From Dioscorea cayenensis subsp. rotundata (Eukaryota > Streptophyta > Magnoliopsida > Dioscoreales > Dioscoreaceae), in assembly GCF_009730915.1 (NCBI RefSeq), contig NC_052484.1:1116001-1180000 (forward strand): a stretch of 64,000 nt of DNA, in the 5' to 3' direction. The translations under genes and the position numbers were made by a program. The notes beneath the pieces were generated by a model that saw only the letters and a list, made by a program, of their open reading frames with translations, had not been told where the DNA came from and made no database searches. Position 1 is the first letter of the stretch. Each line of letters begins with the position of its first letter. Shown in pieces: positions 1-64,000 of this stretch.

Positions 1-1325
1 TCCACAGAGACGAGCATCGAACAATTTTAAACAGATTTCTGAATTATATTCTTGCACGCTTTTAAAATCTTGAAACCCCGAGGCTCGACCTAATCATTGC
101 GTGCTTTGGGCAAGTAGACCATTCTCGAGATGTTCAAAACTCTCTTTTCACGGATAACCACAATTCTGCGGATCCCTCAATGGTCAAGTATTCATTCTTC
201 GTGCCATCATCAATATGACGCCTTTATAAATATTAAGGCCTTCGCCTTTATTATCACTAGGCTCATTGTTATTAGCCTCAATAGTTTTACTCGTGTTTCT
301 TGCTTTCGATGAAGCTTGATATCAAGGCTCCATGATATATAATCGCTCCCCGAGATTCAAGGGCCTCGAATTCTCTTTTGCAATATTTGCCATTTTTCTT
401 CAAAAATAATAATATAGCATGTAATTAGAATAGAGAGTATAGAATAAAATATAAATCATCTATACTGTTCATATATATGGTATTGTTTATGTATAACACT
501 ATTCATATATACAGAACTGTTCATGTATGACACTATTCATGCATATGGCACTATTCATGTATAATCGGTATCGTTTACATACCGCAATTATCAAGTAAAG
601 ATTGGGAATTAAAATTTGTTTGAAAGTGATTATAAGTTAAAAGGGAAGAAGAAGTAAAAAAATAACGGAGAGAAGAAAATAAGAGTCGACGGAGAAAAAG
701 CCCGCCCGAGTCGCCCGACGGAGAAACTCGAAGGGGCCAGCGAAGTCATGAGAAGGGCTTCGGGAGAAGAGAAAAAGGGCCCACAGATTTCTACCGAGTT
801 TTGTCAACGATCACGGAGAGAGGGTCGCAGTGAAAAACTTAGAAGATGATGCTCGATAATTTGATTTGATGGAAAACCCTCATTGTAATAATAATATTAT
901 TGTTTTTTTCTTGTTTATTTTAAAAAGTATCGCAATATTAGCCTTTACCGGGCTTTTAGTCATCTAGATGTTTTTATGATGCTTCTAAGAAAATCTTATG
1001 TATTGTCGATCGAATAAAAATGTATGGCTTGCTAGTATTATATTACCCGCTCGATCCTTCCCGCGATTCAAAGTATAGAAATGGATTCCACATATATATA
1101 TATATATATTAGATGAGTCAAAAAGAAAAATTAAAAATCATATGAGCAAATTCGGTCGGCAGTAGCGTGTTAAGAATATATATGTTATAAATGTAAAGAT
1201 AGTAATAAGAATAGTAGAACCGAGTATTTACCAAAACCCAAAAACTCAAGAATTAACTTCTTCTTCTTTCTTCTTTATTTCTCTTTCTTTCTCTCTCTTT
1301 TCTTTTATATCAAAAGTATACAAAA
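1..1325. other. Intergenic flank, no gene recognised
   Basis: I see no conserved coding region here. The stretch holds a degenerate short tandem repeat (about 462-580), a purine-rich patch with GC-rich islands (about 640-830), a short TA run near 1097-1110 and a long pyrimidine tract at 1257-1310 just before the assembly gap. The pyrimidine tract could be leader sequence of the MSH1 gene downstream, but the gap prevents proof. The mixture resembles decayed retrotransposon sequence; that is a guess. Confidence 0.5.
462..580. repeat. Degenerate tandem repeat, about 20-26 bp units
   Basis: Six imperfect units built on the core ACTATTCATGTAT follow one another, with variants such as ACTGTTCATATAT and ATTGTTTATGTAT. 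Unit length varies between about 20 and 26 bases. No coding potential is visible. Confidence 0.6.
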
Positions 1326-2325
1326 NNNNNNNNNNNNNNNNNNNNNNNNNNNNNNNNNNNNNNNNNNNNNNNNNNNNNNNNNNNNNNNNNNNNNNNNNNN
1401 NNNNNNNNNNNNNNNNNNNNNNNNNNNNNNNNNNNNNNNNNNNNNNNNNNNNNNNNNNNNNNNNNNNNNNNNNNNNNNNNNNNNNNNNNNNNNNNNNNNN
1501 NNNNNNNNNNNNNNNNNNNNNNNNNNNNNNNNNNNNNNNNNNNNNNNNNNNNNNNNNNNNNNNNNNNNNNNNNNNNNNNNNNNNNNNNNNNNNNNNNNNN
1601 NNNNNNNNNNNNNNNNNNNNNNNNNNNNNNNNNNNNNNNNNNNNNNNNNNNNNNNNNNNNNNNNNNNNNNNNNNNNNNNNNNNNNNNNNNNNNNNNNNNN
1701 NNNNNNNNNNNNNNNNNNNNNNNNNNNNNNNNNNNNNNNNNNNNNNNNNNNNNNNNNNNNNNNNNNNNNNNNNNNNNNNNNNNNNNNNNNNNNNNNNNNN
1801 NNNNNNNNNNNNNNNNNNNNNNNNNNNNNNNNNNNNNNNNNNNNNNNNNNNNNNNNNNNNNNNNNNNNNNNNNNNNNNNNNNNNNNNNNNNNNNNNNNNN
1901 NNNNNNNNNNNNNNNNNNNNNNNNNNNNNNNNNNNNNNNNNNNNNNNNNNNNNNNNNNNNNNNNNNNNNNNNNNNNNNNNNNNNNNNNNNNNNNNNNNNN
2001 NNNNNNNNNNNNNNNNNNNNNNNNNNNNNNNNNNNNNNNNNNNNNNNNNNNNNNNNNNNNNNNNNNNNNNNNNNNNNNNNNNNNNNNNNNNNNNNNNNNN
2101 NNNNNNNNNNNNNNNNNNNNNNNNNNNNNNNNNNNNNNNNNNNNNNNNNNNNNNNNNNNNNNNNNNNNNNNNNNNNNNNNNNNNNNNNNNNNNNNNNNNN
2201 NNNNNNNNNNNNNNNNNNNNNNNNNNNNNNNNNNNNNNNNNNNNNNNNNNNNNNNNNNNNNNNNNNNNNNNNNNNNNNNNNNNNNNNNNNNNNNNNNNNN
2301 NNNNNNNNNNNNNNNNNNNNNNNNN
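1326..2325. other. Assembly gap of exactly 1,000 N
   Basis: The run of N is exactly 1,000 bases, the usual placeholder for a gap of unknown size. It swallows nearly all of MSH1 exon 1: coding sequence resumes at the first called base after it. Any open frame drawn across the gap is meaningless. Confidence 0.98.
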
Positions 2326-5300
2326 GGTCATTCTCATATTCTTTGGTGGAAAGAGGTAGTTTTTATGATTCTCTCTCAATAGCATGATCTTTTTTTCATG
2401 AATGTTTCTATAACGGTACTCATTTTATTTCAGAGGATGCAAATGTGTAAAAAGCCATCAACAGTTCAGTTGACGAAGAGGCTTGACTATTCAAATATAC
2501 TAGGACTTAATGTCAGCTTGAAAAATGGGAGGTATAAAGGAAGTTCCTTATTGTATAATATTATGTATATTATAGTTCTGTGAGTGAACTTGAAATGCCA
2601 CCGACTTGTAAGAGAAGATTGTATGCTTAATTAGTGTTTTTCAATGTCTTTTGTCTCATCAATGAATCCAATTTATCATAATCATAATTTTGTTTTATGT
2701 GACGAAGTAATTTGGTCCTCTTCATATAAATTTAATTTTATTAGACTTTAGTTTGATTTGTACAATTTTTATTGTCTTTATTTCCCCATTTGTAGTACTA
2801 AGCGAGACCATTTCATTTGAGAAAAAAACTTTGTTGGTGATATGTTTATTTCTGATTTGTAAAATAGACATGTCCTTATTTGCAACAGGGACTGTTGGGA
2901 ACCTTGTGTTTTTGAGAGTAATGTTTGAGTTTGCTCAATTATCTATTCTCCCTAGCTTAGTGAGACATACTTGAACAAAATTCTCAGATATTCTGCTTGA
3001 AGCAGCAACTTTATCCTCCCATTTATATGTGTTTCAAGGTTATCTTTTTATGATATGATTTTGCACCTCCAATTTTGTAAACCTTGGCTAAGGGAAAAAT
3101 TGTTGTATGTTTAAAGAAAACTAAATGGACTCATCTTGTGAAGTAGGTCCTACTAAATATGCATCTAGAAATGTACTATGTGTATGCTTCACTGCTGAAA
3201 TCAACCGTAACCCCTCTTTAGGTAACTTCTGGAGTGCTATACACCAGAAGTTCTACCTTTGCCTCTGTCGATATGAGATGAGATTCTTTGCCATTTGCTT
3301 ACTTTATTTTTCTGTTTGGGAAATTAAACAGAAGTGACCAAACATTTCCCTTGCAGTTTGAAAGAAGGAACTCTGAATATGGAGATACTTCAATTCAAAT
3401 CCAGATTTCCCCGTGAAGTTTTACTTTGCCGGGTATGCCACTTAGCTTTTCATTAGAAAACTTCTTGTCTCTTAGAAACATATAGAGGTCATGGAATATA
3501 GAACTTCCTTTCTAAAAATGCATTCCCCAATAATTGATTTTTTTTTGCTATATGTTTTCCTTCTAATTTGTAGGTTGGAGATTTTTACGAAGCCATTGGA
3601 TTTGATGCTTGTGTTCTTGTTGAACATGCTGGTTTAAATCCTTTTGGTGGTTTGCGGTCAGATAGCATTCCAAGAGCTGGCTGCCCTGTAGTGGTATGCA
3701 GCATGCGTTATATGTCTTTATCCTATGTTTGTTCATTTTCGTATTCCTGGGGGGTTTTCTATCCAGTTCATTTTGCTATTTGACAATTTCTCTGACTTAT
3801 TTGTCCCCAACTCTTTTTTATTCCATTTATCTCCTATATCAAAATATTCTATGGCACAATTCTTGGAAAGCTTTTAGATTGAAGGGCTTCTAATTTTTCT
3901 ATATATATATATATATTTATATTCTTACATGGAGTTAAATTGATTTAATCAGCGTCAGTGTTATGTGCTACTTATATGTAAGAAATATCGTTGAACATGT
4001 GTTCTTTTATCTAGCTTATATCTTGCAACTTCATTAATTGTGTTGGCTTTATGAAAATTGTGAAACAAGGAGCGTGTCCCTATTGTGCACTCAGGAAAAT
4101 GTATGGGCTACAAGAGCTTCTTTTGTCAATAATCCTTGTTTGACTTGGAAGTAGTTTCTTGTCAAGGAGGCTTGAAGTGCGTACTTTTGTTTGTTGCTCA
4201 AATAAAATCTCTGAATGTTTTAAATCCTTTGTTATTTTCTCTGGTGATAACATATGCATGATTTCTTTTGACATGTCTTTTGGCAGAATTTGCGTCAGAC
4301 TTTGGATGACTTGACTCGTAGTGGGTTTTCTGTTGTAAGTTACTATTTTTATTCTATTTTCACTTGAACTCATGGGCATTATGTTTACAAGGGTATGTGT
4401 TTTTTGTTCAGGCACATTCATATTATTGATTATCACCATTCTATATAGTAGATTGCTTTAGTGGTCTTTTTTCCCACTTTGATTGTTACTTACATCTATT
4501 TTTTTGTTTCATATGACATTGTTGAAGTGACCCTACTATCATTGATATTGAATTATTATTCTGATAATTATTTAATACTATACAATTACTGAATGTATAC
4601 AAGTATTATATTTCCCATTGAATTCTGGCAGTGCATAGTTGAGGAACTTCAGGGCCCTACCCAGGCTCGATCCCGGAAAGGTCGATTTATTTCTGGGTAA
4701 GAAAATTTAGTATGATTCATTTCTTTCATATCTATTAAATTGTATGCTATTGTTATTGAAATTTGAGTATCATTTATCTCTAGTGGTGCTTCCATCTATC
4801 TAGAACTTCTGCATGTGATATATCTTCTTGTGTCATACTACTACATTGCAGTCATGCATATCCCGGGAGCCCTTATGTTTTTGGACTTGCTGGTGGTGAC
4901 CATGATGTTGATTTTCCTGAGCCAATGCCTGTAGTTGGTAATCTCAATTCTACAGTGGGTTATGTCAGCTTCACATTGTACTTATTCATAACTTATGCTT
5001 ACCTGAGGTTGTAGGGATATCACGGTCAGCAAAAGGGTATTGTATGATCTCTGTCCTTGAGACAATGAAAACATTTTCAGCTGAAGATGGACTCACAGAA
5101 GAGGCTATAGTCACCAAGCTTTCGCACTTGTCGATATCATCACTTATTTCTTCACATGTCTTTGAGGCATAATGCTTCAGGTTTGAATTTGTTTCTTTTG
5201 CTGTTATATTTGAGCAATGCCGATGAGTTGGTTTCAGCTATTGGTTTCAGATATTTGCTTTGTTTTGTACTTATTTTATCTGTCAGGTCAATATATTGTT

Positions 5301-8300
5301 TTTGTGTTATTAAATTATTCAATAACTGGAACATTACATTTTGATGGTTACATTTTAATTGGTTCTGTTGTATTGTGGTTGTTCTTGTCTCTAAGTTGAT
5401 GCCTAAATCCTTAAATTTGTATGGAAAGATTTCTTATTTGCACTCAGTTTGTTTCTTTTTTGTTGCAGCATCTATGCACTTGCTTGCAGTGCAGCAAGTT
5501 TCTGAAGCATAAAGCTACTTTTTTAATCAGTGATATTCTTAACAATATTATATCTGGCAGGTCAACAGTTTTTTTGGGGGAAGAAATCTAATTTTCTATT
5601 GATGGATAATAAAAAATTTTAAATTTTGACTATTACATTGACCCTTCTGTAATTTCTGAAGTAATCCCACCATTTATTGCCGTGTAAAATCCTTACCAAA
5701 TTATTTTTCTGTTTTTTTGTTTATGAATATTTGGGATATAGCTTGCCAAATCAGGCAGAGGCATTATCTATTTCATTTTATTTATTGTATTTTGATTACC
5801 AGGTAACTTAAAGATGATTAAAAAATAAGGCGGTGGGATTAATGGATTCCAATATGGCAATTCATAATTAATTTTCTTCTTTTCTTCGTTTTATTCAGGT
5901 GGAGTTTGTTTTGAAGATTCTGAGATTAGGTTTTAATTCTTGTTGATGGTTGCAAGTCAAAATCCCAAATTCAATGCAAAAACTGGTTTTTTGAGATGCA
6001 AGGTCCTAGTCGAATTCCCCCAATGAAACACAATAATCAGGCATATTTGCTGATTCAAAGTAACATGAGCTCCATATCCACAAGCCAAATTCCACTGTAT
6101 ATTATTTGGGTTCAGCTAAGTTTATGATGATCCCAGGAACATCTTTTTTCCTTATTGTTTGTTTAGTATATCTTTGTTTGGCATATAGGGATTTTTATTC
6201 ATGGGAGAAACATAAACCATTCTGAAGTTTTCGTCGATTGCGTTTTTTTTATAGCATTATATATTCTGTAGGTACTTCTCGTTGGGGAGAATTTGGTGAA
6301 GGCGGGCTTTTATGGGGAGAATGTAATGGAAAATCCTTTGAATGGTTTGATGGCAATCCTGTTGAAGAACTACTATGCAAGGTTTGCAATATGTTGTGTT
6401 CATACCCATCGTGCAGACTTGTTATTGTTATATGGTTTTACCTGTTTTTATCTTTTTATAATTTTTTTATTACCATTTTTTTTTATGCCTTGTTATATGT
6501 TTGATAAATTTTGTTTGCCGCCGAGGCTAATTTAGTTTTGATTTTTTATGGCTGTTTTGTACTTTATATGATTTGGCTCATAGGTCATTTATCTCATAAT
6601 AAATTAAGGAATAAAAAGTATTCAATAAGTGAAATGCCAATTCTCAACTGGTTTTGAGAATCAAGATATCCAATATCTCGTCCTAGAAAGACTTCAAGTA
6701 TTTGCTCATATTTCCATGTGTAAAATGTAAATGATTGTGCCTTACTCGTGCATCCAAATGTACAAGTGACAGAATAGAAGACAATATGGATGTAAAATTG
6801 TCCATGGCCAGATGTACCTGTGATATCCAGCTATTGATATTGTGATTAGACAAATTGGGAGAGAATCGATTGCTTTTGAAAACTTAAATGGGATGAACTT
6901 TTCAGACGTGATTTAATTATTTGTTCACATATATGCTTAAGACAAATATTTGATACATGCAATATAACAAATCTAACTTTGTTACAAGTCTTATCAGTAC
7001 TTCTCTAATCTTGATGGGATAAATTCTGCTATTCATTTATATGTTTGTTGATGAATGTTTATTTGTTTAATCACTTATTCTTACTAGTGTATTTCTCATT
7101 AATCAATTTACTTCTTCATGTTAGTATTATTAATAATTTTACAAAGTTATAAAATTCTGCTTTAATGCATTTCATGTGGTCAGTGCTTTTAATTTGGAGT
7201 TGCTATTTTGAGATAAGAAGTTGTCTTCTCTACCTTATCACTCTCTGCCAAGTGCAATAGATGACAATAATCCTTGACCATCTTTTCCAAGTATTGAGTG
7301 TGTCCGTGCTTTGTATATATATATATATATATATATGTGGAAACGCCATATCATGAATGTTGTCATATGTTGTATCCCATGGTAGATGTAGCATTTTCAT
7401 TATGTCTGTCATTTATCATTTAATTCATTGCCTCCACTTTGTAATTTTGATCCCCAAGTGAGCTGTTGATCCTAATCTTAATGTTGTAGTCATCAAAAAG
7501 TTCTTCTTCCTCATACATATTTTATTTGCGTAAAGGTAAGAGATATCTATGGTATAGATGATCAAGCCACATTCCGTAATGTTACTATTTCTTCGGAGAG
7601 AAGGCCGCAACCTCTGTATCTTGGAACAGCTACCCAGATTGGTTAGTGAAGTATAGAAGTTCACATCAATGATAAATTTATACTCTTTAACTTGTGAATT
7701 TTAATTCGTATTTTATATTTAGATCAATTTATAGCTTTCCATGTTCTATAGGAATCATTGCAACTGAGGGAATACCTAGTTTATTGAAGGTGTTGCTTCC
7801 ATCAAACTATGTTGGCCTTCCAGTATTGTGAGTTGATCGTAAACCACTTACTTCCATATATGTTGTTATTACTTATTAGTGTTCTTTCTTAGGGAGCATC
7901 TGGCTTGATGTTCTCCCCAGAATTGAATAGATGATATTTAATAATAGTTTTTCTCTTGCTTTTTCAAATATTCAACTCTACAATCTTTGTTCTACATTAT
8001 TCTTTTGCATTTTGCAAGTTATTAGTTTATCTGGTGAGTTCATGTGCGAGGCATCCATTATTATCCCAAATGCTCAATGTGTATTAATGGGAGAGCCTTG
8101 CTAGTAAATCTTATTTGAGATGAATCTGCCTTGGGTAATATTGATCAGAAGATCTTTGTATACTTAAATTTATTTTTCATTACAAAGTTAAAAATTATAG
8201 AAGTATTATTACATTTGTGTGAAAAAACCACTAGCCTTGTTGTCCTCGTTTAGTTATGAAAGAAGTGAAATGAATTTTTAATAACCTTTGAACATCAAGA

Positions 8301-11300
8301 GGAGAGATAAATATCTTTAGTTTTTGTGAGCTAAATTATAAATGGACTCATTGATTAGAAATGGACAATTCATATCAAACCTAATAATTTAACCAACCTT
8401 GTTTTTTTTTTTTCTGTCATCTTTGTTGTCAAGAGCTCCTTACGGAAACCAAGAGTAATAATGATCAGTTTCACTAAGCTGTGAGCTAGATAAAATAGTG
8501 TAGCCATTGAAAACAGTCGAAGTTTGTGCATGTTATGCAGAAAATGTCATCAGTCTTTCTCTGTGATACTTTTTCATCAGGCATTTTTCCCATTTGGCTG
8601 GATGTAGTCACACTAAATTTTTATCTTAAAGTTGATCCAAAAATATTCGTTTATTTGCCTATTAGTTACCAGTAGTCAGAAAGCTTATAAATTTCTAACT
8701 CCTGGCAAGCATCTATTTCAGGTATATCAGAGATCTTCTTCTTAACCCTCCTGCATATGAGATTGCCTCAGCGATTCAAGGTTAGTTTTGTTTCTATCCT
8801 GAATTAAGTGTTGACAGGCAATTCTTTTAACTCTTGTGTTATTTACTTGATTGTATCTATATTCATATTCATTCTTTGTTCTAAGCTGTATTTTTTTGCT
8901 TGCTTCCTTAGTATTGCTTATTTATTTATAATAGTAAGTATTATTGTTGTTGTTGTTATTATTATTATTTCTGTGTAGAAGCTTCATTTCCTGTCTTTTA
9001 TGTCAGAAGGCACATTTATTTATCAAGAGGCAGATGATTGAGTTTTGGCCTTTTTAAATTTTCAGAATGACTTTCATGTTGAGTATCAGTTTCATCTCTC
9101 TACATTCTAGCGGGCATGACTAACTTGAAGCTATTTTTGGCAGAGGCATGCAAGCTCATGAGCAGTGTAACTTGTTCAATCCCGGATTTTACATGTATAT
9201 CAGGCGTAAAGGTTCACTTTTTGATTCTTAACTTTAAAATACAAGCTATATTGTAAAGCTGAAGCCTCACACATATGCTTGTGCTGCAAATGCAAGTTCA
9301 GTCTTTTCTTGTCTTAATTATTGTGGTGCTGATTAATTCATTATGTGAGGTTGTATTTCCAAAGTATTATTTGTTAGTTAATACTAACTGATGGTGGTCT
9401 TGGATATTAAACAAAGTATTGTCATCATTCAAGATTTGGTTGTGTTATCATGGATGTATGCAGCCTATTCATTGGTATTTAGCAGAGCAACTTTGTGAGA
9501 GAGGTGATGTCCTAAATCATACTTTGCCACTTAAATTTACTAACCATGTTCTAAGCAATACATGAAAAATAGCTTCAATAAAGGCATGTAGTATTGTTGG
9601 TATTTGCTATTTTAACAAGTTATGTTCATGCAATTAATTCCATTACCTGAATATTGTGCTTACATCGCACTATTACCTCAAAATTATTCTGAAAGACTAG
9701 ACTTTATTCAGGTTGTTAGGAGTTATTGGAACCTAAATGTTTGGTCTTTTTTGTTGAATCTGGCTGAGATATTGGTCTGCCTATTGTTTGGTAGATAGTG
9801 GACTTGGAATCTTCATTGTGGAATTTGAGTTATTAAACAATTATTGTCATTTGCTGGCTACATTTTTTATTACCTTCTACTCATGCCTAATAATTTTTAT
9901 ACTATTGCTGAATGGTTTATGATTTTCATTATTTATTTATTTTTGTTATCTTAGTTGAATTTGAGCTCACATTTTTCTAACTTGCAGCTTGTAAAATTGT
10001 TGGAATCAAAGGAGGCAAATCACATCGAGTTTTGTAGAATAAAAAATGTGGTTGATGAGATTCTCCATATGAGTAGGAATTCCGAACTCTCCAAAATCTT
10101 GCGTGTCTTGCTGGAACCCACATGGGCAGCAACAGGCTTACGGGTTGAATACGAGATAATGGTATGTTTTTCTTCCTGTTTTATATATTTCTGAGTATTT
10201 CCTCTTGAGTTCATAAACCAGTGTGATATGCCAATATCACCTGAGTGATCTTTTGAAATTTCAAGTTTTGGTGAAAATACCCTTTTGAGAAGATGAATTT
10301 ACATTTACTTTATGAAACTGTGATGGTAAGATTTGATGATGTAGTTGAGCAACAGGCAATCTTCATAAAATATTTATGCAAAAATATATATGTAAACTGT
10401 ACATCTTCAAATACAAGCTTCCTACAGAAACTAAGGATATTGCATTATGTTATCCTTATATTTATACAATGTGTTAATTCTTGGAGATTTTGGGATATGT
10501 CATGTTTGAATGTAGGCTCTTGATATTTTTCTTTATCAGGTGCATGAATGTGGTTGGGTTTCTCGTAGGATAGATGAAATCATATCTCAAAGTGACGAGA
10601 AAGGTCAAGAAATAAGTTCCTTTGAATTCATTCCTCAAGACTTCTTTCAAGATTTGGAATCATCATGGAAAGGTCGTGTGAAGAGGATCCATGCCATGGA
10701 GGCTTTTGAGGAAGTCGACAAGGCAGCTGAGGCCTTATCCACAGCTGTAAGTTGTTATAAATCACAACCTTTATGTTGGTCATGGTGAATTTCTCTGGTA
10801 AGTGCATCAGGCATTCTTGTTTAAGTTGTTAGATTCAATGTATATGAATTGGATACGAATGAGATTTTACTCATCTGGCTCTTTGTTGTCTCGTTGATAT
10901 CATGTCACTCATTATAACCACTCTTTTATTTGTCATAAGTACCCTTATTTGCTTTTCAGATCAAGGAAGACTTCCTTCCAATTGTTTTAAGGGTGAAATC
11001 AATCATGTCTTCTCTTGGAGGTCCAAAAGGTGAAATATGTTATGCAAGAGATCATGAAGCTGTCTGGTTTAAGGGGAAACGATTCATGCCAGCTGTGTGG
11101 GCTAATACTCCTGGGGAAGAGGAAATAAAGCAACTTAAACCTGCTACAGATTCAAAAGGAAAAAAGGTTGGAGAGGAATGGTATACCACAAACAAAGTTG
11201 AAAATGCACTAAGCAGGTTGAGTTTGTCTTTAAACAATCCATTCAAGTTTTTTGAGAGGTTATTGTGGTGAAAGTTTCCAGAGGAGTTTGAGCTGTTGTT

Positions 11301-13632
11301 GCTGATGGGCTGTTTCTGTATTTCTCTTCTACTATATTTAGGTATCATGAAGCCTGTGAAAAAGCAAGGAACAAGGTCCTCGAATTATTGCGAGGCCTTT
11401 CTGCGGAGCTGCAGAACAAAATCAATGTCCTGGTCTTTTCCTCAATGTTGCTTATAATAGCAAAGGCACTTGCTGGCCATGTTAGGTAAAACACACTCAT
11501 GCTTTGATACATTTCATGTTCTTTTTCAAGTTTGATTCTTCTAAAATATTGTTTTCAGCCATTTATGTAACACATATATTACTTATATATGTCATGATTT
11601 GCGAGCTTGAATATATGTGTGTGGATCATGGAATATGATTTAGATGTTATACTCCCGATGAAAATATCCTTAGTAATCTGACATACCTAACTAACCAAAC
11701 TAATGCATGATGTGCATCCAGTTCTCAAACTAAGCTTTTACGCAGACTCCTCTAAATCCATCCTTGCTCTTAAACATAGAACCGTCCGTTATATGGCAGC
11801 ACAACCTTATTGATCTACATACAGTGTACTTCACTTGGCTTTCTCATCACCTCACCCCAAACCTCTTAACCATTATCTTTGTTTTCTGCAGTGAAGGCCG
11901 AAGAAGGGAATGGGCATTTCCTTGTTTAGTTGACTTCATGAAAAATGAGGTAGTCATCTTTTTGCCCATATATTTCAGTGAGATTGTAGAATGTTTAAAT
12001 GTTGAATTGGTTTGAGTTGTGGGAAGGATAACAAATAATAGAGAAGCTCTCGCCCTTTTTTTAGTTTGACTTGAATTATCCTTGAACTTTGTTTTATTGT
12101 TTGATGAATAAGCTTCCTTTGAGCTTAAATTAGCCTTAATTGAAACTTGAATTTGGGTTGGCTAGATTGAACTCAAGTCCACTTCGCTCATTATAGTTTT
12201 ATATGGAACTGGTCCAGGATAAAAAAACTATAGAATCAATCAACAGGATGGAGCTACAAGGGTTGTCACCATATTGGTTTGATGTTTCGCAAGGCAATGC
12301 AATAAAGAATACAGTTGAGATGCAATCTCTATTCCTTCTGACTGGGCCCAATGGTGGTGGTAAATCCAGTTTGCTTCGATCAATATGTGCTGCTGCTTTG
12401 CTTGGGATCTGTGGACTCATGGTGCCTGCTGACGTAGCTGTCATTCCTCATTTTGATTCTATTATGCTGCATATGAAAGCGTACGACAGTCCTGCTGACG
12501 GGAAAAGCTCATTTCAAGTAGGTCATCAACTTTATGTTTAAGATGAAGATCTGTGATTTATTTTTTATTTATTACCTTAAAAAGAATTCAAAGTTTCTGA
12601 AAATCTGATTAATCTTGGGGCATTTCTTTCCAGATTGAAATGTCAGAGATACGTTCTATTGTCATGGCAGCTTCCTCGAAGAGTCTTGTTCTTGTGGATG
12701 AGATATGCCGTGGAACAGAAACAGCGAAAGGAACTTGCATTGCTGGTAGCATCATTGAAAACCTTGATCATATTGGCTGCCTGGGAATTGTTTCAACCCA
12801 CTTGCATGGCATTTTTGACTTGCCACTAGTTACCAAAAATGTTGTGTATAAAGCCATGGGATCCGAGATTTTAGATGGTGTCGTGAGACCAACATGGAAA
12901 CTGATAGATGGAATCTGTAAAGAGAGCCTTGCCTTCGAGACCGCTCAGCGAGAAGGTCTTCCTGAAATTATCATCAACAGGGCGAGAGAGTTATATGTTT
13001 CAGTAAATGCCATCGATAAGACTGCCGTAGATGTGAACCGTTTGGATACCCATGTTTCACATGAAGGACCTGAGTGAAGTTGGTCATTCCTCTATGACCG
13101 GGACTTTGCAGGTCTTACAGGATGAAGTAGAGAATGCCGTTAAAGTTATCTGCCATGAAAAGTTGACGGAACTTTACAAGAATAATACCACATCAGATTC
13201 TTTGGAGGTGAAATGTATTGTGATTGGTAGAAGAGAATTACCGCCACCTTCAACAGTGGGTGCTTCTTGCATTTACGTGCTTTTCAGAGCCGACGATAAA
13301 ATATATGTCGGACAGGTTACTTCTTTCCTTGTTTTTCACTGAAAATTTTAGTCTGACATCAAAAACAATTTTGTTTGACATGAGCATTGACTTTTGTGCA
13401 GACTGATGATCTTGCGGGTCGAGTCCGTGCTCATCGATCAAAGGAGGGCATGCAAAATGCAACATTCATATATATAGTGGTTCCCGGTAAGAGCATCGCG
13501 AGCCAACTGGAGACTCTTCTCATCCATCAGCTTCCCCGTCAAGGTTTCAAACTAATCAATAAAGCTGACGGTAAGCATCGAAACTTTGGTACATCTAATC
13601 TAAAGCTCGAATCTCTTAGCTTGCACCCGTGA
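2326..13632 (+). CDS. MSH1: MSH1: organellar MutS homologue with GIY-YIG domain (5' end missing, two frame breaks)
   Basis: Plant MSH1 suppresses illegitimate recombination and repairs mismatches in mitochondrial and plastid DNA. Exons read: <2326-2355, 2434-2531, 3357-3432, 3574-3693, 4287-4334, 4632-4696, 4852-4937, 5015-5180, 6272-6381, 7536-7641, 7752-7827, 8722-8780, 9144-9211, 9988-10161, 10540-10746, 10960-11216, 11342-11485, 11892-11949, 12218-12517, 12634-13315, 13402-13632. About 1,052 residues are visible, against a usual 1,100 or slightly more; the missing part is the transit peptide and N-terminus in the gap. Visible motifs: the mismatch-binding FYE in GDFYEAIG (near 3580), Walker A TGPNGGGKSS (near 12345), Walker B LVLVDEICRG (near 12690), and a C-terminal GIY-YIG nuclease fold (CIYV, IYVGQ, RVRAHRS, catalytic-type Glu in SQLETLL). 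Single extra bases near 5120-5122 and 13066-13067 break the frame. For exon 19 an alternative acceptor at 12197 exists; 12218 fits the family length better. Confidence 0.95.
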
Positions 13633-14574
13633 AGCAGACGTGTCTCCATCTCTAATTCTCATGCTCCGAGAAACTCTTTCGGCAAATGCACCAATTTTGT
13701 AACTCAATGGTGCCGATGCCAATTTTGCAGATATCGTATTCATCTTATCCTCTGTAAGTGATACATCAAAATTGATTTCAATAGCCAATTTGCACTAATT
13801 AAAAGCAATGTGTGTCTTCCATGAGCTTGCAAGCATTTGTTTTTTTCCGTATTTTGTTTGTATCGCAAGCGTATCATATCTTCGATTAAACAAAGAAGTT
13901 ACCGAAAAAAATATGTTTTGTTTGGTCATTTGCACATGGTGATGAGCTAACCAATGTATATTCTCTGTAGGTTGTTGCAGGGACAAAGCTATTATATATG
14001 AAATTAAGAAGAAGAAAACTCTTGTTCGTTTCTAATCTAAACATAACTTGTTTATATGTCAATGGTCCCCTCTTTTTTGTATTTTTTTCAGGTAATTGAA
14101 TATTCGATCATCGATACCGACGGATGTAGTTTAATGCCACGGGTGACATGATTAGTCCATAATCATTTTAATTTATTCAATGCCGAACTTTTTCTTTCCT
14201 AATCTTAGTTAATTTTGTCGTCTTTCTTGTATTAATTTGAGCTATTTTGGAAGGTGGCATTGGGACAGTGTTACTCTATAAACAATGTATATATATATGG
14301 GTCTATATTTATTAAAAAATTTTTGTTTTAAATAAATAATAATAATAATAATCATTTAAGAAAAGATGTAAAAAGGCTCAAGAACTATCTTAGTTGAAAA
14401 ATAAAATAAAAAACATATCAAATACATATGTAACAACATTTCAAAGGTGCACTTTCAAATAAAATTTTAATATTATTTTGAGTTTTATTTATGTTTTTAC
14501 AGGATTCATTACTATGTCAAGCAGACATTTTGTTGTTTCTATTCAATCCAAAAACTTAATTAAAACAAATCCAA

Positions 14575-14616
<42 letters not shown>

Positions 14617-15470
14617 TTGAAAGGATAAATTACCAGTTTCTATGCTTCAGTTTAATGGAATCTTATGGATCCCCAAAAGCTTTTCATGTTTGTCATAAAT
14701 CAATAGTTATTCAATGGTTACTTCCATGCTTTACATCATTTATTTTTTATGCAATTTCCAAAGTCTAAAAAAATACGAATTTTATGTGTTTGGTTTAATT
14801 CTTGTGTTTATTTTTATTTTTTTAAAACTCATCTTTAATTTTTTTATTATTATTTATCATAATAAAAAAATAGTCTTTTTAAAAGTTTGATTATTAAAAA
14901 AACTCTTCTGATTTTGAATATTCAGGAAAAGAATTTTTTCTTTAATCATTGTTATTCATTTGAACTAAACGTTACTAACATCGTGATGTTTGAAGGAAAA
15001 AAACAAAGGTCCGTACTATGTTTCAGAAAATTGATATGATATGGCGGTAATTTTTTTTTACCAAAAATAAGACAAAATTGGAATTTTTACTAATTGATGT
15101 GTAGAGATGAAAATATAAATAGAATGAAAAAAATAGGATTGTCTGATAAACTCAACTAAAAAATAATTTTTTTAAAATTTTTTTACCTTAATTTATCACC
15201 ATCCTTCATATCAGAACATTTAATTCCATGCAATTTCCAACACTTGTGGCAACTCATTTTTCACATATTTCATTTTCTTTTCAATATTCATTTTGAAAAA
15301 CACTAAAAAAAAAAATTTAATATTTTCCAAATGTTTTAATTCAATTCTTTATATAATTAATATATATATATATATATTAATCTAATTTAATTAAAAAAAA
15401 TTCAATTTTAATCAATTTTTTTATGTAATTATTTATAGATATAAACAGACCATCTTTTTCTCATGAAAAG
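13633..15470. other. AT-rich intergenic region between MSH1 and the TRM gene
   Basis: It contains the MSH1 3' flank, then strongly AT-rich sequence with an AAT repeat (about 14334-14352) and TA microsatellites (about 14577-14614 and 15360-15377). No conserved coding block, RNA gene or clear transposon end was recognised. Confidence 0.6.
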
Positions 15471-16356
15471 ACAAAGAAAAGCTCTGCGTGCAAAAGCTTG
15501 TCAGTAAACCAAATCCAATACTTCCCTTCAAATCCGCCGACATCAACGGAGCCGCCGGCCCCGGCGGCGTTTCCGAGTGCCGGCGGACACCGGCATTGTC
15601 CTCCTCCTCTAACAAATGGTAGTGGATATCTCAACCCTGTGATTTCTGTAAAAATTTGATTTTTTTTTTCTTCTTCAGTGATTTTGTTAGGGAAAAAAAA
15701 GTTGGGATTTTTGGTGTAATTTTTGTGGAGATCTGCGTGAAAAGTAGTGGATTTCTTAGTTTTAGCATCGCCTTTTTGTGATCCCTTTTTAGTTTTGCAT
15801 GTTTCTGAGTAAAAAAGTGGCTTTTTTGGTTGGTGGATTGATGGATTCCCTTTGGAAATTGGCGTTTCTACTTTGATTGATTTGTTACTTCTTCTTTGTG
15901 TTCCGTATCACTGTCCTTTCACTCTTGTTTGTGCTGTTCTTTGCCAAAATTTTCCTCCTTTTTGTTGCTTTTTCTCCAGCACCTGGAATCTATTTAGGGC
16001 TCTCGTGAGTTTTTGCTGTTTTTTTTTCTTCTCTTCCATCTGTAAAATGTTTAAACTTTAAATTTTGCTTGCCATTTTAATCTTTGGTCATAAATGCAGC
16101 TCCTTTGCTTTTTATTCCGCATTTATTGTTCTAATTCTAGTGATGTACTTTTGATTTGTTCTTGTTTCTGTTTCTGGCTTCTCTTTGTTGCAGTAGCTTA
16201 AATACAGTACTAGAGGTTGATCTCTTTCTCTTTGTGCATTTGAGGATAATCTCTACTTCAATTTAGGTGATTGTCTTATATACTTCTCTGATTGTTTATT
16301 CTCTCTTCATGTGTATATATATATATATATATGATTAGTTATTTTTAGGTGTAGAG
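15471..16356 (+). promoter_or_regulatory. Probable leader region of the TRM-like gene
   Basis: A GC-rich island (about 15480-15620) stands out in AT-rich surroundings and ends in a plausible donor (GTAGTG after ACAAAT near 15618). The following 700 bases are T-rich like an intron, and the coding start lies at 16357. I read this as a spliced 5' UTR, a common arrangement in this family. Transcription start is not determined. Confidence 0.45.
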
Positions 16357-19300
16357 ATGAATGAATACCAGAAAAGGAGGCAGATGCAATCACAGCAACA
16401 GTTCCCTGGATGCATGGGAAGAATGATTAATATGTTTGATTTGAGTTCTGGCATGTATAGAACTAAGCTTCTGACTGATAGAGCACACAGAGATGGTAAA
16501 TGATTTTATGTTGCTTTTCTTGCATAATTTGTTGTTTTATCCATGAAACCACATTGTCAATCTGTTCTATGGATTCTTACGGTAAATAATTCTCTTTTTT
16601 TCTTGCATAATTTTGTTGTTATGGTTAGAGTGGTTTTTTATTGAATGTTGTGTTTGGATGGAGGTAAATAGAGGAAGGAAAAAGAGTGAGAGAAATTAAT
16701 TGAACAAAGAAAAGAAAAGCAGATTTTATTGTGTATTTTGTCAGTTGTGTGTTCTGTTTTCTTCATTTGAGAGTTTGAGGATTATCCAGTTTTTTTATCT
16801 TTATTCTTTTCTATTGGTCTCAAGCCACCAGCTATAATTTTAATGATGTAGATATTTCATGACCTTCAACTGTTTGCTTTTGTGCTTTGTTTTCAGATTC
16901 TCCAACTCACACAAACAAGTCTAGTTTGGTGAAGAAAAGCCTTGAACCTGTTGGAATTCAAATCAGGGACAAACCAGTAAGCTTTGTTTTGTTAATCATC
17001 GTCTAAAGTTACGTAGAGAAATCGTCTTCCATTTGCTTATTTGGATTCTGTTGCAGATGATCAAGGAAATGAAGAAGAGTTTCTCTGATAAGAAGTCATG
17101 TGGAACACCTATGAAAATGCTTATTGCCCAAGAGATGTCGAAAGAAATAGAGTCTAATCGGAAGCCGCCCAATGTTGTTGCCAAACTAATGGGCCTTGAT
17201 ACCATGCCGGTGCCGACTCGTCAAAGGAGCATACGAGAAAGTTCCTCATATAAAGATGTTTATGAAGTTCGGCAGCAACCATCACAAGCCAATTGTGTAA
17301 ACGATCAACGGCAACAGAGGGGAAAACTTAATGAGCATTTAAATCAAAAGAAGGTGGCTCTTGGTCGGCAAAAACTCACAGAAACAAAACGTCTAGCCAC
17401 TGATGAAAGTTTTCTTCACTCTAAGCAGTTCCAAGAGGCACTAGAGGTTCTAAGTTCAAACAGAGATTTATTCCTCAAGTTTCTAGACGAACCGAATTCT
17501 CTATTGTCTAAGCATCTAAATCAGATCAATACCACCACATCTTCTGACCAGGTCAGGCATATTACTGTATTAAAACCATCAAATGCAGTTGAGCCCAAAG
17601 TTCAACGTCGAGCATTTGAAGAAAATATACGGAATAAAGACAACCATCGCCGGTGCTCTAGTCTTGACCACTTCGAGACTCGGAATCTATCTAGCCCAAC
17701 CAGGATAGTGGTCTTAAAACCAAGCACTGAAAAACCTTGCGAGTTTAAGACTTTGGCGGCAAACCGAATCTTTTCACAAAAGTTACTCAAAGAGAAAGGT
17801 TTGGACAATGATTTGAATAGTATGAATAGCAACCGGAGAGATGATTCTCTATTGTCTTCAATGTTATCAAATGGATATATTGGGGATGAGAGCTCGTTCA
17901 ATAGATCAGAAATTGAGTATGTTGAAGAAGCAAGTGGTGATTCGGAGATTGTCACTCCAACTTCACGATATTCTTGGGATTACGCAAACAGGCTCGGTAG
18001 TCCTTATTCTCTTGGACGGGCTTCTTGTTCATCGGAGTCTTCTGTAATCTGTGAAGCTAGGAAACGGATTTCTGAAAGATGGGTGGCATCAAAAGGAGTT
18101 AGTCAAGAACATATGCAAGTCAGGAGTTCAAGCACATTAGGTGAGATGCTCGCCATTGCTGAGGCAAAGAAAGAAGGGGAGACTAGCAGAGAGCTTGATC
18201 TTTCGAGCAACCAGTCATTTGGTGAAGACGACGACCCAAGGACATCCACCACCTGTGTGTGTATTGCTGAGACTAAAGATGGAGCTAATGCGGACACATC
18301 GTCAAGAAACTTTTCAAGATCAAAATCTGTTCCAGTGACTTCGTCAACTTATGATAAAATTGAGTTGAATGCAGCTGCCTCAAAACCCAGAATCATCAAA
18401 CCAAATGCTCATGAGGAGGAGATGAAGCCAAAAAGCGGGAAGATGTCTTTGAAGGGGAAAGTTTCAAGCTTCTTCTTCTCTAAGAACAAGAAGCCTTCCC
18501 AACAGAAACTAATTCCTGATATTACTGCTAAGAAAGATCATGGTCCTGAAGAGACTAACAGCTCACTACCTTCTGCTACAGTTACCGGTGGGTCAAAAAA
18601 CAGCATTGTCTCTGCAAAGGTATGCCGGATTAATATAGATTATTTCCTTGGATCCTTCAGTTTTTAATAATACATTGGTGTAACTTCTAAATCCATTCAT
18701 CCAGAAATCAACAAATTGTTTTCTTTGGATTGGGCATTAGATTTAAAGTTCATAGTAATATTTTTTTTCATCTTGTGGTCATTGGCAGGCTGTGCCTTCT
18801 CTTGAGAAATTTAGTGTATCTGAAACTCCTACCGAGACACTTGAACAGCCTAGTCCTGTTTCAGTTCTAGAAGCACCGTTTGACGATGAGAGCGGGATTA
18901 GCATACTCCAATCTTCCCAGAGTCTTGACACCGGAAATCTACGTAAGTTACTGTCATACCTTTGCCTTAAGGTATTCTTCATTCTCTGTAAACTAACTGC
19001 GACCATTACTGATTTTCTGGCAGAAACATTGTCTAGGTCTGCACCAATAGAGTCCATTGCTCGTTCCCTTCCATGGGATGACACCTACATGGAAAGATCA
19101 TCCGGAAAGCGCCTAAAACTTACTGAAGCTGCATTCAAGGCAGATGAAGAAGAACAAGAACACTTTAATTTTGTCCAGAAATTGCTTTCATCTGCCGGTT
19201 TAGATGACCAGAGTTCCAAAATCATCTTTTCAAAATGGCATTCATTGGATTGTCCCCTGGATCGGGTTTCACTAGATGGTTTCTTTGATGAGAAAGAAGA

Positions 19301-19697
19301 AGGGATTAAATATAAGGTGAATAGGTCGAACCAGAGGCTGCTCTTTGACTGTGTTAATGCAGCATTGCTTGAAATCGGGCAGGCAGCTATTTATAATGCA
19401 TACCCACATGCAAGATCTTTTGCAGAGACCCGGAAGGAGGCTCCTTCTGGCACATCAGTAGCAGAAGTATGGAAACTTGTGAGGGATAAATTTTCAGCTC
19501 AGGAAGAGTACTCAAGTGAGATGGATAACAACAATGTATTGATCGATCAAGTAGTGAAGAAGGAAGTGGGCGGAAGTGAATGGACCGAATTGTTGTGGTG
19601 GGAGTTAAATGAATTCAGTAAAGAGGTCAGTAAGAAGGTGTTGGAAGAGTTAATCAGAGAGACTTTATCTGACTTAACCGATCCGTGTTTGTGTTGA
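16357..19697 (+). CDS. TRM-type protein with VARLMGL and DUF4378 motifs (TRM16-21 / LONGIFOLIA-related)
   Basis: Five coding exons: 16357-16495, 16897-16976, 17057-18619, 18789-18942, 19024-19697, giving 869 residues with all splice phases consistent and no frame break. The N-terminus carries the PGCMGRMINMFDL block typical of this family. The LMGLD motif within VVAKLMGLD follows at about residue 120. The C-terminal third (FNFVQKLLSSAG onward, ending with the WWELNEFSKEV region) is the DUF4378-type domain. The middle is long, serine-rich and probably disordered. Family members recruit TON1/TRM-PP2A complexes to microtubules and affect cell elongation and division plane. Which subgroup it belongs to is my judgement from the N-terminal block. 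A shorter start inside exon 3 would lose the conserved N-terminus, so I chose 16357. Confidence 0.85.
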
Positions 19698-20275
19698 GGT
19701 ATTCCTGTTTCTTCGTTTCTTTTTTGTTTGTATCAAAGAGTGGCCCCTATTACTTACCGACAATTATGTCGGGGGCTACAATGATGATACATGTAATGTT
19801 TTGATGTTCAAGCATTGTTCATAGTTGTCAATGTAAAATCTTTGATATAGTGGAAGTGAAAGTTTTTGTTGTTCAATGAAAACTCGTGTGTTTCCTCATT
19901 AAAATATCGGTGTGAACATTCAAAGAATACATCATTAGGATCAATCTTTGTATCGCTTTGTATGAATACATGCATATTCAGTATCGGCTTTGTTGTTCGG
20001 AATTACTGACAAATGCATTGGACAAAGATTAGTAGCCATTGATCACTAGAAGCATCACGAATCAAATTATTGGGTACAGAAAGGTTCAGTAATGTCTTCT
20101 TCAGGACCACAATCTGAAGCAAACAAAATCCAGCTACAACAAATGCAATTATGTACTACACTTTTTTTTCTAGCACACTCTGAATTCAGGTCATATATTA
20201 ACAGCATTTTATTCAGAACCCCACTATATACAGAGTGATCGCTTTAGTGGCCATAAGAATAATGTCGCGAACTTT
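19698..20275. other. Convergent 3' region between TRM and tetraspanin genes
   Basis: The TRM gene (+) and the tetraspanin gene (-) end facing each other within about 580 bases. The stretch should hold both 3' UTRs. An AATGAAA-type signal near 19875 could serve the + gene. Nothing else is seen. Confidence 0.5.
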
Positions 20276-21905
20276 TCAGACGACAGCTTCATCTGAAGAT
20301 TGATTCTTTGCCCACCAGAGCTGCATCGACAAGAATTATGCATCAGAAAAAAAAAAGAGTAAAATTTCTGCTGAATGAATTAACAAGAGTACCTTATCCT
20401 TCATTGCTGAACGCCAAGTTTTCATGGGGATTTTTTCGTTGCCTGAAGAAGTCGAAGCGATCGGAGCATCTAGTTGGTTTAGAAGCGGTTTTCTTATAGC
20501 ATCATAATCTTCATGTCTACCAGTGTTCACTCGCTTTGACCGAGCCATGAGTCGAAGTATCATCGCAAGCATGATTGAAAGCATCTATATGTATACATAA
20601 TTCCGGCTAATTGAGTGTTTTACCATCTTATGAGGTTGTGCTGATGTTTCGGTTTGTTATTTATCAGGAAAGGAAGAGTATACCTGAATGGCAAATACAA
20701 CAATGGCAAACCACTTGCACATATCGATATTAGCTTCGATAAATTGGCTAAGCCGTTTAAGTTCTCCGGTGTGATCACGAGGAAAATCCTTGAGAAAAAT
20801 TATGAATGGTCAGATTTCTTCTGTATTTCAAAGCAAAGAGAAATTTAGTTGCTTTTATTACTGGAAATAGTTGTTTACCTTTTCCCATTGTTTGTTCAAG
20901 ATGATATCACACACTAAAGCTGCTTCGGATACAATTAGTATCGACGTGAACAATGCATACTGTGATTGATCTTAGTTAAGAAAATCACATGAATATCTAA
21001 TGAAACATTGCAGAACATATATAATATTGGTTATAAATCTAAGTCGGTATACGATAAAGAACGGAATTTAGTTCCTTTTATGAGTATGACACAATAATGC
21101 AGTAAAAAACAGCAACATATAAAAAAACACTAGATAATAAAGGAAGAGAATTCATTCTGTTATCATGTAAAGATCCATGAACTAGATTTAGTTATGGAAT
21201 GAAAATCTAAAGTAAATTCTTGGTAAAATTCACACTATATATAGTATACTGAGATTATAGCACAAAAGATGCAGTAAAATCAGTAAAACAAAACACAAGA
21301 TGAAGGAAATCCCATATCAAGTACAGTTATCAAATTAAAAAGCTGAAGAGAGAGAGATTATAGCATAAAAATGCAGGAAAATCAGCATAACAAGAACTCA
21401 AAATTATGAAGAAAGAGATTACATTTTGTTTACCATGTTACTTACTATGAAATCAAGTGTAGTTACTGAAAATTGCAGTAAAAAAACAGCAGACTAAAAC
21501 ACAAAATGATAAAAAACAAGAGAATTGACACCAGTTTATCAACACTTTTCAGTAAAATTTTCAAAGAAATCAAATGAATTAGGATACAAAACAAAGACAG
21601 CAACCATTGGTCACCTCTGCAGAAACATACCCAATGAAAGCAATCAAACAAACAGAAACACCAACTCCAAAAGCAAACCACACAAACCTACAACAACAAA
21701 AACAGAAATCCACATCAGTTGAAAATCATCAAAAGATTGTTAAACTAATAATGTTTGTTGATCACCATGATGCTCCTTCATTCTGCTGAGTGCTCCAGCA
21801 TGTCAGAATCCACAAAGAGTAGATCAAAATGGAGACACCATTAAATGCTTGGACATAGTTCAAGAACATTAGAGTGTGAGAAAGGCAAGTGCTGCAAGGC
21901 TTCAT
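20276..21905 (-). CDS. Tetraspanin, TET19/TET20-like, six exons
   Basis: This gene only appears after splicing on the minus strand: exons 21766-21905, 21588-21687, 20879-20959, 20684-20788, 20393-20584, 20276-20320. Phases agree throughout and give 220 residues. The first exon encodes a membrane segment ([14 protein letters not shown]), the second TM2 followed by the intracellular NGCCLCF motif. The third encodes TM3 ([16 protein letters not shown]). The fourth has a short large-loop segment with [10 protein letters not shown] and the start of TM4, completed in exon five ([12 protein letters not shown]). The tail carries RKPLLNQ. Plant tetraspanins organise membrane microdomains at the plasma membrane and in vesicles. 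The protein is short compared with the TET1-15 group, as expected for TET19/20. A TOM2A-type relative is less likely because of the short length. Confidence 0.85.
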
Positions 21906-23427
21906 TGTTGATCAATCTACAGCTCTTCAAACCAAAGATGAATTTTTGAGAAGAATTTCAAGTGGCAGAGAAGAACAAAAGTACAGAACACTTAGCTGGG
22001 AAAAAAAAAGTTGGCTTTTTTATTGTAGGGCCATGAACATTATTGATATTTTTTCTTACTGGATTTGGAATGAAGGCAAGCGTGTATTGGACACGTGGCA
22101 AGATGGGAAGTGGTTTGAGTTAAGCTGTTGAGATTTGTGAACAAATGAAAGGATGACACGTGGATGGGTTTAGGTTAATGGAGTTGGGATTGGGAATCCG
22201 AAGTCTATGGGTCATGAAATGTTTGTCTTGTTTTTAATTTTAGAGATGGTGAGTTGTCTCATGTTGGCTCCATGATTGAGTCTTTTAGAAAGATAATTAT
22301 CTTTTACTCACATTATCTCTAAATTCTTTTAATCTTGAATCAAAGATTAAAAACAAATTTTAATATGGAGCAAAGTTTGCTTCTGTTTTTTATATGTTAT
22401 TTATATTTAGTGTGATTGGAGACAGGACGGAATATTTTTTATCAATGTTTTTTTAATAAAAATTGGATAAATCATAAGTTTGCTATAATTCTAAAAAAAA
22501 AATACAGATACACAGAAGTAATATAGAGTAATTTAATTTCTTACGTAATCAAAATAGGTAAGGTCTTTCTCTAATGTGGGGTCATTTTCTTTTGGTTATA
22601 TATATAAGAGTACAAAAGAGTAAAAAATAAATAAAAACATGCTGAATAGTTAGATTTGTGAGTAATGATATTTGTCATTTTTCTCTTGACTTCAGGGTCA
22701 AATCAAAAAATATGCCAAGGGGATCTAGAGATATTTAATCTATATATGTTCTTTTTATTTGAGAAAATTTATTCATTTTTATCTATTGGACAATAAATAA
22801 AGCTTTTAAATATATAAATCTTTCAATTTGTTCCCGTACATTTTTGTCTTGTAAAAACATACATTTTAAATATTTTAAAATTATTATTTGAAAAATATGC
22901 TTCATTATACTTAGCCTTTTTAAAATATAAATTATAATTACATTTGAGTCAAATACAAACAAAAATGCATTAAATAGACAACATATTTTTATATTTTGTT
23001 AATTATAAAATATAAAATACTATTGATTTATTGACATCACAAATGATTAAATGGGACAAAAACCCTAAAAATGTTGATTGTTTCTATTAGAGAGAAAGGA
23101 CATGTTAAACATATGATTAATTGAATAAATTACCATAAATTCATACAAACCTCACCAAACCCTAACTAATAAAATCCCCAAATCAACAAATTTCCCCCAA
23201 TTTCCTCCACCACAGATTAGAAAAATTGGAATTAGGGTTTCTTTTGGGCAATGGGTTCCAGAAGGGGGAAACCCCTGCCCAACGGTCACCTCCAACCTTC
23301 TAGAAATCATACACGTGTAACCATCTAATCCCTAGTTCTCCTGCCTCGAGATCAGACTTTCTTGATCATCATGATGGCATTTTCGTCATTTGAGTGTTTA
23401 TATAGACATTCCCGGCTTTCTCTTCTC
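21906..23427. promoter_or_regulatory. Divergent promoter between tetraspanin (-) and Serinc (+) genes
   Basis: CACGTG cores (G-box/ABRE type) lie at 22092-22097, 22157-22162 and 23312-23317. The first two are close to the tetraspanin start and the third close to the Serinc gene. Telo-box-like AAACCCTAA elements lie at 23059-23067 and 23157-23165. A TATA-like TTTATATAG at 23397-23405 would suit the Serinc gene. The middle (about 22300-23050) is AT-rich and includes a short L1-tail-like segment near 22437. Confidence 0.55.
22437..22545 (-). mobile_element. Short 3' tail resembling an L1-type LINE
   Basis: On the minus strand the segment ends with TTATGATTTATCC followed by an A-rich tail. The same TTTATC-type end before poly-A recurs at about 26725, 36340, 48838 and 51366. 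It is a short, 5'-truncated relic. Confidence 0.4.
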
Positions 23428-23645
23428 ATGAAACTCAAACAAAGTTGCATTTTTTTGGTGAGTTCTTAGACTTTTTCCCCTTGATTTAGCTCTCAATTTT
23501 TATTTTTTTGTTTGATTTTTGAGTTTTTAGATTGAATCTAGTTATTGAATTTATAACTGATTGAATTGAGAGGAATTTGAAGCTTGTTTTCTCAATGGTT
23601 TTCAATTTATGAGTGATTGATAATTTAATTGTTTTGAATTTACAG

Positions 23646-25832
23646 ATGGATCAACATGTTCAAGTTGTAGAATTTATCGATGATGAAGAAATTCTTAAGA
23701 AAAAGAGAAAGAAACAATCTTTGCGAGCTCGATATGTTTATGGTTTCGTTTTCTTCGCAACAAATATATTAGCATGGGTTCTTCGGGATTATGGAAACAT
23801 TGTTTCGGATGAGCTACATTGTAAGTTTTCATGTTTATTTTGTAGATTTTTTTGGTTTGTATTGTTAATGTTTTCCTGAAAATTTTCTTTTTCATAGACT
23901 TAAGAATTTGTCGAAAAAAGGAAGAAGATTGTTCTCATTCGAAAGGCGTGCTTCGAGTGAGTTTGGGATGTTTTGTATCCTTACTAAATGAAATCTTACT
24001 GTTTATGTTTGTATTTGGTTCTTTTACTTGGCATTTCACTTGACCAAGTGTTTTTCAGATATTTTTCTCATTCATGTTTTTTACCACATTGGGAACAAGA
24101 AAGTTGAATCAAATTAGGAATTCATGGCATTCAAATTGGTGGATTCTGAAATTGGTTTTGTATCTTCTTTCAGTAATGGTTTCATTTCTGATCCCTGACG
24201 TGTATATTCATATTTACGGTAATTTAACTGCAGTTAAAGTTTAATTTGTTTGTTTCTTTTGCTGTCGAATCTTGTTTTCATATCGGCATTGTTATCCTTG
24301 AAGGTGAAATAGCTACGTATCGGTGCCGGGTAATTTTGATTTTACATGCATTCCTTTTTTTAATTTATTGATTATAAAGAACACTAATGATCAGTGATTT
24401 CGGGCTTATTTTTAATACATTTAATAGGATTTTTCTTGTTCTCCAACTCGTAAGTGTGATTGAATTCATCACATGGTGTAACGATAACTGGATGCCGGAT
24501 TCACAAACAAAGCAATGGTATGCAATTAATCTATAACAATTTAGTCTTTCTCATTGGATATTAATTTTTGTTGTGTTTTAGTGATTTAATAGGATTGTTC
24601 TTTGCTACCATTTCCTGCCTTGCTTCGTACTTTGGGATCGTTGCAATGTACTTTATGTACGCACCCGAAAAAGCGTGCATGTTCAACATATTTTTCATTA
24701 CATGGACCGCAATTTTGGTTAATGTATTGATGATCGTATCTCTACACTCAAAAGTATGTCCATTGAGAATTTTGGATTTTAATGTTCTATATTTCGAATA
24801 AATTTTATGCTTTGTTCATATGCTGCTTTTTTCTGCACATTTTGAAGGTTAATCGAGGCCTTTTATCATCTGCGATTATGAGTTCGTACATTGTTTTTCT
24901 TTGTTGGTCTACAATTCAAAGGTATAATTTTTTTTCGTGCTTGTTCTTTCGTTTACTGAATGTTTGCAATGGAATTAAGATATCTTTTGAGCATATGCAG
25001 CGAACCTTCAAATGACAAATGCAAAACACGAAAGTGGATTTCTGATAACGATAATTGGACAACTATACTTGTGAGAAATACATCAAAATTAGTATTAGAG
25101 TGACTAATTGCACCACATATGCTATGTATATCATTATATAATTTAAGCTTTTGGGTTGAATTGGATTCAAATAATTTGTTTAGCAATTTCATAGGGATTT
25201 CTCATTGCTATATTTGCGATTGTGATGGCAACTTTATCGACCGGAACTGATTCTAAATTTTTTCAGGTAAATCATTGAATTGAATGAAAATCACTTCTAT
25301 TACATCAAATGCATATATCTCTTACACTAATTTATTTTCAGTTCCGAGAAGTTGAGGTTGAATCCGACGATGAAATTCCTTATCAATATGAAGTTTTCCA
25401 CTTCATACTCTCCATCGGAGCAATGCACTTCGCAATGTTATTCATCAGCTGGGAATTAGACCATACAACCAAAAGGTACAAAATGTTAAGTTAATGAATA
25501 TGGATATGGACATATATAAACATGCAAAACTATCATATTCTTGTGAATTTTATTTTGACTAGATGGAGTATCGATGTTGGTTGGATTAGTACATGGGTGA
25601 AATTCATCAATGAAACATTCGCCGCTAGCCTTTTCCGTAAGTGCTTCTCACAATGAACAACAGAAACATTATCATATACCAGTCACAGTGACGAAAAAAC
25701 CATGGTTGTTTCCTTTGATGCTATAATGCAGTATGGAAATTGATTTCACCGGTTGTGTTGAATAAAGACATTCAAACCGAAGAACCTTCGCTTCCCTATT
25801 CGTATCTCCATTTTGATGGTATAATGTTCTAA
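23646..25832 (+). CDS. Serinc (serine incorporator / TMS membrane protein) family
   Basis: Twelve coding exons: 23646-23820, 23898-23974, 24059-24218, 24304-24329, 24428-24517, 24582-24753, 24848-24921, 25001-25070, 25195-25266, 25342-25475, 25563-25636, 25732-25832; about 405-407 residues. The start of the conserved core is RARYVYGFVFFATNILAW, followed by GVLRVSLGCF, EFITWCND, FFITWTAILVN, FLCWSTIQ, and the family block YEVFHFILSIGAMHFAML near the C-terminus. Many membrane segments fit the 10-11 TM Serinc fold. Eukaryotic Serincs are linked to serine-derived lipid supply and scrambling; the plant role is poorly known. Exon 4 does not join exon 5 in frame unless one G of 24328-24330 is surplus, or a weaker donor at 24323 is used. 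A leader intron (23458-23645) would also allow an in-frame start at 23428 adding ten residues. Confidence 0.88.
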
Positions 25833-26124
25833 TTTACATTGTTTAAAGTTTAGAAAACAATAGTTCCGGTAGCATATTAAAGATAGAGAATACGAATTGA
25901 AGGCATAGCTCTTAATAGAACAATATAAAGTGATGATATAATCAATTTTGTTCTCTTATGACAGTAATCTAATTCGTATTTTCTATTGTTAATGTACATT
26001 GTAGAGAAGAACAAGAAAAGGTTGGTTCTCGGAAAATAGAAAGCTTAACAAGAATGTTATTCCGAGGAATCTACACTTTGCTTTTGCTGCAGGGAAGCAA
26101 TTTTCGAAGAAGATAAAAGGAAAA

Positions 26125-26466
26125 ATGAATGCAATTGTTGAAGAAATTCACTCATTGTCTTCCATGGATCATGATCATGATCATGATGTTCATGTTCCAA
26201 CAAATACAGGGACAACAATGTTTGTTCATCATGTGAGAAACAATCAAAACTGCAGAAATATCAGCATGAACAACAACATTCACGGAGTGACCAATTCTGT
26301 GTTTTTTGGCAGTGAATTGATCATGAGAGATCCTGCAACAAGATTGAACATGAAGCAGCTGCCAATTCAATGCAGTATGAATGAGAAGATGAAATTTGTT
26401 GTGAGATTTGGATTCATTTTGTTGTTGTTTTTGTTTTTCTGGGAGTTTGTAACAGTTTGGTCATAA
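26125..26466 (+). CDS. Hypothetical His/Asn-rich protein with C-terminal membrane segment
   Basis: I do not recognise this. The frame is open from about 26005, and upstream of the ATG it reads like coding sequence (NKNVIPRNLHFAFAAGKQF). It contains a DHDHDHD stretch from ATCATG repeats and ends with a hydrophobic segment (FGFILLLFLFFWEF) near the stop, as in tail-anchored proteins. It begins only 170 bases after the Serinc stop. An intron from 25818 to about 26004 could fuse it to the Serinc gene, but the join is out of frame unless one A near 26018 is surplus. It may therefore be a separate small gene, a Serinc 3' extension, or non-coding. Confidence 0.3.
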   Translation: MNAIVEEIHSLSSMDHDHDHDVHVPTNTGTTMFVHHVRNNQNCRNISMNNNIHGVTNSVFFGSELIMRDPATRLNMKQLPIQCSMNEKMKFVVRFGFILLLFLFFWEFVTVWS

Positions 26467-26719
26467 AAATAGTGTGTATCAATGTATATATATATATACA
26501 TACAAAGAAAATATCAAAACTAGTTTTGATCAGAATGGAACTATTTCAGTGTTTGGTAAAATTCTCTGTTTTTCATGTTTGAAAGAAAATGATTTTAATT
26601 TTTTAATTTTAAGTTGTCAATTCATTTACAGTTTGTGGATTCAAGCATCCAGTCCGTCTATCTTATATCAACTAATTATCTTGTATTCTCTGTATAATTT
26701 TTTTTTTAATTTAATTTAA

Positions 26720-26935
26720 TTTAATTATTATTATTATTTTGAAAAAATAGATAAACTACATTCATTAAGCAAGCAACTAAACCAAAACATCCACTATATA
26801 CGAACAGAAAAAAAGAGACAGAGGTACAAGAGACGGTGTAGGTTTACTACTCCGCCTAAAACTGAGAGTCAGGAGCCTAGCCTTTCATCAGATCAGAATC
26901 CAACTCGGGCTCCATCTGAGTCAGAAGCCTAGCCC
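26720..26935 (-). mobile_element. 5'-truncated L1-type LINE 3' fragment
   Basis: Read on the minus strand the segment ends in TGTAGTTTATCTATTTT and then an AT-rich tail, the end type of plant L1 elements. The body has no preserved frame. It lies between the Serinc and GT47 genes. Confidence 0.45.
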
Positions 26936-27528
26936 TCAATATATATATTTTTTAATTTTATTTAAATAAATTGTGGTTTATTTATTTTTAAAAATAATAA
27001 CAATAATTAAAAATCATAAAATTCAAAAAAAAAATTGCGTTAAAAGTAAATTTGATTAAAATTGAAATTTTAAAATAAAAAAATGGAAGAAAAATTCAGT
27101 GATTCGTCCTTCTCTTAATTGATTTCCTCCAACGTGTCAACATTAAATATGCTCCCGTTTTATACTACATGTCACCTGACTTGCTTGCCACCGGATAATT
27201 TGCCACGTGGCATTTCCATCAATGGTTGGATCTTCATCACCGCAAGATTGTCTCAAGATATAAGAAACTTTTCCATCTCGAGGCAACACTTCATCTGATT
27301 AACTGACACGTGGCGATGTTTCCTTAAACATCAACCGACACGTCAGCTAACAATCCTACGTTGTCGGTTTAGTGTTACCGGCTACCGACGGGAAACATCG
27401 GCGCACTGTATGCTAACATGCGCTGGCTTGTATTTTTCCAATATATATATATATATATGACTTCCACTTTTGTTTTCCGGGAAACTCGGAATCCATTTCC
27501 GTGAAAAGATCCTCGCTTTCCGATTCTC
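26936..27528 (+). promoter_or_regulatory. Promoter region of the MUR3-like gene with two G-boxes
   Basis: CACGTG cores occur at 27204-27209 (within the palindrome GCCACGTGGC) and 27307-27312, with an ACACGTCAGC nearby. A long TA run at about 27441-27458 lies just before a pyrimidine-rich, leader-like stretch. A donor-like GTAAGT at about 27530 suggests the leader intron starts there. G-boxes are bound by bZIP and bHLH factors; use here is inference. Confidence 0.5.
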
Positions 27529-27921
27529 TGTAAGTCTTTTTCACCATTTTTTCAATCTAGCGATCTTATCTTTGTGCTTTCTTTAGGTATTGCTCTTTGT
27601 TTTTATTCCTTTTTTTTTTTTGGAGTGATTGTTCTGAAAAAGTTGTGTTTTTTAACCATTTTGTGTGATTAATGTGGTTTTTTTTTATTCTTTTTTTTTG
27701 GTTGAATTTGGTTTAGGATTTTGGTTTTTCTATGATTTTGAAATGGATGTGGTCTTTAAAGTGTTTAGGGTTTGGAAATGTGAACATTTTCTTCTGGTTT
27801 ACTCACCAAAGGTGGTGCCTTTTCCCTGATTTCTATGTTCCTGATGTTAGGTTAGAAAATGGCTCGTTTGGATTCATGTTCAAGTTTGATTTATCTCAGT
27901 TTTATGCATATTAGAAGATTA

Positions 27922-28613
27922 GATGGTGTTTTGAGTTCATGCCATTTGAATTCATGAATCTCTGGTTTTGTAGTTTGAGTTTTTGTATTATAATTTTGGG
28001 TTCTTTTTTGAGGCATAGTTGGAATTTATCACTATTTTTAATCTAAATAAGAGATTTTGATCATACATGAATCACATTAATGGTTCTATATTTATTAATT
28101 AGCTCTGTTTGATTGGATTATTTAAATTTGTCATTGATAGCATTGTTCTTGTTAGATGGTGTTTTGAGTACACCAATTTCCATTTTGGAATTCATGAATC
28201 ATTAGTGGATACGAAGCACTATGAATTTCCTAATTTGAGTTTCTGTATCATAATTTAGGGTTCCATGGAGGCATAATTGGAATTCATCACTGTTGTCAAT
28301 CTAAAGATATGATTTTTAGCCTACATGGATCAAATTAATGGCTCTGTTTGATTGGAAAATTCCTCATTGAGAGCTTTGTTCTTGTCAGATGGCATTTTGA
28401 GCACACACAATCTCCATTTCATGAATTATCAGCAGAGACAAAGCATTATGATTTTCCTAATTCAAGTTTTTGTATCATAATTTAGGTTTTTATTGAGGTA
28501 TTGTTGGAATTCATCACCATTTTCATTGAATCTCATTAATGGCTCTATACTTATTTATTTGCTCTGTTTGATTGGAAAATTCCTAATTAAGAGCATCGTT
28601 CTTGTTAGAATCT
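27922..28613 (+). repeat. Three tandem ~230-bp units inside the 5' leader intron of the MUR3-like gene
   Basis: Units begin at about 27922, 28155 and 28388, and the series ends at 28607. Spacings are 233, 233 and 220 bases. Each begins with GATGG(T/C)(G/A)TTTTGAG, carries GTATNATAATTT(A/T)GG and a TGGAATT(T/C)ATCAC motif, and ends with a pyrimidine-rich TTCTTGT(T/C)AG. The last of these ends is the natural acceptor six bases before the start codon, so the acceptor has been copied twice upstream. Confidence 0.85.
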
Positions 28614-28614
28614 G

Positions 28615-30355
28615 ATGAGAAGACGAAATCTGGTGTCTAATTCTCATGATGGGATGGAAAAGTTCAACGCCAAGCAGCAGAACTCCCGGGTTTGCATTCT
28701 TGTCACATTGTCTGGCATCTTTTGGTTCTTGATCTTCTACTTCCATTTCACCGTCCTAAGTTCGAGTACCACCACTATCCAACCAGAGCGCACCTCCTTA
28801 GACCCCATTCCATCGAAGTTTGAACATTTGTACAAAGACCAAAGCCACAGTGAACGTCTTCCTACTTACCAGCCATTGCCTCATGAGGAATCCAATGCAA
28901 AGCAGGAAGCAAAGAACTACCCTTTTTTACGAGCCCTCAAGACTGCTGATAACAAGAGTGATAAATGCGGCGGGAGATATATCTATGTGCATGACCTTCC
29001 ATCGCAGTTCAATGAAGATATGCTCAAAGAATGCAAGTCGCTTAATCTATGGACTAACTTCTGCAAGTTCACAACCAATGCTGGCCTTGGTCCACCACTT
29101 GAGAATGTTGAAGGTGTCTTCTCGAATACAGGATGGTATGCCACCAATCAGTTCACGGTTGATGTGATTTTCAGCAATAGAATGAAACAATATGAGTGTT
29201 TGACAAAGGATTCATCCATTGCTGCAGCGGTGTTTGTGCCTTTCTATGCTGGTTTTGACATAGCAAGGTATCTCTGGGGGTATAATATATCGGTGAGGGA
29301 CTCAGCTTCTTTGGCCTTGCAAGATTGGCTTATGAAGAGGCCGGAGTGGAATGTGATGGGTGGGAAGGATCATTTCTTGGTTGGAGGAAGGATCACTTGG
29401 GATTTTAGAAGACTTACTGATTTGGAATCAGATTGGGGGAACAAGTTTTTGTTCCTGCCTGCAGCCAAAAATATGACAATGCTTGTTGTGGAGTCCAGCC
29501 CGTGGAATGCAAATGATTATGCGATTCCATATCCTACTTATTTCCACCCAGCTAAAGATGAAGATGTGTTTCATTTGGCAAGATCGAATGAGAAAGTTAG
29601 AAAGGAAGTGGCTGTTCTCTTTCGCTGGTGCGCCGCGACCTGATAATCCTAAATCTATCAGAGGACAACTGATTGATCAGTGCAAGCAGTCCAGTGTGTG
29701 TAAATTGTTGGAGTGTGATTTTGGGGAGAGTAAGTGTCATTCTCCGAGCAGTATCATGCAGATGTTTCAGAGTTCTTTGTTCTGCTTGCAACCGCAAGGG
29801 GACTCTTATACAAGGAGATCTGCTTTTGATTCAATGTTGGCAGGTTGCATACCTGTTTTCTTCCATCCTGGCTCGGGGTATACACAATATACTTGGCATT
29901 TGCCGAAGAATTATTCAAGTTACTCAGTTTTTATTCCTGAGGATGACATTCGCAAGAAGAATGTTCTTATAGAGGAAAGATTGAAACAAATTTCTCCTGA
30001 TACTGTGAAGACCATGAGGGAAACTGTGATTAGCTTGATACCGAGATTGATATATGCTGACCCCAGGTCTAAATTGGAGACTCTGCAAGATGCATTTGAT
30101 GTATCTGTACAAGCAATCATAGACAAGGTCACAACTTTGAGAAAGGATATCATTGCTGGTGATGAAGATAAAGATTTTATCGAGGAAAACAGTTGGAAGT
30201 ATGCCCTATTAGAGGAAGGACAGCGGACTGTCGGCGCACATGAATGGGATCCATTCTTTTCGAAACCAAAAGAGGCTAAGAATGGAGAATCTGGTAGCTC
30301 ATCTACAGAATTTGCCAAGAAGTCTTGGAACAATGAACAGAAGAATCGATCTTGA
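28615..30355 (+). CDS. MUR3/KATAMARI1-like xyloglucan galactosyltransferase (GT47), one-base frame break
   Basis: The coding region is a single exon of 579 codons once one surplus T is disregarded. It starts MRRRNLV, has a type II signal anchor at about residues 24-42 ([18 protein letters not shown]), a variable stem, and a GT47 exostosin domain from [12 protein letters not shown] onward. Landmarks are FNTG-type [68 protein letters not shown] and [15 protein letters not shown]. Family enzymes add galactose to xyloglucan side chains in the Golgi. At 29574-29576 the run TTT breaks the frame: with two T the protein reads [15 protein letters not shown], matching the family. This is probably an assembly error because everything else is intact. 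Exact acceptor specificity (MUR3, XLT2 or a related clade) cannot be told. Confidence 0.88.
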
Positions 30356-32450
30356 GTTCTTCCATATGCTACTTCATACCAGTTTTTATTCAAATACGAC
30401 GTACATGATCAAATATCGAATTAAAAGTTTTAAGGTGTATGAGTTTGTTTCAGATGCAGTTGCTAAGCACTGTTATCTTTATGTTTTATGTACAGTTATT
30501 TCTATACTATAGGTCTTCCATCCATTGCCATATGCTAAATCATTGTCAGTCTATCCTTTTGTTTTATTCATTTGATTGAAGCCTTGGCAAATGAGATGTG
30601 TAGTTGTCTTCTAAAATATGTTGTTTTGTGACTGAGTGGAAATATAGAAGAGTTATTTGCAATATTAAGGATTTGATGGCCTGTTTCTGCCTTTGTTTTA
30701 CATTTTTTTAAAAGAAGAAGAAAGTTGTTTCTTACTTGATTTCATGTCGGTAATTGCAGTAATTTATGTATTTTGGTCTCTATTACTCTTATCTAACCTG
30801 TTTCCTTTTCTTCATTCTTTGCCAGGTACAAGACTTTCTTTTATTTTCAGTTCTCTGTAAAAATATTTGATGACACTACCTGTCCTTCAACAAGAGGTAA
30901 GACATATTCAGACAAAACAATTAAATAGATAGCTTCCCAAAAAAGCATTGATATTCATTGTTCTTTTGCACGCGGCGGGGAAATTATTATCATTGATTAC
31001 CTCTTCAGTGCAGAGGACTTGATTATTATTTATTGTATTTCTTATAATCTTTATGCTTTGCCTCTTATATTCATTTCGTTTATTGGTTTCTCATCTTTAG
31101 TTCATGATTGCTTTAAGTTCAAACAGTGGGTATGAAAGTACAAAGCCACACTGAGGCTTCTGAGACATACAATAATTAGTTAAACCTTGCTCTCTTTTTT
31201 TTTTCTGAAAGCTTTGGGAATCTATTTTATGGATCTAATTCCTCGTCACGCTGAGCCAACTCCTGATAATAAATCGGTTTTATGGATCCAAACATTTACC
31301 AAATGAATTAAATGTATTAGCTTTTTGAAGTACATGCGCAACATTTGTTCATCTTAAACTCAAAACTTTAATTTTAGATTTGTTTTGCAGAAATTTGTGT
31401 TACATAAACTCATGTGGTTAACCTTTGCTTGTTGCTAGGTACATCAAGAATTTAGCTATCTTTTAATGGAACTTTCATTACTTTTTATTATGTTTATTCT
31501 TTATCTCTGCTACTCATTGTTTATAACTAGACAGTCTAGACAGAGGTCCTCTACTAGTGGTCATCTATAGTTCATGATTTGCTAAATACTAAATTAATCA
31601 GTTAAACTCCGATGTTTTAGTTGCTTTCGCCTTATGCTAGCTTTAAAAAATATGTTTTATTAATCAATATCATGTTGGTATGCATTTAAACCGACGCACT
31701 GATAATTTGCTGCAGTTATATACTTCTTTAAAGATGAAGACAGTACCTTTTACTTACCAAATGTGTGAATTATTATGATTCTGAACAACATGGTTTTACT
31801 TGGATGAAGTCAACCATAGAACTCTGTTCATCGAAATGGAAATGATTAAATACCAAAAAGTGATCATAAACATCCATTTTAATATTTTTTTTCTATAAAA
31901 TGTCTGAAGATAAGTAATGGTGTTCATGCTCAATCATGGAGATGAGCTCTTTCTCAAGTTGGTGGAGACCTTACTTCACATGGCCTCCATCTTCTCCCAC
32001 AGTGCAAGTCCTTTATCTTAATGAACTCTTCCATGCTTATAATATTAACTTAGTAACATGTTTGCATGTGAGCAGTGCTGTATCTCCATGATTGCAGATG
32101 TATGAAAACCATTGTCATCTCTTTAACAATTGCCTTTCCATGAATGGTTATGGATGCTTAATTAGTTTGAAAAATCTTTTCTTTGGAATATAGAAGTTGA
32201 GACATGTTGTCTTTCTTAGTTGGAGTGCAAACTCAATAACATGCAAAGATTCTTAGGGATGAACAATAATCCAGATGATGTGCCTTTAGGTTCATGTTCT
32301 TTGCTCACTAACTCTCCTACATCAAACAATTCATTATTCTCTTTGTTTTCATCATGAGTTTAGTTTTAGTTACTTTAATCATGATCACAATCATCATAGG
32401 CCTCTTGTACTATCAAACTGTAAGTTCAAACAGATTCTATGATAAAAAAT
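30356..32450. other. Intergenic region downstream of the MUR3-like gene
   Basis: The first few hundred bases should be 3' UTR. The rest is AT-rich with scattered short open frames and no conserved protein block. I see no RNA gene or clear transposon end. Confidence 0.5.
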
Positions 32451-32771
32451 ACTTTTACTGCAGACTGTGAAGAAACTTTCAGATAGAATCTTTTTTTCAT
32501 TTCTTTACTTCAATTAGAAACTAAAGATTGTAAATTTGTTCTTCCAAGATGAAAATCTGACACATTTCATGCATATTTGATGTCAGAAAACTTTAAATAT
32601 GATCCAGAAAGACTTTTACTGCATACTGTAAAGGAACTTTCTGAAAGAATCTTGCTGCACTTTCCTCTCTTCAATTAGAAGCCAGAGATTATAAATTTAT
32701 ACATCCAAGATGAAATGCAGACACATTCTATCCATGTTTGATGTCGGAAAACTTCGAGTATGATACAAAAG
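32451..32771 (+). repeat. 161-bp direct tandem duplication upstream of the receptor kinase
   Basis: Unit 1 (32451-32611) and unit 2 (32612-about 32771) both begin ACTTTTACTGCA and share CTTCAATTAGAA, ATCCAAGATGAAA-like and TTTGATGTC(A/G)GAAAACTT. They have diverged by scattered substitutions. They lie about 240-560 bases before the start codon of the LRR kinase and so within its probable promoter. Confidence 0.8.
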
Positions 32772-32981
32772 ACTTCCCTCAGTGTATGTCCAAAGTTTCC
32801 TGTCATTACACCCTGACAAATAGCTGTTTCAGAACCCAAGATCTCACGAGCTAACAAACCTTTAAACTAATCCTATTCATATTTCTCTTGATCCTTACAT
32901 CTGCTAATTTATATTCCTCTATCTTCATATAAGTTCTCCCTCCATTTCTTCCAAACAAGCCTCCCAAAAAAATATATAGAA

Positions 32982-32996
32982 ATGGCTCAAGTATAG
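32982..32996 (+). other. Five-codon upstream ORF in the receptor kinase leader
   Basis: ATGGCTCAAGTATAG encodes MAQV and a stop, ending 17 bases before the main start at 33014. If the leader covers this site it could lower translation of the kinase. Confidence 0.45.
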
Positions 32997-33013
32997 AACA
33001 GGGGAGGAGCGAA

Positions 33014-36000
33014 ATGAGGACCACTTTGCTTCTCTTCTTCTTCTTGTTTATCGTCTACCGTGTCCGGGCTGGAGACGATGAGGTCTCGGCGTTGCTTTCA
33101 ATCAAGTCGGACTTTTTCGATCCCTTAGACACACTTGGGGATTGGAAAACTCCGTCCCCACATTGCAATTGGACAGGCATTCAATGTAATGCTGCTGGCT
33201 CTGTCGAGAGTCTCAACCTCTCGCATATGAACCTCAGCGGTGTCATCTCCGCCGGAGGCTTGCAGCAACTCGCTAGCCTCTCATACCTTAACTTATGTTG
33301 TAATGCATTCTCTTCCTCACTCCCGAAGTTCTTCGGCAATCTCACAATGCTTAAGGTGTTTGACATTAGTGAAAACTTCTTGATCGGAGAGTTTCCTGTT
33401 GGTCTGGGCGCATCTCCGGCACTGACACTCCTCAACGCATCCGGTAACAACTTTGTAGGCCGCCTACCGGAGGATATCAGCAATGCGACCACTCTTGAAA
33501 TCCTCGATCTCCGGGGAAGTTTCTTCCAAGGTTCAATCCCAAGTTCTTATAAGAACTTGAAGAAGCTCAAGTTCTTGGGACTTTCCGGCAACAACCTCAC
33601 TGGAGTACTACCCGCAGAGCTCGGCCAGCTATCTTCATTGGAGAAGCTCATCATTGGATACAATGAGTTTGAAGGAAACCTCCCACCGGAACTCGGAGGC
33701 CTCACTAGCCTCAAGTACCTCGACATGGCTGTTGGTAACCTCAACGGATCGATACCGAGCTCCCTTGGCCGTCTTCCAATGCTCACCACATTGTTCTTGT
33801 TTAAAAACAATCTTGAAGGTGAGATACCAAAGGAAATCGGCAACATCTCATCGCTCACATTGTTAGATCTCTCCGACAATCAAATCTCCGGCGAGATACC
33901 GGCGGAGATTGCACAACTGAGCAATCTCCAACTCCTCAATCTCATGTGCAACAACCTCAAAGGTCAAGTGCCATCAGCAATTGGAGATCTCACACAATTG
34001 GAAATCTTGGAGCTATGGAACAACTCTTTCACTGGGCCATTACCGACGAACCTCGGCCGCAACTCACCACTCCAATGGCTTGATGTTTCTTCAAACTCAT
34101 TCTCCGGCTTGATCCCTGATAGTATATGCAAAGGTGGCAATCTCACCAAGCTTATCCTCTTCAACAATGGCTTCTCCGGCGAGATTCCGGCAAGCTTAAC
34201 ACAATGCATGTCATTAGTACGTGTGAGAATTCAGAACAACAGGCTCAATGGAACTGTACCAGTGGGCTTCGGAAAGCTGCCTAAGCTTCAAAGGCTTGAG
34301 CTCGCCGGAAATGAGCTCACCGGAGAGATCCCTGCTGACATCACCTTATCGACATCACTCTCGTTCATTGATCTCTCTCACAATCATCTTCAGCTCCCAT
34401 TGCCTTCAAACATTTTATCAATATCAACTCTGCAGACCTTCATGGCCTCCGACAATGAGCTCACCGGAGGAATCCCTGACCAGTTTCAAGACTGTCCTTC
34501 GCTGTCAGCGCTCGATCTCTCAAACAACAAGCTCTCCGGGGATATTCCGGCGAGCTTGGCGTCTTGTGAGCGACTAGTGAGTCTTAATTTGAGAAGCAAT
34601 GCGTTTACCGGAGATATCCCTCCAGTGATTGCAATGATGACAACATTGGCCATCCTAGACCTCTCCAACAACCTCCTTACTGGCACGATCCCGAAGAAGT
34701 TCGGCAGCTCACCGGCACTCGAAACTTTGAATTTGTCCTACAACAAGCTCACCGGACCAGTGCCGGAGAATGGGATGCTGAGAACCATAAACCCCGATGA
34801 TCTCGCCGGAAACGTAGGCTTGTGCGGTGGTGTTCTACCTCCATGCAATGCAGGTTCCACATATCCTGCCACAGGCAGCAAGAAGGGGTACCACATCAAG
34901 CACATTGTCGCCGGGTGGGTGATCGGAGTCTCCGTGGTGATCGCCATAGGCATCATGTTTCTTGTAGCAAGAAGATTATATAGATATTGGTATGTCGACG
35001 GCGGTTGTTGTGAAGACCGGTTTGATGAAGAGAACAGCGCGTGGCCGTGGCGGTTGACGGCACTTTCAACGAGTGAGTTTCACAAGCAGTGATGTGCTTG
35101 CGTGCATCAAAGAAGCAAATGTGCTTGGGATGGGAGCAACTGGCATTGTCTACAAGGCCGACATGCCCCGTCACCATGCTGTGGTGGCCGTAAAGAAGCT
35201 CTGGCGAAGCAGAGATGGTGGCGATGTAAATGATGTTGGCGACATTGCCGGGGAGGTGAACCTCCTCGGACGTTTACGCCACCGTAACATAGTCCGATTA
35301 CTTGGCTACCTTCACAACGATAGTGAAACTATGTTCATCTACGAGTACATGCCGAATGGGAGCTTGTGGGAAGCATTACATGGGAAGCTGGCCGGGCGGT
35401 TGCTTGTCGATTGGGTGTCGCGATACAATATCGCCACTGGCATTGCCCAAGGCATGGCTTATCTCCACCATGATTGCCACCCTCCAGTAATCCACCGTGA
35501 TGTTAAGTCGAACAACATTCTCTTGGACACCAACCTCGATGCGAGAATTGCCGACTTCGGCCTTGCAAAAATGCTTCTCAGGAAGAACGAGACCGTGTCC
35601 GTCATCGCAGGTTCCTACGGCTACATTGCTCCAGGTAACTTTACTTGTTTGGGCAAAAGTGTTCGATGAAATGCCTGATACTGATTGAGTTGTTTGGTTC
35701 ACAGAATATGGATACACTCTGAAGGTTGATCAGAAAAGTGATATATATAGTTTTGGTGTTGTGTTGATGGAGTTGGTGACTGGAAAAAGACCGGTGGAGC
35801 CGGAGTTCGGGGAGGGTCAGGACATTGTTGGATGGGTAAGGGAGAAGTTGAGCAAGCGGGAAGTCGAGGACGTGCTCGACCAGAGTGTCGGCGGCCAATG
35901 CAAGCATGTACAAGAGGAAATGATGCTCGTGCTACGTATTGCCGTGCTTTGTTCGGCGAGGTTGCCGAAAGACCGGCCTTCGATGAGGGATGTACTGACA

Positions 36001-36114
36001 ATGCTGGGTGAGGCAAAGCCGAGGAGGAAGAGTAGCAGTGCTAGTGTTGTGAGCAATGTGGCTGGGAAGGACAAGCCAGTGTTCAGCACATCACCAGAGT
36101 CTGAATTCATATGA
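33014..36114 (+). CDS. LRR receptor-like kinase, subfamily XI (MIK1/PXL-like), one-base frame break
   Basis: Two exons, 33014-35634 and 35705-36114 (intron 70 bases), give 1,009 residues after one surplus base is set aside. In order: signal peptide (about residues 1-19), LRRNT with CNWTGIQC, about twenty plant-type LRRs (LSGxIP pattern), a membrane segment near residue 630-650 ([18 protein letters not shown]), and a kinase with [18 protein letters not shown], the RD motif [11 protein letters not shown] in ADFGLA and APEYGY across the intron. All catalytic residues are present, so it should be an active RD kinase. Relatives bind peptides of the CLE/TDIF or LURE type, or act as co-receptors; the ligand here is unknown. 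Position 35063 (C) breaks the frame in the juxtamembrane part; without it the text reads [15 protein letters not shown], as the family does. Confidence 0.9.
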
Positions 36115-37094
36115 ATGTTGAGAGAGTGTTAATCAGTTTGTGTTCTCTCTTTTGTATGTATCTTTTATTTTATTTTTTTTATTAATATTTGATCGGTTGT
36201 TAGTAATTAATGTTGATGTAGAACGGGGAAAAATGTAAAGCAAAATCAAAGGAGGCTTTGATGAATATTTATGTCTATTTAGCTTTTCTTATAAATAATT
36301 ATTAAACTAACATTATTATTTGTTTTTTTAAAATAAATATGGATAAATCATAACTTTATTAAAAAAAAGAACAACAGAAAATATAAATCCTCTCACCAGA
36401 ATTGAGGAATAGAAAAAAATACAACATGAAGTAAAAATACGAAAATAATAACATTGTTATTTGTTATTATTTATTAACCTTTGTGATCTTAGCTCTTTTG
36501 TCTATAATAATTAAAATGAATAATGATATGAAAAATATTTCTTAAGAATTATTTTAAATTTTAAAAAATTAATTATAATAATTAAAAATAAATAATAATA
36601 TTTAAAATATTTTATAAATAAAAAAATTAATTATTATTAAACATAATTTACTATTATATACATGAATATTAATCATTTATCTTAAAAATAATATTTTGAA
36701 AATCGATTTGACTCAACCAGTTTAACCCAGTTCAATTAGACTCATCATGTCATTAGCATATAAAAACCATGCGCAAAAAATTGACTCAGTTGACCCAAAT
36801 GAGTACCCAATGAATCAGTTGAGTCCGCCTGGTCAAATTGGATCCATCCGGTTATATATTTAAATAAAAGAGGGGCATACATAAAATCTTTTTTTATTAT
36901 TAATTTATTTTTTTATTTGAATTTGTATTTTAAAGTATATTAGACTATTTTAACATGGTTTTTTTTATTTCATTTAGGATATTAAGTTGATATTTATAAA
37001 TGGGAAAATTATTTATAGTTCCTGAAAGTTTCATCGCGTGTTTATGTATAACCACATAAGTTTTCACTTAATATATTATTTTTTAGTTTAATAT
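36115..37094. other. AT-rich intergenic region with a LINE tail
   Basis: The kinase 3' UTR is followed by AT-rich sequence. A segment at about 36330-36460 resembles the minus-strand L1 3' tails seen elsewhere in the window. The segment at 36705-36860 has repeated GACTCA/GTTGA-type motifs in both orientations, perhaps a decayed MITE. No gene is seen. Confidence 0.45.
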
Positions 37095-37760
37095 TTGTTA
37101 GTTCCGCCGGTGTGGTTTGTGGGTTTTAGGGAACACTCAATCACTCATAGATCACAAATCATCAAAGAAAGTTCACACAAACAAAACAAGAGAGAGACAC
37201 ACAAAATTGGTAACCTAGTTCGGCGTCCACTCGCCTACGTCTGGGGGGCCAAGCCCGGAGATAAACAATCCACTAAAAGAGGTAAAAATACATGAGTACA
37301 AACACTTGTCACTCACACTCTCAAACAATAAAGACCACTACCCTCCCTAGATTGTCTAGTGCTCGTCCACTCTTCTCCAAGAGACACACTACAATCTACG
37401 AGCAAGGTAGCGTATATAGACGCCTCAACGTCCCAAATATAGCACATACCTCTTTTAGAATCTCCGCGGCTACTAATTTAAAAACCTCGCTGAAATTAGT
37501 CATTGCGAACTCATGTTATAACATGAATTGCAACATGACCCCTGATCACGACTTGATCGAGTTTTCGGTTACGCTATGCGACGACCTCAAGACCCATCAA
37601 CCTCCCGGTCATTCTTGGTCCGAGTCGATGCAGCCCAAATCTCCCGATCCCGATCTGCAGAACTAGCCTACCTCCTCGGTTTCTCATCACGCAGTCCCTC
37701 GCAGGGGCGACGTCGCTAGTGCGTCTTCCATGAAACTTGCCAAACTTAGTCTTCAATCCA
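37095..37760. mobile_element. Probable LTR-retrotransposon fragment
   Basis: The base composition changes sharply, and the text around 37207-37262 (CCTAGTTCGGCGTCC, GCCTACGTCTGGGG, AAGCCCGGAG) is of a kind I associate with repeated LTR or flanking sequence in plants. Open frames are short and match no protein I know. No paired LTR is visible in the window. Confidence 0.3.
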
Positions 37761-38189
37761 CCTAAATTTGGTCTTCAAAGGTTCTCCAAACTTGATCTTC
37801 AATTCACCAAAGTTTGGTTCTCAAATCTTCCCAATAATAGACTTCAATCAATCTTTATCAAGGATTCTTCAAATCAAATCTTCAATTAATCTTCATTCCA
37901 TATTTAATTTTCAATCACATCTCCTAAATATGGTCTTGAATAACTCCACCAAGATCTTCAAGATGTCTTGCATTGCAAGCCAAGACTCCTTGCTATGTCA
38001 CCATACTCTCCATGTCATCAATTTTGCCATGTCACATAGATTGCCACATCATCTTGACTATGTGTCAAATCATGCCAATAATAGTGCGGTTGCACTAATA
38101 ATATTTATTTTTGATATTTAATATATGATATTTTCTTTCTGCTTAAAACAGAGGGGTATTTTGATCTCGTAATGGATTTTCCAAATAGG

Positions 38190-38600
38190 TTTCTCGAGTG
38201 ACATGGATGTTAGGTTAGCATCCATGTCAGTATCCACATCATTCTATCGTTATCTCTTCTTTTTTTTAAAAAAAAAATTTAATTTCTTTTTATTATCTAA
38301 ATCCTAAATTTAAACATTTAAACCGAAAACTCCCTCACTTAATCCTAAACTGAAAATCACAAACTCCTACCATAGGATTTAGGATTTAGGGGCTTAGGAT
38401 TTTAGAGTTTAGTATTTATTATTTAAAGGTTTAAGTTTTAGATTTATAGGTATAGTTTTATAATTTTTTTAATTTTTTTTTAAAAAAATTTAAGGATTTT
38501 TTAAAGTTTAAATTTAAAGTTTATAACTTTATATAAAAATAATGGTGTAGTTGAGGATATGGATGACAAGTTCGCATCCACGTCAGATAAATTTTAATAA
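38190..38600. mobile_element. Fold-back MITE-like element
   Basis: The left end is a hairpin (TGACATGGATG ... CATCCATGTCA, about 38200-38230) and the right end has a similar imperfect one (ATGGATGACAAG ... CATCCACGTCAG). Inside, AATCCTAAA motifs on the left face TTTAGGATTTAGG motifs on the right, so the whole element can fold back. The TTTAGG copies are not a telomere repeat. Confidence 0.45.
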
Positions 38601-38728
38601 ATGATTTTTATATATTTTTTTTAAAAAAGGGACAAAAAAATAAAAAATAAAAAAAATTCACTATTTATTAACACATCAACACGTTGAGTAGTAGTAGTTG
38701 TAGGTTATACATTCTCATCCTCTCGAAG

Positions 38729-40256
38729 ATGGTTGGCAGGAGGCTGGTGGAGCAAGGAGACGCCGGCGGGGTCCCGCCGGCGGGTGGTGACTGGAGGTCA
38801 CAGCTACACCCGGATGCTCGGCGACGGATCGTGAACAAGATGTAAGGATATGCTTTCTCCTTTTCCGTTTCCTTTTTTTAGATCTTTTTATTTTTTAGAT
38901 GGATGTTTGATCTTCATGATTTTTTTTTTTTGGGTAGGATTTCATGATTAGTGTTTGTTGAATTGTATTAAAAGTAGCTAAAAATTGAAATTTTGAGAAA
39001 TTGGGTGATTCCCTTTGTGTTGATTTTGTGGTGCTTTGTGTTTGGATGGAGGTTTTTGGATTCGGAAAAATAGCTAAAAATTGGAATTTTGAGAAATTGT
39101 GCTATTCCCTTTTTGATGATTTTCTGGTTAGTGTTTGTTAAATTGTATTAAGAGTAGCTAAAAATTGAAATTCTGATCAATTGTGTTTATGGTGCTGTGT
39201 ATGAAAGGATCGAGGTAGCTAGTAATGGAAATTTAATCTTTGTGGGATTGTGTCTATAGGATTCATTTGTTTGGATGATGTGATGCTGAGCCTTTTGGAG
39301 CGAGATTATGCTATATAAAAAAATATTCTACAAATGTATTTAATGGGTTCTAATGTTTGGATTCTTTAGCAATGAACATTGATCATGGTTCAATCTTTCA
39401 CTGATCTGATAAAAAAATGATATTTTTGCAGAGACCTCTAAACGCTGAAGATTTGTTTATGATTAATTTAGTGCCTTTTGAATTTGTAAGGCTGATTTAG
39501 GTCTTGTGTTTTTCCTTGTTATCATTATGTGACCTTGAAAGCCTGCTAATTTTTTGTTCTCTTTTCTATCATCTCAGTGAACTTGTGCATGAGTGGAAAG
39601 AATTAGGTCTTAATGTTGCGTTCAATATGCTCTGATGTTTTTGTTTCCTTCTTCTTTATCTTGATTAGTAGCAATTTGATATTTTGTCTTCCTTGGAAGT
39701 TATTTGTTTGCCAGACTGAATTCAAATTTAAAGAAATTTAGCTCCTCTATTCTCATATTGCTTCTGAGCTTTTCTATTGATAATTTTTACATGTCATATT
39801 GATCCTTTATGGTATTTTAATTATTTATTTTCTCCCTTTTGGCTCTTCACAGAACGGAAACTTTAGCAAAGCACTTGCCAATCTCTGTACCCGAGGGATC
39901 TGCCGAACTTGAAAAAATTGCAGTGAGATTTGAGGATAGAATTTACATTGCTGCTACTAGTCAGGTCTGTTGACTTTGCTTTCAAAGTTTTGTTGTTATC
40001 TGTCTGCAGTTTAACCATTGCCATCAAAATGTGCAATCAATATTATTTATTGCAAAAAGATAAAAATTCCTCATTTGCAACTCTTTGTAGTAGTGTGAAA
40101 ACTTGGAACCAAAAGTTTGTACAAGATAAATCTGAACTTTTTTTTATTTAACAGTCTGATTATTTGCGGAAAATCTCTTTAAAAATGATTTCAATGGAGA
40201 CGAAGACCTCTGCGTCAATTAGTCCACCATCACTAAATCCAGCGGGTGGGAATTGA
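38729..40256 (+). CDS. KIX-only MED15-like protein, array copy 1 (intact short frame)
   Basis: Exons 38729-38841, 39853-39964 and 40155-40256 join in phase to a 108-residue protein. It has the start of the plant MED15 family: a Gly/Pro-rich leader with GDWRSQL, RRRIVNK, then the KIX helices (LAKHLPISVPEG, LEKIAVRFEDRIY, SDYLRKISLKMI). The stop falls soon after the KIX domain, in a codon where copy 3 reads on. The full-length MED15 (over 1,000 residues, Gln-rich) is absent; no later exons follow. The KIX domain of MED15 contacts activation domains of transcription factors, so this small protein could compete for them; that is inference. Methionine of exon 2 is changed to Thr. It might equally be an unexpressed relic. 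Confidence 0.6.
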
Positions 40257-42120
40257 AGTGAAATATAGACCCAGGTATGGACTAGTATAATGTCAAGTAC
40301 ACTTTGGGTATTTATTTGTTTTATCATTCAACATTATTGTGAATTATTTCTATAGTTTGAAACTCAATAATTGTCTAGTTGAATAATTTCTGTTCTTTTT
40401 GTGCATAATTGTTTGTACTTATTGTTCAATGCTCTGTTCAATAATTCTGGTGTTTTCCATTGTTCTACTCTGTGAATTTTTTATTTGAAGTCTGCTTCCA
40501 TCTACTATTTTCTGTGATAACACTTCTTTCTTCTATTACTTTCATCTGCTTTACTCCATTCCTTGCTGTCTCATCTCGCCTGTCAATATCTTCCTCTGAT
40601 ATCATATCACAATTCTCCAAGTTTCAAATGTTTTTTAAGGTGTAATAGAAAGCCTTTGTCTTTTAATTGACTATGTTATGTCGATTTCAGTTTATTTTTA
40701 TTGCATTTGTTGTTCTCAAGAGTCTCCTTCTTGTCTTACAGTTATATTATTATGAAGGATTCACACTTCTCTTTGTGCAGACCTTTCCATCATCCTCTGA
40801 TCATCCCCTTACTTCGTACTCACAATTATCTTCAACATTGATATCCGTTTGATGCCAATTTAGTGTTTTAGCTGATGGAATACACTGCTGATTGGCTTGA
40901 GAATAGACTGAATAGTCAATATTATTGTTTTTATGTTTTCATTAGAAATGAACTGTTTTCCTTTTTCTTAATATTGTTTAGTTAAGGGAATTTTGCATAT
41001 TTTGATAGTATTGTTGGCCAAAGGTTTTTTGTTAAACAATCTTGACAGAGTGACTTTTTAAAATAAACCTATGATGAGGGAATGATCAATTATGTGGAAA
41101 ATCAGCTTTAGACACACAGACTATGGTTGCAAATGAACCAAGTTGCTCGTGAGCTACTTGGAGCTCGGTTTTTAAAAAAAGCATGTTCATTAAGTAAATG
41201 AGCCTAGCTCGAGCCTAACTTTCAAGCTTGAATAGTTAATCGATCGGGCTCAAGCCTCAAACTGCACAGCTTATTAAAGCTAGTGAACAGCTTGTTATTG
41301 TAGTATTAATTACCGTAGCAATTTAAATGTTTTTTAATTCACTAATGTAGCTATATTACTGTATACAGTTGTTATAATACTGTAGTTAAGTGAGCTGAGC
41401 TTGAGCCTGACAAATGAAGTTTGAAGTAGGCTTAGCGGGTAAATTTTTTAGCATGTCAGTAAACTTTGGCTCGTTTTCATTTTGATTACTGAACTTTAAT
41501 TTGCATCAATTTGATCACTCAACATTAATTTGATTGCACTGGGTAATAAATCAAGGGATTTTTGCCCCCAAATGAATGATGTGGTTCTTTTTTGATGACA
41601 TGGGCACCTCTAATATACTTAATAGTGTGTCATGGGAAGGATTGACTTGAATTTTCAGACAGCCATGTTATCAATTTGAGTTTGAAATCCTTGATTTATT
41701 GCTAGTTGAAATCAGATTAAAGTTGAGTGACTAAATTGATATAAATTGAAGTTTGATGATTAAAGTGAAAATGAGTCAAAGTTTAGTGACCTGCTAAAAA
41801 ACTTATCCTAGGCTTAGCTCGAGGTTGAGCTAGGTTCAAATCTCGGCTTAGTTTGATTGCAGCCCGTTTGCGCGCACACACACACACACCATATTTTACC
41901 CATTTTTGACAATTTCTTCTATGGCAGATGGAGTCTGGGAAGGAGGTAAGACGCCCGGTCTGCAGCTCAAGGACCTATATATCAAAACTGTATGCTTGCC
42001 TTGGAGTTGCATACAGAGTAAACTCTATTCTATCAGTTATACCATCAGATTGTTAAGTTCAAACATATTCCATCTGGAAAACTTCAACTATGATCAGAAG
42101 ACTTGTAAGATAAAATAAAT
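40257..42120 (+). repeat. Array tail, copy 1
   Basis: This 3' flank of the KIX unit is shared with about 44500-46340 and 55890-57910, and lacks coding blocks. It has a shared closing motif (about 41995-42110) around CATATTCCATCTGGAAAAC. Copy 1 differs by the MITE at 41437-41809 and a CA repeat at about 41876-41888. Confidence 0.75.
41437..41809. mobile_element. Mutator-type MITE with long terminal inverted repeats
   Basis: The element is 373 bases long, flanked by a perfect 9-base duplication AGGCTTAGC (41428-41436 and 41810-41818). The terminal inverted repeats are about 80 bases long and imperfect: left end GGGTAAATTTTTTAGCATG, right end (reverse complement) AGGATAAGTTTTTTAGCAGG. The 9-base duplication and long repeats fit the Mutator superfamily. 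Sister array copies 2 and 4 have the uninterrupted site. Confidence 0.9.
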
Positions 42121-42159
42121 ATATTATGGATTGTCTGCTTGTAATATTTCTATTTACCA

Positions 42160-42263
42160 TATATATATATATATATATATATATAGGGGCAACTTTTCTA
42201 GGGATGTGTGTAGCCATATATATATATTATATACGGGCAAGTTTCTTAGGGATGTGAGTAGCC

Positions 42264-42298
<35 letters not shown>

Positions 42299-42330
42299 AG
42301 GGCTAGTTTCCTAAGATGTGAGTAGGTTTT
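42160..42330. repeat. TA/CA microsatellites with a threefold minisatellite
   Basis: Three units built on GGGCAAGTTTCTTAGGGATG then TGAGTAGCC alternate with TA runs, at about 42186, 42234 and 42299. The TA runs at about 42160-42184 and 42263-42292 are among the longest in the window. Confidence 0.65.
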
Positions 42331-43349
42331 AAATCGCACATCTCCGAGGGCCATGGGCAGAGACGGAACCAGGAAATAATCTAACAAAATAATTATTTTA
42401 AATGAAGAACAATGTGCTAATATAACCAAAATTTGAATACACATATTAAAAAAATATAAAATATAATTTAAAATTTTGTTATTACCGATAGAAAATATAT
42501 GGGATTTTCAATAATTCTACTTATAAGAATACATCTCAAGTTTGTATTTTTTTTTAAAATATCGTCAAATTGATCCTCCTCACTACAAACAACTAAACTA
42601 TTGTTTATAAAAAAAAACTTTGTTGTTTCACTCTAGCATATATGGTACATTATATAACATATATGTATATATGTTAGGCCTCATTATCAATTCAAATTTT
42701 TTTTAAATTACTAAAATTTGTATATTAGATTTATTTTATTAAAATTTTGAAATAATAGTAATTTTTAAATATAAAAATAAAATGTGAAAAAAATGCAAAA
42801 TTTGTATATCATCTTTGATGATTAAAAATAAAAGAGGCCAACATACAATCAGAGCCGTTTAAAATTAGGGTGATTAACACACAACCAATCAAGTAGAATC
42901 AAGACCTCATCTCTCCTCTTCGGGCTAATCCACTATTTAGATGAAGAGAATGATAAATTTGAAGAGGAAATTGATGATGTTGGATGATGATGGATTTGAT
43001 GATTTTGATGATAGTCACTAAAATCTAGATTTTATTATACAAGTTAGGATTTGGACTATATACATGCATTATATCATATTATTGCATTTTGTATTATACA
43101 TTTGAAGATTATTTTTCATGTTTTTATGTACGTTTCTTTCTAATGTCTGATCATCTTCTATGATATTAATCTTTAGAACATTTTAAAACTTTAATACAAA
43201 TTAATCTTTAGTACAAATATTTCTAATTTTTCAATTTTCTTTAGTGGAAACTAGTGCGTCTAGTGTTAATCGGGCGCGCGCCTGTGCCTTGCGCCTAGGC
43301 CCAGGACCCCTTTGTGCCTAGATGCGCCTTGCGCCTGTGACAACCTTGG
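42331..43349. other. Intergenic AT-rich spacer ending in a GC-rich junction
   Basis: No gene is recognised. The segment at about 42940-43010 (AGATGAAGAGAATGATAAA) looks like the acidic end of a transposase or similar frame but is too short to name. The GC-rich patch at about 43265-43345, with repeated GCGCCTTGCGCCT, lies exactly where array copy 2 begins without its first exon. Confidence 0.4.
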
Positions 43350-44085
43350 TTTGAATGATGTGGTGATGCTGATTTAATTTGGGATTATCTTTGTGAGATT
43401 GTGTTTGTAGGGTTCCTTGATTTGGTTTAGTGGACATGAGAAGTAGCTAAAAATGAAATTTTTTTTTTTTTTTTTGTTTGATAATTTTTGGCATTGTATT
43501 CAATGCGTTCTAATATTTGGATTCTGTAGTGGTGAACATTGGTAAAAGGTTCAATGATTCACTGATTTGATAAAAGATGATATTTTTTTGCAGATATCTC
43601 TAAACCTTGAAGATTTATTTATGATTGATTTAGTGCCTTTCCCATTTGTAAGGTTTATTTAAGTCTTGTGTTTTTCCTTGTTATTGTTAAGTTACCCTGA
43701 AAGCCTGTTACTTTGTCCTCTTTTCTATCATCTGAGGCAACTTGTACATAAGTGGAAAGAATTAGGTCTATTTGTGTGATGTTGTATGCTCTGATATTTT
43801 CCTTTGCCTTTTCTTTAGCTTGATTAATAGTATGATCTTTATTGCCTGTTAAGTGGTGGCGGGACACATTTAATAACTTTGATATTGAGATTGGCATAGC
43901 AGGTGATTACAAGGCTATTTGTTGTTATTTCGTTGTCCTTCAGAAGTTATTTGTTGCCATATCAAAGTCAACTTTTGAAAATTTATATCCTGTTGGTCTC
44001 ATATTACCTCTAAGCTTATCTCATATTGATCCTGCATGGCATTGTAATTATTTACTTTTCTCCACTAATTTGTTTCCCTATGCAG

Positions 44086-44496
44086 AACGGAAACTTTGGA
44101 GAGGCATTTGCTGGTCAGATTGATTGAACTTAAGAAAATTGCTGTGAGATTTGAGGAAAAAATTTACACCAGTGCAACGAGTCAGGTCTGTGGGCTTCTC
44201 TTTCAAAGTTTTGTGGTTATCTTCCTGCAGTTTAATCATTGGTATCAAACTTTGCAATCAATTATTGCAAATAGGGAAAAAAAGCCCACCTTTGCGATTC
44301 AATTGCATAAATACTGTGAAACACTTTGAACCAAAACATTGTACAGATAAATTCTTAACTTTCTTTTTTTTATCAGGCTGATTATCTGCGGAAAATCTCT
44401 TTAAACATGCTTCCATTGGAGGCAAAGACCCAGAATGCCGCATCAATTAATGAGCCATCAGTAAATCCAGCAGGTGGGATTCGAAGTAAAATATAG
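44086..44496 (+). pseudogene. KIX exons of MED15-like array copy 2, first exon missing
   Basis: Exon 2 (44086-44185) and exon 3 (44377-44496) are present with good splice sites and still read LERHLLV, LKKIAVRFEEKIYTSATSQ and ADYLRKISLNML. Exon 2 is 12 bases shorter than in the other copies. Exon 1 is absent: homology with copies 3 and 4 begins at about 43350, inside intron 1. Without a start or leader it is most likely a pseudogene. Confidence 0.75.
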
Positions 44497-45518
44497 GCCC
44501 AGGTATGGACAAGTATAATGTCAAGTACATTTTCGGGTAATTGTTTGCTTTATCATTCAGCGTAATTGTGATTTTTTTCTTTAGTTTTAAAGTCAATGAT
44601 TGTCTAGTTGAATTAGTTCTTTTGCGCATATTTGTTAGTTCTTATTGTTCAATGCTCTGATCAATAATTCTGGTGTTTTCCATTGTTCTACTCTGAATTT
44701 TTTATTTGAAGTCTGCTTCCATCTACTATTTTCTGTCGCTAGTGAATATTATCCTCTAATATCATGTCTCAGTTCTCCATATTTCAAATGTTTTTGAAGG
44801 TGTAATAAAAGGCATTTGTCTTTTAATTGACTATGTTATGTCGATTTCAGTTTATTTTTATTGTATTTGTCGTTCTCAAGAGTCTCCATCTTGTGTTGCA
44901 GTTATATTATTCTGAAGGATCTACATTTGTCTTTGTGCAAACCTTTCATCATGGGATACACCATCATCCTCTGATCATCCCCTTACTTCGTACTCGCAAT
45001 TATCTTCAACATTGATATCCATTTGATGCCAATTTAGTGGTTTAGCTGATGGAATACACTGCTGATTGGCTTGAGAATAGTCAATATTATTTTCCCTTTT
45101 CTTAATATTGTTTAGTTAAGGAAATTTTGCATGTTTTGGTAGTATTGTTGGCCAAAGGTTTTTTTGTTAAACAATCTTGATAGAGTGGCTTTTCAAAATA
45201 AACCTATGGTGGTGGATGATCATTTATGTGGAAAATCAGCGTTACACACACACACACTATGGCTGCAAATGAACCAAGTCGATCGCTCTCGAGGTACTCA
45301 GAGCTCAGTTTGAAAAAAAAAACATGCTTATTAAGCAAATGAGCCAAGCTTGAGCCTGACTAGCCTGATTAGTTAATCAATCGAGCTTGAGCCTCAAACT
45401 TCTCGGTTTATTAAGGCTAGTGAACAGCTTTCGTAGCAATTTAAATGTTTTTAATTCACTATTGTAGCTATGTTTCTGTATATCATAGTTATAATACTGT
45501 AGTTAGGTGAGCTGAGCC

Positions 45519-45961
45519 TAGGGGTGTAAATGATACACCTCTACTCGTAAGCTACTCGGGCTCGACTCGGTGAAAACTCGAACTCGGCTCGGTCACAGTC
45601 GAGCCGAGCTCGAGTAGCTCGAGTAGTCGAGCGAGCCGAGTTCGAGTATTATGATACTTGGCTCGAGTGCTCGCGAGCCTAATCGAGTATGTATGTATAT
45701 ATATAATATTAGATTTATTTGATAAAAATCAAGGGGAAAAACTTTCGAGCTCGAGCATAATGTTTATGGTTATTTTCAGCTTTTTTGAGCTTAATCGAGC
45801 GAGCTCGAGTAGCTCGATTTATGTACCGAGTCGAGCTCGAGCTCGAGCTATAAAATAAATACTCGATCGAGCTCGAGCCGAGTATCGAGTACCGAATTTT
45901 CAGTCGAGCTCGAGCTCGAGCTCGCTACTGCTCGGCTCGAACTCGATCGATTACACCCCTA
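45519..45961. mobile_element. hAT-type MITE rich in GAGCTCGAG motifs
   Basis: The element is 443 bases long with 11-base terminal inverted repeats TAGGGGTGTAA / TTACACCCCTA. It is flanked by an 8-base duplication (GCTGAGCC at 45511-45518, GCTGAGCT at 45962-45969; 7 of 8 match). Copies 1 and 4 of the array have the empty site GCTGAGCTTGAGCC. Internally it is full of CTCGAG and GAGCTC palindromes and could form strong secondary structure. Confidence 0.88.
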
Positions 45962-46933
45962 GCTGAGCTTGAGCCTGACAAATGATGTTTGAAGTAGGCT
46001 TAGCTCGAGCTTAGGCTAGGTTCAAATCTCGGCTCGGTTCGGTTGCAACCCATTTACACACACATACGCACCAATATTTTACCCATTTGGAGCCAGCACT
46101 CATTTTGATAGTTTCTTGTATGACAGATGGAGTCTAGGAAGGAGTTGAGATGCAGCTCTGCAGCTCAATGAAGTGTATATATATATATATATATCAGATT
46201 CAGAACTGTATATATGCTTGCCTTGGAGTTACAATGTAAAACTCTATTCTATCACTTATACTATCAAACAGTTAAGATCAAACGTAGTCCATCTGGACTT
46301 AAACTATGATCAGAAGACTTGTGAGATTGAATAAATATATTATGGACTGACTGTTTCTAATATTTCTATTTATTACATACACATGAATATATCTCATCAT
46401 GCATTTTAGCACAAGCTCTAAGCCAGCCAAAAGCAGTAGTAAACACTCCTTATGAAGACTTGGCACCGAATTAACCTTTTAATAAATAGATGAATGATAA
46501 ATAAATAAATACAAAACTAAACAAATAAATAGTAATAAGCAATAATTTGGCTAAAAAATAAAATAAAATAAAATATGAAGTATATAAGGTAGTGGTAATA
46601 ATAAAATAAATAAACAATTAAATATAAAATATTTATTTATTTTTTTAAATAATTGAGCAAATATTGGGTGGTTCGGAAATAATTAAAATAACTAAATAAA
46701 TAATGAATAAATTTTAGAAAATTTTATAATTTCAAAATATGAAATTTATAGGTGGATCATTGATCTGGAAAATCTCCAAACTCACCATTGGATTGGTCTT
46801 TTGGGATGTGAATCCCACTCTTGTGTGTGCAAAAATGGTGCTTTTGTTGAGAGTAGTCCTACTAGGTGAAGTGTTATTGAGTGAAACTTGTCTACCCCTG
46901 TGCATATAAGGGCGAGGGCTAACGATCATCTTA

Positions 46934-47596
46934 GGCTTCGTTTGGTTCGGGAGGAGGGAGGGAGGGGTGATGGGGAGTAAGGAGGGGAGGAGTATGGATG
47001 GTTTGAAAAAAATTTATGTTTGGTTCAATGGAGGGGTGTGGAGGGGTAATCTATTTTTTTTGTTTGATTAGAAGAATGAGTGAGGAGTAAGGAAAGATCT
47101 GATGTGTATTTTATTAATTTGTCCTTTTATATAAAATTGATCATAATACTTTTTTTATACATATCTAAAAGATTATTTTGTATAAATTTGTTAATATTAA
47201 GATTAAAATTAATATTAGTAATAATATAATTTATATAACTCAATTTTTTATATTTGTTTATCATAAGAATGTTATTATTATTATTTTTAAAAAATATTAT
47301 TATTAATCTTCAATTGACACATTAAAAAATAAGACAAATAATTATTATTATTATTATGAAATTAGATTTTAAAAGGATATTATTGTAATTTCTCAAATTG
47401 ATAAACGGTACTTTGGTCTTTTCATAAAGATTTAAACATTAAATTTTGTTTTAATAATCTCACTCCTTCAAAAGACCCCAGTTTGGAGGAGTGAAACACC
47501 CATCCAAACTCCTCTTCCTCACTCCCCCAACCAAACAACCTTCACCCCTCCTAACTTCCCTTTATTCTTTCAAAAAATCTCCAATCAAACGAGGGG
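46934..47596. mobile_element. Tourist/PIF-Harbinger-like MITE
   Basis: The ends are inverted and imperfect (GGCTTCGTTTGGTTCGG on the left, CCCCTCGTTTGATTGG read from the right) and lie between TTA trinucleotides at 46931-46933 and 47597-47599, the target size of this superfamily. The 663-base body is AT-rich in the middle and has G-rich left and C-rich right subterminal parts. No transposase frame is present. Confidence 0.65.
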
Positions 47597-47687
47597 TTAA
47601 GGTTGGTGTTTTTTGAGATGTCGATCCCATCTTTGTGTGCTCAACATGGTGCTTTCAATGAGTCGGTTAGTGTGAGGTTCGGTTGGG

Positions 47688-47911
47688 TTTTTTTTTGGGG
47701 GGGGGAAGAGGAGCGGGGCGAACCCACTAGAGACTCTAGGGACGTACATAAGTCTCGGTGGAACAAGTGGGGACGGGGCCGCGCTCACGTGGGCGCTGGA
47801 ACCACTATTTACAACTTCCAAAAATATACCCTCAGCTGAGAATTAAACTCTCACCACTCGATGAGAACTCTATCGGTGACCCATATACTAATAGACCCGC
47901 AGGTCGTTGGC
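47688..47911 (-). mobile_element. tRNA-derived SINE (family A), older copy
   Basis: It aligns over its length with the element at 58462-58690. Read on the minus strand it starts with GCCAACGACCTGCGGGTC, has a decayed B-box (GAGTTTAATTCTC, 47838-47850) and ends in a C-rich, A-rich tail. The flanks AGGTTCGGTTGGG and AGCTCGGTTCAGT are a possible decayed target duplication. Confidence 0.7.
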
Positions 47912-47924
47912 AGCTCGGTTCAGT

Positions 47925-49029
47925 TTTGGCAGTTAGCTTAAGTAAGCTGGTTGCGCGCTAGGACCACATGAGAGTGTCATGCTTTGATGGAGGTGCTATG
48001 TAATAGACTTTTTAATCCTACATCGACTAATTGAAAAGGTGGTCATATGCATACAAGAGTGGGCCTAATCTTCACCATAAAACTGATATTTTGGGGGTGT
48101 GGATACCAGCCTTGCGTGCACTGATAGGGAAAAACTAAGGCTTAAAGCCTAGTAGGGTCACAAGCAACAAAGGGAAACTAATAATCTGGAATTTAGGCTC
48201 TAAAACTCTTTTACAAATGCATGAAGACAAAGAGGGTGGTGTCTCCCACAATCATCTTGTAGGTTTGAGTCTTTTGTTTTGGTGAGATTACTAGGAGTGG
48301 TGAGACTACCAGTGATTTATTTATCCTTTACTTTGTAATTCTTTTCCTGGTCCTTCTCTCTTATTATATATTATCTTTAGAGAACTTCAAATTTGATCAT
48401 ATTACAAGACTTGTGTGAGATTAAACAGATACATTGTGGAATGCCTACACATCATCCAATGTTTCTCTTTCCTCGTATTCATTTTCTTTTTCCTTTAATT
48501 CCCTCTTATTATATTATCTTATTTTGTTGTCTTTACTTCAAAATATGCTCATGAGAACCTATGCTATTAAACAAATACTAGCACATTTTGGAGTTCCATG
48601 CTTATAGTCCAAGATCTCTCTTTTCAATAATAATATATTTTTTAATGTTTAATATATATATATATATATTTTGTTTATTTCATTTGCGAAATGTTTTGTC
48701 GAACGTTCGCAAATAAAAAAATAAAAGAGAAAAATAATTAAAACAACATATTAAGATTCAGAGAAAAAAAAATTAGGGAACGAATTTAAAAGTATTTGGG
48801 ACATGTAGAAGACATGTGGTGTTGTTGAATGATTTTTTTTTTAATAAAAATAGATAAATCACAATTTTATTAAACACGAAAGAATAGACAATAAAGAAGG
48901 ACCAGAGCAACTAGGCATCACCAGGTGCCGTTAGATGTTACTACTGCAAATGACACGGACTCTGTATATACATATATCTCTTACAAAGATTCAATGCATT
49001 TCTAGCTCAAGATAACACACTTTAAAGAA
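47925..49029. other. Intergenic region upstream of the UGT gene
   Basis: It contains a repeat-like segment (about 48000-48130) of a kind also seen at 46795-46880 and 47605-47675, and a motif at 48375-48450 shared with the array tails. An L1-type tail lies on the minus strand at about 48838-48960. A TATA-like TGTATATACATATA (about 48964) precedes the UGT start by about 65 bases. Confidence 0.5.
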
Positions 49030-50508
49030 ATGGGTGGTCATGTAATCCTCTTCCCTTTCATGGCACAAGGCCATATCACCCCTTTCATCTCCCTCGCCGA
49101 GCTCCTCCACCGCCGGTGGCCGGAGCTAACCATCACCATCATCAACACCCCACGCAACATCCAATCCATCCAATCCTCCTTCCCTAATTCAATCCCCACC
49201 ATCCGTTTCCGTTCCCTCCCTTTCTCCCCTTCCGAACACGGCCTCCCTCCGAACACCGAGTCCACCGCCGGCCTTTCCTTCCCTCAGTTCCTCAACCTTT
49301 TCATTGCCTCTGAGTCTCTCAGATCACAATTCACTCAGCTCCTCCACCAAATCATCACGGAAGACGGCGGCCGTCTTCCTTCCTGCATCATTTCCGACAA
49401 CTTCTTAACTTGGACAGTCGACATCGCCGAGAAACTCAACATCTTCCACTCCACCCTCATCACCTCCAGCGCCTACGGCACCGCCATCTCATTCACCTTA
49501 TGGCTTCACATGCCCAAACTTCCAGCCATAGAAACACACTCCTTATCCTTACCAGACTTCCCAGAAATTAACATTCACTGGTCACAACTCCCCCGGCAGC
49601 TCTTCGTCCCCGACGACAACTTTGTTAGCAAGTATTCAAGCTTTCTCCAACGACAAACCTTGCACTGCTTCAAATCCAATGCTATACTCCTCAACACTGT
49701 CAAAGAGTTTGAAACCGCCGGCTTGCGCATGCTAGAGAAGCTCATCATCGGCGTTCCTCTCTTCCCTATCGGTCCTTTGCTCCGCCAACCATCGCCACCA
49801 TCATCATCATCATTATCTTTATCTTTATCTTCTTCTTCTTGTGTTGAGTGGTTAGACAAACACTCACCGGAGACGGTATTGTACATTTCGTTCGGTTCGC
49901 AGAACTCAATTAATTCTTCTCAGATGATGGAGTTGGCTGCTGGATTGGAAGCAAGTGAAAAAGCATTCATTTGGGTTATTAGACCTCCATTTGGTGTCGA
50001 GTTCACCGGAGAATTCAAACTGGATCAGTGGTTGCCGGAAGGGTTTGAAGAAAGAATGAGAGAAAAGAAGCAAGGTTTGTTAGTGCATGCATGGGCACCA
50101 CAAGTGGAAATACTTGCTCATGAATCAACATCTGCTTTCTTGAGCCATTGTGGATGGAACTCAGTGTTGGAGAGCCTCAGCCATGGAGTGCCAATCATTG
50201 GGTGGCCATTGGGAGCAGAGCAGTTCTATAACTCAATGTTTTTGGAGGAGGTTGGTGTTTGTGTGGAGTTGGGAAGAGGGAACAGGGAGAAGATGAGTTG
50301 TGTTAAGGTTGAGAAGGAGAGAGTGAAGAAGGTGGTGGAGATGGTGATGGGTGGAGGTGAGAAGGGAGTGGAGATGAAGAAGAAGGCCATGGAGATTAGT
50401 GACATGATTAGAGGAGCATTAATGGAGGTTGACAATGGTAATGGTCTTGGTTCATCTCTCCATGGACTTGATGAGTTCTGTAATCTTGTTTTCTCTAAGT
50501 TGGACTAA
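49030..50508 (+). CDS. UDP-glycosyltransferase, UGT92-like (GT1), intronless
   Basis: The protein has 492 residues, the usual GT1 length, in one exon. The N-terminal acceptor domain has the catalytic His in MAQGHITPF (His15) and its likely Asp partner in CIISDNF (Asp123). The C-terminal sugar-donor domain has the complete 44-residue PSPG box (residues 355-398) from WAPQVEIL through HCGWNSVLES to the final GAEQ; the last Gln favours UDP-glucose. A Ser/Leu-rich low-complexity linker at about residues 252-272 comes from a CAT/TCT repeat. Such enzymes glycosylate small acceptors in the cytosol; the acceptor is unknown. The start sits directly on the conserved GGHVILFPF. A truncated copy lies at 62138-62887. 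Confidence 0.93.
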   Translation: MGGHVILFPFMAQGHITPFISLAELLHRRWPELTITIINTPRNIQSIQSSFPNSIPTIRFRSLPFSPSEHGLPPNTESTAGLSFPQFLNLFIASESLRSQFTQLLHQIITEDGGRLPSCIISDNFLTWTVDIAEKLNIFHSTLITSSAYGTAISFTLWLHMPKLPAIETHSLSLPDFPEINIHWSQLPRQLFVPDDNFVSKYSSFLQRQTLHCFKSNAILLNTVKEFETAGLRMLEKLIIGVPLFPIGPLLRQPSPPSSSSLSLSLSSSSCVEWLDKHSPETVLYISFGSQNSINSSQMMELAAGLEASEKAFIWVIRPPFGVEFTGEFKLDQWLPEGFEERMREKKQGLLVHAWAPQVEILAHESTSAFLSHCGWNSVLESLSHGVPIIGWPLGAEQFYNSMFLEEVGVCVELGRGNREKMSCVKVEKERVKKVVEMVMGGGEKGVEMKKKAMEISDMIRGALMEVDNGNGLGSSLHGLDEFCNLVFSKLD

Positions 50509-50837
50509 GTGCATGTTTTCATTAGAGTGATTAATTTGTGTTTTTGAGCTTGTTTTGTACTTTTTGTGATGATGATGATGATGATGATGGTGAGAAATGT
50601 AGTACATGAAATGATTAATATGATGAAATTTATGGCTACTTCTGAGAACTTTGGAATGTGAGGTGGACACACAAGAGAAAAAGAAGGATTGACGTGGTGA
50701 TATATAGACGGGAGAAACATTGTGCTAAGATAGCAATCATTTGTGTATGTGTTCATATAAATATTATTTTAAATAATTTTTTAAAAATATATTAATCAAT
50801 TTTTTTAAAAATATATTAATCAATTAAAATATATTAA

Positions 50838-50992
50838 GTCAACCATCGGATAGTCCAATGGTATGACATCAAAATATAAAAGGGAGGTCATGGGTTCAAA
50901 TCCCTCCCCCGACAGTACTGTTCATATTGTACATACATTGTACATCCGGGTTTCAGTACTGTTCGATATTTTTATATTCATATAAAAAAGAC
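50838..50992 (+). mobile_element. tRNA-derived SINE with 13-base target duplication
   Basis: The element has an A-box-like TAGTCCAATGG (50851-50861) and a perfect B-box GGTTCAAATCC (50893-50903), the internal promoter of RNA polymerase III. It ends in a T/A-rich tail. A 13-base duplication TAAAATATATTAA flanks it (50825-50837 and 50993-51005). The corresponding place in the duplicated UGT flank (about 63415-63435) is empty. Confidence 0.85.
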
Positions 50993-51365
50993 TAAAATAT
51001 ATTAAAAAATAATATATATAAATACAAGGACTAATTGAATATGGTTAACAAAATTGACACACAATCCGATCATAGACATTTGGTTAAACAAACATTCCTG
51101 CAAAAGAAGCATGAGAGACAAGTTGATCAAAAGTGGGAATTTTACAAAAAGACAGATAAATTTTCCAAGTAATGATAATTGTATAGGGTCATTCTTCGAT
51201 CCATTGTATTGAACTGAATGTCAAAACATGTTAAATAACTTTTGAAGTTGCATGAAACATATTTGATAATTATCTTTGAGTTAATTAAAAATATGGATTG
51301 TTAGGACAACAAGATTTAATATATGATTTACATATTTTTTTAATTTTGGTTTTTTAAGATTTTTT

Positions 51366-51755
51366 TAAAAAAGATGGATAAATTATTTCAATTAAAGAAA
51401 AAAAAAGAGAAAACAACACTTCACTGTACAGTAATAAAGAAACAACAATAGGGAGAAAAATGAGAACATACCACGAGAAGTAGAAATAAAAGCCAAAATA
51501 ACATCCAAAACAACACCACACAGAACAAGTAGCAGTGATGATAAAGAAAACTTTCTCAACCTTCCTGGAACACTAGCACCAACTAACTTGTGATTTGCTC
51601 TTGCATCCCCTCAGAAGGTAAAGCACCTCCTGACTCCTCCACACGAGGGCCTAAAAATTTCAAGGCTGTGCCGGATGGCTGAAGTGGTGTCCTCAAGCTT
51701 CACTCTAAATCCATCGTCCACTGAAAAAGAATCAGGATAAAAAACAGACGTCAAT
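51366..51755 (-). mobile_element. 5'-truncated L1-type LINE fragment
   Basis: On the minus strand the segment ends in the TTTATC-type tail and an A-rich run, like the other LINE relics here. The duplicated flank downstream of the UGT pseudogene (about 63730-63800) passes straight from the TTTTGGTTTTTT side to the far side, so it lacks this insertion. No reading frame survives. Confidence 0.55.
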
Positions 51756-52132
51756 TTTTTTGAGATATTTTCACAATTAACAATGTTTGATAGTGAAAGT
51801 TAATTATTAGTTAAGGCTTGTCCATGTGAAAGTTTCAAACAGTCCACTAATTTTTTAACATATTCTCATTTGAAGTCCCTTTTTTTTGATAAATTTATTT
51901 TTTAAGACCAAGTTTTAGTTAATCACATTGTCACAGGGACTAGTAACGAAAACTATCCAAACATCAGGATCAAAAGGTTAGAGAAATTCCCAAGGACTTA
52001 TAAGTAATTCTGATCTTTTCTAAGAAAACAGTTCTCTGTTTTCGTTTTCTGGACTCATTTTCTCGTTTTCATTCTCTTTTGTTATTTTCGTTTTCCAATC
52101 TCCATAGCCTGAATCGGGGCTTCCTCGCAGAG

Positions 52133-53822
52133 ATGGACGGTGGGAGCTGGAGGGCGGCGGGGCCGGGAGACGCCGGTGGGGACCCGCCTGCGGGTGACTG
52201 GAGGACCCAGCTCCAGTCGAAAGCTCGGCAACGGATCGTGAACAAGGTGTAAGCATATTATTTCTCGTTTTCCCGGGATTGTTTTTCTTAGGGCCTGTTT
52301 TTTTTTTCCTGGATGTTTGATCTTCATGATGTTCTTGTTTGAATTTCGTGATCAGGGTTTGTGGAATTGTACGAAAAGTAGCTAAAAATCGAAATTTTGA
52401 CAAGTTTTGCGATTTCCTTTCGTTGATTTTTTGGTGCTTTGCATTTCATTGATTGATAGTTTTGGATTCGTAAAAATGGCCAGAAATGAACAATTGATCT
52501 TTGTGAGATTGGGTTTAGTGGATTTCGTGGTTTGAATGATGCGGTGATGCTGATTTAATTTGGGATTCATTTTTTTTTTTTGTTATTGAGAAATTGTATG
52601 AAAGTAGCTAGAAATGGAATTATGATCTTTGTGAGATTGTGTTTGCAGGGTTTCTTGGTTTGGATTCAGTGGACACAAGAAGCAGCTAAAAATGAAAATT
52701 TGATTTTTTTTTTTGTTTGATAAATTTTGGCATTGTATTCAATTTGTTCTAATATTTGGATTCTTTAGTGGTGAACATTGGTAAAAGGTTCAATGATTCA
52801 CTGATTTGATAAAAGATGATATTTTTTTGCAGATATCTCTAAACCTTGAAGATTTATTTATGATTGATTTAGTGTCTTTTCTAGGTTGATTTAAGTCCTA
52901 TGTTTTTCCTTGTTATTGTCAAGTGACCCTGAGAATCTGCTAATTTTCCTCTTTTCTATCATCTGAGGGAACTTGTACATAAGCGGAAAGAATTATGTCT
53001 ATTTGTTTGATGTAGTATGCTCTGATATTTTCCTTTGCCTTTTCTTTACCTTGATTAATAATACAATCATTATTGCCTGTTAAGTGGTGGTGGTCACATT
53101 TAATAACTTTGATATTGAGATTGGCATAGGAGGTGATTACAAGGCTATTTGTCGTTATTTCGTTGTCCTTTAGAAGTTTTTTTTTTTTGCCAGATCAAAG
53201 TCAACTTTTAAAAATTTTTATCCTGTTGTTCTCATATTGCTTCTGACCTCATCTCATATTGATCCTGCATGGTATTGTAATTATTTACTTTTCTCCACTA
53301 ATTTTTTTCCCTACGCAGAATGGAAACTTTGGAGAGGCATTTGCCGATCCCCGCATCTGAGGGATTGAATGAACTTAAAAAAATTGCTGTGAGATTTGAG
53401 GAAAAAATTTACACTGCTGCAATGAGTCAGGTCTGTGGGCTTCACTTTCAAAGTTTTGTGGTTATCTTCCTGCAGTTTAATCATTGGTATCAAACTTTGC
53501 AATCAATATTATTTATTGCAAATAGGGGGAAAAGCCCACCTTTGCGATTCAATTGCATAAATACTGTGAGCACTTTGAACCAAAACTTTGTACAGATAAA
53601 TTCTTAACTTTCTTTTTTAATCAGATTGATTATCTGCGGAAAATCTCTTTAAAAATGCTTTCAATGGAGATAAAGACCCAGAATCCAGCAGCAATTAATC
53701 AGCCATCACTAAATTCAGCCGGTGGGAATCAAAGTAATGTAGACCCAGGTATGGTCATAACTGGTGTAGTGCTTTATAAAGGCAAGTACATTTTGAGTAT
53801 TTGTTTGTTTCATCATTCATAA
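52133..53822 (+). CDS. KIX-only MED15-like protein, array copy 3 (best preserved)
   Basis: Exons 52133-52248, 53319-53430 and 53625 onward. The start MDGGSWRAAG and the block GDWRTQL ... ARQRIVNK match the MED15 N-terminus. Exon 2 gives ETLERHLPI, LKKIAVRFEEKIYTAA and exon 3 DYLRKISLKMLSME. In the parent gene exon 3 would be spliced at 53748 (donor GTATGG); here no further exons follow because the next array unit begins at about 53850. If that donor is not used the frame runs to a stop at 53822, giving 141 residues. Phases are consistent in all three exons. A decoy role for the KIX surface is possible but unproven. Confidence 0.6.
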
Positions 53823-54306
53823 TTATTGTGCATTGTTTCTATAGTTCGAAAGTCAATGATTAAATATATGATTAATTTTTTTTTCATAATTTTGGTTTTT
53901 TGAAAATTTTTGGCAATCAAGAATGTTTGAAGGTGCAAGTCAATTATCAGTTGGGGCTTGTCTATGTGACAGTTTGAAACAGTCCGCTAATTTTTAACAT
54001 ATTCATTTGAAGTCCCTTCTTTTAGATAAATTTATTTTTTAAGAACAAATTTTAGTTCATCACATTGTTACAAGGACCAGTAATGAAAACTATCCCAAAA
54101 TCAGGATCAAAAGGTAAGAGAAATTCCCAAGGACTTATAAGTAATTTTGACCTTTCCGTGATCCTTGCGGTCTAAGAAAATAGTTTTCTGTTTACGTTTT
54201 CTGGACTCTTTCTCGCGGTTTCTCGTTTTCATTTTCTCTCATGTTATTCGCGTTTTTCAATCCATTTTTGCACCTCCATAGCCTGAATTGGGGCTTCCTC
54301 TCAGAG

Positions 54307-55887
54307 ATGGACGGTGGGAGCTGGAGGCCGGTGGGGCAGGGAGACGCTGGTGGGGACCCGCCTGCGGGTGACTGGAGGACCCAGCTCCTGCCGGAAGCTT
54401 ATCTTGAACAAGATGTAAGGATATGATTTCTCGTTTCCGATTGTTTTTCTTAGGGCCTTTTTTTGGATGGCTGTTTGATCTTCATGATGTTTTCGTTTGA
54501 ATTTTGTGATCAGGGTTTGTGGAATTGTACGAAAAGTAGCTAAAAATTGAAATTTTGACAAGTTTTTGCGATTTCCTTTCGTTGAGTTTTGGTGCTGTGC
54601 GTTCATTGATTGATAGGTTTGGATTTGTAAAAATAGCCAGAAATGAACAATTGATCTTTGTGAGATTGGGTTTGGTGGATTTCGTGGTTTCAGTGATATG
54701 GTGATGCTGATTTAATTTGGGATTCATTGATTTGTATGAAAGTAGCTAGAAATGGAATTTTGATCTTTGTGAGATTGTGTTTATAGGGTTCCTAGATTTG
54801 GATTCAGTGGACACGAAAAGTTGCTAAAAATGAAATTTTGTATTTTTTTTTGTTTGATAATTTTTTTCATTGTATTCAATGCGTTCTAATATTTGGATTC
54901 TTTAATGGTGGACATTGGTAAAAAGTTAAATGATTCACTGATTTGATAAAATATGATATTTTTTTGCAGATACCTCTAAACCCTGAAGATTTATTTATGA
55001 TTGATTTAGTGCCTTTTCCGTTTGTAAGGTTGATTTAAGTCTTGTGTTTTTCCTTGTTATTGTCAAGTGACCCTGAGAATCTGCTAATTTTCCTCTTTTC
55101 TATCATCTGAGGGAACTTGTACATAAGCGGAAAGAATTATGTCTATTTGTTTGATGTAGTATGCTCTGATATTTTCCTTTGCCTTTTCTTTAGCTTGATG
55201 AATAGTACGATTGTTATTGCCTGTTAAGTGGTGGTGGGTCACATTTAATAACTTTGATAGTGAGATTGGCATAGGAGGTGATTACAAGGCTATTTGTCGT
55301 TATTTCATTGTCCTTTAGAAGCTATATATTGCCAGATCAAAGTCAAATTTTAAAAATTTACATCCTGATGTTCTCATATTGCTTCCAACCTCGTCTCATA
55401 TTGACCCTGCATGGTGTTGTAATTATTTACTTTTCTCCAGTAATTTTTTTCTCTATGCAGAATGAAAACTTTGGAGAGGCATTTACCGATGCTCTCATCT
55501 GAGGGATTGATTGAACTTAAGAAAATTGCTGTGAGATTTGAGGAAAGAATTTACACTGCTGCAACGAGTCAGGTCTGTGGGCTTCGCTTTCAAAGTTTTG
55601 TCGTTATCTTCCTGCAGTTTAATCATTGGTGTCAAACTGTGCAGTCAATATTATTTATTGCGAATAGGGAAAAAAGCCCACCATTGCGTTTCAATTGCAT
55701 AAATACCGTGAGCACTTTGAACCAAAGCATTGTACAGATAAATTCTTAACTTTCTTTTTTTTATCAGACTGATTATCTGCGTAAAATCTCTTTAAAAATG
55801 CTTCCATGGGAGGCAAAGGCCCAGAATGCTGCATCAATTAGTCCACCATCACAAAATCCAGCAGGTGTGATTCAAAGTAAAATATAG
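54307..55887 (+). pseudogene. KIX exons of MED15-like array copy 4, frame broken in exon 1
   Basis: Exon 1 (54307-54414) starts MDGGSWRPVGQG but has lost eight bases in the region coding for RQRIVNK, so it can no longer join exon 2 in frame. Exon 2 (55461-55572) and exon 3 (55768-55887) still read LERHLPML, LKKIAVRFEERIYTAATSQ and TDYLRKISLKMLP and then stop. Copy 4 follows copy 3 with a start-to-start distance of 2,174 bases and shares its upstream region, so the pair is a simple tandem duplication. Confidence 0.75.
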
Positions 55888-55889
55888 AC

Positions 55890-57910
55890 CCAGGTATGGG
55901 CAAGTATAATGACAACTACTTTTTTGGGTATTTGTTTGTTTTATCATTCAGCGTTACTGTGAAATATTTCTTTAGTTTGAAAATCAATGATTGTATAATT
56001 GAATAAGTTCTGTTCTTTTGTGCATATTTGTTTGTACTTGTTGTCGAATGCTCTGATCCATAATTCTGATGTTTTCCATTGTTGTACTCTCTGAATTTTT
56101 TATTTGAAGTCTGCTTCCATCGACTATTTTCTGTGATAACACTTCCTTCTTCTATTACTTTCATCTGCTTTACTCCATTACTTGCCGTCTTGCCAGTGAA
56201 TATCTTCCTCTAATATCATATTATAGTTCCCCGAGTTTCAAATGTTTTTGAAGGTGTAATAAAAAGCATTTGTCTTTTGATTGGCTATGTTATGTCGATT
56301 TCAGTTTATTTTATTGCATTTGTTGTTCTCAAGAGTCTTCATCTTGTCTTAGTTTTATTATTCTGAAGGATCTACACTCCTCTGATCATCCCTCTTACTC
56401 CGTACTCACAATTATCGGCAACATTGATATCCATTTGATGCCAATTTGGTGGTTTAGCCAATGGAATACACTACTGATTTGCTTGAGAATAATCAATATT
56501 ATTGTTTTTATGTTTTCATTAGGAATGAACTGTTTTCCTTTTTCTTAATATTGTTTAGTTAAGGCAATTTTACATGTTTTGATAATTTGTTGGCCGAAAG
56601 TTTTTTGTTAAACAATCTTGATAGAGTGGCTTTTCAAAATAAACCTATGAGGGTGGATGATCATTTATGTAGAAAATCCGCGTTCCACACACACTGGCTG
56701 CAAATGAGCCAAGTAGCTCGCGAGCTACTCAGAGCTCAGTTTGAGAAGCATGTTCATTAAGCAAATGAGCCGACTTTCGAGCTTGAATAGTTAATCAATC
56801 AAACTCGAGCCTCAAACTATGTAGTCAGAACCGGGTTGAACTGGACCCGGGAGTATAAATGGTCCAGTACTATTTTAAAAATCAGGTAAGCCAAAAATTG
56901 GTGTGAACCAGGTGTTTCAACCGCGAACGGGATGAACCGGACCAGGTTCACATGGTTGAACCGGGCTCAATCTAGTTTTTAAAAATTTAAACGATGCATA
57001 TGGGTGAACCGGGCCCGGTTTGTATAAAACTTTAAAAGTTTAAAACCTAAGTAGTCAAAGCCTAAAATGATGCACATGAAAACTTTGGTAGTCAAAACCT
57101 AAAGTTTAATTTTTTTAAATTTTTTTCAATTGAAAGTTATTAAATTTTAATTTATTTAATTTATATGTAATGAGACTTTGATTTTAAAAATGAGATGTGA
57201 CTTTCTTTATTTGACATATTACATGTATTTGCCTATTTGGTTTAAAAAAAGAACTTATTCTTTAATCTACTATATTTTTATTTTTATTTTATAAATTTTG
57301 GTTCAATCTGGAGTTGAACCTCTCAACCCTTGAATCTTATCTTTGTCCGGTTTAATTGTCTGGTCCGGTTCTGACTACCTAGGTCTCAAACTGCTCGGCT
57401 TATTGAGGTTAGTGAACAGTCTGTCATTGTAGTATGGAGCACCGTAGCAATTTAAATGTTTTTAATTCACTAATGTAGCTTTGTTACTGTATGCAATAGT
57501 TATAATACTGTAGTTAGGTGACCTGAGCTTGAGCCTGACAAATGAAGTTTGAAGTAGGTTTAGCTCGAGCTCGGGCCAGGTTCAAATCTCAGCTCAGTTC
57601 GGTTGCAACTCGGTTGCAACCCGTTTACACGTGCGTGCGCGTGCGCGCGCACACCATATTTTACCCATTTCGGAGCCAGCACTGATTTTGACAATTTCTT
57701 CCATGGCAGATGCAGTCTATGAAGGAGTAAAGAGGCAGCTCTGCAGCTCAATGAAACTATATATCAAAACTGTATGCTTGCCTTGGAGTTGCATAGAGAG
57801 TGAAGTCTATTCTTTAACTTTTACTATCAAACTGTCAAGTTCAAACATATTCCATCTGGAAAACTTCAACTATGCTCAGAAGACATTTGAGATGAAGTAA
57901 ATATATTATG
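55890..57910 (+). repeat. Array tail, copy 4
   Basis: It corresponds to 40257-42120 and about 44500-46340, interrupted here by the element at 56819-57384. A purine-pyrimidine run of alternating CG/TG/CA (about 57629-57653) sits where copies 1 and 2 have CA repeats. No conserved protein is encoded; the open frame ending at 57900 is chance or at best a short 3' exon. Confidence 0.7.
56819..57384. mobile_element. MITE with GTAGTCAGAACCGG terminal repeats
   Basis: The 566-base element has 14-base terminal inverted repeats GTAGTCAGAACCGG, and a perfect 8-base flanking duplication CTCAAACT (56811-56818 and 57385-57392; a ninth base differs). The interior repeats GAACCGG and CCGGTT motifs. Copies 1 and 2 have the uninterrupted CCTCAAACT site. 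An 8-base duplication favours the hAT superfamily; a 9-base reading would favour Mutator. Confidence 0.85.
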
Positions 57911-58059
57911 GTATGCTTGTTTCTAATATTTCGATTTACCTACTATATATATATATTTGTGCATGGGCAAGTTTCCTGTGGACTTGTGTTTTCATTTTCT
58001 TTCTTATATTTTTGTTTTTGTTTTTTGTAATGTTTACTGACGTAAATAATGTTTTTTTC

Positions 58060-61000
58060 CATATATATATATATATGGGAAAAACATTATAAGAACAACA
58101 AACAAAACAACTTACAAAGACTACAAAATTCTACTAAAGAAACACAAAACAATGCAGGACATAAGAACAACAAACTACATAGTAAAACCAAGTTTCAAAA
58201 TATACTTCATAATCCATCTTGGAAGGTCTTTGCCTTGATGAAATAGATTATAAGAGCTTGCAGATTGACTCCATGGCAAGCTAGGCTATATGCAATGCCA
58301 ACCCATTTGTGAGGTATGACTTAAACTTAAGGGTTACCAGCTATCACTAGTAGATTCTGGAGCAAATTCATCCCTTGTTCAGCTCTCAAATCATGTTGAT
58401 ATATGTTGTAATTGAGAGCATCATGCAAATCCACACTGGGGATAAACAGATACTTAATGTTTTTTGGGGAAGAGGAGCGGGGCGAACCCACTGAGAGACC
58501 CGGGGGACGTGCACAGTCTCACTGGAACAAGTGGGGACGAGACCAGCTCACGTCGGGTCTTTGGAACCACTCGTACACAACCACTATTCATAACTCCCGG
58601 GAAATATCGCTCAGCCGAGAATCGAACTCTCACCACTCGGTGAGAGCTCTATCGACGACCCGTGTACCAATAGACCCGCAGGTCGTTGGCAACAGATACT
58701 TAATGTTGATCTAGTGTCTAATAGCAATTATCAGGGTTCTAACATCAACATCCATCTAAGATTGAGGTTGGGAGTTACCACAACCTTCTACCAAAATATT
58801 AGCATTAGAGTTTGTTAGGAAAAAACCAGCTCCTCTTTTACACAGTTCTTTTGTTTCAGGTAATCACTAATAGGAAAAGGACCTTCAAAATCAGAAAAGT
58901 TTGCAAGAAAGATTATCTTACCAATATGAGAATTAGAAGTGGAAGATAACTCCCTGATATGAACAACAACCTTCTTAACAATATTATTGCAATCAAAGTT
59001 ATCATTCTTGAAAATACAATTGTGCCGAGATTTCCAAATGAACCAAGCATTGGCAGCCAAAATGGATTTGATATGCATAGATCCCTCAGAATCAGGAAAC
59101 TAGAGCTAGTTACATGAAGTGAAGCCGCCATAGAAAATAACAGGAATGTTGAAATTGTTAGACGTATATGTTGTATTGTATATGTATGTATACATGTGCA
59201 TGTATGTATAGACGTATATATATATTTATCATATTCTATATGTAGACCCAAAGGGTCACTCATGCAAAATGTTCAGCCATAATTGACTTGTTCCATTTCT
59301 CTCTTCTATCAGAAATAACTACCAATTAAATCCCAAGTGTTTTGGGCTTCAATACAACTATTCAGAAGATGCTCAGCAGTCTCATGCTCTGTCCCACAAA
59401 TAGCACAAAGCCTATTGGAACCCATTTTAAGATGAAACAGATACTCATTAGTTTTAAGCTTGCCATGAAAAAGGAGCCAGATAAAATGTTCACCCAAGGT
59501 GTAACCTTAATTAAGGCTCCAGATAGTTTCCCAGCCATATATACCAATGATCAGAATGCTCTGAAGATTGATTAAATTGAGAATAGACTTTAGTAGAAAT
59601 GTGATTGCCTTTGGAATTAGGAAACTAGACCCAAGAATTCTCACCCTCATAATTATTATGACAAAGACTAAGAGCTTGAGTGTTCAGATGCTCGCCAAAG
59701 ATATTATGCAGCTCATGAAAATTCCAGTGAACATCAACAGTTAAATTAGAAAAGTTGACAGATAAAATAGCAATCTCCATATTCAACTAAGTTGGTTTGA
59801 AAGCAAGGGGGGATTTCATAATACCATGGGTCAGACTAAAAGGAAGTAGTGTTCAAATTTATAGAGTTTAGCCACATAAAAGGTTTTAAAGAGTGAGTAG
59901 ATTTACACAAACCCCGAAAGAACCAAGAGCAGTTCGAAGGATTGGAATCTGTTCATAAATTAAGCTTCCCATATTTAAAATACAAAATATCGGTCCACAA
60001 AACACTTTGAGTATTAAGACAGTTGAAAACATTCTTGGCCATTAAAGACAATTTAGAAAACTTAAGATTTCTGACCGAGAGGCCCCCTTCAGTATGATCA
60101 AGTGTAATATCTTACCAACCAACAAAGTGAATGCCCTTGCTATCATCATCCTTTGACCTAGAAGAGTTTTCTAGCTAATTTGGCATTTCTATCAAGAATA
60201 GAGTCTTGAACAGGGTAAACTGACAGTTAGTACATGAAAGTGGAGAGGACAGAAGAATTTATAAGAACAGTTTTACCTGTAGTAGAGATTCTAGAATGAT
60301 TCTAGCAAGAATTTTTATTCAGTATAGAGGAGACTTGAGAGATAGCTAATTTCTTCGGAGTGATGAGAATGCCAAGGTAAGTAAAAGGGAAAGCACCAAC
60401 TTTGAAATAAAGGATGCCACTAATATTGCTACTGAGTCTCTTATTGAAATGACCAGGAAAGAAGACCTCAGACTTAGCATTATTAGCACATTTTCCCATT
60501 AACTTCTCATAAATAGAGAAACAAAGGTTTATATGTTATGAGCAACTTTCCTGGAGGCATTAGAAATCAAAATTAAGTCAAATTCTGGGGCATACATACC
60601 AGCATTAAAACCTAGAATCATATTATTTCTCATGGAAAAGTTAAGCATAACAGTCAAATTCTGGGGCACTAGGATAAAAAGATAAGAGGATTAAAGGATC
60701 ACCTTTGCTTAAGACTTCTAGAAGAAGAGATCCACTTCCTGGGTTTTTTGTTGATGATAAAAGAAAACGAGGCAGAACTAATTCAAGCATGAATCCAAGA
60801 AATCCAAGTGCCAGGGAAATTCAATCTAATAATGGTGGCAAGAATTGTATTCCAACTCATAGTGTCATAGGTTTTCTATGTCAAACTTCACTAACATCTT
60901 AGGGGGTGATTAATATCTTGATTCATGGAGTGAACCACTTCCTAAAGAGTAATGATGTTATCAAAGGGGGTGCAACCCGAAACAAAACCACACATTGCTC

Positions 61001-62060
61001 TCACCCAATGAGCTGAGGCAAAATATGCTTAAGATGGTTAGTCAAGATTTTAGAAATAATCTTATAGCAAACCATTACAAAGCGAATCAGATGAAAATCA
61101 GAAACAAACTTAGGGTTGGGTCTTTTCGGGATTAAATTAATGAAAGTTCTACCCTAAGTTTTAGGCGTAACAGAGTTTGCAAAGAAATAATTCACAGCAG
61201 AATACAAATGATCCCCTAGATCCTGCCCAAAAATCCTGTAAAATTCAGCATTAAGACTATCAGGACCAGGGCTCTTATAAGAGGTAAGGGACATCAAGGC
61301 TTGATGCACATCATTCTTGGAGACTTCACCCATAAGCACATTGCAATCATTCTCAGTAACAATAAGTAAGTTATTACAAAGAGCATAAAAAATATCAGAG
61401 AAACTCAAAACATGAACATCAGTCCAAGGATCGGAGAAAAAACTTGTAAAACCCTGCCCAATACCCTCTCTTTGAGTAAAAGTGTTACCATTAAAATCAG
61501 AAATGTGAGAGATAGCATTGTGGTGATTTCTAAAATGAATGGAATTGTGAAAGAAACTTGTATTATAATCTCCATTGTGAACCCAAAGCAATCCAGCCCT
61601 CTGAGCCCACTTGATAGAATTTTGCCTTTGAAGGGTAGCATACCTATTATACAAAGCCAATAAAGTATTATGAGAGTTATTACCTAGCTCACATAAGACA
61701 TCATTGGCCTCAGCATCTTGGATGGCCAGGTCCAGATTAGAAATATTAGTTACAATGAAGTTCAAACGCTTTGCCCTCCAATTAATTAGCTGCAACCTAG
61801 TTTGGGCAACTAGGTGAGAGAAATCATGTATGCGAGTGGAATGCGGAGTTGAATTCCAGATATTAAGAACAATTTCATGACAATTAAGATGCTCAAACCA
61901 ATAATTATTGAACCGAAAAATAAAATTTTTGAAAGAACTACGCGGAAAAACAGAGAGGAAAATGGGAGCATGATCAGAAAATATACGAGGAAGATGCTTG
62001 ACTTAGTAAGAATTAAAATTAGAGGATCATTTGGAGTTAACCAAGCAGCAATCCAACATT
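58060..62060 (-). mobile_element. Degraded, 5'-truncated L1-type LINE with nested SINE
   Basis: On the minus strand, in order: the end of an endonuclease domain (HLPRIFSDHAPI, near 61960-62000), a reverse transcriptase with YKSPGPDSLNAEFYR (near 61270) in an open stretch at 61154-61795, a zf-RVT-like region (CAICGTEHETAEHLL, near 59395), and an RNase H-like end (near 58250-58400). Many stops and frame changes interrupt it, so it is inactive. The 5' end is cut inside the endonuclease domain, the usual fate of L1 copies, and it lies next to the UGT pseudogene. A SINE at 58462-58690 splits the 3' part. Confidence 0.85.
58462..58690 (-). mobile_element. tRNA-derived SINE (family A) nested in the LINE
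   Basis: A perfect 17-base target duplication AACAGATACTTAATGTT flanks the element (58445-58461 and 58691-58707). On the minus strand it starts GCCAACGACCTGCGGGTC, carries GTCTATTGGTACACGGG as an A-box region and AGAGTTCGATTCTC as B-box (58617-58630 on +), and ends in CCCCAAAAAA. It matches 47688-47911. Confidence 0.9.
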
Positions 62061-62137
62061 GCCCACCTTCTGGCTAATCCAGCCTTGCCCACCTTCAGTC
62101 CATAACCTGATCAGAAGTCCACAGTATAGGAGAAGAA

Positions 62138-62887
62138 GCATGCTAGATAAGCTCATCATTGGCATTCCTCTCTTCCCTATTATGATAGTCCTTTGCTCCG
62201 CCAAACATCACCATCATCATCATCATCATTATCTTTATCTTTATCTTCTTGTATCGAGTGGTTAGACAAACACTCACCGGGGACGGTATTGTACACATAT
62301 CATTTGGTTCGCAGAACTCGATTAATGCTTCTCAGATGATAGAGTTGGCTGCCGGATTGGAAGCAAGTGGGAAGGCATTCATTTGGGTTATTAGACCTCC
62401 ATTTGGTGTTGACATCGCCGGGGAATTCAAACTGTATCAGTGGTTGCCGGAAGGGTTTGAAGAAAGAATGAGAGCAAAGAAGCAAGGTTTGTTAATGCAT
62501 GCATGGGCACCACAAGTGGAAATACTTGCTCATGAATCAACAACATCTGCTTTCTTGAGCCATTGTGGATGGAACTCAGTGTTGGAGAGCCTCAGTCATG
62601 GAGTACCAATCATTGGGTGGCCATTGGGAGCATATCAGTTCTATAACTCAATGTTTTTTTGACAAAAAGAACAGACAGCCCGAAAACTATGCTAAATTGT
62701 CAAAGATGCACAAGTCTCGGTAGAGCAAGTAGGGGCGGGGCCACGCACACATGTTGAGAAGGGATTGGAGATGAAGAAGAAGGTCATGGAGATGAAGAAG
62801 AAGGTCATGGAGATTAATGTCATGATTAGAGGAGCATTAATGGAGGTTGACAATGGTATTGGTCTTGTTTTCTCTAAGTTGGACTAA
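62138..62887 (+). pseudogene. UGT92-like pseudogene, C-terminal half only
   Basis: Homology with the UGT gene begins at the codons for MLxKLIIG (about residue 237 of the intact protein); the first half is missing. Small insertions near 62180 shift the frame, then the frame is good again through SFGSQNSIN, WVIRPPFGV and a PSPG box with an extra Thr (HESTTSAFLSHCGWNS) and GAYQ in place of GAEQ. At about 62657 the match stops: roughly 120 bases are replaced by sequence containing a SINE family-A piece (near 62705-62750). It resumes at 62755 and ends with the same stop region. The 3' flank also matches that of the intact gene. Confidence 0.92.
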
Positions 62888-63134
62888 GTGCATGTTTTCA
62901 TTATTGTAATTAATTTGTGTTTTTGAGCTTGTTTTGTATTTTTTCTGTGAATAATGATGATGATAATGATGAGAAATCTAGAACATGAAATGATTAATAT
63001 AATAAAATTCATGGCCACTTGTGAGAACTTTAAGCATGTGAGGTGTTGATCCTAGACACAGACAAGCGAAAAAGATGCATTGACGTGGTGAAATATAGAC
63101 AGAAGAAACTTTGTGCACTGTTAGCAATCATTTG

Positions 63135-63347
63135 ATTTTGTTTTTGTTTTTTTGTTTTTTTTTTTTTTTAGAAAAAGCGTCAAAGTTGCCGGAACCAGGG
63201 ATGAACACGTGGATGAGCCACGCTCACCATCGAACCTTGCCCTCATCTTGAGGGAGATGGAGATCGAACTCGGAGAGCCACGCTCGACACTCGAGGCGAA
63301 TACCTTAAGCAAGGGATCCGATGCCAATAGACCAAATGGGCATTGGC
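63135..63347 (-). mobile_element. tRNA-derived SINE (family B) with 15-base target duplication
   Basis: A perfect 15-base duplication GTTAGCAATCATTTG flanks it (63120-63134 and 63348-63362). On the minus strand it starts GCCAATGCCCATTTGGTC, has an A-box region TGGTCTATTGGCATCGG and a B-box GAGTTCGATCTCC (63259-63271 on +), and ends in an A-rich tail. The matching site beside the intact UGT gene (about 50730-50743) is empty. Confidence 0.9.
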
Positions 63348-63759
63348 GTTAGCAATCATTTGTGTGTGTATGTGTTCATATAATTATTATTTTAAATATT
63401 TTTTTAAATATATTAATCAACTAAATTGTATTAAAAGTTAGATATAAATACAAAGACAAATTGAATATGGATAATAAAAATTGAGAAACAATCCAGTGAT
63501 AAGCATTAATTAAACATTTGTTGATAAAAAATAATAATTTTATAAAAAAACAAATAAAACTTCTGAATGAGCAATGATAATAGGATTGGATCATTATTGA
63601 ATTCAATCTGTTAAATAAAATGTTAAAATGTGTTAAATAACTTCGCTTACATTGAAACATATTTTATAGTTTTTTTGAGTTTTTTTTTAATCTCGAGTTG
63701 TAAAGGATCGTGCGGATAAATAGGGCAACATGATGTAATAAATTATTTAAATATTTTAT

Positions 63760-64000
63760 TTTTCATAATTTTGGTTTTTTTGGGAAAATTTTGGCAATCA
63801 AGAATGTTTGAAGGTGCAAGTCAATTATTAGTTAAGGCTTGTCTATGTGAAAGTTTCAAACAGTCCTCTAATTTTGTGACATATTCATTTGAAGTCCCCT
63901 TTTTTTGATAAATTTATCTTTTAAGAACAAATTTTAGTTCATGACATTGTTACAGGACTAGTAACGAAAACTATCTTAAAAATCAGAATCAAAAGGTAAG
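63760..64000 (+). repeat. Upstream part of a fifth KIX array unit
   Basis: The segment matches 51780-51990 and 53870-54115, the regions just before exon 1 of copies 3 and 4, including AAGTCAATTATTAGTT and GAAAGTTTCAAACAGTCC. A further KIX exon 1 is therefore expected about 170 bases beyond the right edge. Confidence 0.8.

Follow-up and report, generated by a model that had tools for sequence, protein, structure and literature searches.

A tandem array of MED15-type KIX fragments, probably mostly relic and amplified with a UDP-glycosyltransferase gene, and one candidate KIX-only gene

KIX fragments and glycosyltransferase sequences at the locus

Four MED15-type KIX fragments lie at 38.7–56 kb of the window (the whole 64,000-nucleotide stretch of DNA analysed), interspersed with and followed by UDP-glycosyltransferase (UGT) sequences (Table 1). 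The plant MED15 KIX profile (Pfam KIX_2, PF16987) was significantly matched in 4/4 copies, at E-values from 3e-16 to 7e-32, such that the resemblance is not a matter of chance; for copies 2 and 4 the search input comprised exons 2–3 only. The domain is complete from exons 1–3 only in copies 1 and 3 (profile positions 2–79 and 2–81 of 83), the exons given for copies 2 and 4 spanning positions 22–81 and 21–81. Copies 1 and 3 were searched against solved chains, and in both cases the closest was the KIX of Arabidopsis MED15a (At1g15780; 9zjn_C, that is, PDB 9zjn chain C), with 49/76 and 51/78 identical residues respectively; the corresponding figures are 48/75 for copy 4 (by alignment columns) and 32/55 for copy 2. 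Searching the whole window with the KIX by tblastn gave nothing below E 0.01 beyond the four copies, Rfam gave no match at gathering score within the window, and a scan of viral contigs for KIX relatives gave two pattern matches, neither of them confirmed.

Table 1. Positions and properties of the features of the array (window coordinates).
Feature	Position	Strand	Properties
Copy 1	38729..40256	+	exons 38729–38841, 39853–39964, 40155–40256 (including TGA); KIX_2 4.1e-30; AtMED15a KIX 3e-28
Downstream spacer of copy 1	40275..42211	+	common in pieces to copies 2 and 4; no Q-rich frame found
Copy 2, 5′-truncated unit	43384..45517	+	exons 2–3 at 44086–44185 and 44377–44502; KIX_2 3.4e-16
UGT1, UDP-glycosyltransferase	49030..50508	+	open, single exon, 492 aa; PF00201 1.4e-20; frame checked
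5′ flank of copy 3	51755..52132	+	recurs before copy 4 (from 53895) and at the window end
Copy 3	52133..53822	+	exons 52133–52248, 53319–53430, 53625–53748; KIX_2 6.8e-32; AtMED15a KIX 1.2e-30
Copy 4	54307..55893	+	exons 54307–54414, 55461–55572, 55768–55893; exons 2–3 KIX_2 8.5e-20
Downstream spacer of copy 4	55894..57989	+	homologous in pieces to spacers of copies 1 and 2
UGT2, pseudogene	62138..63134	+	homology to UGT1
Fifth unit, 5′ flank only	63775..64000	+	matches 51755–51981 at 86.9%

Exon borders match among all four copies and are of the GT–AG type. An earlier note on this DNA had described four three-exon copies and the start of a fifth; the four copies and their borders stand, although no exon 1 can be recognised in copy 2 (none by blastn at 1e-3) and the fifth unit consists of 5′ flank alone, reaching the window end ahead of exon 1 with none of its exons inside. 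The frames of copies 1 and 3 are open, at the lengths then claimed. That of copy 1 encodes 108 aa, KIX-only, its splice donor lying at 40275, beyond a second in-frame stop, while that of copy 3 reaches 141 aa provided that the last donor goes unused, the C-terminal ~24 residues then being intron sequence read past a conserved splice donor. The decay reported for copies 2 and 4 is likewise evident: copy 2, whose homology to copies 3 and 4 begins at 43384–43387, within intron 1, has lost its start and has a 12-nt in-frame deletion in exon 2 and a TAG at the end of exon 3, and copy 4 has an 8-nt deletion in exon 1 that shifts the frame, again with a TAG at the end of exon 3. Exon 1 of copy 3 followed by exons 2–3 of copy 4 would be open over 112-odd aa, as a matter of arithmetic only. 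Two fusions were rejected: exons 1–3 of copy 3 with exons 2–3 of copy 4 (stop after one codon), and copy 1 with copy 2 (copy 1's own stop comes before any join).

The UGT sequences are co-duplicated with the KIX fragments. Over 527 aligned positions UGT2 is 90.7% identical to UGT1, and over another 396 it is 77.8% identical; it lacks the 5′ part, has in-frame stops and switches frame. The block order KIX, spacer, UGT, KIX 5′ flank is found twice, in copy 2 with UGT1 and in copy 4 with UGT2, and groupings among the copies switch around exon 3, so that no single tree fits. The array belongs to a tandem KIX-plus-UGT duplication that unequal recombination has apparently rearranged. Copy 1 is the most diverged of the copies. 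Its spacer differs from those of copies 2 and 4 by 0.117–0.130 substitutions/site (aligned part, to 41500).

Substitution patterns and constraint

Substitution patterns shift between the recent copies and the deeper divide. Private changes in copies 2–4 numbered 39 nonsynonymous (N) to 7 synonymous (S), consistent with the neutral share of 0.77 N (p = 0.29), compared with 29 N:23 S separating copy 1 from the ancestor inferred for copies 2–4 (p = 0.0007; the two ratios differ at Fisher p = 0.002). The recent-copy test is built on 46 changes and is weaker without copy 3 (12 N:3 S vs 13 N:11 S, p = 0.17). Values of ω among copies 2–4 have wide intervals (copy 3 vs copy 4, 1.28, interval 0.60–4.06; copy 2 with copy 4, 0.81 over the KIX alone), and those of copy 1 against copies 2, 3 and 4 are 0.45, 0.49 and 0.34, with 95% bootstrap intervals below 1 in 3/3 pairs. 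The dN/dS comparison that the earlier note had proposed for copies 1 and 3 divides them: copy 3, with 16 nonsynonymous and 2 synonymous private changes, gives no sign of constraint, and copy 1 gives one for some time since its split from copies 2–4.

Exons 1–2 of copies 2–4 (exon 2 only in pairs with copy 2) diverge like introns in 3/3 pairs (p = 0.31–0.49). In copy 1, exons 1–2 by themselves show no significant slowing relative to introns (p = 1.0, 0.13 and 0.20), but exons 1–3 do in 2/3 pairs (p = 0.008, 0.015 and 0.16). The open frame of copy 3 is unsurprising under neutral decay (probability 0.14–0.31 at d 0.045). That of copy 1 is improbable under clock-like neutral drift, the clock being assumed in the depth of d 0.165: the probability is then 0.001–0.018, rising to 0.01–0.08 at d 0.10, and to 0.12–0.16 at d 0.165 when stops alone are counted.

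The suspicion that the whole array might be relic is well founded for copies 2–4, none of which gives a sign of constraint. Lesions and a neutral substitution pattern, the two marks of a relic, are both present in copies 2 and 4; copy 3 has the neutral pattern and a KIX without lesion, and copy 1 does not show the combination. These sequence comparisons lend the decoy idea no support in the case of copy 3. For copy 1, they point to constraint at some time since its split from copies 2–4, neither dated nor tied to a KIX-only protein; it may be old, dating perhaps from a full-length parent.

Origin of the array and the candidate gene

We consider it likely that the array is a duplicated gene fragment of the ordinary kind, amplified in tandem with a UGT, in which most copies are relics and one is a candidate KIX-only gene. 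The 5′ end of a MED15-type gene (exons 1–3, containing the KIX domain) would have come to adjoin a UGT gene, after which the KIX-plus-UGT segment would have multiplied in tandem and undergone rearrangement through unequal recombination; we infer this sequence of steps, and likewise that the UGT duplications carried the KIX parts along. Copies 2, 3 and 4 would since have evolved without detectable coding constraint, as relics or nearly so, whereas purifying selection presumably acted on the KIX codons of copy 1 during some or all of the period after its split from the other copies. It would follow either that a KIX-only gene is still in use or that constraint has since ended, and only copy 1, the oldest copy, might still encode a small protein. 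As it stands, the locus suggests that a fragment carried with a duplicating UGT can stay open by chance for a while, a warning that open frames in young tandem copies are not to be taken for genes.

It appears unlikely that copy 1 functions as a KIX-only gene, its putative 108-aa product a decoy that would bind the activation domains usually accepted by MED15 and so compete with Mediator recruitment. Its frame is open with GT–AG splice sites, the deep divide from copies 2–4 was constrained, and plant MED15 KIX binds activation domains such as those of DELLA, according to the part of PMC11714745 available. Copy 1 differs from the consensus of copies 2–4 at 20 amino acids: 7 of these changes are assignable to the branch of copy 1, 5 to the opposite branch and 8 to neither. 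BLOSUM62 scores are positive for 6/7 of the changes assigned to copy 1. However, the nearly complete KIX scores 104 bits against 131 bits for the Arabidopsis MED15a KIX control, the constraint is inseparable from an earlier time within a full-length parent, and significant slowing relative to introns disappears when exons 1–2 are taken alone. Moreover, the 5′ flank of copy 1 is unrelated to those of copies 3–4, which leaves its promoter unproven. It seems quite doubtful that copy 1 would be a retained MED15-derived microprotein gene titrating Mediator-recruiting activation domains while its sisters decayed, with UGT-linked duplication continuing to yield KIX-only copies. Were copy 1 to make a protein, a plant would provide a natural example of a KIX competitor derived from Mediator, in which the origin of single-domain regulators by partial duplication could be studied.

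The predominance of nonsynonymous changes in copies 2–4 might instead be read as diversification under positive selection, exons 1–3 being more diverged than introns in 2/3 pairs (copies 3–4, p = 0.019; copies 2–3, p = 0.014). This is very improbable: the nonsynonymous share is no higher than expected under neutrality, the excess is absent from exons 1–2 and not significant between copies 2 and 4 (p = 0.20), both of which are disrupted, and groupings change around exon 3. We ascribe the excess, tentatively, to recombination. It is scarcely credible that the exons belong to longer genes, with later MED15 exons in long introns or beyond the window, even though the donor GTATGG is retained at the end of exon 3 in 4/4 copies and the copy 3 frame is open as far as that donor. 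In-frame stops precede the donor in copies 1, 2 and 4, already contradicting the idea for these three; in copy 3, a join from exon 3 to exon 2 of copy 4 meets the early stop noted above. Downstream of the KIX exons lies spacer, UGT or the next KIX 5′ flank. When all six frames of the window were scanned for stretches of 40 residues free of stops and containing ≥8 Q, 6 matches were obtained, none of them in 38.66–64 kb, which agrees, on Q content, with the earlier claim that later MED15 exons are missing there. A full-length MED15 has a Q-rich region and a C-terminal part after the KIX; here there are stops after the KIX and, by the scan used, no Q-rich frame.

Comparison with other MED15-related genes

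In the available text of PMC10565003, soybean MED15 genes have 11–12 exons (a figure for the group) and encode 1,063–1,347 aa, compared with the three exons of the copies here. Extra MED15-related KIX genes occur in plants, some of them shorter than MED15a (PMC11059607; PMC10565003, in the parts available), although the rose protein is far longer than the 108 aa of copy 1. Those parts of the two accounts describe no tandem array adjoining a UGT, and no tandem KIX-only MED15 fragments were described among the literature matches listed, as excerpted, from a limited library.

Plant glycosyltransferase clusters contain tandemly duplicated gene fragments and pseudogenes, and here likewise a passenger fragment is repeated with a UGT in open and broken copies. 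What sets this array apart is its passenger, a KIX fragment derived from Mediator. Small KIX genes that adjoin Arabidopsis MED15a may be relatives.

KIX fragments and their reading frames

Judged by its gene content, the window is probably plant nuclear DNA. Exon borders located and spliced in the window placed the first three exons of a MED15-type gene, whole or partial, in four stretches (copies 1–4, listed below). Pfam KIX_2 matched 4/4 copies (4.1e-30, 3.4e-16, 6.8e-32 and 8.5e-20 for copies 1–4 in order; the search input for copies 2 and 4 was exons 2–3), and a search of solved chains, run with copies 1 and 3, gave the Arabidopsis MED15a KIX as best hit for both (9zjn_C; 3e-28 and 1.2e-30, respectively). 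Identity to that chain was 49/76 aligned residues in copy 1 and 51/78 in copy 3, with KIX_2 scores of 104 and 110 bits, compared with 131 for the Arabidopsis domain.

KIX fragments and associated UDP-glycosyltransferase (UGT) sequences, in window coordinates
Feature	Position	Strand	Description
Copy 1	38729-40256	+	spliced product 108 aa
Copy 2	44086-44502	+	exons 2 and 3 only
Copy 3	52133-53822	+	product 141 aa
Copy 4	54307-55893	+	frame shifted by deletion within exon 1
Fifth unit	63775-64000	+	5′ flank alone (self-comparison)
UGT1	49030-50508	+	open, 492 aa
UGT2	62138-63134	+	without 5′ part, contains stops

An earlier note on this DNA, made from the sequence alone, had described four three-exon copies and the start of a fifth. 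Four KIX fragments are indeed present, but copy 2 is without exon 1, which was sought there and gave no match; homology of copy 2 to copies 3 and 4 starts at 43384-43387, within intron 1 (self-comparison), and its exon 2 has a 12-base in-frame deletion. The frameshift in copy 4 results from an 8-base deletion, and the supposed fifth copy amounts to no more than a 5′ flank, belonging to the next unit. Splicing reproduced the product lengths that the note gave for copies 1 and 3, and it was right that the frames stop just after the KIX domain: a GT donor is retained at the same position 3′ of KIX in 4/4 copies, with in-frame stops just upstream of it in copies 1, 2 and 4. Copy 3 lacks those stops and its frame crosses the donor, reading ~24 residues of intron, so its extra length is read-through. 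Six Q-rich frames, for which Q-richness rather than a plant MED15 tail query was the criterion, were found window-wide, none within the array. When joined, exon 1 of copy 3 (52133-52248) and exons 2–3 of copy 4 (55461-55893), all on the + strand, would encode a KIX protein in an open frame of about 115 aa, so an exon-skipping read-through transcript could use copy 4.

Plant genomes are reported to hold several MED15-related KIX genes, among them AtKIX2, termed ‘MED15-like’, along with proteins near to MED15 that are uncharacterised (PMC10565003); MED15a, b and c are listed for Arabidopsis (PMC9181133), and a MED15a-like protein of 529 aa with KIX for rose (PMC11059607). A survey in soybean detected no Mediator subunits duplicated in tandem (PMC6770253), and titles and abstract openings of the papers listed by literature searches contained no description of a comparable KIX array.

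A tandem block shared with UGT

Self-comparison revealed a repeated block, in the order KIX, spacer, UGT, 5′ flank of the following KIX, that pairs copy 2 and UGT1 with copy 4 and UGT2 (90.7% identity between the UGTs across 527 aligned positions). The 5′ flank of copy 4 directly abuts copy 3 (spacing ~2.14 kb); copy 1 has its spacer in common with copies 2 and 4 and an unrelated 5′ flank. By distance, the outlier upstream of exon 3 was copy 1; downstream, copies 1, 2 and 4 were similar and the outlier was copy 3. We infer tandem amplification with unequal recombination, which would leave such a block and such switched groupings.

Adjoining the truncated UGT2 is a 282-aa frame (61154-62002, − strand) that by look resembles a piece of a LINE-type retroelement and had no Pfam match at 0.001; an event near it may have taken away the 5′ part of UGT2. 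The spacer of copy 1 contains an imperfect self-inverted repeat (41437-41808; 67.7% over 378 aligned positions), and a smaller one lies at 57987-58151; both are possibly fold-back transposons.

Constraint and possible function

Among copies 2–4, exons 1–2 and introns were equally diverged in 3/3 pairs (p 0.31–0.49; exon 2 alone stands for exons 1–2 in pairs with copy 2). With exon 3 added, exons diverged more than introns in 2/3 pairs (p 0.014 and 0.019; third pair 0.20), an excess that we put down to groupings changing at exon 3. Changes private to these copies (39 nonsynonymous, 7 synonymous) did not differ from the neutral nonsynonymous share of 0.77 (p 0.29). Pairwise dN/dS over three exons was 1.07–1.75, with wide intervals (0.43–7.86 overall), and 0.81–1.56 for KIX alone. 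At 0.045 substitutions/site, the depth of copy 3, 95 codons would stay open under neutral decay, at rates taken from introns as for all such estimates here, with probability 0.14–0.31; the open frame of copy 3 is therefore no evidence.

Of the changes separating copy 1 from the inferred ancestor of copies 2–4, 29 were nonsynonymous and 23 synonymous (p 0.0007 relative to the neutral 0.77), a ratio distinct from that of the private changes (Fisher's test, p 0.002). This contrast held with KIX codons only, exons 1–2 only or copy 2 omitted (p 0.007–0.035); with copy 3 omitted, and few changes, p was 0.17. The earlier note had put forward copies 1 and 3 as possible Mediator decoys with dN/dS as a check: values for copy 1 were low (0.45, 0.49 and 0.34 against copies 2, 3 and 4; bootstrap intervals below 1 in 3/3), but copy 3 belongs to the pairs of copies 2–4 with three-exon values above 1 and wide intervals. 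Exons 1–3 of copy 1 were slower than introns in 2/3 pairs (p 0.008, 0.015, 0.16); exons 1–2 were not (p 1.0, 0.13, 0.20), so raw rates back constraint less than the codon pattern does. The probability of an open frame was 0.001–0.018 at 0.165, which is the depth of copy 1 under a molecular clock, and 0.01–0.08 at 0.10; at 0.165, counting stops without frameshifts, it was 0.12–0.16. Given these values, copy 1 was probably under constraint during much of its own separate history. That constraint may be old, and may stem from a KIX-only protein or from a full-length parent.

As a set, the KIX copies probably do nothing now, and would be a passenger fragment amplified together with UGT. If any copy acts, copy 1 is the likeliest; its product, if active, would presumably compete against MED15 for binding to activation domains. 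The KIX of plant MED15 has been reported to bind the activation domain of DELLA (PMC11714745).

Other features of the window

Positions 1326-2325 consist of 1000 consecutive N and represent either masked sequence or a gap in the assembly. Open frames at 12197-13077 (+) match MutS domain V (Pfam), and probably form the last part of an MSH1-type plant gene; a frame at 10939-11271 had no match in Pfam. Frames at 16946-19697 (+) carry DUF3741, VARLMGL and DUF4378 domains and are presumably of TRM/LONGIFOLIA type. An exostosin-type GT47 glycosyltransferase (28609-30355, +) occupies two overlapping frames, the changeover at ~29.57-29.62 kb being either a frameshift or a short intron. A leucine-rich-repeat receptor kinase (32933-36114, +) lies in three frames, its kinase portion being divided, probably by a short intron, between 35669 and 35689.
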